From assembly GCA_964036045.1 (NCBI GenBank), contig OZ038380.1, positions 169,296,531 to 169,360,530 of the forward strand: DNA of 64,000 bases, given 5' to 3'. The number at the start of each line of letters is the position of its first letter. Within the stretch, counting starts at the first letter, position 1. A program made the position numbers and the translations under genes. Positions 1 through 64,000 of the stretch are shown piece after piece. The stretch is from Eutreptiella sp. 'Long Island Sound 2002'. Taxonomy: Eukaryota; Euglenozoa; Euglenophyceae; Eutreptiales; Eutreptiaceae. The notes under the pieces are model-generated. The model was not told the origin of the DNA. It saw only the letters and a program-made list of their open reading frames with translations, and made no database searches.

Positions 1-857
1 CCCACAGCTGGTGGCGCACTGGGGCCGCCCGCCTGCCCAGCCTTCGGTCGAGCCACTCCGCGAGCCGTTGGCGGGCTGGCCCCCACACATGGGCCTGGGC
101 CGAGCAGGCCCACAGGTGCGGCGCCGTTTCCGGCTGCGCCCCACAGAGGAGGCAGGTTGTGTCCAGCACCGTGTTGCGGTGGGAGGACCGGTGGGCCAGA
201 ACAGTCATCGTAGGGATGTTGTCCATACGGTGCGCCGTGATGTGGCGCCGTTGGTCCTTGTCGAACCAGTCCAGGGGGAGCCCTCCGCCCGGCATATAGT
301 TCACCCCCCATCGGGCCTCATAGCCGGCCTGTGCCGGGATCGCGGCCCGATCCTGCAACCAGTCGCTCAGCGCCGATAGGGAGAGCTGACACTGGTCACG
401 GTAGGGTACCGGGGGGAGGAAAGAGTACGGGCGCCTGAGGAGCCATGTCAGGTCTACCTCCGGTGGCTCCTGCGTCGCCGCATCCACACGGACGTTGAGG
501 TCCGTGATCCAATGTGACGGCGTGGTCAGGACATTGATAGCGGACTCCGGGGAGAGGCGCTGCCCTCGCAGGACAGTCGCGTAGAGGTGGTGTATACCAT
601 CTCCGCAGTGGCCCCCCTCATGGTACGTGCGGAGGGCCCCCACCGCTGCTTCCGAGTCCGGTACTAGCCAGTAGACCCCCGGCTGTTGCGCTAGCCTGCA
701 GACATAGGAGAGGAGGATCATTGCCTCTCCTTCCTGGGAGGTGCCCACTGCCGAGGCCACCTGGGCCTGGTAGTTCGCGGGCCCGTTCTGGGCCACTCCG
801 GCCATCGCCATACCCCCGCGCGTAGTTCCTGCGTCCACCGCCACGACCCTCCGCGAT
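1..857 (-). pseudogene. Non-LTR retrotransposon fragment: RNase H domain plus C-terminal zinc-binding domain
   Basis: One minus-strand frame stays open from about 857 to the window edge, roughly 285 codons. Its upstream part looks like RNase H. An Asp in VVAVDAG (codons near 815-830), a Glu in SQEGEAMILL, an Asp in LVPDSEAAVGAL and a late Asp in DLNVRVDAATQ fit the D-E-D-D catalytic pattern. Downstream is a CLLCGAQPETAPHLWAC motif near 120-165, the Cys/His knuckle that follows RNase H or reverse transcriptase in many LINE-type elements. No reverse transcriptase is visible. The 5' side ends abruptly in a GTGTG/GTGCG microsatellite at 847-990, and the 3' side leaves the window. Because the frame has no stop it may be a recent insertion, but as seen here it is partial. 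Retrotransposon origin is likely; the clade is not determined. Confidence 0.72.
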
Positions 858-990
858 GTGGTGTGGTGTGGTGTGGTGTGGTGTGGTGTGGTGTGGTGCG
901 GTGCGGTGCGGTGCGGTGCGGTGCGGTGCGGTGCGGTGTGGTGCGGTGCGGTGCGGTGTGGTGTGGTGTGGTGTGGTGTGGTGTGGTGTG
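847..990. repeat. Pentanucleotide microsatellite GTGTG/GTGCG
   Basis: Tandem 5-bp units alternate between blocks of GTGTG and GTGCG. The array abuts the retrotransposon fragment. A short tract of the same motif reappears at 4528-4556 at the far edge of the 47-bp minisatellite. Confidence 0.95.
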
Positions 991-1296
991 CCGAAGGCGC
1001 TGTTACCAAAAGGCAAAAGGCCGGGATGTCTACCCACGGGTACAGGTAAACGGGCTGGGCTGTGTGTGTTGTGTGCGCGCTGTGTGTAAGTGTGTTGTGG
1101 CATAGCCGGACCAGTGCACTCTCGCACTTGGCCGACACTGCCTTGCCGACGCCTGCGCGCAGTCACACAGGGTCTCATTTGCCCACTGCACCCTGCGTGC
1201 CGCGCTGCACCACCAGTGCCTTCTGTGTGGTGCCGCACTGCTTGGCGCTCTGCACCACACTGCACTGTGTGTGCCCTGCTGCACTGTTGTTGTGGG
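991..1296. other. Low-complexity spacer, no gene seen
   Basis: GTG/CAC-rich sequence between the pentanucleotide array and the 47-bp minisatellite. It contains scattered half-units (CACTGC, GCAGTG). Open frames here show no recognisable protein. Confidence 0.6.
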
Positions 1297-4200
1297 CAGG
1301 GGGCAGTGGGCAGTGTAACGCACTGCCAGGCAGCCTGGGGGCTGTGGGCAGTGGAAATCGTGCTTCGCACTGCCGCATTGCCTGAGGGCAGTGGGGAGTG
1401 GTACTCCCGCCGCTCACTGCCTCCCTCCCTTGGGGCAGTGGGCCGGGCATCTCCTGCAATACACTGCCGCCCTGCCTGGGGCAGTGGGCAGTGGTACTCC
1501 TGCGACACACTGCGCCACGGCCTGGGGGCAGTGGGCAGTGGACCTCCTGCAACGCACTGCCTCACTGCCTGGGGGCAGTGGGCAGTGGGACTTTTGCAAT
1601 GCGCTGCTCCACTGCCTGGGGGCAGGGGGCAGTGGATCTCCTGCAATGCACTGCCTCAATGCCCGGGGGCAGTGGGCAGATGAACTCCTGCAATAGACTG
1701 CCCCACTGCCTGGGGGCAGTGGGCAGTGGGCCTTCCGCAATGCACTGCCCCACTGCCTGGGTGCAGTGGGCGGTGCAACTTCTGCAATGCACTGCCTCAC
1801 TGCCCTGGGGGCAGTGGGCAGTGGACCTCCTGCAATGCACTGCCTCACTGCCTGGGGGCAGTGGGCAGTGCAACCCCTGCAATGCACTGCCTCACTGCCC
1901 GGGGGCAGTGGGCAGTGCAACTCCTGCAATACACTGCCCCACTGCCTTGGGGCAGTGGGAAGTGGACCTCCTGCAATGCACTGCCCCACTGCCTGGGGGC
2001 AGTGGGCAGTGGACCTCCTGCAATACACTGCCTCACTGCCTGGGGGCAGTGGGCAGTGGACCTCCTTCAATGCACTGCTCCACTGCCTGGGGGCAGTGGG
2101 CAGTGGACCTCCTGCAACACACTGCCTCACTGCCTGGGGGCAGTGGGCAGTGGACCTCCTTCAATGCACTGCCCCACTGCCTGGGGGCAGTGGGCAGTGG
2201 ACCTCCTGCAATGCACTGCCGCACTGCCTGGGGGCAGTGGGCAGTGGACCTCCTGCAATGCACTGCCCCACTGCCTGGGGGCAGTGGGCAGCGCAACTCC
2301 TGCAATGCACTGCCGCACTGCCTGGGGGCAGTGGGCAGTGGACCTCCTGCAATGCACTGCCTCACTGCCTGGGGGCAGTGGGCAGTGGACCTCCTGCAAT
2401 ACACTGCCTCACTGCCTGGGGGCAGTGGGCAGTGCAACTCCCGCAATACATTGCCTCATTGCTTGGGGGCAGCGGGCAGTGCACATCCCCCAATGCACTG
2501 CCCCCATTCCTGGGGGCAGGGGGCAGTGGACTTCCTGCAATACACTGCCTCACTGCCTGGGGGCAGTGGGCAGTGGACCTCCTGCAATACACCGCCTCAC
2601 TGCCTGGGGGAAGCAAGCAGTGCAACTCCTGCAATGCACTGCCTCACTGCCTGGGGGCAGTGGGCAGTGGAACCCCTGCAACGCACTGCCCCACTGCCTG
2701 GGGGCAGTGGGCAGTGCAACTCCTGCAACGCACTGCCTCACTGCCCTGGGGGCACGGGACAGTGCAATTCCTGCAACGCAGTGCCTCACTGCCTGGGGGC
2801 AGTGGGCAGTGCAACTTCTGCAATGCACTGCCTCACTGCCCTGGGGCAGTGGGCAGTGGAACCCCTGCAATGCACGGCCTCACTGCCCTGGGGGCAGCGG
2901 GCAGTGCAACTCACTGCATTGCACTGCCTCACTGCCTGGGGGCAGTGGGCAGTGCAACTCCTGCAATGCACTACCCCACTGCCTGGGGGCAGTGGGCAGT
3001 GCAAATTCTGCAATGCACTGCCTCACTGCCCTGGGGCAATGGGCAGTGGAACTCTTGCAATGCACTGCCCGACTGCCTGGGGGCAGTGGGCAGTGCAACT
3101 CCTGCAATACACTGCCTCACTGCCTGGGGGCAGTGGACAGTGGAACTCCTGCAATGCACTGCCTGACTGCCTGGGGGCAGTGGGCAGTGCAACTCCTGCA
3201 ATGCACTGCCTCACTGCCTGGGGGCAGTGGGCAGTGCAATTTCTGCAATGCACTGCCTCGCTGCCCTGGGGCAGTAGGCAGTGGAACTCCTGCAATGCAC
3301 TGCCTCACTGCCTGGGAGCAGTGGGCAGTGCAACTCCTGCAATGCACTGCCTCACTGCCCTGAGGGCAGTGGACAGTGCAACTCCTGCAATGCACTGCCT
3401 CACTGCCTGGGGGCAGTGGGCAGTGCAACTCCTGCAATGCACTGCCTCACTGCCTGGGAGCAGTGGGCAGTGGAACTCCTACAATGCACTGCCTCACTGC
3501 CTGGGGGCAGTGAACAGTGCAGCTTCTGCAATGCACTGCCTCACTGCCTGGGGGCAGTAGGCAGTGGAACTCCTGCAATGCACTGCCTCACTGCCTGGGA
3601 GCAGTGGGCAGTGGAACTCCTACAATGCACTGCCTCACTGCCTGGGGGCAGTGGACAGTGCAGCTTCTGCAATGCACTGCCTCACTGCGTGGGGGCAGTG
3701 GACAGTGCAACTTCTGCAATGCACTACCCCACTGCCTTGGGGCAGTGGGCAGTGGACCTCCTGCAATGCACTGCCCCACTGCCTGGGGGCAGTGGGCAGT
3801 GCAACTCCTGCAATGCACTGCCTCACTGCCTGGGGGCAGTGGGCAGTGGAACTCCTGCAATGCACTGCCTCACTGCCTGGGAGCAGTGGGCAGTGGAACT
3901 CCTACAATGCACTGCCTCACTGCCTGGGGGCAGTGGACAGTGCAGCTTCTGCAATGCACTGCCTCACTGCCTGGGGGCAGTGGACAGTGCAACTCCTGCA
4001 ACGCACTGCCTCACTGCCCTGGGGGCAGTGGGCAGTGGACCTCCTGCAATGCACTGCCCCACTGCCTGGGGGCAGTGGGCAGTGGACCTTCGGCAATACA
4101 CTGCCGCACTGCCTCGGGGCAGTGGGCAGTGCAACTCTTGCAATGCACTGCCTCACTGCCTGGGGGCAGTGGGCAGTGGAACTCCTGCAATGCCCCGCTT

Positions 4201-4527
4201 CACTGCCTGGGGGCAGTGGGCAGTGCAACTCTGGCAATGCACTGCCTCACTGCCTGGGGGCAGTGGGCAGTGGAACTCCTGCAATGCCCCGCTTCACTGT
4301 CTGGGGGCAGTGGACAGCGCAACTCGTGCAATGCACTGCCCCACTGTCTGGGGGCGGTGGGCAGTGGACCTCCTGCAATCCACTGCCTCACTGCCTTGGG
4401 GCAGTGGGCAGCGCAACTCCTGCAATGCACTGCCCCACTGCCTGGGGGCAGTGGGCAGTGCAACTCCTGCAATACACTCCCGCACTGTCTGGGGGCAGTG
4501 GGCAGCGCAACTCCTGCAATGCACTGC
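1297..4527. repeat. 47-bp minisatellite, about 68 units, with dyad symmetry in each unit
   Basis: The unit is 47 bp, built from CTGGGGGCAGTGGGCAGTG, a 14-bp variable centre ending in CTGCAATG, and CACTGCCTCACTGC. The GCAGTG-rich left half is complementary to the CACTGC-rich right half, so each unit can fold into a hairpin. Because 47 is not a multiple of 3 and the unit lacks stops in most frames, long open frames run through it on both strands with a 47-residue period. These are by-products of the repeat, not genes. Confidence 0.96.
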
Positions 4528-4556
4528 CGGTGTGGTGTGGTGTGGTGTGGTGCGGT
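4528..4556. repeat. Short GTGTG/GTGCG tract closing the minisatellite
   Basis: Same pentanucleotide motif as 847-990, placed directly after the last 47-bp unit. The array is therefore bracketed by the motif on both sides. Confidence 0.85.
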
Positions 4557-4905
4557 GGCGCATTTTTTGAAGCCCCTATCTGCCACCCGTTGCCCACTGT
4601 GTGAGTGATGGTTGTTGATGCGGAGGGTCGCGCCGAGGCGAGGGCGAAGCTCAGCTTTGAAGGCGTTGCCCGGGCCAGGCCTCATGCCAAAGAGGACGCC
4701 CGGTGCCAGCGTGAAGGCCAACATGTGCCGCAGGGCAGTGCCCCGCTTGCGTCGTGGGGCAGCGCTTGATCAGGAAGAGAAACAGCGCCGCCAAGCTCGT
4801 CACAAGTAGTTGCGGGCGTCGTTGTGGTTGCACTTTTGGCAGTTGCATGCGGAAATGCTGGCCCAGGGGGGTTTGCTGCCAGGGGGGTCCTGAAGGAACT
4901 AGTTT
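4557..4905. other. Unassigned stretch upstream of gene 1 exons
   Basis: A missing upstream exon of gene 1 could lie here, since exon A at 5341 starts inside a codon. A basic 65-codon frame starts at 4612, but I cannot link it to exon A with a convincing donor site. Confidence 0.4.
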
Positions 4906-5160
4906 TGTTTTGTTAAGGACCGCCCTTAAGGACCGCCCCAAGGGACTACCAAGCGCCAACCGCCAACCACCACCAACCGCCAACCGCCAACCGCCAACCG
5001 CCGCCAACCGCCAGCGGCGACCAGCCGCCAACTGCCAACCACTGCCAACCGCCATCAACCACCAATCCCCAACCACCAACCGCCGCCAACCACCACCAAC
5101 CGCCACCAACCGCCAGTCGCCAACCGCCAACCGCCAACCGCCAACCGCCAACACATGGTG
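4906..5160. repeat. Interspersed repeat family A, copy 1, with expanded CCAACCGC/CCAACCACC units
   Basis: Begins with TTTTGTTAAGGACCGCCCTT and continues as about 200 bp of 7- to 10-bp units of the CCAACCGC type. Related copies lie at 41884-42190 and 55188-55440. Those two also carry a shared unique tail that contains GACCATGAAGCAGAGAGC. Confidence 0.8.
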
Positions 5161-5340
5161 TGCCCGTGGGCTTTTCTGGGAAAAGTGTGTAACGGAACAT
5201 TTTTTTTCCGTTAAGTACCGCCCTGTTTGCTGCCCATGCTGTGCCACGGGTTGTGTACGCGGCACCGTCATACCTCTCTGCTCACTCGCGCATCCATGGG
5301 TGCACACGGCCTCCACGGACTCGCTGACGTTTCTGTGCAG

Positions 5341-17602
<12,262 letters not shown>

Positions 17603-17744
17603 ACGGCCGGCCGAGCGCATGCCATGGGGCCCCAAACCGGACCGACCCGGCGGCGACTCTGACCAGCACCGCGGCAGTGAAGGGCGGTGAGGCCGAATAT
17701 GTGCCGCGATGGGGGAGTCGGGGGCAGGGATGTATCAGAAGGGA

Positions 17745-17880
17745 AGGGACCTCAGAGGCGGTTAGGCAGGCGGTTGGAGGAGGTTGCCGAAGCGGTTGGG
17801 GGCGGTTGCTGTCGGTTACAAATGCTATTGAGCCTGGCACTTGGCGTTAGGGAGACAACGGCTGGGCGTACACTGGGCGC
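17745..17880 (+). repeat. Interspersed repeat family D, copy 1
   Basis: Core GGCGGTTAGGCAGGCGGTTG, then AAGCGGTTGGGGGCGGTT and TCGGTTACAAATGC. Other copies at 18795-18920 (+), 37515-37650 (-) and 62620-62735 (-); weaker ones at 6490-6600 and 60005-60085. Confidence 0.85.
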
Positions 17881-18794
17881 CCTGGGTGGGGGGAGGGGGT
17901 GCCCCCCCCCCCCCCTTCCAATGCATCCCTGGTTGGGGGTTCAATGAAGGGGGCCCCGAACACATGGGCCGGGCAACAGGACCTGGGGCCTGTCTTATCA
18001 GCGGAAGGAGAGGGTCCGAAAGGGTGTGAGTGTCAACACCCGAGTCGTGGGCGGTTTCCGGCGGTTTGCCCGGTGTCCCGCATCCTGGGAGGGGGATCCC
18101 GGGTCACGGGTTGGGTGGTGGGCCGGTGAAGTGGAATGCAGTGCCAGTAACTCAATGCAGCAGGCAAGGACCGCCCAGGCTCGCTTTAGAAAAGGAATGT
18201 TGCAAGGAGGAGCCCCTCTCCCATTTTCTGGCGCAGCTGGTGCCCCCCCCCCGCCCCTGCGCGCGCGTCTGCGTGCGCGTGCGCGCATGCGTGTGTGTGC
18301 ACACCCCCCCTTCTCCGGTGTCAAGCGGCCCCCGATCGCCCCCCGTCACATCCAAATCGCCGTTGCCCAGTGGCCGCCGGTCACACCTGCCGCCAAGGCT
18401 CCCCCTCAGTAGGGCCTTCTGCCCGAATCCAAGCGCCCCGTTCGGCCCCAGAAGACCGGCAGCGCTGGTTTTGGTGCCGCAGGAGTGGCTTTTCGCACCA
18501 AAACGGCTCCCGGACGCTGGCCTTTCGCCGCCGGCGGTCCGCAACGCGCAGACGGCGCGTGGCGCTGTGCCGGCGGCGTTCGAGCGTTGGACCGGCCGGC
18601 GGATGGCAGTCGTTGGCGGGCGCTGTGTTGGAGGGTCGGGCCCTTTGGCCCGGCGCATTTGGGCGCCGGGGGGGGCAGCGCAAAAAAGGAAAAGCGCGCC
18701 CTTTGAAGGAACGGCAAGCCACAGGGTAGTGCAGCGAATGCCTGTCAACCCGATTGGAGTCCGGGAGGGGGGGGGGCAGGGATGCATTAGAAGG

Positions 18795-18920
18795 GAAGGG
18801 ACCTCAGAGGTGGCCTGACAGGCGGTTAGGCAGGCGGTTGGAGGGAGGTTGCCAAAGCGGTTGGGGGCGGTTACTGTCGGTTACAAATGCCATTGAACTG
18901 GCACTCGGCGTCAGGGGGAC
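18795..18920 (+). repeat. Interspersed repeat family D, copy 2
   Basis: Nearly identical to copy 1. Preceded by a G run and GCAGGGATGCATTAGAAGGG. Confidence 0.85.
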
Positions 18921-19234
18921 AGTGGCTGGGACCGCTCATCCACCGTCGCCCGGCCGCTTGTTCGGTGGCTGAGCAGCAGTCAAGGCTCTGACGCGTGAAC
19001 TTGGTGATGCCCCCTTCCCAACGCCCAGGCTCTCTCTCTCCAGCGGCACGGAGCTGACAGAGTGGCCGGCCCCTGCGTCGGTGGTGGAGCTCGGAGTTAA
19101 GCGCCCCCAAGGCCCTCAATCGTCTTCGGGGGCGTCCACAGATTCCCGGACCTCCACACAGGCTCGAGGGGCTCTCTTTTGCCCTCCGATCGGAGAAGGT
19201 GATAAGCTGCGTGATCCGAGGGGGGGGGGGGGGG

Positions 19235-19435
19235 CGTTGGAAGTTTCGTACCAGACATGCCACTAGCTTCCGGCCAGGAATGCGGGTCTCGTCAAGAAAC
19301 AGCCCTGTACTATGCACCACTGAGTAAGATCCGCCTCACTCAAATCCAGAACTCAGTAGGAATCTGCTGCATCCAGTGCATGGCTCAGTAGGGCCCGGCC
19401 CCGCCTGATTTGTATCTGGCTTGGCGGGTGCTAAT
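19235..19435. repeat. Interspersed repeat family I, copy 1
   Basis: ACCAGACATGCCACTAGC, ATCCAGAACTCAGTAGGAA and GGCTCAGTAGG recur in the same order at 46855-47030. Confidence 0.7.
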
Positions 19436-20566
19436 GGCACGTCTGTTTCGTACAGCTCTATGCTAACCCCAGGCACGCCCACGCCCCTGCCCCGATGGAG
19501 GAGAACAGTGAGTGGTAAGGGCGGTGGGCGTTCCACATAGAACACACCGATCAAAGAGCCTGAATGTCCTCGGATGTGGTCCAGAGATGTCCTTCCGGAC
19601 TGAGATACTTGTGTTTCCCACGAAGAGCAGCCTGCGGTCTTGGGAGGCGGGATGGCGCGTAACCGATTAACCGACAGCTGCTGATGCTCAACCGACGCCG
19701 GTTGGCTGGTAACCGACAGCAGCTCCTGATCAGCCAATTTCCGGAGTCCTGCGCTTCTTTTTCCTGCGCAAGGACAGTCCCTCACGGGACTGCGAGGGCC
19801 CGTAACTCTGGCTTTGGCGGTCGCTTTGGTTTGGTGGTCATTCACGTTGTCTTTTGTGACCTCGTTTTGGCAATCGCTTGGGCGTGGGGGGCCTTTTTCG
19901 AACCCTCCGAATTCTCTCGCTGACTTCTTGGCTTTTCCTTGGAGCAGAACGGGCAGCAGCGTCTGGGCGTCTCGGGCCCAATGCCCGTGTCGGGGGCCTG
20001 CGCGGTGTCAGAGGGCTCGGGGGGTAGTCATCACACTGCTTTTGGTTGTTGCTGGAGAGGATGGAAGCCACGTGGCGGGCGCGTGGGCGCAGCCCATGTG
20101 GCCCCCCCACAGCCCACCCCCCTTTCCACCAGGTTTTACCAGATTGTTGGGGTGGGGGGGGGGGGGGCGTCGCAGCGGCACTGGGTCCAGCTCCCCCCCC
20201 CCCCCTTCCCCACGCCGAAAGCCGCTCAGCAAGGTTCAGGCCCATTCGCGTCTCGCCACATGATAGGTTTGCTGAATGGACAGGGCACGATCCCTCGTCG
20301 AGGCCCGTGCTTGCTGCGCAGCCAGATAGGCCCTCGCGGGTGCACTCGGTTTGGGAGTGGGGGAGGGTGCCTTGGAGGCGGATCCTACTCAGTTTCGGGG
20401 CGTGTGAAGGGGGGCCGTCTGTTTGTTGCGTGGCCTGAGGACTACTGCCCGGGATGCACTGAGGATTGGCCAGGCCTTGTAACATTTCCTTTTGACCCGC
20501 GCCTTCCCCCGTGCGATGTACGTTATGACCCGTGGCCCTGACCCTGACCTCTCGTGTATGGCTGTG

Positions 20567-20599
20567 AAGGGGTCCACTGGTTGACCCAGTGGACCCCTT
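20567..20599. repeat. Perfect 14-bp hairpin
   Basis: Arms AAGGGGTCCACTGG and CCAGTGGACCCCTT enclose a 5-nt loop. No adjacent gene explains it. Confidence 0.85.
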
Positions 20600-20881
20600 G
20601 TGCATGTGCTTCTGAAGTGACTGGTGTTCTTCGGACCCGTTCCAGTCCTGTTGACTCCGCAGTCCCGTCTTGTCTGGGCATCTCGTTGCCAGTGTGTCAT
20701 TTGCCATTGTTTTCTGGGATTTGGCGCAATCTGACGCAGGTTCCCTCTTGCATGTTCAATTGGGGTGGTATGGGGGGCCAACAGAAATGAATGCAGAGAA
20801 TGTACGCATGTATCTTGAGTCAACCTGCCTTTGACGTGGTGTGGGCCCTGTTTCGGAACCCTTGACCCTACCCCCCCCCCC

Positions 20882-20949
20882 CCTTGTCCAAGCAGCGGCA
20901 AATAACCAGAAAGCGACGGAACCGACACCCAGTGTTGCTTGGACAAGGG
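20882..20949. repeat. Family C mini-element, 68 bp, with terminal inverted repeats
   Basis: Ends are CCTTGTCCAAGC and GCTTGGACAAGGG. The whole segment aligns to the reverse complement of 50607-50675, and similarity continues to about 21110 on one side (CTTGACACAAAATATGAAC). Related pieces with CCTTGTCCA occur at 30112, 30377 and 63703. Confidence 0.8.
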
Positions 20950-22976
20950 TGTTGCTTACGCGCCGCAACTTGCGTGATACACATGTAGACATGGTAGACT
21001 GTTCTGAAACCCAAGAGGCAAAACACGCTACAAATGCCCTCTTGGCCAACAGAGCTGCCTTGACACAAAATATGAACTTTGTGCATCTCAAAACCAAGGT
21101 ATCAGGAAGCACACATGGCGGGGAGAAATCAACCCAGAAAGGAGTGGATGTGGTGGAAATGAGCAAAAAGCGTGTGAAAAGGGGTGGAAATGGGTGAAAC
21201 TCAGTGAAAACCCAAAAATGCCACATCCCCAATGTGGAAGAAGCATCAAAACCTGCCGTCAAACAACAATGTTGCCCCAAGTATCACAAAACATGGGTTT
21301 CTAGTACAGCGACGCCCAAGCAGTTGCACTGCGCTTAAGCCCCCCCCCCCCCCTTTGTGGAGAGTAGGGGCCCAAAGGGCGGTCTGAACTGGGTAGACCC
21401 AAAGTGACCCCAACTCCTGGCGCTAGCTCCAGACTCCCCTGTCAGTAGACCTGTGCTGCATGCAACATCCAACCGCTACAAATGCTCCGTGGTGACAGCC
21501 GTGCCAAGGCTGTGGCGGCCTGGGAATTTGCATTCATAGCCTCATTGTGTCCCTGGATCACGTCGTACTGTACTCTTCTAGGAACAACTTCTGCGACAAA
21601 CAAACGAATTGATGGGGGAAACCATGCAGAACACAGTTGGCGATGCCAAGGACTCCACTGTTCAAACAGCGTTCAAAAAACTGTGTTGGGCCCATTCTTT
21701 TTTTCCTTTTCCTTCAACGGCTTTTCAGGGCTAGAGCGCCCCATCTGTGGGCGTTGCGCTTGCAAAGGGGGGACCGAAGCACCGGATCCTTAGCTAACGT
21801 ATACCCCTGGGTCAAAGGCATACGATCATCGCTCCACGCCAGTACCGAATGTTGCGTTGAGTTCACTGCTCAGCTATCAAGTGTTTCTTGGGCTGGATGG
21901 TCAGGTCAACCCCACCCTCAGCACCGTCAAGACAAAACCTCACGACAAACAGCGGGTGTTTGGGTGAGAAGAAATCAGAACTCAGTGACCCCCCTTCGGA
22001 TTCGTCTGACATATGTGTTTCCCCAAATTGATCAGAGTCGGAGTCATAGTGTGATTTGGCGCGCACTGATTGCTGTTCTACCACCCACATTCGCCCCTTC
22101 TTGTCCTTTGGAGGTGGAGATTGGAGAATCACCTGATGACCAGTACCGTGCGAATCCTAAAGATTTGCGAAAATAATTAATTCCTGGCACAAGGTGTTGT
22201 TATCCAAAAAAAAACCCAAAAAAATTTTTTTTTGGCTTCATACCTTACACAAAAATTGGTTCCGCAAAAAAAATTGCAAAAAAATAATTTTTGCCCATTT
22301 TGCCCATTTTGGATGCTGCCGCAAAATTCTTGCTTATTATTCATTCAAAACACCCAACGCAAAAATTAGGATTCCGCGAAACTTTAGGATTTGCACGGTA
22401 CATGCCTTCGGGCGTGGCAGTTCCCACTGCATTTCCTGGTATTGGGTACAGCTGGTCCTTACTGGCTGTAATGTCCGCAACCGCATCGCCCTGTGGGACA
22501 ATCATAGCACTGGACAGCTCTGGTCCTTGATTCTGAGAGATTTCTCGAGTGCCTTCTACTGATCACTGCTTGTGTCTTCTTGCAGCGCGCGATCAACCCC
22601 CTTGTCAGACCGAGAGTAGGTGTCGTTTCCGTCAAAGTTTGGAACTTTAGTGTTGCTCTCGCAAGGGAGGGGGGCGAGATGATTTCGATTCGCCTCCATA
22701 GACATGGATGCCTGGACCTTGGCTCTGGTATCGCTGCTTGTCCTCTCATGGTCCACGCAATCCACGCTCGTGGGCAAACAGCAGGATGCGCCGGTTCCGT
22801 CGCCTTCGCTGCTTTCACCGCTGTTTGCCAAATGGGGGGAGGGGGGGGGGGGGGGCTCTGCCCATAGTACTGCCCATGGTACTGCCCTTGCCCCTGTCCC
22901 TGCCATCGCCCCTCGTCACATTTTCTCAAAGGGTCCATCTCTTGTTCCTGCCCGCGGCTCCAGCACAGGCGACCAA

Positions 22977-23378
22977 ATGTGCCGGTTCACAGTGTACAAG
23001 GGCCGGCCCATGATCCTGGCGGATCTTGTCACCCGCCCCTCGCGGTCCATCATCCTCCAGTCCTACAACTGCAAAGAGCGCCTCCCGGGCGTCGGGTCCA
23101 ACTTCAACGCCGACGGCTTTGGGGTCGGGTGGTACACGAAGGCCTCCCCCGGCGACGCCTGCCAGAAGCGGAAGCCCTGCGTCTTCAAGAGCGACCGCCC
23201 GGCATGGTCCAACGAGAACCTGCGCAACATCACCGAGACCATCTGCTCGCACCTGATCTTCGCGCACGTGCGCGCGGCCACGCCCAGCAGCTGCTCCGTG
23301 TCGGAGGCCAACTGCCACCCGTTCCAGTACGGCAACATGCTGTGGATGATGAACGGGCACATCGGCGGGTTTCTGAAG
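22977..23378 (+). CDS. Gene 2 exon 1: amidotransferase N-terminus with Cys2 nucleophile
   Basis: ATG at 22977 gives MCRFTVYKGRP. It includes NADGFGVGWY, FAHVRAAT and MNGHIGGFLK. Ends in phase 0 at donor GTGTCC. The frame stays open upstream to an ATG at 22704, but that start would bury the catalytic Cys. Confidence 0.95.
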
Positions 23379-23498
23379 GTGTCCTCGCACCAGGCCCCCC
23401 CTTGGCCTTGCCTTCTCGCTCCTTCAGTTGCATAGGCTGGGTCTGTGGCTGTGCAGCTGTTGCTGTTGCTTTTGCTGCTGCTGCTGCTGTTGTAGCCA

Positions 23499-23534
<36 letters not shown>

Positions 23535-24790
23535 TAGCCCTTGCTGCTGCTGCTGCTGTTGTAGCCCTTGCTGCTGCTGCTGCTGCTGCTGTTGTAGCCA
23601 CGGGGGGGGGGGCGGGCCCGGTCCTTGTATGCGACCCCCCCCCAGCCCCCCCCCCCCCGGGTTTTGAGAGATAGTGGGCTGGGGGCATGGCGCCAACGGC
23701 GCCCCCCTTTTTTAGTGTATGCTTCCTTTTCATTCGATCATCAATCCTTTTGAGCGCCAGATTTCGCAAGACGAGGCGCTATACAAATGTCGTTTGTTGC
23801 GAGGTGCTTTCGGCGGAGGTGAGCAAGACGGGCCGCTATACAAATGTCGTTCGTTGCTAGCTGAAGATCCTGCATTCGGAGCAAAACCCCGGACCCAGTG
23901 TAGCGCCAATTTCCCCCTTGCCTCCCTTGCCCTTGCCCCAGTCAAAGCCTCCTGCCCGCCCGCTCCCAAGTGAGTCCGAGGCAACAACCTCTGGGGCTGA
24001 GCGATCTCGTCCACTCAAAAGCGTCGGAAAGCGCAACAAGAAGAGGCGGGACGAAGCCCAACGGGAGCTTCAGTCGAAGCGCGCCCGCGTAGACTCCTCC
24101 TCCTCCTCCTCAGAGGGGGAGCTTTTCAAGGACCTCTAAGCAGAAGTCCATCCATTTTTTCTTTTAACCCCCAACTCTAACCAAGCCTCGGGAATTTTCT
24201 CACAACTAACCGGGGGGCGGGGGGGGGACAAGGGCGGAGGGGGAAGGGGGAAGGGGGGAGGGGGGAGGGGGGCAACACGGCGACCCTTAAGACTTTCTTC
24301 TCGGCAAAGACGCGAAATCGCTATTATCGCATACATACCTCCGTACCCCCAAACCCCCAGACACCCCCCCCCCCAGGAGGTATGCATGTGGTAGTAGTGG
24401 GTCACGCGCAAGCCCCCCCACCTTGGGAAACCCCCCCCCGCGGCCGAAATCCCCCCCCTACACCCCCCAGCCGACCCCCCCTAGAACTACCCCCTGCCCC
24501 CCCCCCCCCCCCCCCCCCCCCCGAGTTTCGACAGATAGTTGGGGAGTGGGTCGCATCAGGACCGGTTGTAGTCACCCCCCCGTGGTTGTAGCCATTGCTG
24601 CTGCTGCTGCTGCTGCTGCTGTGGCCATTGCTGCTACTGCTGCTGCTGCTGCTGTTGTAGCCATTGCTGATGCTGCTGCTGCTGCTGCTGTAGCCATTGC
24701 TGCTGCTGCTGCTGTTGTAGCCATTGCTGCTGCTGCTGCTGCTGTTGCTGCTGTGGCCATTGCTGCTGCTGCTGCTGCTGCTGTAGCCAT

Positions 24791-24824
<34 letters not shown>

Positions 24825-27800
24825 GCTTCTCCGGTTTCCTTTCTGTTCGCTCCCTGGCCCACCTGTGTGCCCATGGAGCTCGCACTTCCTTGCTCCCTTC
24901 TCCTTTCAATCCGTACATCTCCCCACTCTTTCACCCACTCAACCCACCCTCTCTGGTACTCGCAGACGGTTCTTGAACCACCACAACTCCCTTTTCCGCT
25001 CGCTCTCTCGCTCTCGCATTTCTCTCGCCGTCCCTCCCGGTGCTCCCACTTGCTCCCTCCATTTGACCCTCCAAGCATCCCTGCCTGCCATGTTTGCTCA
25101 CTTATCCACACACCCACTCACCCACTTACTCACACCCGCACACTCACACACACACACTCACACTCACACACATGCCTAGAGGCGGGCGGTGGCAGCCGTG
25201 CGTCAAGGGCATCAATTGCCAAATTGAGTAGGCCCTGGAGGCCGCCTCGCTGCCGCGAGCACCACCAGCTGTGAAAGCCCCAATACACACACAACACACG
25301 GGGCAACATGGCGATGACGCGCCCGTTGAACTAATACCGCGGAGCTGGCCCGGCGGAAGCCACGGCGCCACCACCCCACTTCCAGGGCACGGGGGGCTCG
25401 CCGGGACCGGACCCTTTACGCCGACCCCCCCCCCCCCAACCCCTGAAAGTGGTCTGAGAGTGGGAAGGAGTCGGCGTATGGCCCGATGCTACGCACCCCC
25501 CCCCCCCCCCGTGTTCCAGGGGGGTCCTGGGGCAGCAAGCCAGGGTCTGGCCTAAAGTGCATATTGCGCTGGTCGAGGGGCAACACAGGGACGCACCCCT
25601 GGCCTGCACCGTGGGCCTCACCGATCGGGGGCGACCCGACCCGGGGACGCCAGTGTGGCCATACAGGCTCAACCGGGAGACCTGGTAAAATTGGTGAAAC
25701 CCCCGAAACACACACACACACACATGGTTTGGTCGCATCATTGTTGAACCTCGCAGTTTGAGCATGATTTGAAAGAATTGGGCGTCACACACACACACAC
25801 ACACAGCCCCGCCCTGGTGCCAGGCTAAATATGCCGGTTGCACTACAGCCACACATGAGTACACACACGCACACACACTGACTCACTCACTGACTCACTC
25901 ACTCACTCACTCACTCACTCTACTGACCTCTCCCCCCTTCCTCCCTCGTTTCCTTCCTCCCTCCCTCCCTCTGTCACTTACCCACTTGCACCGTGATTCA
26001 CTTCTCCCTCCCTCCCTCCCTCCCTCCCTCCCTCCCTCCCTCCCTCCCTCCCTCCCTCCCTCCCTCCCTCCCTCTGTCACTTACCCACTTGCACCGTGAT
26101 TGACTTCTCCCTCCCGCTTCTGTTCCCTTTCTGCAAAGGTCCGGCGTCGCATGACCGAGTCCCTGAACGACGAACTCTTCCAGTTTGTGAAGGGGACGAC
26201 CGATGCAGAGTTGGCGTTCGCGGTGTTCTTGTCCAAGCTTCCGGTGAGGCACCGGGAGCACCGGTCCTACTCGTGCACCGACCTCGTCGTCGCCATGCAG
26301 AAGACCATATCGCAGATCGTCCAGTGGTGCGACGAGGCCGGCGTTGAGGAAGCCTCGTTGCTGAACTTCGCGGTATCCGATGGAGACCACTTCGTGGCGA
26401 CGCGCTTCTGCCACAAGACCGCGCAGGCGTCCTCACTGTACTTCGCCAGCGGCACCACCTTTGAGTGCCGCGACGGGGAGTACAAGATGGAGACGTCGCA
26501 CGTGCGCGAGACGTCCATCATCGTGTCCTCCGAGCCCCTGACGGACAACGACTACGACTGGGTGGAGGTGCCCCATTGCTCCTTGTGTCCCTCGATCTGT
26601 TTGTATGCGCCGCTTCCTTAACCTGCATGACTGGTCGGACCCGACCCGTGGGCTGACTGGGGGTTCTGCAGGCCTGGAGGGATCATTTACGGTCCGGGCA
26701 TCTTTTCTGGGCCCGTTTTCCACCCACCACCTATTTTCCCCACACCGGGACCCTGAGACGGTCGGGGTTATGGAGCCTTTCACCCCCCACCTTGGGGGCC
26801 CTGAGATGGCGGGGGTTCTGGGGTCACTTCTAGTTGGGGGTATGGACTCACAATCTGCAATTTTCAGTGGCCACTTCTGATTCTGTTCCCGTGTTGAGAC
26901 GGCAGAGGGTTGAGTGGCCCCCTCTTCCCTGTACTGAGTATTGTTGGAATGTTCCCGGCCTCTTGGGAACTTGAGTCCCAGTTTCAGGTCCAGTTCCAGT
27001 TCTCAAGTGCAGCCCAAACCTCAACCTGAAAAGGGAAGGATCAACAAGACAAAAGTAGCGCACCGACCGTGCGCTGGCGAAGCATCCCCTGTGACCGCCC
27101 GCACCCCTGCCCCACCAGGCTCATGCACCCTCAGCCCCGCAACCCCTGCCATTCCGCACCCCCTCAGCCTCACCCCCCCCCCCCCATCCCCCCCACACAC
27201 AATGCCATACCCCCCTCAGCCCCACCACACCTCCTCAGCCCCACACACAGTCCCACACACCCTCATCCTCACAGGCCCCCCAGTGCCATACCCCAGAGGG
27301 CGCGCACTGGGTGCACCCTCTGGGGGGTGGGGCACTGGAGGACTGTAGAGCTGAGAAGGTTGGGGACAGGGGGGGGGGGGGCGGGCTGTGAGTCTGAGGG
27401 GTAGGGGACTCGGGGGTGAGAGGTAACGTCTTGCGGCTTTTCTCCCAATGTTGCCACGCACTTCATCTTCATCTTCTTGCTACAACACAAGGGTGCGGTT
27501 TCACTCGCATGGAAACGATATGGTGCCAAATGGGGGCAATGGGGTGGTGGGAGGTGGACGTCTTGGAGGGTCCAGTAGCCCCTTGACTTAGTGTCTCTAC
27601 GATAGGGTCCCAACCCCACCACCTGATATCTGCATTTTTAGCGCATTTTGCCCATAGACAAAGTCGTGGAGCTCCTAAGCGCCCATCCGATGGTCCATGT
27701 TTCGGCCAATTTCGACGCGCCCAGACCGAGCTACGGCCATTTTGGACGCCCGGCCGGCCACGGCCGGGCCTAAAATTTCCGGACCGAAAACGACGTTTTC

Positions 27801-30800
27801 GGCTCGAAATCGAAAAATTCCGAAATTTGCAGACCTTTGAGCAGAAGTAAAGAGTGCCAGTGCTCTCGCAGTTGGTGTCGCCCGGGGGATACGCAGGCCC
27901 ACGGCTCCGCACCGGTCTGGATCAGGTGCCCCCCAACACGATGATCGTGCACACCAGCGACTCCACGGTGCTGCTGCTGCCCTGCATCGGCGACGTCTGC
28001 GAGATGGCCCCGGTCCTGGCGGCGGGGATGGCGGAGGAGGGCCGGCTCACGACGCACGTCGCGCGGCTCGGGGCCACGAACACGCAGAAGACGTACATGC
28101 CCCGCGGGCACTCCTTCGAGGACCTCCCCCACATGGAGTCGGCCCGCAATATGATGGGGTACAACGGGGAGCACTGCAGGTGTGCCGGACCGTGTGCCGC
28201 GGTGATCCTCACAAGAGCAGGTCGTCTTCTCTGGGGGTCTGCTTGATTGCACGATCGCTCAGTACCAGTTTTTAGCAGCGACTCTCTAATGTGAGACTGG
28301 CCGGATGAAGGGATCATCTCCGACTGAATCCGGAGTTCCGATCCCCTGGCACTTTGTGCTCGTCGGTAGGACAAGACACTCATGATGTGCGCCCGCACCT
28401 CCACTTCAACGGAACACGGAACACGCATTGTGGGATACTTTTTGGGATACTTTTGCCACGCAGACACCCCTCGCCTGGGAGGGGTGTCTGCGTGGCTACA
28501 GCGTGACTCCCAGTGGCAGTGGCGCTGCTGTTGCAATGGATACCCGCCGTGCTGTTGATGTTGTTTCTACACCATTTCGGGCTGCATTCCCATGCCCCAT
28601 CCCATCCTGCGTCTGCCAGAGGGTGCGGGGGCATTATGGGCTAGAAGGGTTGCAATCATTCGTTCTGTGCAGATGTGCACACCCAGTTGATGCTGAGGGA
28701 TAGGGACAGGGATAGGGATAGGGATGGCGACAAGGATAGGCACCTTTTAAGGATTGGTGCATATGTGCCTCGGTGATCCTCATAAGAGCAGGTCATCTTC
28801 TCTGGGGGTCTGCTTGATTGCACGATCGCTCAGTACCAGTTTAGCAGCGACTCCATAATGTGAGACTGGCAGGATAAAGTGATCATCTCCGACTGAATCT
28901 GGAGTTCCGATCCCCTGGCACTGTGTGCATTATGTCCCCATCAAGGCCATATCTGGGTGGCGTCCGTGTTTGCAAGATCTCTGCCACCTGAGTGGAAACC
29001 TAAATATTTTTTTCCCCACCTTCCTCGACCAATTTCCCTCCATTTTGCCCTGGTTTCCCCTGGTTTCCCCATTTCCTCCAATTTCCCCCTATTTCCCCCC
29101 CATTTTTCTCTTCAGAGCGGGAAGTTGAGTGGGTCACTGAGGTGCCACCCTGAGCGGGTAATCAGAGGCCCTGGGTTTGTACACATTTGTATTGGTCACC
29201 ATTGCTCCCGCGAGTTGCCACGTGTACCCAAACCTTTCGATGCAACAGCTTTGTCCATCTGTTGCAACACTTGTTTGTTCCACGGTCCGATGTATCAAGC
29301 ACTATCCGAGCAGAGCCAAAGCCCCCTGCAACTGCGGTAAACAGGTAAGTATGAATGTCTTCGGGGGGCGGGGGGTTCACAGGGCTTCAAAATCAGGAAA
29401 CTCGGGAAACCATTGAAGCAGAAATTTACCTCAATTATTGGGGCTGACAGGCCAAATCTGAACACCACGGTGCCAAACAACCAACACATTCATCACATGC
29501 GGTGTTGTGGGTGTGCAATGGATTGGGCTGTGACATTTGCGTTGCGGTATGTGCCCCTGTCCCCCGATGCTCCTCCATTTTGTTGCGAGCAACGAAGTTC
29601 CCAGGGTTGATGCTCCGGACTTCTGTCACAAAACTGCTGGGCTCTTTGGTGTACACTTTTCCCTGTCGCCGGATGGCTGGTTCATTGGCTGGGGGCACTG
29701 CAACAAGACCCAGGAAGAATGTGGGGACGTTATACAAACGCCGGACTGACAGTGAGCGATCTATGGCCCTGCACTCTGCGTTTGAGGAGGGGTCCGATGC
29801 GGGTGCTGTCAGCATGTTGATGACCTCGTTCCCAGGACATGGGAACGGGAGCGAAGGGAGTGTGCTGACCCAAGCGCCGCAGAAACCGGTTCACAATTGA
29901 TCACAAAAAAGGAACATACCCCCCCCCCCCCTGTGTGACATTCCGTCTGGTTGTTGCTCCTTTACGGGGCCCTGGACAGTCAACCGTTCTTCCCTTCGCA
30001 TGTTGCGTTGGGTTGCCTGCTTCTGTCGGCCGCTGCGGCTGGTGCTCTTGCTGGTGTTGTTTCTGCGTTCGCGGAGCCCAGTCGTTGGTGTGTTGCCCCC
30101 CCTTGCAATAGCTACGCCCTTGTCCAAGCTACAGCAGGTGTCGGGACCGTATGAATTTGGTACCTAATTTGATCCGGTACAAATGTAGTGCAGCCACATA
30201 AGAGATGGGTTTGGTGGCGAGTTTGCCAGCTACACAGAGTCATGGACACATTTGTTGTGAGTGTTTTCCCACTTGAACCCACAGAGCTCTGATTTTGGGG
30301 ATATCTGTGCATTATATTCCCCTTTCTTGCACCAGATCAGCGTGCAATGTTCTCTTTTTGAACCCGGGCGTCAATGGCCTTGTCCAGGGTACAGCAGGCG
30401 TAGGGACCGTATTAATTTGGGACTTTTGCGTAGCTATGACAAGGGGGGGGGGGGGGCTACATTCAGCACCCGCCCCTTTCGCTTGTATCACCGCAGGTAT
30501 TCCATGAACGACGCCGAGCCCCTCACCAGCACCCGCTCATTCAATGGCCAATCCATCCGCAACCACTTCCTGCGCCACCCCAAGTGCGACCTGGGGCAGC
30601 AGCGCGGGGGGCGCCCCAGCACCCCGGACCACTCGTCCCAGGAGGTCCAGAACTTCGCGCCCCTGCAGGTGCTCACAGGGCACACCAAGGGCGTCCTGAC
30701 CGTGGCGGTGGACAACTGCAACAACACGCTGTTCACGGGGTCCCTGGACGGCACCATCCGCGTCTGGGGCCTCGTCACATGTCAGCCCATGGGCGTGCTG

Positions 30801-31143
30801 CGGGCCCGCACAGCCGTGCTGTGCCTGGAGGTGCAGCGGCCCCCTCTCCAATCTCCTCCTTCCGGGGCGGGATCGCAATTTTCCCGCAATTTCCCGCAAT
30901 TGGATTCGACGCCCCCTGACCACAACCCCCCCCCCTGTTCATTCACTCACACTCCCTAGCTCATTTTCTTCCCCCTGCCCTGTGCCTATATATGGGCGTT
31001 TTCACGCGGAGCAGAGAACATAATGATGGGCCCCAAAACTTCAAAAACTTTGCAGCCCCTATTCCTCCAACGTATTCGCACGAGGGCGGCTACAGCAGAG
31101 CTCGAGGCTTTGCAACCGTCCCCCGTCACCACAGCACAGCCGC

Positions 31144-31194
<51 letters not shown>

Positions 31195-34100
31195 ACACAG
31201 ACACAAATGTTGAACCTCGCAGTTTGAGCATGAATGGAATTGATACCCTGGTACACACACATACACACGGCCCCACAAGCGAGGGAGGGTGGACGCAACC
31301 CCCCCCCCTGCCAAGAGGATGCGCTGTCAACCGCCGGGCGCCGCCAGGCATGGCAGAGCAGGGACAGAGGTGACATAACCCCCAAACCCCAGAGGTTCTG
31401 GCTCAGATGAGGCCCCCTACCTCGACCCGAGCAGGCACCAGAGACAGCGCCGCAGTTCGCAAGGGCTGTATGATACGTCTTATTAAAGCTGGCGCCTCAG
31501 GCGACCGCTGGGGGCCCTGGACCCATGCGGGCCTCCCTCTTTAATATTGTTCTTCCCCTGGCACACACACATACACACACAGCCCAACATCGAACAAAGG
31601 TTGGACAATGCCAACCAAGGATTGCCAATGGCATGCACTGAGAGAGTATTTGATCACCCCCCCCCCCCTGGTGGGGGAATTGACAATTGGCGTTGGCGCG
31701 CGCACACACACGCGCGCACGCAAGCAAGCACGCCAAACTCCTTCTGATGAACCCCCCCCCCCCCCGAGTCGAACACCGAGATGTGCGGGGAGGCAAAACG
31801 CCAGGCGCCAGCCCCCAGAGTCATGATGCCAGCGGGTGGGACAGTTCCAAAATGAGACCATCAAAAACGACACGACTGGTGTTGCTCTGTACATTGCAGG
31901 GCAGTCCGCGGTCCAGGGCTGGCGGTACCCCTCGACTGTGACAGGGGTGTCCTCACTCATTGACTCATTCACTCCCCCTCCCTTCTTCCTGCGCCCCCCT
32001 CCCTCCCTCCCTCATTTCGTACCCCCCTGACTTACAACCGTGAAATCACCTCAAAAAGCAAGGCAAGCAAACACAAAGCCATAGATAAACAAGTGCAAAC
32101 TTAAAGCAAGCTGAGGTTGCAGCTGCACACATTGCCAACCCCAAAAATTAATGTAATCAGTGTTGCACACATTTATACTTGGGGCTCCGAGGCAGTTGGA
32201 CGACCCCCCCCCCGCCCCTCCCAAGGCTGGTAGGGGAGGGGACGCCTCAGGGGGCAGACGACTGCATTGTGAGGGCTGCGAGCAGTCCACTCCGAACCAC
32301 AAAACCGCAGGATGGGCAAAGGGAGAAGGGATGCAGAGCGGAGACGGTGGATGAAGAGGGAGGAGGGAGGGAGAGTGGGCGCGAGGGCAGATAGGGAAAG
32401 GAAGGGCAGAAGGAGGAGAACGGAAGAATGGGCCGAAGGAGCCGCTCCCTCAAGTCTGGGGGATGGCACATGAAACACGGCGCCGGAAGCGACATGGGAG
32501 CACCGCTGATTGAATTAATTGCAGTCAGCACCGGGTGGACGGCTTCGGGGTCAGCCTGCCGCAGGCCCCGTCCGCACTGTCCGTTTTCCTACCCGGGGCT
32601 GATAGCGTACTGGAGTAAAGCAGTCAGTGTAGTTTTTTGCATTTTCAGTGCTCCTGAAGTGTTGTCTGTGCCAGAACTACAATTGGAACAATCCTGTGCA
32701 CAATGAGTTCGTCGCTCGGGTCGCTCATGCGACCCTCGCTCCTCACCTTTAATGTCAGGATTTGAAGGGGCTTGTGGACACTTTTGAGCATCCTGTACAT
32801 TGTACTTTTGTACTGCTTTGCTACAGAAGTTGATAAGGGGATCTTTGATCCCGAAACGCGTTCTTTAGTCGTCACATTTGCTGGACTGCATTGAATTCCA
32901 GACTACAGTTTGAGATTTGCTGCATCGCTGACTTGCTGGGTCTGAGGGCATCATCCAGAGCTATTTCAATTTTTCAAGTGGATGGGACGTACTGCACGTG
33001 CACACAAGCACGCTGTTGGGGCTTGGGTCCATTAAACTGGCACAATGCCGCTTTATTCAACCGCCTGACCATGGAACCTGATGCAACCAGATGGGACCCA
33101 ATTGCACCCGATGGGACCGGATGGGACCCGATTGGACCCAATGGGACCCGACCTTAAAGACGGGTGTTTAACTTGCGTCAGGAATTTTGGGTAAGAAGAT
33201 ATGCAACAGAATGACGCCCCCCCCCCCCCCCGGCGTTCCGCCGCCCAGTACACCCGCACACAACCGTGTCACGTTACACTCTCAACGGCAAAAACTGTGG
33301 TCAGGGGGTATGGGCAGGGGTTTGGTGTATGCCTTCCATGCCGTCCCACAGGTCGCCTGGTAGAACGGCCTTGTTCAAGCACGGTGACCCCCCGTCGTAC
33401 CGTTCCCTCCTTCGCTCCCTCCCTCCCGATCTTCAGGTGTGTGAGAGTCAGAGATGGCTGTTTGCGATCTGCGCCGGGGGCTGCATGCAGATCTGGAACT
33501 ACGCGGATGGGCTCGAAGAGGCCCCTCTCTGCACCGTCGAGAGCCCCTACTCCAAAGCCTTTTGCATGCGGATCATCGGGCGGTACCTGTACTGTGGAGG
33601 CCTGGACACACGGCTGCACTACGTGCCCCTGGAGCACCTGATATCGCAGAACGGGGCAAGGAGCCCTCCGGTGCGGCCCAAATATTTCCCAGGCATTGAC
33701 ACCCAGAGGAGCCCGAAGGTGTGAGGGCCAGTGAGGCTGCGCTCACCCGGGGCATTGGATGGGGATGCAGCGAGGCGGCCGGGGGGGATTGGATTGGGGT
33801 GCAGAGAAGCCCTGGGACTCTAACCCTAACCCTAACCAGGACTGAATATTGGGACCGAGCTGGTGGGGAAAGGAACATCACCTTCAAGGCATTTTGTGAC
33901 TTTAGACGGGCCAAAATCGCTTACAATGGGCTCAAAACGGGCTCATTTCACTTGTTTATGCACCCCAAACGGTCTAGTTATCATTCTAGAAAAACGCGTT
34001 TTTGACCCATTTTTGACCCTTTTTGGTCCCCAAAAAGCCCATTTTCAAGGCTTTTTGGAATTGTGGAGCGTCATAACGGGCCACCATGGGCTCAAAACGG

Positions 34101-37100
34101 GCCAAAAACACTTGTTGGAGCACCCCAAGTGGTCTAGGAACAAATTTGGGGGGAAATGATTTTGGACCATTTTTGGACCCACAGATGACCCATGTAACCC
34201 TACCCTAGCACGTGCACTGTGCGCGCTCAACACCACTCTGTTGTGCCAAAATGGGGCATCGAAGGGTGATGACAATATGGAAAAAGGCTTCAAAGTGATC
34301 CCATTCATCGTTATTCAGCACCACAAGGGTGCCCAATGCAATTCATGGCTAAAAAACACGTTACGAGAATGTGCAATTTGAAAAATTATGCAAAACGGGT
34401 GCTTTTCAAGGCCGATTTTGCGGTATTTTGAACCCATAAAGAGGTCGTTGGACGCACTACTTGGGTGTAAAACCCACTAGACAGTGAGCAAAGGTGATTG
34501 TTCATCATGTGTATATCAGTTTCCCTGCCAATGCCCCTCTCCAAGGACCTGATAGGCACCTGTAAATGCCAAAAAAAGGCATTTTTTGGCCATTTTTGAC
34601 AGATTTTGAAACCTGGGTCCGCCACTTGCGAATCCCGTTCCCGGCCGCCACCATTGAGTTTCTTGCTCAAACTCTGTGTGATTGTACTTCACACCCATAG
34701 GTATCATCCACCAAAATTTCAGCCGAATCCGAAGCACCACGAGAGAGTTCTGATTTTTCCCCATTTCGCGCGTGCTGCTGCTACTTGCTGTTGCTTGCTG
34801 CTGCTCAACCTAAAGCCCATTTTCAAGGCTTTTTGGGAATTTTGGAGGGTCAAAACGGGCCACCATGGGCTCAACACGGGCTAAAAACACTTGTTTGAGC
34901 ACCCCAAGTGGTCTAGGAACAAATTTGGAAAAAATAATTTTGGACCATTTTTGGACCCACAGATGACCCCCGTGACCCTACCCTAGCACGTGCACTGTGC
35001 GCGCTGAACACCACTCTGCGGTGCCAAAATGGGGCATTGAAGGGTGATGACAATGTGGAAAAGGCTTCAAAATGATCCCATTCATTGTTATTAATCACCA
35101 CAAGGGTGCCCAATGCAATACACGGCTATAAAACACGGCACAAGAAGGTGCGATTTGAAAAGGTATGCAAAAAGGGTGCTTTTCAGGCTAATTTTGCGGT
35201 ATTTTGGGCCCAAAAAGAGGTCGCTGAGGCCCCTAATCGGGTACATAACACACTAAACGATGATGAAAGGTGTTTGTTTATCATTTTAGGTTAGTTCCAA
35301 TGCAGATGGACCCCTTCACGCATATCCTAGGCACCCAAACTGCCCAAAAAAAGGCATTTTCTGGCCATTTTTGACAGATTTTGAAACGGAGGTCTGCCAC
35401 TTGCGAATCCCGTTCCCGGCCGCCACCGTCGAGTTTCTCGCTCAAACTTTGTGTGATTGTACTTCACACCCATAGGTATCATGCACCAAAATTTCAACCA
35501 AATCCAAAGTACCACAACGGAGTTCTGATTTTCCCCCATTTCACGCGTGCTGCCGCTTGCTTGCTTGCTGCTGCTGCTAAACCTGGTAGGTCCACCCTAG
35601 ACACTAAAAAGGGTTATAAAACCAAGACTGGTTCCACCAGCTCGGTGACCCTAATCAAGACTGAATATTGGGACCGAGCTGGTGGGGGAGGGAACATCAG
35701 CTATGACTGGTGAGGGACACCAAGAATGATTCACACATTGATGGCTCTTGACAATCAGCTTGCAAGTGAACCCCATCACCACGAGGCCCACTTTCAAGGC
35801 TTTTTGGACTTCTGAGGGGCCAAAATGCCCCAAAATGGGCTCAACATGGGCTCATTTCACCCGTTTGTGCACCCCAAATGGTCTAGGATGAGGTTTGGAA
35901 AAATGCATTTTTGACCCATTTTTGACCCATTTTTGGTCCCAAAACAGCCCATTTTCCAGGCATTTTGGGATTTTCGGAGGACCAAAATGGGCCACCACAA
36001 GCTCAAAAAAGTCCAAAAACACTTGTTTTAGCGTCGCACATGGTCTAGGATCATTTTTGAGAAAAGTTATCTTTTTGCCCCTAGTGGACCCTGTTGACCC
36101 ATTTGGGCACCCACCTGTTTGGGCTTGAGGTTGCAGCTTGCCGCAACCTAGTGGGCCTAGGTACGGGGGTCTAGGCGTCCGTTTGGGCAATTCTGAGGGG
36201 TGGAAACCATAAACAGTGGGGGGTTGCAGGTGGAGTAGGTGCCCTCGGAATCGCCCTTTGAGTCATGTAGCCAAAGATATGGCCTATTCTTGGTTTGTGG
36301 CTGTCGGCAGCCAATCTACACAAAATTTGGAGCTTCTAGGGGCCTTTTTGGGCCGTTTCCTGGACATATCATGGAGTTAGAGGGCTGCAAAGAGCTCGTT
36401 GACACGGGGAAGTCAAGCCGCACGTGGAGTGTAACCACCATTTCCCTTCGTTTGGCCGTTTTGAATGTGTTCCAGGGCTTTTTTGGCCCAAAAATGGCTG
36501 TTTTTGGCCCTAAACTGCAGTTTTTGAAACTGAGGTCCGCCACTTGCGAATCCCGTTCCCGGCCGCCACCGTCGAGTTTCTCGCTCAAACTTTGTGTGAT
36601 TATACTTCACACCCATAGGTATCATCCACCAAAATTTCAACCAAATCCAAAGCACCACGACGGAGTTCTGATTTTTTCCCATTTCGCGCGTTTTCCCATT
36701 TCCCATTTGCTTGCTTGCTGCTTGCTTGCTGCTTGCTTGCTTGCTGCTGCTGCTAAACCTGGTAGGTCCACCCTAGACACTAAAAAGGGTCATAAAACCA
36801 AGACTGGTTCCACCAGCTCGGTGACCCTAACCCTAACCTTAAACTAGGTTAAATAGAACAGAAAATTCTATTTGGAGTCCTCGGCCACGACGGCGGCAGC
36901 ATGCGAGTTAGCGTCATATACACGAAGATGAAATCATCGCAGACTGAGTCTACCCACACCATTAGGTCGCCGAATATTAATGGCTTTCCCTTTCGAGGAG
37001 GAGGGGAAAGCCACAGGAGGAAAGGGTGAAGCGAGGCATTGGATCCGGAGGCTGGGAGGCCCTGGAAGGGGGGGCTGCCAGGAGCGTTGGGTGGAGTTGC

Positions 37101-40100
37101 AGGGGGACATTGGAATGGGCTTTGGGGAGGCTTGGAGAAGGGGTGTGCAAAGGGGTGGCTTTGTGTAGACTCCGGCAGATGGCTAGACAGGGTCGTGCAG
37201 AGGGTGTGTCCCCCAAAGATCCTGATCATTGCATCGATTTGTGTCCCGCCCTTCGAAAGCATCCTCAGGACAGGTCAGCCAGGACACCGCAGACTCAGTA
37301 TTGATTGCTTTTCTGCATTTTTTGAAATGCCCGCGGGGCGTGGCAGCAACAGTCTGCTGCACAGACAAGTGACAGGAAACCAGAGTCCAAATACACGTCC
37401 CACCGCCACGGGCGGCATGTGAACTGTGGCTCGCACGGGCAGGGATGCAGTGGAAGGGGGGGGGGGGTCCCTCCCCCCCCTTCCAGGGCTCCCGGCCTGC
37501 ACCCAGCCACTGACGCCAAATGTCAGGCTCAATGGCATTTGTGACCGACAGTAACCGCCCCCAACCGCTTTGGCAACCTCCTCCAACCGCCTGCCTAACC
37601 GCCTCTGGGGCCGCCTCTGGGGCCCCTTCCCTTCTAATGCATCTCTGCACATGGGACACATATGTTGCACTTAGACCGTCAGCATGATCCGGTCCGTCTG
37701 ACCGAGCACTTACGAGGCACACGTAAGTCGGAGCAGGAAAAAAGAGTATCCTGCCCATCGAAAGCGCGTATCCCTGGCGCACCCCAGTTTTGTTGCGGCT
37801 GCAGTCGTCGCACGCCCCCTTCCTGCCTTTTCCCTCATCCGGTGCGCTTCGTGTGTGTCACGTGTATATTGCAAGTGAATGGTGTGCATCCCGTGTGCCC
37901 CCCCAAAGAAGTGTGTAGCCCATGCTGCCATGAACACGCGCGATCGGCAGGTCTGGGCGTACGGTCCGGGTACCGGGCACCAGCCGTCCACATGGTTTCG
38001 GTTCAGTCTCCACAGGGCCTCACCCGGATGGTGCTTGTCGCAGGCAATGCAGCCCGGCTGGCAATGTGAATGTGTCAGTCCATACGGCTCCGTTTGTGCT
38101 TGCTCGTGTGAGCATGTGGGTGGCTGCGCGCGTGCATCCCTGTCTGTATGTGTGTATGTGCGTGTGCGTGCGCGCGCGCATGGGCGCGGGCGCCGGCGCG
38201 AGTGTGTGCGCGCGTGTGTGCGTGCGTGCATGCGTGTGCGCGTGCGTCGCATGTGTCGACTCTTCACCCGCATTCCCAGGGCTGGTGCTCGGTGCCCGCG
38301 CACTGCGGGTTCGTGTACGCCATGGCCATCATGTCGGTGGCGCTGGAGAGCGACATCAGGGAGCGCCGGTGCAGCTTCCACCGGGCGCCCGAGGACTTCG
38401 GGTCCCCGGTCCTCCCGATGGCGAGCTCGCACACGGAGATGTTCGGGCTGGACAACCGCCTGGCACAACAGCGGCAGCACTGCGACAACGCCGCCAGCAC
38501 CAGCAACACGCTGCTGCTCACGGCTGCAGGTGTTGTTGTGTTGAGGCCAGTGGGGCGAGACCCGTGACAGGCCACGGCTGTGTGGCGACGGTGACCTATA
38601 CCGGGGGGGGGGGGGGCTTCTTTGGGGGCGCACCGTGCGCTGAGCGTGCGCTGTGTGGAAAGTCGGCTGTTTTCCACCGCCGGTAGCCACGGGTCCCGGG
38701 GTCCTGAACTCTGCACCCCCGATGCTGTTTTGAATGGATCATGCACGCTTCTGTAGGGGGGTGGTTTGCAGGGGTGTTCCCGGGATAAACAGCGTAATGA
38801 TTGGCGTTGTGCCCGCGCTGTGCGAAAACGCCCCCTTTGTCCGATGATACATCATTCAGCCAGGACATAGTTCATAGGACTTAGGTACGGCCGAGTTGCT
38901 TCGCACTCTGTGTGTCTGCCATTCTACGGCAGCGAAAGGTGCCCCCTACATGTCACTGAAGAGCTTTTCTCTTTGACTTTTGCTTTGCACTTCTGCTCTG
39001 TGCCGGACGGTACCGGTCGGGCACACGCATCCGTATCCCACAGCGATGGGGGTCAGAGGCCTCCGATTTCGGGCCTTTTGATAAATTCCATTTTCTTCCT
39101 GAGGACAAATTTTCTGATGTGATCGGGGGGGGGGGTCAGGCGGAGGAGCCCAGGCTGCCATCTCGCCCCTTCCCCCAGCCCCGCGGTACCGGTAAAGCGT
39201 GGCCTGATCCGTAGGCCCGGTACACGGCACAGAGTCTGTGTTGGCATTGTGGCGACGCGACCCGCCAAGAGCAAACGTGGAATGGGTGGGGCCTGGGGAG
39301 TTGGGTCGACCCCCTCTCGGCGACCCGTCAAGGGAGGGCGCCCGTACGCCCGTGGCGGTCCTTTTCACGACGGTTTTTTTTTTGTTTTCGCTGTGGACCA
39401 CCCGCTGGACCGGCGGTTAACCGTCAACCGCCGGCGGTTGACTGCCAACGGGTATTGAAGGATCATGTGTGGTCTCCATGCCAATGACAGAGTGCAGATG
39501 GATGTATTGCTGGGGGACGTGACGTTCTGCCGCGTGTAGTGCCTGGTGGCCCTCTCCGTGTTGGGGTGCGCGCTCGGTGCGTTGGGTGAGGCGTGCATCA
39601 CGCTGGCCGAGGACCTACGCGCTGGAGGGAGAAGGTGAGAGGGGGGGGGGGGGGGTAGGCTCGGGGACCGGTTGGAACATCGCAGTGTGTCTGCGGAGCA
39701 CGGAATTCCCGCGCCTGGGTTTTGCGCCGTGGTGCTCCCAGATCAGTCTGCCTACTGCTGGGCTGCTTGGGCACACCCCGGCTGGCGCCCCTGCGGATGT
39801 CCCAGAGCCGCTCTGGTGTGGCGACCGCATGTGTTGCCATTGTCAGCGCCCATTTTGCTCCGTAGGAAGAGAGGGCGGTAGAGGGCGATGGGGAGGGATG
39901 GCCGCCACACACCCGCACAACGCGCATCCATCAGGAGGCGCCTGGCAGAGGCACTCTGTTGTGACCCGATGGAAGCCCTGCGCCTGGGGGGCTGAGCAGC
40001 TCACAGGAGGGGCGAAGGTTCGCGGGCGAAGCTTCCCGCAGGGACGATTGCGTGGGAAAGGGTTGTTTTTCAGAAAGTTGGCGAAATTTTTCTCTGGCGA

Positions 40101-43100
40101 ACTATCGGGGGGGGGGGGGCAAAAATCAAGGCCCCCGACTGGACAGAGACACCCGTGGCAAGCAAAGACGCCTGCACGCGCACGCACCGTCCACCCCAAA
40201 ACCCTTGTTTATGCAACAAACAAAGTTTAATTCATGCTACTGTGTCTCGCCGACCCCAAATTCGATGTTCTTCAGCTTTGAGTGCCTGCTTGGGATGTGG
40301 GGGCAAAGTACAACATTAAACAAAACTGACGAGGATCTCGGGGGGGGGGGGGGTCATCGCCACGATCCCCCGTCGCCCTTCATCAGGAGACGGGCTCATC
40401 AAAGGCTGGACGCTCAACGAGGACGGCGTGTACACGAAGAACCAGTACACTTACCGGGGCCACACCGGCGCCGTGCTGGACCTGGCGGTGGGCCCGGAGG
40501 CCGAGGCCCTCTTCTACAGCGCGTCGACGGACCGCACCATCAAAGTGTGGGACATCGTGGGCGAGCACTGCCTGCACACGCTGCAGCACGCGAACCCCAT
40601 GTGCAAGGTGGTGGCGGAGCGGCGCCTCATGATCTGCGCGGACATCAACGGGATGGTGGAGGTCCCTGCCCTTTTCTCCGTCCGCGTTGCCCTCCCCACG
40701 TCCAGCCCCCAGTGCCCGTGTTGCCCGCGGATACCGGGAGCAGGGGTTACTTGACTGCGACCTCCCGTATTCCCCATCACGGCACCTCCGGCGCAGGCCA
40801 CCCAAGGGCCCAGCCCAGGCCTGTGCCAGGGGTGTATGCTCACCGACTTTTCGGTGAGTGCGGTGAGTTCCCATTTTTGCCCGTTTTGCAGTCGGTGAGT
40901 GGTGGTGTGTAGTTTTTCATAACAGCGTGGGAAGGGGACTTCTCTTGCGTGTCTTGTACTGCTTGCATGGCTGGGGTTGTATTCAGGCTCAGGCTCAGAC
41001 TCAACGGTGCAGTGTTCTCATGTTTCCCTCTTTTGTGCAGTGCTATGGATCCCCCAAGTTTTTGTGCACACAATGGTTCACTTTTTGTGAACAACAGTTG
41101 GGCAGTCAAGCAGGAGTGGTGGACTAGTTATGATGCCTCAAGGAAGTTGACACGTTTCAAAGCAAAGGATGGGTATCCATATGCAATCCAAACCTTGTGC
41201 ATTCCGCACACCTCGTGTGACGTGGAGCGCTCCTTTTCCATGTGGAAAAATGTGCGCTCAGAAAAGCAATACAATATGCAACATGCGTTGCACAAAGCGT
41301 ATGTCTCATTTGGATTCAACGGCGTCGTGGATGCCTCATAACAGCCGCATACTCAAAGGAAATGATGTCCATGGTGGTACAATGTGCCCATTTGCCATTT
41401 GCCATTTGCCAATTTGCCCATGTGCCATTTCCCCATCTTCGCTTTTGACCATTCAAACAATTTGCACCCATTTTGCACCCATTTTGCACCCATTTTGCAC
41501 CGTTTTGCACCGTTTTGCACCGTTTTGCACCCGTTTTGCACCGTTTTGCACCGTTTTGCCCGTTTTGCCCGTTTTGCAAGGCCCCGGTGGTGAGTGGGTG
41601 AGTGTGGTGGCGGTGAGCATACAGGCCTGCTGTGCTTTAAGGCCAATGGTGTCCCCCTCCCCCCCCCCCTGGACCCCCCCCCCTCCGGGACCGATCGTCC
41701 ATTCCGCTGCACTCGCTCCCGGCCGCCCTCAAGTGCTCTCCAACCATTTTGTAACCGCCAGCGTTGGCACCGCAAACCGTTTTTTCAAAGGCCGGTGACC
41801 GCTTTGTATAAGGTCTGGAGGGCCCCCAGCAGCCTCCCTCCCAGTCAAGCGCAGCCCAGGGGTGTCTTTAAGAAGCCCAATGATTTTTTGTTAAGGACCG
41901 CCCTTAAGGACAGCGCCCAGGGACCACCAACCACCAACCGCCAACCGCTACCGTCCGCCAACCGCCCACCGTCGCCAACCACCAACCACCAACCGCCAAC
42001 CGCTACCAACCGCCAACCGCCCACCGCCGCCAACCACCAACCACCAACCGCCCACCGCCACCAACCGCCAACCATTGTTCAACACTGTTTCTATGTCTTG
42101 ACCATGAAGCAGAGAGCATCCCCGTGAACGTTCGTTGCTGTTGGCGTTACGAAGGCCTTTTTTGTTCCCTCCCGGACGGCCCTGGCGCAGCCCTATACCC
42201 GGGTCGCTCTCACCGTCCCACTCCCTCCCCCCGTTCCCCATCTCCCATCCCCATCCCCTTGTCCTCTCCCCCGCTCTTCGCTCCCGCAGGTGTGGTCGCG
42301 GTTCCCCCACACGCTGCTGACGTGGTTCTCCTCGATGTGCCACGGCAAGCGGAAGAAGGACCAGCACGAGCCCCCCAACCCGCGCGGCATGACGTTCTTC
42401 ACGCTGGAGCGCAGCACGGACTTCATCGTGACGGCCCACAAGGGCGGGCAGGACAAGGAGGAGGGGCTCATCCGGTTGTGGGACCTGGGCTCCATCGAGC
42501 ACGTCATCGGGTCGGCCTCGTTCGGCGGGTCCAGCAACCGGTCGATGATCTCGTTGTTGTCCGCGTTCATCAGCTTCAAGTCCATCAGCCAACCGGAGAA
42601 CGCGAAGGTGTCCCACTCCCCGCCCCCTCTCGGGTCTGTGGTAAAACTTAACAAACAAAAGTACCGCGTACCATCGAAGTGTGAAGTTACAAATTACAAG
42701 TTAAAAATGGGGGGGGCATGGTAACATTTAGTGAAAAAAATTTTCAAAAAGTTTTTTGAAAAATTTTACCAAGTTTTACCTGGTTTCTACAAGTTTTACC
42801 CTATCTTACTAAGTTTTACCTCGTTCCTGCAAGTTTTACCCTATCTTAGTGAGTTTTACCTCATCTCTACAAGTTTTACCCTATCTTACTAAGTTTTACC
42901 TCATTTTCTACAAGTTTTACCCTATCTTACTAAGTTTTACCTCGTTCCTTCAAGTTTTACCCTATCTTACTAAGTTTTACCTCGTTGCTACAAGTTTTAC
43001 CCTATCTTACTAGGTTTTACCTCGTTGCTACAAGTTTTACCATATCTTACTAAGTTTTACCTCGTTGCTACAAGTGTTACCCTATCTTAGTAAGTTTTAC

Positions 43101-46100
43101 CTCATTTCTACAAGTTTTACCCTATTTTACTAAGTTTTACCTCGTTCCTTCAAGTTTTACCCTATGTTACTAGGTTTTACCTCGTTCCTTCAAGTTTTAC
43201 CCTATCTTACTAGGTTTTACCTCGTTCCTTCAAGTTTTACCCTATCTTACTAAGTTTTACCTCGTTCCTACAAGTTTTACCCTATCTTACTAGGTTTTAC
43301 CTCGTTCCTTCAAGTTTTACCCTATCTTACTAAGTTTTACCTCGTTCCTACAAGTTTTACCCTATCTTACTAGGTTTTACCTCGTTCCTTCAAGTTTTAC
43401 CCTATCTTACTAAGTTTTACCTCGTTGCTACAAGTTTTACCCTATCTTACTAAGTGTTACCTCGTTCCTACAAGTTTTACCCTATCTTACTAGGTTTTAC
43501 CTCGTTCCTTCAAGTTTTACCCTATCTTACTAAGTTTTACCTCGTTCCTTCAAGTGTTACCCTATCTTACTAAGTTTTACCTCGTTGCTACAAGTTTTAC
43601 CCTATCTTACTAGGTTTTACCTCGTTCCTTCAAGTTTTACCCTATCTTAGTCAGTTTTACCTCGTTCCTACAAGTTTTACCCTATCTTACTAAGTTTTAC
43701 CTCGTTCCTTCAAGTTTTACCCTATCTTAGTCAGTTTTACCTCGTTGCTACAAGTTTTACCCTATCTTACTAGGTTTTACCTCGTTCCTTCAAGTTTTAC
43801 CCTATCTTACTAAGTTTTACCTCGTTCCTTCAAGTTTTACCCTATCTTACTAAGTTTTACCTCGTTGCTGCAAGTTTTACCCTATCTTAGTCAGTTTTAC
43901 CTCGTTGCTACAAGTTTTACCCTATCTTAGTCAGTTTTACCTCGTTCCTTCAAGTTTTACCCTATCTTACTAAGTTTTACCTCGTTGCTACAAGTTTTAC
44001 CCTATCTTAGTCAGTTTTACCTCGTTGCTACAAGTTTTACCCTATCTTAGTCAGTTTTACCTCGTTCCTTCAAGTTTTACCCTATCTTACTAAGTTTTAC
44101 CTCGTTGCTACAAGTTTTACCCTATCTTAGTCAGTTTTGTCTCGTTGCTACAAGTTTTACCCTATCTTAGTCAGTTTTACCTCGTCTGGTGCTAAGTATT
44201 ATCAAATGCCTTCCCCTCTCTCTCCGCACCTTTCTTCGTTCCGATCGCCCGGCAGCGTATCAAACGGCAGTGGTACTCCTGGGGTCACGGCAACTCCCGG
44301 GATGGCCCCCAAGACGGACGCCCGTCGCAGACGTCGTCAAGACTACGGAGGGCACATGCCTCAAGCCCGGGGATGCCCGGCATGTCAAAGCCCTATCAGC
44401 CCCTCTGTGCGGGGGGGCGGGGGGGGGTGCACAGGGGCTGCAGGGGCTTCCGGGCCTGCAGGCCCTGCCGGCGCGGACCGACAAGTGTTGAAGCCATGGG
44501 ACCCTCCGGACGCATGCGCCCGGCGAGGGGAGTGCCTGCTGCCCCCCGTGGGGGGTACCACCGCCGTGGGCTTTGCTGGAGCGCGCACCGCAGACCAATG
44601 CACAGTCTCACACATCCCATTCAGCGGCGGGGCGGTCATCCGGACCGCTGCCTTGAGGACGGAAGGGCCGTTGGAAGGGGGCCGTTTCGGGGGGGGGGGG
44701 GGGAGCCGTGGGTCTCTCACCCACTCGGGCTTGAGGACCGCTCGCCCACACGCCATCGCACCGCCTGGCGCGTTTCCTGCCGTCGCCCCCGCGTGCGAGC
44801 CCTTGACCCTGGGGTCTTTCGGTGCGTTCGGGGGCCGTGGCTTCGCCCCCGGCGCCGGTGTAGAGACATCTTCGGTTTCCGGGATTCGAACCCGGGACTA
44901 TGGGCGCAGGGGTCGTGTGCCCAACTCGGGATCAGCGTAGAAGCCCCTCCCCCCCCCCCCCCAACACACACAAAGACCTCTTCCAGTAACACCGGCTGTT
45001 GTGGTGTGTGTGCCATGCCCTCCATTTGATTGACACAGGCCCTCGTCCTGCGCAGTGCCGACGGAAGGTCCAGTCGCCGCCCTCTCGTCCGTGTACTTGC
45101 CAGGCAATCCCCAGCAAACCCCTGGCAGCCCTCACCCTCACCCTGTCCCTCCCCCTCTTCCGTAGGGGAGGCTTTGAAGTGGAGGTCGGACGCCCCCCCC
45201 CCCTCTTCAGTCGTCCAATACCCACGCCGATGAGGAACAGCTGCCGCTTTCGTTGAAGTGAATTGTACCGAACATTTACCCCCATTTATGAGCAGTCAAA
45301 AGGGCTCAGAATTTAAAAAATGGGCAATTCAAATATCCCCGTAAAAAAGACAAAAAATGAAAGTTTTCAAAAAAAATGAGAAGTTGGCTTTTTTTCCATC
45401 ACCCCCCCCCCCCGCCCACTTATCTGTGAGCAAAATTCTCAGATTCTGGATCATGGAGTTCAAATATGCCCCCCCTAAAACAAAATTCTGGAGCACGTTG
45501 GGCCTTCGCCGCGGCGGTTGGGGTCCAGAACCAAACCGAACCCGCCCCGCCCCCCCCCCATATGCTCTCCTTCTCCTTCCCTTTTCGCTCTCCCTCTCCC
45601 TCTCTCTTCCCGTTCCCCTCCCTCCTGTCCCCTGACTGCCCCGCCCTCCCCTCATTCCTCTTCCTGCCCCCCCCCCCCCCTCCCCCCAACTCTCTTCAGG
45701 ATTGCTACAACACGGCCTTCTTCCTCAAGGGGGTCATCGAGCGCCTCCTGCCGTGCACCGTGAAGGTCATGAAGACGGCCGCCAACCACATGCCCATCGT
45801 GTTCGCGCGCCTCCGGGCGTCCAAGCCCAACCGCCCCACCGTCGTCATCTACGGCCACTACGACGTGGTGGACGTGAACCCGCAGCGCGGCCAGTGGGAC
45901 ACCGACCCCTTCGAGATGGAGGGGCGCGACGGGTACTACTACGGCCGGGGGACCACCGACAACAAGGGCCCCACCATGGCCGTCATCCACGCCCTCTATG
46001 AGCTGGTGGAGGAGGTATGCGGGGCAGTTTGCCCAGGCGCATGGGGGGGGAATGACCCCCCCAGACTTTCAGTTAATGCGCATCCCACTTTTTTGTGTTT

Positions 46101-49100
46101 GTGAATCCTTTGCATCCCACAAACAAAAAGTGTGAACACATGTGAATCCCACAAATGACCAGTGTGCACGCATGTGATGACCGTCGAGTTCTTGTTCTGC
46201 CGTGTGCCCATGTTGCAGTTTGTTGTCATGTTGTGTGCCCCTTATGTGTGTGCCTCTTCCAATGCAGCACAAAGGAAACAACGTTCTTTGGAGTCAATGC
46301 TCACCCCTGCCCGGAGGGAGCGTTTGTGCATGTGAACCTGTGAGGTTGTATGTGAGTTCATGTGAATCCCATGTTACAAATGTGTGAACACGTGTGAATC
46401 CCACAATCAAAAAGTGTGACTCCAAGCGCGCACGGAGTCGCATTAACTGAAACTCTGGACCCCCCCCGCCCTGTGGTTGTTAGAAGCCCCTGTCAGGAAA
46501 ATCATCCTGCAGACACACACCCCAGCGCGCACAAGTCAGTGCTGGAGTTGGCAAACCCCCACATGGACTCGGAGGGTGCCTCTGGATGCCCCTGGTCAAT
46601 GGCACGGGCAACAGCCCCGTCCCCTGGACGGCCGACCCCCGGAGTAGTCAAACAGGACAAGTCATCCGGGGGCTCCGTTGACACAACCAAAACACGTTCG
46701 GGCCCACAGAGGGTCAGAATGAGCAAAGGGCGAGAGGCCAATAGGCGCCGCCAAAGGCAAACAATCAGATCCCGAGGCCTTGTGCCACACCCCCCCCCTG
46801 TCGTATGAAAAACGATTTTCTTCGGCGCCTTCAGCGCGACAATTGCTAGTTCCAAACCAGACATGCCACGAGCGTCCGGCAGGGAAATGGTACCTCGCCA
46901 AAAGCGGGCCCCGGTTCATGAGCCACTCAGTAATACCCGCCCTGTTCGCATCCAGAACTCAGTAAGAACCTGCCGCAGACTGTGCACGGCTCAGTAGGAC
47001 CAAGCCCTGCCTGATCACGTCCGAGGGGCCGGACGCGAGTGGTAAGTCTGGTGCCAAACAGGTGGGTTTGTCGTTCGTTATTCGTCATTTCAGCCCCAGC
47101 CAGAGCCCCCCCCCACCCCCACCCCCAGTCTGTGATACAGAGAGGAAACCTGCTGATGCCCAACACTCTGAACATTAGCAAGGCGTCAGTCCCTCAGAAA
47201 GTGCCATCCACTGCCCCCCACCTGCCGTCCATTGACCATCAGCCACTGTCAGTCCCCCACCCGCTGCCGTTGATGCGACGGCAACTGCAATCAACTGCCA
47301 TCCCAAGTGGTCGTTACCAAAATGAAAAGGAAAGAGGAAACCCCGAATTTTGTTTAAAATTTTTCGAAAACTGTTGGCAAATTTTGGAATTTTATTTTGG
47401 AAATTTTCTGGAAAATTGTCTCTTCTGGAAAATTTTTGGAAATTTTTTTGGAAATTGTTTTGGAAATTTCCGAAAAAATTTCCAGCCATTTTCCATAAAA
47501 TTTTCCAAAAAGAAAATTTTCCAGAAAATTTCCGAAAATTTTCAAAAAAAAAATTTCAAAAAAAACCCCGAAAAGGCCCGTCCCGGCGTGAGCACGTCAT
47601 TGTTGCTGCCGCTGCAGGGCAAGCACCGGGCCCTGCAGACCGGGACCCCGAGCGCGGCCGGCTTCCCGGTGAACGTGGTGCTGGTGCACGAGGGGGCCCA
47701 GGAGACGGACAGCGCGGGGCTGAAGGAGTCGTGCGAGGAGGTGCAGTCCTGGTTCGACGACATCGACCCCCAGAACAGCACCATCTGCATCTCCAACACC
47801 TACTGGCTCGGCGAGAAGGTTGTTCCCCCCTCGCCCCTTTGCCCTTGGGGTTGGAGGAACAGGGCACCTGGGCCGCACAGAAACACAGCAAGGCAGGCTA
47901 TGGACGGCCTGTGGACAGAGGTGTGTGGACAGCACAAACAGTCAAACGACCCCGGCAACAACCAGCACATCCTCAATACGCCAACTATTGGGCGCCGCTG
48001 ACGCGCAAACGGCACATCCCGCCACATTCAGCACAGGCCCAGCACACCAACTACTGGGCTCCGCGAACGCGGAAACGACACCAGCAGGAGCACCGGCCGC
48101 AGCGGCCGACAGAACGCAGCGACCCGACGCAACATGCGAAGGGAAGAGCGGGTGACTGTCCAGGGCCCAGTAAAGGAGCAACAACGCGACGGAATGTCAC
48201 ACGGGGGGAGGGGGTCCCAGGGCGTGTGTCCGTGTCCTGGGGTTGTGGGGTTGTGGGGGGGCAGTTCTGGAGGGGCCGTCATGCGGCGGTGCGGGAACGA
48301 GGCTGTTGAGCACTGGCAGAGGGATGCATGTCCAGCCCCCCCCCCCCCCCCTGCGAGCGCAACGCCCAGGCCTGTATTTTTTTGGGCAGGGGTGCCCCCC
48401 CCCCCCCCCCCTTCCAGACCAAAGTGTCAGGGATGTATTAGACAACCGGGGGAGGAGGGGCCTTACCCCGCCCCACCCCCTCAGAACCCCCCCCCGCTTC
48501 CACTGTTTGAGGCAAAAATTTCTTCGGTGCCTTTGGCACAAGAGGATTTATCCTTAAAATAAAATTTTCCGGCGCCTTTGGCGCCGGGGTCGGGGGGGGA
48601 CCATAGGAGGAGGGGGGGGGGGCATAGGAAGAGGGGGGGGGGCCATAGGAGGAGGGGGGGGGGTACGGCCAAGCCCTCCCCCCCCCTCCTCTCTTCCAAT
48701 ACATCGCTGCAAAGGGACCATCGCGGGAAACAACGAATTTGCCACCGGGAACAGCTAATCGGGCCATTATTGGTACACCATCTTTTGGGCCCCAGACCCC
48801 CCCCCCCAACCCCCTCTTCAAGCACAGCCCGGGCACCGCCCCCTGTCAGAGCAACGGGAGGCGGGATGTCCGCAACTTCTGGAGCCCTCGGACTTGGCCC
48901 TTCCTTGTTCTGGTGGTTGTTCTGTGGGTTGGGGCTGGGGCTGGGGTTGTGGGGATGCGGATTGCTGCCCTGCCGCCCCCCCTTCACCCCCTCGTCTCCC
49001 TTTGGAGGTGGGGATTGGGGAATCCCCTGACGACCGGCGCATTCATGACGCAACGGGCAACGCGTGTGTCGTCGTGCGGTGCGCGCGAACGACGCTCGTG

Positions 49101-52100
49101 TCAGAGCAACAGCGCCGGCAGAGGGGGGAGGGGGCTTAAGAATGGGCGAAGTTTGGAATGGCAAAGTTAGCACAACAAAAGTGTACCAAATGTTGCCGCG
49201 ATATTTGAAGGACCAAAGCCATGTTTTTGGGGGTCACTTTTCGCGCTCTCGGGATGCACCGCCGCTGGGGAGGTGACAGCCACCATCGAGAAGCCAATGC
49301 TCGCGGTGTACGCTCGTTCTTGTGCCACAGCCTGCGCATTCTGTCCCAAATGTTGCGGTGGTGTTTAGGAATTGATGCCAAATGTCCTCCGCACCCAATT
49401 TCGCCATTCCAAGCGTCGCATGTTCCTACCCCCCCCCCTCCCCCTTGCCGGTGCACCCATGGCCTTGTGTGACATTCACGTTGCTGGTTGTGGTGAGCAC
49501 CTCCCAGCCTGGGGTCTTTGTGATGACCGCATACTGGGCACTGATCAGGCCGTCAGGGGAGGACGCCGTGGGCAGCAGTTGCATTCTGGATGCCCCCCCA
49601 GGCAGGTGGATGCCCGCGGCAGTGCGGATGCCCGCAGTAGTACGGATGCCTGCTTGGCATAGCAGAAGGTTCAAGGGCGAGAGGCCAATAGGCGCCGCCA
49701 CAGGCTGACAGAGCCAACCCCCAAGGCCTTGTGCTACCCCCCGCCGGTGGATGTTGTTTCCGTCACATTGTGGGTCTGTAGTGTTGCTCTCGCAAAATGT
49801 GTGTGTGGAGGGGGTACGACAGTCCCCATCTCCGGCCACGGGAAGCCGCAGCGCCCAGGCGGACAGGCGGAGTGATCGAAGTGGGCACAGGAACATGGGG
49901 AAGGAGAGGGATGGGCGGGGGTGGAGGACGGCGGAGTCGCGAGGGGGACGCACGAGGACGGTGCTGAGGGTATGGAGGGCGACGGGAGGGGGGGGCCAGC
50001 GATCAGGAGAGGGTGGGGTGCGCGATGGACGATGACCGAGGCGCAGGGGGGACGCCGCAGACCGCTCGGGACGAGGAGAGGGGGCGAAAAGGGGGTGGCA
50101 TGCGGGTGCTGAGGGCTGCGTGATGGTCATGCACAGCGCATCGCCTGTGGTGCGTCCAGTGCGCAATGAGGCGAGCGCTCCTCGACCCCTCCCCCCCTTT
50201 TTCTCCGTCGCCATCGATTGCCCTCCAACGGCCGTCGGTTACGGCCCAACCGCCGTCAGTTACGGCCCGAATATGACTGAGTGTATGGTCACCGGCGCTA
50301 CTTTTGAACTACCCCCCCCCCCCCCGCCCTTTGTCGGAGCCACACCCATGGCCAAGCCACACCAGGCGTTGGTACCGTCAATGTTCGCACCGTGGGTTTT
50401 GGCGGTGCATTTTTCACGCCGTCCTCCTGTGTGCCACGTGTGCTGTGTGATACCTGGGCTTTGAGATGCGTGATGTTCATGTTTTGTGTCAAGGAAGCGG
50501 ATTGATGCATGATGGCCTTTGTGGCATATCTTGCCCCTTTGGCTTTCAGAATAGTGTACCGTGTCTTTCCGCATGTCCCATGCGCAGTGTAGCGTGTACG
50601 CAACACCCTTGTCCAAGCAACATGAGGGGTTGGGTCCGTCCATTTCCGGTCATTTACCGTTGCTTGGACAAGGGGGGGGGGGGAGCCTCCCCCCCCCCCC
50701 GCCTCCTCCTCCGCGCCCCCTCTCCCCCGTTCGTCTCTCCGTCGACCCTCCGCCCCCCGCCCGTCCTCGGCCTCCGCAAGGCCCGTGCCGCCCCCCCCCC
50801 CCCCCCCCCTCCTCCTCCTCAGCGCCCCCCCTCAGCGCCCCCCCCCCCTCCTCCTCCTCAGCGCCCCTCCTCAGCGCCCCCCCTCAACGCCCCCCCCCCC
50901 ATTCGTCTCTCCATCGACCCTCCGCCCCCCCGCCCGTCCTCGGCCTCCGCAAGGCCCGTGCCGCCCCCCACCCCCCCCCCCCCCCTGCGCGCAGGTGCCG
51001 TGCCTCGTGTACGGCCTGCGGGGCCTGTGCCAACTGACGCTGGAGGTGTCGGGCCCGGACCACGACCTGCACTCCGGCATCGACGGGGGCATCATCCAGG
51101 AGCCCATGGTCGACCTCGTCCACCTCCTCGGGACCCTCACCGACAAGAACGGGAACTGCCTGGTCCCCGGGTTCTACGACGGCATCACGCCCCTGAGCCA
51201 AGAGGAGGCCGACCTCTTCGAGCCCCTCGCGAAGGACTTCGACGTCGAGGCCTACGCGCAGTCCCGGGGCGTCGCGCAGCTGAAGGCGCCCTTTTCGGAG
51301 GGGACCTCCGCGACGGACATCCTGAAGCAGCGCTGGTGCCAGCCGTCCCTCACCATCCACGGCATCCAGACCTCCGTGTACGAGATGTCGCTGATCCCGT
51401 CGAAGGTGAGCGCGCAGGTTCGCCCCCGGCCCTCGGGTTGCCTGCGGGGCTTATGGTGGTGGGCAGGATTCTTTGTGTGTCAGGAGAAGGTCGACCGCCA
51501 ACCGCCGTCGGTTACCCTCCAATCGCCGTCGGTTACACCCCAACCGCCATCGATTATCCTATACCCGCCGGCGGGCCCCTGCAACTGCCGTCGGTTACCT
51601 GCTGACCGCCATCGGTTGCCCTCCAACCCCCGTCGATTGCCCTTCGAATGCATAAGGGGGGCTGCCAGGGGACTCGGGGGCCAAACATCCAACGCATGTC
51701 TTGCTAGACCGGTACTGTTGGCGGGCGGGGGGGGGGGGGGGATGGCTGTCTTGGGGCGGGATCTCCGTTCGCTGAAGGGGTGATGGCCTGTCGCAGGATC
51801 GGTCAGCCATTTGCTGTACGCCAATACTTTGGCATACCACCGGGGGAAAATTTTAGAAAGGGACAAATTTGATGTGGACAAATTTGGAAGCCCTACCTCG
51901 TACCAAATATTTCCTTCAATCTTAAGGATGCGATGTGTCAAAGGACAGCAGCCATCCAGAGGCCACCAGGAAATAACAGCAGCCATCCACTATGAAGCAA
52001 CAGCAAGGGACCTTATACCAAATTTTTCCTTCATTTCTAAGGACCAGTTCCAAACCCCCCCCCCCCCAATTTTAGCCCTCCCAAAAAAAAAACCCCCTCA

Positions 52101-55100
52101 AATTATTCCCCCGTTGGTAAAGTGGTTTGGCATCTGAGCTCCGGGGCGGCCCAAGAGTTGTTGCCGTTTTGCTTATCAAAACGTCCTGTTCGCTTGCCCT
52201 CTGCCGCTCGAGGGGGTGAGGAGAGGGTGGCATGAGGCAGGGGATGCCATCCTTTGCAGCAGCTGCTTTGGGGCACGGGGGAGTGGGGGACCCGGATGCC
52301 CCCTGCCCCCCCCCTTCCTTTCCAGACCCCCCACCCTCCGCCCGTGGGAAGCAGCAGTTAAAGACCGAGCGCTTCGCGGGCCCTGTGGGCAGCACGCCTG
52401 AGCCGCACAGCCCACGTCTGTCTGTGACCCAGCAGCCCTGCGGACCGGCCCCACAGTGGGAGCCTTCGCTGGGCACGGGGATGTGCTCCACAGTTCCATG
52501 TCCGCCGCCTCTCTGTTGCTGGTTCAAGTTGGCCATTGGCATACTGGGGCAGGGGGGGGGAGGGGTCTGAGGATGGGGAAGTGGATTCGTCTGGTTTTCC
52601 CCCTGACGTTGGGAAAAGAGCAGGTATCCCCCCCCCCCTGCTTGTCATAGCAGAAGGTTCAAGGGCGAGAGGGCAATAGGCGCCGCCACAGGCTAACAGA
52701 GCCAACGCCCAAGGCCTTGTGCCAACCCCCCCCCCAAAAAGGGGGCGTGTCGGCTCTTGTGGGGGGCTGGGGGGGGGGGGGGTTGCTGAGCTTGGCAGAT
52801 CACCAGCGGTGTTCGTGGGCTGAGGCACATCGTGACGCATGGGGGCGGCTGCTACTTTGCGCAGACCTGTTTTGCTTTGCATTTTTGTCATGGCCACAAA
52901 AGAATGTGAACGTGGGTGATCATCCGGGAGCACCTTGACGCAGTTCGACGGGGGCCCCCAGAAGCATCACATTTTGTGGCAAGCCAATAGGTCTGCCACA
53001 GGCTACCAGAGCCAACCACCAAGGCCTTGTGCCAAACCCCCCCCCGGGGATATGGGTGGGTGGGTGAGCCAAAATCCCAGGGAAGCCAATTTATTCCCCC
53101 CCTTCCCCAGGGGGCGCACCGTGCGCTGTGCAACAAGTCAACTATTTTCCACCGCCGGTAGCCATGGGTCCCAGGGTCCTGAACTCTGCACCCCCAGTGC
53201 GGTTTTGAATGGATCATGCACGCTTCTGTAGGGGGGTGGTTTGCAGGGGTGTTCCCGGGATAAACAGCGTAATGAAGGGCGCCGTGCCCACGCTGTGCGA
53301 AAACGTCCCCCCAGTATCACGAAGCAATGGCCTGCGCTAGGAGGTATTAGAAAGTCGGGGGGAGGAGTAATATTCCCCATTGGGAATATTACGTTCCCGC
53401 GATGGTCATTTTGGTCTGGGCGGGGGGTCCAGGGGGGGTAACCCCCCCCCCCTCCTCCTGCGGTGTACCGCCATTCCAATCCTTCCTTGTCCCGTTACCT
53501 TACCGGGCCCCCCCTCACGCTGGTGTCAGAGCCTGGGGCTGACCCGGCCAAGGTTTCTCCCGGGGCTCGCCCCGGCGGAGTCTGGCGAGCCATAGCCAGG
53601 GGGCAGGGACTTGCTTTAATTTTCATTCCGGCAGGGGGGGGGACCCCTCCCCCTCTGACCCCCTCCCCCCCTCCCCTGGACCCCCTCCCCCCCCTCCCCC
53701 CTCAGCTCAAGTGCACCCGAAAACCTGGGTTTTGGGAACATTTTTTAGTCGTGGGAAAAAAACTTTCGGCGCCTTCGGCGCATGCCATACACTGTGTACA
53801 TATTGCTCCATGTGTGCTCCATCTCCCTTGTTATCCAGACTACCATGCCCCAACGCTCGTTGTTGGTGTATTTCAGCTCCCCGGTCCCACCGTTGCCACG
53901 CGCAAAACGCGAAGACGTAATTGACACGCTGCTCTATTTTAGGTTTAAAGATAGGATCACAGGTCATAAAAGCCGAGGTACCCTCTGATCCGGAGCCAGT
54001 GGATGATGAGGCGCTGCCTGATAATTTGTCCAATGTCTCCCATTCAGGCAGTGACTCAGGTTCGTCATCATCATCAGGTTCCAGTTCCAGTTCCACTACC
54101 GATGGGGGCTCCAGTTCAGGTGAGTCTAATTCTGATTGACAAGAAAGATCACTGTCATTTGGCATGAGATGGTGAATGTCCCGCTTTGTTGTAGTTGTTT
54201 TGTATTGGTGAGATGTGGGAACCCTGAATTGACATTCAATGATGAATTTTCTTTGTTTACGGCCGACAACATGGCATTTCCATGTGCTGAGGTGTTCATT
54301 CTCCAATAATTTTTTCTGTTCACTGTGGATTGGGTATGTTCCGGCAGGGGGGGGGGGCCTCCCCCCTGGACCCCCTCCCCCCCTCCCCTGGACCCCCTCC
54401 CCCCCCCCCCCCCCCCCGCTCAAGCAAGTCCCTGGCCAGGGGGTCCCATAAGGACGCTCACACTTTTTTTGTTCATTACAGGAGCCACTCTCCTTTTTGG
54501 CGGTTGGAGGGTAACTGACGGCGGTTGGAGGGTAACCAACAGCGGTTGAAGAGTTTTCATTAGGGAAGCCACTTTGGTTTTGGTCCAGGCATGTTGACGA
54601 TATGAACGCTCGTGTTGTTACGCCATGATGGTAGCTCAGTTGGTTATTGTGCCGGCCCTCAGGCACAGGCGGCGCTGGTTCAGATTCCAGTATGCCACTT
54701 ATTGGCAGTATCGGACGCTCACCTTTTTTTTTTTGTTAGGGGACCCCCTGGGCATAGCCCCGGGCCGCCCTGACCGCCCCCTACCGCCCCTCCGCAGGTC
54801 TCGATCCGGACGGTGGCGCACCAGAACGGGCACGAGCTGGTGCTGGCCATCCGGGACTACCTCTTCGAGCAGTTCGAGGCGCGGGGGACGGGCAACCAGC
54901 TGTCCGTGTCCGTGGGGAAGATCGTGAACCCGTGGCGCGGGAACCCCCGGGACAAGTTCTACCAGGCGGCGGAGCGCGCCATCCACGACGTGTGGGCCCA
55001 GGACCCCCTGTACATCCAGGAGGGCGGCACCTTCAACAACTGCCTGGCCCAGATCCTCCCCGGCGTCCCCACCCTCCACCTGCCCCTCGGCCAGGCCTCA

Positions 55101-58100
55101 GACCGCGCGCACCTGTCCAACGAGGTGTGCCTCGTTCACAAGTGGGGGGTGCGTCCCGTGGGGGGCAGGGCCGTTCTGAAGACCCGCAATTTTTTTTTTT
55201 TGGTTGAGGACAGCCCCGAAGGACACCACCAACCGCCAACCGCCGCCAACCGCCAACCGCCAACCGCCAACCGCCGCCAACCGCCAACCGCCAACCGTTG
55301 TTCAACACTGCTTCTGGGGCCTTGTGTCCTGCCCATGCCTTGACCATGAAGCAGAGAGCGACCCCGTGGGCGTTCGTTTCTGTCGGCGTTGCGAACCCTT
55401 TGCTGTTTTTTTCCCCCTCAAGGACAGCCCTGGTGGGGGGTACACTAAAGCCTGCACTGAGGACTGCGCCGTGGCTCACACCCGGGGGCTACACTGGGGC
55501 CTGCACAGAGGCCTGACTAGGGTGTGGGAGCTCGAAGAAAGGCTTGCAAGGGGCGGCAGGGGGTTGTCTGAGACACAAGGGAACCATGAGGTGCGAGCAC
55601 TGCAGCAACCACCAAATGCGGCGCACGCCGAGCGAGCCATCAGCAAACACCCCCCCCCCTCCCTCTACAAGGTGCCCACCTACTCCACAAGGGCGGGGGC
55701 TGCGCCCCACGCGCCGGGAGGTGCCCGCCACGGGGGTGGCAACAGGGCTGTGAACAGCCAACCGCGCACGGGACAGTCCACGTCGTACGGAGATGTGAAA
55801 TCCTCGTACAGAGGGGGCGGGCGGGTGGGACAGGAGGGGGAACGCGACATGGGCACCCAGGAGCGCCAGCAGACAGGTGGAGGAGCAACACAGACACACA
55901 GAACGCGGGAGCCACACCAAGAGGGACAAGGGCGGGCACAGCAGACAAGGAGGAGGGGCACAGCAAGGCAGGAGAGGCAACCAGAACAGCGGGAAATGGG
56001 AACCAGAATGGAGCGGATGGCAGAGCGTGCGCATGGGAGGCAGCGACAATAAAGGGGATGGCCTGGCCAGCCAACCCCGTCGCTACCGGGTGCCAAGGCA
56101 ACCCCTACTCAACCGGCATCAGGTGGGAGGTGTCTCCCGCAGCCCAGATGGGCTGTTTGCGCAACAGGAGCGGGAGCCCATCAGGGGCAGACCAACCGTG
56201 AGGGGAAAAAGGACATATGGTGGACGGCCCGGACAGCGCGTGGAGGAACAGGGCACCTGGGCCTCACACAAACACAGCAAGGCAGGCTATGGACGGCCTG
56301 TGGACACAGGTGTGTGCACAGCAAAAACAGTCAAACGACCCCGGCAACAACCAGCACATCCTCAATACGCCAATCATTGGGCGCCGCTGACGCGCAAACG
56401 GCACACCATGCCACATTCAGCACAGCCCCAACACACCAGCCACTGGGCTCCGCGAACGCGGAAACGACACCAGCAAGAGCACCGGCCGCAGCGGCCAACA
56501 GAACGCAGCGACCCGACGCAACATGCGAAGGGAAGAACGGGTGACTGTCCAGGGCCCGCGTAAAGGAGCAACAACCCGACGGAATGTCACACAGGGGGGG
56601 GTGGGGGGCTGAAGGAGAGGGAGGGCAGGGAAGTATTAGAATGGCCGTACACCGTAGGAGGAGGGCGGGCACCTCCCCCCCCTGGACCCCCCCCCCTCTA
56701 GACCAAAGGGACCATCGCGGGAAATAACGAAATTTATAATCGGGAAAATCTGGTCGGGCCATTTTTGGTGCGGAAAATTTTGGATCCCAGACCCCCCCTC
56801 CCCCCCTTCTAATATTCCCCTGGGGGGGAGGGGGGTCTGGTGAGACGGATGAGAATCCTGAATGAAACGCCCGACGTTCTGTGGTGTAGATTTTTTTTTA
56901 TGTGTCGTGTGAATGAGCCCTCAGGAACACTGCACGCCGGGTACTTCTCTTGTCACAGCGGAAGGCGCCCATGGCAACGTCCCCGAAGAGCGTTTTCGTC
57001 TGATTTCTGTTGCTCTGCAGCCCTGTGCCTGTGTGGCAAGGGGTATCCCACCGCCGGGGGGGGGTCCGGGAAAGGGGCTCAGATGACAGAGTCTTTGTAA
57101 AAGGGCAGCCCAAGGGCCAGTGATGGCTCGGAAAACAGGCCCCGGAGCGGCCGAGAAGGACATGTTTTGAGAAAAGCCCCCCCCCCCTCCCCACGAAGTA
57201 CGGGGGGGGGATTTCGTGGCACTTTAATTTCGCGTGGGAAATTTCGCGGTTTAAATCGACCGCGAAATTGCCCACGCGAAATTCAGTGTTCACTTTGTGT
57301 AACACATACATACGCACGCGTACATGTGGACAGATGTATATGGATTTGCGCATGAAGATGGTACGTACATGCGTATGTGCAACATGTACACACAAGTGTC
57401 TATGATCGAGAGGAAGGCTTTTCTGTTTCCCCCAAGGTGACGGTGATTGTAGCCGACCCATACCCCCCCCCCCTCCCCCCTTGGGGAGATTTCCTCACGG
57501 AGCTACATATGCAGCATTGGATATCGGCCGGACAAGCTCGCTGGGTACCACGCCCGATATGATCTACACAAAGGCTTACAACAGCTCCTCGCCAAGAGTG
57601 ATGGGTCCGAGATCATTCGGTGGCACTTATTCCGCGCCACCCCGCCCCGCCCTACCCCGCCGGGTCCGTGGTAAAACTGAGTAAAAAAAAAATTTTTTAA
57701 AAAAAAAAATTTTTTTACTCAGTTTCAAACTGAGTAAAAAAAATTTTTTTACTCAGTAAGTGGGGTTTCTACTCAGTTGCGAAACTGAGTAGAAAAAAAA
57801 AAAATTTTTTTTACTCAGTAAAAAACTGAGTAGAAAAAAGCCCTTTTTTCTGATTTTGCCCCCCGCTCTGAAGCGGTGGGGATCCCCGATACGGCAGGGG
57901 TGAGGTAGCCACTTTGCCCACTTGTGGGCCACTTCTGATTCTGCCCCCCGCTCTGAAGCGGTGGGGATCCCCGATACGGCAGGGGTGAGGTAGCCACTTT
58001 GCCCACTTGTGGGCCACTTCTGATTCTGCCCCCCGCTCTGAAGCGGTGGGGATCCCCGATACGGCAGGGGTGAGGTAGCCACTTTGCCCACTTGTGGGCC

Positions 58101-60508
58101 ACTTCTGATTCTGCCCCCCGCTCTGAAGCGGTGGGGATCCCCGATACGGCAGGGGTGAGGTAGCCACTTTGCCCACTTGTGGGCCACTTCTGATTCTGCC
58201 CCGCGCTCTGAAGCGGTGGGGATCCCCGATACGGCAGGGGCGAGGTAGCCAATGGTGGCATGGGCAGTCCGTGATTCGTTGTGGAATGCGTCATGCGCCA
58301 GTCCACAACGCCGACAGGCGTTGGTTGAATCATGGGCGCGTAGCACTTTGGAACGCGCGTCCATTGATATGTCTTTTGCACCACCGTTGATTGTGGCGCA
58401 GATATATAATTCGCGTAATTTCCATTGGGTGCTCCGCTTGTTGCTGATTGCCCCTACCCGTGAATACCTTTGCCTTAAGTTTGACCCCCTCCTTGACAAG
58501 CCACACATTGTTGGGGCAAACAAGGAGGAGTTGGCTGTTGTGGATGAGCTTGCGGAGCGAGAAGGCATCCAACCACAACCGCGGAGGAAGTGGGCAACGT
58601 TTTTGGATGCTTTCGGTTCCCTTGCATTTGCAATTGCACCCCTGTATTCCACCTTCATCAGGCAGGATGATTTTGTCAGTTGCCATCCGGCATGTCTGTT
58701 GATGTTGCATTGTGCCTTGTCTAGACGTGTTGTCAAAGGCGATTTGCAAGTGCCACAGGATAGATTGTGGTTATTGCGTGAGATGGCACAAGCTACTTTG
58801 TACTACAGTGGTTCCAAGTTGGCCCCCTCACCCCGGACCCGGTCAATGCATTGGGAGGTGTCTCGGTTGTACCCCACGCCCAAATCTGCAGACCCCCCTG
58901 ACACATGCTTTTTTTGCGATGGCACACCCGCCATAGCGTGTCAGGAATGTAAGGTTCTTCATTGTACCTTCCATACCACTGTCTTGTGTCAGTCCGAGAT
59001 TTGTGTAGGATTGCGCCAATTCCGGGCGGCCCCCGTTGCTGCTGCTGCTGCTGCTGTTGTTGCTTTTGCTGCAGTTACTGCTGCCAATGCCACGCATGCC
59101 ACTCCTGGCAATGCCAATGCCACTGATGACACCCGTCCCGGTGTGTGGATCTGTCGGAAGTGGTATGCGTTGCCTCCTCAATACCCCCAAAATGCTGATG
59201 GTCAATTGGAAAATGACCAAGCATTTTGCAGACAGCTGCATCTGGAAAAGAAAGAAGATCTTTTTGAGAGATGCAAGCTGAATCCTACCCCGAGAGGCAA
59301 GCCTCACAAGAGAGAGACTAAGGCCGACTTGATCTTCAAGCGTGTCTTTTGTAACTACTTGTAAGTAGTTGGCCCCACCCTCCCTCCCTCCTCTGTGCAT
59401 GCATGCATACGATACTCAACCCTCTTTGGTGAAGTGGTTGTGTGATCCCTCCCTCCTCTGTGCATGCATGCAGACGGTACTCAACCCTCCTTGGTGAAGC
59501 GGTTGTGTGATATATATATATATATGATGGTTTGGCCCGGGTGGGGCGCCACTAACACAAGTGGCCGGGAATCGACTCGGGGGCCTTGTGCCCTTAAACA
59601 AAAGTACCACCTACCATCAAAGTGTGCAGTTTTTTGTGCATTTTTTTTCAAAAAAAAATTGTCTTTTTACTGAGTAAAAAAAAAAAAATTTTAAAAAAAA
59701 ATTTTTAAAAAATTTTTTTTACTCAGTTTTACCTCAAATCTACTCAGTTTTACCACATTTTACTCAGTTTTACCTCGTCTGGTACTCAGTTTTACCAAAT
59801 ACCCTACCCCGCCTCTCCCCGCCAGGCCCCGCCCCGCCCTGCCACGCCACACCTCCCCGCCCCGCATAGCCGCAGACAGGGTTGGCGTACGCTCGCCCCA
59901 GACAACACACACACTCCCCCAGGCCTTTGCTTAAGGGGAGGGGGGGGGTACCCAAGGTTCACACAACCCCTTGCCTCATGCCTTTGCTTGCCCCCCCACC
60001 CACCGGCAACCGCCCCTCCAACCGCCAGTAACTGCCCCCAACCGCTTTGTGAGTCACCTGCAACCGCCATTGCAACTGCCCCTGGGACCCCCTGAACCCC
60101 CCCCCCCTAATTAAGCAAAGGCCTGCACTCCCCCGAGAACTGACCCCGACAAGCAGGTTATTCAACGAACACGACATCGATCACAAGTCGCCCTGCACGG
60201 GAACCCACCCACTCTTCATGGAACCCCCCCCCCCCCCCCACGAACGCCCGGTGCTGAGTGCCTGGCGCTCTGGCCCCCCGCCCGCGCCCCGGCCCCCGCC
60301 CACGCCGCACCGTCTTGCCGCACAGCGCATCCGGTGGGAGAATCTCGTGAAGGGCAAGCACGTGATGAAGGCCTTCCTGCAGCATCTGGGGCAGGAGTCC
60401 CCGTCGGAGGCGCACAACGCAGGCGGCGAGTCGATGCAGAGCAATGGCGGGGGCAGCCCTCTCGGCGACTCGGGCAGTCGGATCGGGTCCAAGTCCGCTG
60501 AGTGGTGA
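22977..60508 (+). CDS. Gene 2: fused Dug3-Dug2-type glutathione degradation protein, 13 exons
   Basis: Exons are 22977-23378, 26139-26567, 27926-28179, 30497-30830, 33437-33718, 38280-38529, 40387-40661, 42290-42607, 45700-46014, 47618-47818, 50995-51405, 54798-55124 and 60326-60508. All phases match, giving 1326 residues. Residues 1-361 are a class II glutamine amidotransferase of the Dug3 type: nucleophile C2 right after Met, R99, N126-G127 and D156. Residues 380-815 carry WD40 blades (GHTKGVLTVAVDN; GHTGAVLDLAV; TIKVWD). Residues 825-1300 are M20-like: H901 and D903 in GHYDVVD, D935 in RGTTDNKG, H1046, E1232, H1262. Yeast Dug2 has WD40 plus M20, and Dug3 is the amidotransferase; together they cleave the gamma-glutamyl bond of glutathione in the cytosol. 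Q981 replaces the usual general-base Glu and N1013 a ligand Asp. The start was chosen because the Cys must follow Met. Fusion is strongly supported but needs a transcript. Confidence 0.93.
23446..23600. repeat. CTG repeat array 1 with GTTGTAGCC interruptions
   Basis: Blocks of CTG are separated by TTGTAGCCATTG and TTGTAGCCCTTG. In intron 1 of gene 2. A second, longer array of the same design is at 24580-24835. Confidence 0.93.
23930..24139 (+). pseudogene. Possible coding fragment, basic then Ser-rich C-terminus
   Basis: A + frame after CTTGCCCCAG reads SESEATTSGAERSRP, then SVGKRNKKRRDEAQRELQSK and a poly-Ser, acidic tail ending SEGELFKDL and TAA. It looks like the end of a nuclear protein but lies inside intron 1 of gene 2 and has no matching upstream exon. 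It may be a captured gene fragment, a transposon end, or chance. Confidence 0.3.
24580..24835. repeat. CTG repeat array 2 with GTTGTAGCC interruptions
   Basis: About 255 bp of CTG blocks separated by GTTGTAGCCATTG or TGTGGCCATTG. Sequence between arrays 1 and 2 is rich in C and G runs. Confidence 0.93.
24836..25700. other. Intron 1 sequence, nothing assigned
   Basis: Pyrimidine-rich and CA-rich intron DNA with C and G runs. No exon or known element was seen. Confidence 0.5.
25700..25925. repeat. CA-rich element followed by ACTC repeats
   Basis: CA tracts flank GTTGAACCTCGCAGTTTGAG, a motif repeated at 31208-31230 beside another CA tract. Ends in ACTC/ACTG units. Confidence 0.7.
25970..26112. 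repeat. (CCCT)n tract between 37-bp direct repeats
   Basis: CTGTCACTTACCCACTTGCA occurs before and after a 70-bp (CTCC)n tract. The second copy ends 27 bp before the exon 2 acceptor, so the polypyrimidine tract of intron 1 is part of this duplicated block. Confidence 0.9.
26139..26567 (+). CDS. Gene 2 exon 2: amidotransferase middle
   Basis: Acceptor CTTTCTGCAAAG, donor GTGCCC, 143 codons. FVKGTTDAELAFAVFLSKL and EASLLNFAVSDGDHFVATRF are Dug3-like; D156 is the conserved acidic residue. Confidence 0.95.
26735..26915. repeat. Degenerate GAGAYGGYGGGGGTT repeats, related to the 85-bp satellite
   Basis: CCTGAGACGGTCGGGGTT, CCTGAGATGGCGGGGGTT and GGCCACTTCTGATTCTG recall the satellite at 57849. 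Confidence 0.5.
27280..27338. repeat. Imperfect inverted repeat, 21/23-bp arms
   Basis: CCAGTGCC-CCCCAGAGGG faces CCCTCTGGGG-GGCACTGG across a 15-nt loop, in intron 2 of gene 2. Confidence 0.75.
27926..28179 (+). CDS. Gene 2 exon 3: amidotransferase C-terminus
   Basis: Acceptor TCTGGATCAG, phase 0 start (VPPNTMIVHTSDS). Ends in phase 2 within AG|G (Arg) at donor GTGTGC. No stop codon precedes the donor, which is the key evidence that the frame continues into the WD40 exons. Read-through without splicing would add about 25 residues and stop at 28243-28245. Confidence 0.9.
28190..28345. repeat. Direct repeat of about 150 bp, copy 1
   Basis: Starts about 12 bp after exon 3. GGGGGTCTGCTTGATTGCAC and CATCTCCGACTGAATC are repeated at 28770-28930. 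Two copies about 580 bp apart lie in the same intron. Confidence 0.9.
28455..28496. repeat. Perfect 18-bp hairpin
   Basis: Arms GCCACGCAGACACCCCTC and GAGGGGTGTCTGCGTGGC with a 6-nt loop, located between the two 150-bp direct repeats in intron 3. Confidence 0.92.
28770..28930. repeat. Direct repeat of about 150 bp, copy 2
   Basis: About 95 percent like 28190-28345 by eye. Confidence 0.9.
28931..29937. other. Intron 3 sequence, nothing assigned
   Basis: Non-repetitive intron DNA, less GC-rich than average. Overlapping open frames at 29435-29900 on both strands look complex but have no recognised motif. Confidence 0.45.
29938..30100 (-). repeat. Interspersed repeat family B, partial inverted copy
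   Basis: Reverse complement of the 3' part of family B. It begins with a C run and CTGTGTGACATTCCG. Confidence 0.85.
30112..30440. repeat. Family C related block with two end motifs
   Basis: GCCCTTGTCCAAGCTACAGC at 30116 and GCCTTGTCCAGGGTACAGC at 30378 each lead into a GGGACCGTATnAATTTGG motif. 63700-63780 carries the same block. Confidence 0.75.
30497..30830 (+). CDS. Gene 2 exon 4: linker and first WD40 blade
   Basis: Acceptor ATCACCGCAG. The phase-2 codon is completed as AGG, then YSMNDAEPLTSTRS. LTGHTKGVLTVAVDN and FTGSLDGTIRVWG are a typical WD40 repeat. Donor GTGCAG, phase 0. Confidence 0.92.
31146..31200. repeat. (CA)n microsatellite
   Basis: CA dinucleotides with a few GA interruptions, in intron 4 of gene 2. 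Confidence 0.95.
31386..33060. other. Intron 4 sequence, nothing assigned
   Basis: Includes a purine-rich stretch at 32310-32430 and short CA tracts. No exon or known element was seen. Confidence 0.5.
33062..33155. repeat. Short degenerate tandem repeat of about 10-12 bp
   Basis: GATGGGACC and related units (GATTGGACC, AATTGCACC) repeat about eight times. Confidence 0.8.
33437..33718 (+). CDS. Gene 2 exon 5: WD40
   Basis: Acceptor CGATCTTCAG, donor GTGTGA, 94 codons. Contains WLFAICAGGCMQIWNYADG and YLYCGGLDTRLHYV. Confidence 0.92.
33820..36840. repeat. 3-kb tandem island of an AT-richer element with CCCTAA edges
   Basis: Left edge has TAACCCTAACCCTAACC then ACCGAGCTGGTGG at 33854. The internal junction near 35640-35683 has CCACCAGCTCGGTGACCCTAA then ACCGAGCTGGTGG. 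The right edge at 36813 has CCACCAGCTCGGTGACCCTAA-CCCTAACC. Two units of about 1.8 and 1.2 kb are therefore arranged head to tail with inverted 13-bp ends. A block with GCGAATCCCGTTCCCGGCC appears at about 34625, 35403 and 36545. Fills much of intron 5. Confidence 0.85.
37515..37650 (-). repeat. Interspersed repeat family D, copy 3 (inverted)
   Basis: Reads ACAGTAACCGCCCCCAACCG then CCAACCGCCTGCCTAACCGC, the reverse complement of copies 1 and 2. Confidence 0.85.
37655..37735 (+). repeat. Interspersed repeat family E, copy 2
   Basis: GATCCGGTCCGTCTGACCGA and ACGAGGCACACGTAAGTC match 17180-17260. Confidence 0.75.
38280..38529 (+). CDS. Gene 2 exon 6: WD40
   Basis: Acceptor CGCATTCCCAG. GWCSVPAHCGFVYAMAIMSV through SNTLLLTAA, phase 1 end. 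Without this exon the phases of exons 5 and 7 do not fit. It includes a likely loop insertion, RLAQQRQHCDNAASTS. Confidence 0.9.
38617..38835 (+). repeat. Interspersed repeat family F, copy 1
   Basis: GGGGGCGCACCGTGCGCTG, GAATGGATCATGCACGCTTC and TTCCCGGGATAAACAGCGTA recur in the same order at 53100-53310, roughly 90 percent identical by eye. Confidence 0.9.
38918..39055 (+). repeat. Interspersed repeat family G, copy 1
   Basis: ACATGTCACTGAAGAGCTTT, GACTTTTGCTTTGCAC and CACACGCATCCGTATCCCA recur at 60705-60840; a diverged copy is at 56945-57052. Confidence 0.85.
39056..40386. other. Remainder of intron 6
   Basis: G runs and a short palindrome around GCGGTTAACCGTCAACCGCC at 39413. No exon or known element was seen. 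Confidence 0.5.
40387..40661 (+). CDS. Gene 2 exon 7: WD40
   Basis: Acceptor CCTTCATCAG completes Gly, then DGLIKGWTLNEDG. Contains YRGHTGAVLDLAVG and SASTDRTIKVWDIVG. Donor GTCCCT, phase 0. Confidence 0.93.
41043..41341 (+). pseudogene. hAT-type transposase C-terminal fragment
   Basis: An open + frame of about 100 codons, AT-richer than the host gene, ends in TAA at 41339-41341. TLCIPHTSCDVERSFSMWKN followed by a run of basic and helical residues (RSEKQYNMQHALHKAYV) fits the hAT dimerisation domain (PF05699), whose signature is P-x-TS-x-x-ERxFS. The DDE core upstream is absent, so this is a truncated copy in intron 7 of gene 2, same strand as the host. Confidence 0.7.
41460..41578. repeat. 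Tandem CGTTTTGCAC/CCATTTTGCAC units
   Basis: About eleven 10- to 11-bp units, in intron 7. Confidence 0.9.
41884..42190. repeat. Interspersed repeat family A, copy 2
   Basis: TTTTGTTAAGGACCGCCCTT, CCAACCGC units, then TTCAACACTGTTTCT and GACCATGAAGCAGAGAGC. Ends about 100 bp before exon 8. Confidence 0.85.
42290..42607 (+). CDS. Gene 2 exon 8: last WD40 blade and start of M20 region
   Basis: Acceptor GCTCCCGCAG. EGLIRLWDLGSIEHV closes the propeller. SLLSAFISFKSISQ is the start typical of Dug2-type M20 domains. Donor GTGTCC, phase 0. Confidence 0.93.
42632..44212. mobile_element. Non-autonomous terminal-inverted-repeat element with a 40-bp internal array
   Basis: Starts GGGTCTGTGGTAAAACTTA. 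Its right end, reversed, reads GGCATTTGATAATACTTAGC, matching the ends of the element at 57662-59804. CCCCTCTC flanks both sides (42624-42631 and 44213-44220), a possible 8-bp target duplication, though the region is CT-rich. The left part shares CAAAAGTACC and ACCATCGAAGTGTG with that element. No ORF. Lies in intron 8. Confidence 0.7.
42765..44185. repeat. 40-bp minisatellite, about 35 units
   Basis: The unit is two 20-bp halves: AAGTTTTACCCTATCTTACT and AAGTTTTACCTCGTTCCTTC. It resembles the few AGTTTTACCTC subterminal copies in the element at 57662-59804, so it is probably an expansion of a transposon end. Confidence 0.97.
44213..45699. other. Remainder of intron 8
   Basis: No supported gene. 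Contains a tRNA-like B-box segment (44870-44935, minus), G and C runs, and an AT-rich patch at 45300-45400. Confidence 0.5.
44870..44935 (-). other. tRNA-like fragment, perfect T-arm only
   Basis: The minus strand reads CCGGG-TTCGAAT-CCCGG, a perfect 5-bp T stem with a 7-nt loop, preceded by GAGTTGGGCAC. Acceptor strands do not pair, so this is a tRNA-derived repeat rather than a working tRNA. Confidence 0.4.
45700..46014 (+). CDS. Gene 2 exon 9: M20 catalytic core, first metal motifs
   Basis: Acceptor CTCTCTTCAG. YGHYDVVDV (H901 ligand, D903) and YGRGTTDNKGP (D935 bridging ligand) are standard M20 motifs. Donor GTATGC, phase 0. Confidence 0.95.
46062..46457. mobile_element. hAT-type MITE with exact 8-bp target duplication
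   Basis: Left end CAGACTTTCAGTTAATGCG and right end CGCATTAACTGAAACTCTG are inverted repeats with one mismatch in 19. GACCCCCC flanks both sides (46054-46061 and 46458-46465). The CAG start and 8-bp duplication are typical of the hAT superfamily. The 396-bp interior has no ORF of note and itself has mirrored GTGAATCCCACA motifs. Sits 47 bp after exon 9 in intron 9. Confidence 0.88.
46730..46797 (+). repeat. Interspersed repeat family H, copy 1
   Basis: GCGAGAGGCCAATAGGCGCC, then AGGCCTTGTGCCACA and a C run. Further copies at 49668-49742, 52648-52737 and 52978-53046. Confidence 0.82.
46855..47030. repeat. Interspersed repeat family I, copy 2
   Basis: ACCAGACATGCCACGAGC, ATCCAGAACTCAGTAAGAA and GGCTCAGTAGG match 19235-19435. 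Confidence 0.7.
47345..47575. repeat. AAAATTTTCC/GGAAAATTTT self-complementary region
   Basis: GGAAATTTT-type motifs on the left and TTTTCCAGAAAATTT-type motifs on the right can fold on each other many ways. AT-rich island ending about 40 bp before the exon 10 acceptor. Confidence 0.85.
47618..47818 (+). CDS. Gene 2 exon 10: M20 core with altered catalytic residues
   Basis: Acceptor GCCGCTGCAG. HEGAQETDSAGLKE aligns to the EGxEE-GS motif of M20 enzymes, with Q981 where the first of the two Glu is expected. CISNTYWLGEK has N1013 at the position of a ligand Asp in carnosinase-like enzymes. Donor GTTGTT. Confidence 0.92.
47853..48204 (+). repeat. Interspersed repeat family B, copy 2
   Basis: Starts 34 bp after exon 10 and ends in GGAATGTCACAC plus a G run. 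Confidence 0.88.
48205..50604. other. Intron 10, mostly unassigned
   Basis: C and G runs, repeated GGGGGCCATAGGAGGAGG units at 48595-48665, family H at 49668-49742, and a segment at 48990-49060 related to 22105-22150 (TTTGGAGGTGG then CCTGACGACC). No exon was seen. Confidence 0.5.
49668..49742 (+). repeat. Interspersed repeat family H, copy 2
   Basis: GGGCGAGAGGCCAATAGGCG, then AAGGCCTTGTGCTA and a C run. Confidence 0.8.
50607..50675. repeat. Family C mini-element, inverted relative to 20882-20949
   Basis: Ends CCCTTGTCCAAGCAAC and GTTGCTTGGACAAGG, followed by a G run. Upstream similarity extends to about 50455. Confidence 0.82.
50995..51405 (+). CDS. Gene 2 exon 11: M20 dimerisation (lid) region
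   Basis: Acceptor TGCGCGCAG. PCLVYGLRGLCQLTLEVSG and HDLHSGIDGG (H1046) match the inserted M20 subdomain. It ends LIPSK at donor GTGAGC, 137 codons. Confidence 0.94.
52648..52737 (+). repeat. Interspersed repeat family H, copy 3
   Basis: AGCAGAAGGTTCAAGGGCGA, then AAGGCCTTGTGCCAA and a C run. Confidence 0.82.
52978..53046 (+). repeat. Interspersed repeat family H, copy 4 (shortened)
   Basis: AGCCAATAGGTCTGCCACAG, then AAGGCCTTGTGCCAAA and a C run. Confidence 0.75.
53100..53310 (+). repeat. Interspersed repeat family F, copy 2
   Basis: Matches 38617-38835 over its whole length, including TTCCCGGGATAAACAGCGTA. Confidence 0.9.
53780..54330 (-). pseudogene. Possible transposon-derived coding segment
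   Basis: AT-richer than the flanks. A minus-strand frame runs through it with an acidic, Ser-rich part (DDDDEPESLPEWETLDKLSG) and a basic part (CHVVGRKQRKF). The + frame at 53921-54139 also reads acidic and Ser-rich. Strand and identity are uncertain. Confidence 0.3.
54626..54700 (+). other. tRNA-derived repeat (A- and B-box like)
   Basis: GTAGCTCAGTTGGTTA matches a tRNA A box and D loop. GGTTCAGATTCC resembles a B box with one extra base. TGTGCC and GGCACA form an anticodon-like stem. Acceptor strands pair poorly, so this is a SINE-like remnant and not a functional tRNA. Confidence 0.45.
54798..55124 (+). CDS. Gene 2 exon 12: M20 C-terminal catalytic part
   Basis: Acceptor CCCTCCGCAG. Contains YIQEGGTFNN (E1232) and DRAHLSNE (H1262, last metal ligand). 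Donor GTGTGC, phase 0. Confidence 0.94.
55188..55440. repeat. Interspersed repeat family A, copy 3
   Basis: T run, GAGGACAGCCC, CCAACCGC units, TTCAACACTGCTTCT and GACCATGAAGCAGAGAGC. About 60 bp after exon 12. Confidence 0.85.
56172..56598 (+). repeat. Interspersed repeat family B, copy 3
   Basis: Full-length match to 16545-16970, ending in GGAATGTCACACAG plus a G run. Confidence 0.9.
57226..57283. repeat. 25-bp inverted repeat with one mismatch
   Basis: Arms at 57226-57250 and 57259-57283 enclose an 8-nt loop. Built from AATTTCGCG and CGCGAAATT motifs. Confidence 0.92.
57849..58250. repeat. 85-bp satellite, about 5 units
   Basis: TCTGATT recurs at 57849, 57934, 58019, 58104 and 58189. 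The unit carries CTCTGAAGCGGTGGGGATCC and ACTTTGCCCACTTGTGGGCC. Degenerate copies at 13545-13670 and perhaps 26735-26915. Confidence 0.96.
58252..59364 (+). CDS. Transposon ORF, 370 codons, Cys-rich motif
   Basis: ATG at 58252, stop TAA at 59362-59364, with codon use more A/T-rich than gene 2. Lies entirely inside the inverted-repeat element. The middle part is helical and hydrophobic. Around residues 222-243, CFFCDGTPAIACQECKVLHC and further Cys and His could bind zinc. An Ala/Thr-rich low-complexity stretch (GCT repeats, 59035-59080) follows, then a basic C-terminus. The Cys cluster recalls those attached to some transposases, but I see no complete DDE core. I read it as a transposase fragment or accessory protein of the element, in the same direction as the host gene. 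Confidence 0.55.
   Translation: MVAWAVRDSLWNASCASPQRRQALVESWARSTLERASIDMSFAPPLIVAQIYNSRNFHWVLRLLLIAPTREYLCLKFDPLLDKPHIVGANKEELAVVDELAEREGIQPQPRRKWATFLDAFGSLAFAIAPLYSTFIRQDDFVSCHPACLLMLHCALSRRVVKGDLQVPQDRLWLLREMAQATLYYSGSKLAPSPRTRSMHWEVSRLYPTPKSADPPDTCFFCDGTPAIACQECKVLHCTFHTTVLCQSEICVGLRQFRAAPVAAAAAAVVAFAAVTAANATHATPGNANATDDTRPGVWICRKWYALPPQYPQNADGQLENDQAFCRQLHLEKKEDLFERCKLNPTPRGKPHKRETKADLIFKRVFCNYL
59383..59512. repeat. Direct duplication of about 65 bp, then (TA)n
   Basis: CCTCCTCTGTGCATGCATGC and GGTTGTGTGA occur twice in tandem. The second copy runs into TATATATATATA. Confidence 0.92.
60326..60508 (+). CDS. Gene 2 exon 13, terminal
   Basis: Acceptor TGCCGCACAG. RIRWENLVKGKHVMKAFLQH continues the NE-x-LR motif of the family. 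A Ser/Gly-rich tail then ends at TGA 60506-60508. Confidence 0.9.
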   Translation, partial: RIRWENLVKGKHVMKAFLQHLGQESPSEAHNAGGESMQSNGGGSPLGDSGSRIGSKSAEW

Positions 60509-60704
60509 CCCGTCCCGAGGGGGGGGTGGGGGTATTTGGGTGGACAGTCCACGGGTGGACTGGGGTGTCCACCAGAGGAGGGGGGCTACTGCTGTTTGAC
60601 GTTTGAAGCAATGTCTGGACGGTCCGCGGCAAGTTCTGCCTACGACCGTCGATCAGATTGACTGATTGTAGGACTTTGGGTGTAGTGAACACCTGTGGAC
60701 TCCA

Positions 60705-60840
60705 TGCCATCTTGTTTGCTACAGCGAAAGGCGCCTATGACATGTCACTGAAGATCTTTTTTCTTCGACTTTTGCTTTGCACCTCTGCTTTGTGCTGAAC
60801 AGTACCGGCCGTGCACACGCATCTGTATCCCATAGAGCGG
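60705..60840 (+). repeat. Interspersed repeat family G, copy 2
   Basis: ACATGTCACTGAAGATCTTT, GACTTTTGCTTTGCAC and GCACACGCATCTGTATCCCA, followed by a G run. Confidence 0.85.
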
Positions 60841-62619
60841 GGGGGGGGGGGGTGCTGTTCGTTTCGTGACCTTTCGTTTGGGGTCGTTTGGAGTGCGGTG
60901 GGGCGCCAGTGAGCGCCATCCGCGAAAGGCAGATGCCTTTCAGTGCGCGGCCGCTGATGAGTCGTGGTGGGTTCGGAGTAGGCAAAGTGTATTCCGGGGG
61001 CCGGTCAGTGCAGCAGTAGATCGAAGTGGAGCCTGGTTCGGCGTGGGGGGTCCTGAACGGCGATGTTCGGGCGGCTGCTGGTTTCTGCGGCCGATGCTGA
61101 TGGCGAACAACGCCCTGAGTTCGTCCACATCTTGACCCCCCCACCGGGCCCTCTAACCCGCCCTGCCCTTACCACACCGCACCGCATTGGCCAGTGGCTG
61201 GAAACCCGCCGGGCAGCCCCCGCCACCCACTCGCCGGCTGTTGCCCTCCACAGGCTGCGGCAGGATAGCGTGCCCTCTGAAACAGCAGGAGGCTGTGTAG
61301 GATCCCTGTCCCCCCCACTGCCGCCTTCTCTAGCACTTGTACAGTCTCCCTTCTGCCGATGTCCTTTGACCAAGTTTGGGGGGGGGGCTACAGTACCGGG
61401 ACGCGATGCCCCCCCCCCTCCCCCCCCCCGCCAACGGAGAGGCCATTCGGGTGTGGTGCCCTCTGGGCCCCCTCGTCTACGCGGGCTGTAGCGCCGCAGC
61501 CAGTGCAGCCAGCACCGGTGGCACCCAGGGCAGGGAAGCACTCTTTGCGCCCTGGTGCCCCTCCACCTGCCCGCGGTACGCCCTCGGCCGTGGGGAGCCG
61601 GACCCAGCCCGCGTGGCAGCACCACCTGTGCCTAAGGCAGTCAAGGAGTGCGGGTCTGACCCCAGTCGTGCCACGTACCACCGCCTTCCCGTGCCAACAG
61701 GCAGTCGTGGAGTGGTTGGGTAGCATGTCCTAGTGACGTGGAGGTTGCGAGCCCAGGCCCACATCTCCCCCGGCGGGCTCAGAGTCAGGCTCTCCAGCCT
61801 CCCTGCCGGGGCCTGGAGCACCAGGCACACACTTCCCCGCACCATGTGCGCCAACGCCGAACAACAATGGAGCAAGCAGGTGTGCCACAGCCCCCCCCCC
61901 CCCCCTCCACAAACACACAAGGGCACATACACACAGGCACGGCGGCATCTCCCGCCCGCGAGCGCCACCGCGGGGTCTGGGGGCGGTCAGCAGTCCGGTA
62001 GGCCTTGTGACCGGACACCCTGGTACAGCCGCCCGGTCGGGTCCGGCAGGGAAGGCGGCGCGGACCGTGGGTAGGCGACCAGGTGAGGCCTTCACCCAAC
62101 CCAACCCAACCCCCCCCCCGCCCAGGGTGGCCTGCGGCCACACTTAGTTGCCGCCTAGGGACGCTTAGGTATCCGCCTGAGGAGTCCACCAGCTCGAGAG
62201 TGGGTGTGCGCGACAGTTCCGCCGTTTGGGGGGGGGGGTAGTCGCGGAGCGCACTCGAGGGCGGTGAGCCTCGAATATTATTTTGTAACAATCATTTATT
62301 CTGCGACCAAAATGTTCCCAGAATTTGGTTTCGATCCCCGTCCCCTACCCCTACGCTGACCCGTTTTGCGTGGTGCTGATGTGCTTTGCCCATTGCCGGC
62401 CCACCGCCGGGCAGTAGCCGCGTGTGCCGTGGTGATCGCGGCCCCGGGGACCGCCCGGCCTGGGGCGACTGCCGGCGGTCGTCCACTGTGTTCACCCCCG
62501 GCCGTCGTGTACGCCACGGTGCCCCCCTTGGGGGACGGCCAGCGGCGGACGCGCCGCAAGCCCCGCCCCCGACGGCCGGGCCCACCCCGCTTCCCGAAGA
62601 CCAGGGGCCAGCCACCGTC

Positions 62620-62735
62620 CCCCTTACGGCAAGTGCCGGCCTCAATGGCGTTTGTAACCGACAGTAACCGCCCCCAACCGCTTTGGCAACCTCCTCCAAC
62701 CGCCTGCCTAACCGCCTCTGAGGCCCAATAAATCC
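62620..62735 (-). repeat. Interspersed repeat family D, copy 4 (inverted)
   Basis: ACAGTAACCGCCCCCAACCG then AACCGCCTGCCTAACCGCCT, as at 37515. Confidence 0.85.
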
Positions 62736-63699
62736 CTGGGAACGGGGGTCGCCGTTGGAATTCGAATCAGGGCCTCCGTGCCCCGGTGAGGACAGAGCAT
62801 CTTCCTGAATCAGGATTTGTTTTTTTTGCCCCGCGGCTGATCATGAGAGACCCGTGGACGAGCTGGGGTCCGATCTGGGGAAACGAGGGCGCTCGCCGGA
62901 GTGCCCTGCCGAGGGCAATGCGGTTCGATGGGCGCCAGCCGATCCCAATCAAGTTGGGTCCGGAGCCAACCGAACGCTTGCGGGGGCCGTGACTCGGCCG
63001 AGTCACCTGACGTCTCACAGTGACCCCAATGTACAATGCCCCCTTGTCTCCGGCTGCAGGGAAGGCGGCGCGCCACGTTGCACCCGTCCGCATTGCGCTG
63101 CATCCGTTTTGCTGCCGATTTGTATGTCCGGCGCGCCGAAGTTCCGTCAGCTCGGCGCCCCCTAGTCTTTAGGTGTTTGGTGTCTCTTGGCGGTTGAGAT
63201 GGTGTCACGATCGCCCCAAAGCGAGTCCAAAGGTCCGTGAGTACGGGCGAACCATTGCAACGTGGCACTCGGTCCCGTGTGCAGTAGCGTTTGCACGTGT
63301 ACGTCTGTTGTAGATTCAACGAACGGGCACTGTTTTGAGAGATGTTTGTCGATTGAAGCGGTGCCCGAACTCCAATTTTGCTGCAGTCCGGCGGTTTGGC
63401 TGGTGTTCTGCTTTCGGTGCCTGCTTGGTTCCTCTGCCCCTGCCGAGAAGCGTGCCACGAGGCGGGTTGACCGTAGAATTGCAGGCGTGATGCAGGGGCC
63501 TCCTCCATGCCGCCCCAGTCTGCCTCATGTGATCCTTGCGTACGGGCGTTGTCACCCCCGTTATCGTTGTTGTTGTTGTAGTGGTGGTGGTTGTGGTGGT
63601 GGTGATGGTTTGGGTCTTGGGCTGTCTTTCTTTTTGGTTTTCTTTATTTTACTGTATTTGGTATTTAGTTGTACCCCCCCACCTTCTATAAGCTACGCC

Positions 63700-63780
63700 C
63701 TTGTCCAAGCTACAGTAGGCGTAGGGACCGTATTAATTTGGTACCTAATTTGATTTGGTACAGATGTAGTGCGGCCACAT
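63700..63780 (+). repeat. Family C related block
   Basis: ACGCCCTTGTCCAAGCTACA and GGGACCGTATTAATTTGGTA match 30112-30165. Followed by a C run. Confidence 0.8.
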
Positions 63781-64000
63781 ACCCCCCCCCCCCCCCGTGT
63801 CCCGTGTCCCCCGTGTCCAGGAACCACCTTGCGCAAGAACCAACCCCTGGATTCTCGCATCACTTTTTTTACCAGGGTAGTGGGTTTTTCATGTTTCTGG
63901 TGGATGTAGGACAGCTATTCAGGTGTGCAGGACATCATTTCATGTGTGTTACTACGGGTCCCCCCATCAGGGGGGACCCTATCAGCCACTCGCAGGCGCA

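Follow-up and report, generated by a model that had tools for sequence, protein, structure and literature searches.

A probable one-chain form of the glutathione degradosome: amidotransferase, WD40, and M20 domains in a single joined reading frame of a large, non-fungal-looking genome

The yeast proteins Dug2p and Dug3p make up one complex that cleaves the gamma-glutamyl bonds of glutathione and of gamma-Glu-Met and that can also transfer the gamma-glutamyl group (PMC7617739, PMC6508711); the DUG pathway is presented as fungus-specific (PMC9012958, PMC6508711). The locus described here, located on the + strand at positions 22977–60508 of a 64-kb window (the whole stretch of DNA that was analysed), raises the question of whether both partners are encoded by one gene, and what such a protein would do. 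The gene sits on a 190-Mb contig of a 2.28-Gb assembly of 2205 contigs. The reading that we hold with good confidence is that of one gene for a 147-kDa Dug3-type amidotransferase-WD40-M20 fusion, which most likely works as the yeast (Dug2p-Dug3p)2 complex does, but within one chain.

When the 13 exons are rejoined, they give 1326 residues followed by a stop codon with no internal stop, and GT-AG boundaries are found at all 12 introns, which range from 1.4 to 5.2 kb; the original prediction of thirteen exons joining without a phase error into 1326 codons was thus reproduced. Ten of the 12 introns are in phase 0, while introns 3 and 6 are in phases 2 and 1, respectively, and the mass calculated from the joined frame is 147 kDa. 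Three Pfam families are matched above their cut-offs in this one frame, namely GATase_4 at residues 41–288 (62 bits, cut-off 23), WD40 (70.5 bits, cut-off 27), and Peptidase_M20 at residues 898–1285 (74.7 bits, cut-off 24.6), in agreement with the domain order given beforehand. The amidotransferase occupies residues 1 to ~298 and is followed by a linker of ~115 residues, by a WD40 propeller at ~413–845, in which about seven blades were counted by eye, and by the M20 domain at ~846–1285.

The class II amidotransferase is encoded by exon 1 (22977–23378, residues 1–134), which holds the N-terminal half with Cys2, Arg99, and Met125-Asn126-Gly127, by exon 2 (26139–26567, residues 135–277), which holds Asp156, and by exon 3 (27926–28179, residues 278–361 plus two bases), in which the core ends at about residue 298 and the linker starts. 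Exon 4 (30497–30830), which opens with the third base of codon 362 and extends to residue 473, carries linker and the first WD40 blade; the propeller continues through exon 5 (33437–33718, residues 474–567), exon 6 (38280–38529, residues 568–650), and exon 7 (40387–40661, residues 651–742), and its last blades are in exon 8 (42290–42607, residues 743–848). The M20 domain extends over exon 9 (45700–46014, residues 849–953), exon 10 (47618–47818, residues 954–1020), exon 11 (50995–51405, residues 1021–1157), which includes the dimerization or lid domain, and exon 12 (54798–55124, residues 1158–1266), to end in exon 13 (60326–60508, residues 1267–1326 and the stop codon), which also encodes the tail. 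Upstream, no stop interrupts the frame back to 22683, and this part contains a hydrophobic, signal-peptide-like stretch from a Met at 22704; this extension was rejected and the Met at 22977, which is followed by Cys2, was taken as the start because the codons at 22683–22976 score as non-coding (−0.85 bits each), and this open frame is probably 5′ UTR. A longer exon 3 starting at 27872 is in frame, but it was set aside at −0.55 bits per codon.

The joined exons show an extreme codon bias, with a GC3 of 94.6%. In leave-one-exon-out scoring, 12 of the 13 exons have a positive codon score, the exception being exon 5 at −0.07 bits per codon, and in all 13 the two alternative frames of the same strand are negative. 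A scan of both strands of the window, with a codon model trained on all 13 exons, assigned 29–132 bits to the exons on the + strand, the weakest being exons 5 and 13 (29.3 and 36.6), while antisense shadows over several exons reached 71.7 bits and the best non-exon segments were two tracts of CAG-type repeats (35.9 and 40.2), followed by one at 30.7. Exons 5 and 13 are not clearly separated from the background by codon use, and the case for them is made by splice sites, frame, and homology. CAG/CTG-type tracts in intron 1, at 23453–23662 and 24573–24812, act as coding mimics on the minus strand, and short, isolated coding-like segments of the + strand precede the gene at 17483–17590 (28.6 bits) and 6038–6199 (29.4 bits). 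When the scan is extended to 20 kb beyond the window, seven segments other than the exons exceed 25 bits, five of them in the window (28.6–40.2), including the two CAG-type tracts of intron 1, and two in the added downstream sequence (34.6 and 36.1 bits); the 36.1-bit segment looks reverse-transcriptase-like by eye (locus L110, ~9302–9649).

The unity of the gene depends on intron 3 (28180–30496, 2317 bp, phase 2), which is the fusion junction. The donor at 28179 ranks best among the 24 GT sites of 27930–28400, and the codon score, +0.73 bits per codon ahead of it, is −1.45 behind it; since the coding signal collapses at this point, exon 3 ends by splicing. The 22 read-through codons past 28179 sum to −31.8 bits, a total lower than that of all 1051 overlapping in-exon windows of equal length (minimum −12.6, with the model trained on the same exons), and they lead to a stop at 28244–28246, one base downstream of the 28243–28245 first reported. 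A like drop is seen at the other 11 donors with the exception of that of exon 5, where a stop follows after one codon. Both the collapse at the donor and the read-through of exon 3, which is not coding-like, speak against the main alternative, in which the locus holds two tandem genes, a Dug3 whose end lies within intron 3 and a Dug2 starting from the Met at 30504, lying side by side because their products cooperate.

This alternative gains from the Met itself, which is in frame, two codons into exon 4 and seven bases past the acceptor (its position had been given as 30503), so close that the coding signal does not discriminate against a separate Dug2 start, from the mid-ranked acceptor at 30497, the 10th of 122 AG sites by an acceptor matrix derived from 11 sites, and from the existence of stand-alone amidotransferase relatives in all 80 of the bacterial loci kept and on contig C1772, both described below. 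It loses from the search for a last exon of its own: among 110 AG acceptors in the needed phase, tested from 28240 on and paired with donor 28179 alone, the best is 30497 (36.3 bits), those ranked second to fifth also enter exon 4 (29.9 down to 2.7 bits), and the sixth, which gives the best alternative terminal exon, opens 5 codons worth 2.5 bits, so that a last exon of very few codons stays conceivable. In the codon scan, no segment above 12 bits is present on either strand of intron 3, whose length is ordinary, the fifth of the 12 counted from the shortest. The surroundings point in the same direction, as no non-exon segment above 25 bits is found between 24.8 and 73.3 kb in a scan that detects only genes with like codon use, and in a region otherwise so empty it would be unusual for unrelated transcription units to lie 2.3 kb apart. 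Open frames elsewhere in the assembly have a GC3 of 0.63–0.83, so that genes whose codon use differs would go unseen in the scan; because the emptiness is seen only through like codon use, our confidence in the fusion was lowered slightly and that in tandem genes raised by as little, and we regard the latter as unlikely while still giving them some weight. One fused gene, which would be read as one transcript, appears to be the simplest reading of the locus and is well supported by the sequence; at this level the claim that both halves belong to a single gene held up in phase, donor rank, the codon boundary at 28179, the lack of a coding-like alternative last exon, and the ordinary length of intron 3.

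Intron 3 also contains a duplication of ~165 bp (28193–28359 and 28764–28928, 93% alike) that holds the read-through stop; its origin as a dispersed mobile element was set aside, since a genome search with the duplicated segment found two copies, both in intron 3, and no more. A second repeat lies just upstream of exon 4 (30118–30163 and 30378–30423). The poly-A motifs AATAAA, ATTAAA, and TGTAA are found neither in intron 3 nor in the first 1.2 kb past the stop, a result that is uninformative.

As regards the amidotransferase half, a scan of GTDB genomes gave at least 560 bacterial relatives, and the best 80, which were kept, have 31–47% identity over the amidotransferase domain. These stand-alone relatives (among known structures, also 3mdn) share the conserved core of the fusion and differ from it in that the chain ends after the amidotransferase domain: the frames of all 80 loci stop near fusion residue 298–320, with 253–316 residues in the 77 that have an MC start. 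Within flanks of up to 6 kb a side, none of these 80 loci has an M20 match, and a WD40 match, a weak one, is present at L077 alone. The 77 relatives with an MC start, the other three having been dropped, were aligned with the protein of contig C1772, for a total of 78 sequences; of the 48 columns conserved in at least 90% of them the fusion keeps 45 and departs at A45, A157, and M125. Cys2 (77/77) and Arg99, Asn126, Gly127, and Asp156 (78/78 each) are all kept, and these residues we take to be the class II amidotransferase core, that is an N-terminal MCR with Cys2 as the nucleophile, Arg, Asn-Gly, and Asp. Met125 (23349–23351) stands where a His precedes Asn-Gly in 78/78 aligned relatives, a change that, judging from the alignment, could weaken the amidotransferase; asparagine synthetases likewise are not known to have that His.

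The sole NCBIfam match of the protein is EgtC (TIGR03442), at residues 1–289 with 170.4 bits. EgtC (4zfj), the gamma-glutamyl amidohydrolase of ergothioneine biosynthesis, is likewise a class II amidotransferase starting with MCR, but the fusion lies below the equivalog cut-off of 218.65 and EgtC chains have ~235 residues. The label Dug3 is used for the domain and its core residues as compared with the bacterial relatives, the C1772 protein, and EgtC.

A genome search with the whole protein, in which 35 of 211 candidates were scored, matched the M20 part only at this locus; the amidotransferase part was matched at this locus and at one other place, the 15-kb contig C1772, and WD40-type matches were seen elsewhere; among the candidates scored, no second amidotransferase half was found on a large contig. 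In a genome search with Pfam GATase_4, contigs C10 and C1772 were matched and the fusion gene itself was missed, so exon-split paralogues can escape this kind of search. C1772 carries a stand-alone Dug3-like gene (L017, 1465–3330) with a long low-complexity insertion and a short intron recognized by eye; the GC content of the contig is 48% and the GC3 of the gene is 47%, and the contig is possibly a contaminant. On the 71-Mb contig C10 there is a different class II amidotransferase frame (L001, 1399–2259; GATase_4 218 bits).

In Dug2 a WD40 propeller at the N-terminus precedes an M20 domain, and the second half of the protein has the same order, with WD40 and then Peptidase_M20 above cut-off in one frame. 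The label Dug2 is based on this order and on the M20 alignments; no fungal Dug2 is named among the PDB matches listed (of 22 in one search, and 60 of 462 in another). The M20 half aligns over ~410 residues with CNDP2 (4ruh, 2zof), CNDP1 (3dlj), and yeast DUG1 (4g1p) (213–236 bits; 22 PDB matches), and the alignment spans the subdomain that we take to be the dimerization domain. In all four alignments inspected of these 22 matches, EGAQETDS in the fusion is opposite the EGMEE motifs and ISNTYW is opposite ISDN(Y/L)W; unlike the known enzymes, the fusion has Gln981 (47699–47701) and Asn1013 (47795–47797), both encoded by exon 10, in place of a Glu and an Asp of M20 dipeptidases, presumably the general base and a metal ligand, respectively. 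We assume that in CNDP2 numbering E166 is the general base and E167 and D195 are metal ligands, and the chain positions in the alignments agree. His901 and Asp935 (exon 9), Glu982, His1046 (exon 11), and Arg1161 and His1262 (exon 12) are retained. The combination of a general-base Glu with all the metal ligands, which defines an active M20 dipeptidase, is thus broken at Gln981 and Asn1013, and because of these replacements the M20 half is probably a peptidase-dead dimer module that has lost the activity and kept the dimer-forming domain. The M20 domain of the original prediction was found, while the two substituted catalytic or metal positions had gone unmentioned there, as had the His-to-Met change of the amidotransferase.

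The genome contains 11 M20 matches, and the five M20 open frames compared on large contigs (L102, L105, L107, L108, and L109) keep their EE motifs. Three of these, L107, L108, and L109, are long M20 dipeptidase frames that lie on contigs C19 and C9, and L109 is closest to PDB 3pfe. A search of viral contigs with the M20 half gave no relative.

A bifunctional degradosome, in which glutamate is taken off by the amidotransferase and the Cys-Gly set free is cleaved by the M20 half, so that the activity of Dug1 is included in the same chain, would account for the alignment with CNDP2 and yeast DUG1 along most of the length and for the retention of His901, Asp935, Glu982, His1046, and His1262; we consider it very improbable in view of Gln981 and Asn1013, of the EE motifs kept by the five compared M20 frames of the same genome, and of yeast Dug2p, which is said to have no peptidase activity. 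Still less probable is a decaying or non-enzymatic descendant whose domains serve as a scaffold with neither active site working, since Met125 beside the oxyanion-hole Asn-Gly and the M20 substitutions, which would suit it, are outweighed by 1326 open codons, by the GC3 noted above, by a Cys2, Arg99, Asn126, Gly127, and Asp156 that are all in place, and by the asparagine synthetases, which are not known to have the His either.

The fusion of a Dug3-type amidotransferase with a WD40-M20 chain fits the model of the yeast complex. In work attributed to Kaur et al. 2012, Dug2p reportedly has no peptidase activity, binds Dug3p via its WD40 domain, and dimerizes via its M20 domain; the fit is close because the fusion has the order amidotransferase-WD40-M20 and a probably peptidase-dead M20 domain. 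By this mechanism, glutathione or other gamma-glutamyl peptides would give up their gamma-glutamyl group to Cys2 at the N-terminus, and the group would be released as glutamate or passed on. The role of the WD40 part would be to keep the amidotransferase active, and the M20 part, instead of cutting peptides, would pair two chains, so that a dimer of one 147-kDa chain would replace the heterotetramer. On balance we favor, with less assurance than for the fusion itself, the view that in a non-fungal lineage the degradosome is one homodimeric gamma-glutamyl hydrolase with a propeller, a peptidase-dead M20 dimer module, and a His-to-Met change by the oxyanion hole.

In comparison to yeast (Dug2p-Dug3p)2, a complex of two different proteins (PMC7617739), the fusion has the same three domains and the same expected 1:1 ratio, but two polypeptides in yeast correspond here to one joined frame with a linker of ~115 residues. 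Moreover, a genome of 2.28 Gb and introns of 1.4–5.2 kb make a fungus unlikely as the host; the term "fungal" in the original prediction suits the reference system and not this genome, which is non-fungal in look.

Within the literature covered on Dug proteins or such fusions, with few subscription papers in it, no Dug2-Dug3 fusion is named. In Euglena gracilis, also a non-fungal eukaryote, the orthologue of the "GSH degradosome" is given as one transcript contig, GDJR01091960.1 (PMC6351624). This contig might be the same fusion or a single Dug protein, and its existence lowers our claim of novelty.

If present in a very large eukaryotic genome of non-fungal look, a fused degradosome would widen the range of the DUG pathway, and it would give evidence, independent of yeast genetics, that the WD40-M20 protein is a partner of the amidotransferase. 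A single chain would lock the Dug3 and Dug2 partners at one to one; if this is true, the M20 half would be architecture and the propeller an obligate partner of the amidotransferase. An enzyme of one chain would also offer a direct test bed for the dimer model and for the role of a peptidase-dead M20 domain.
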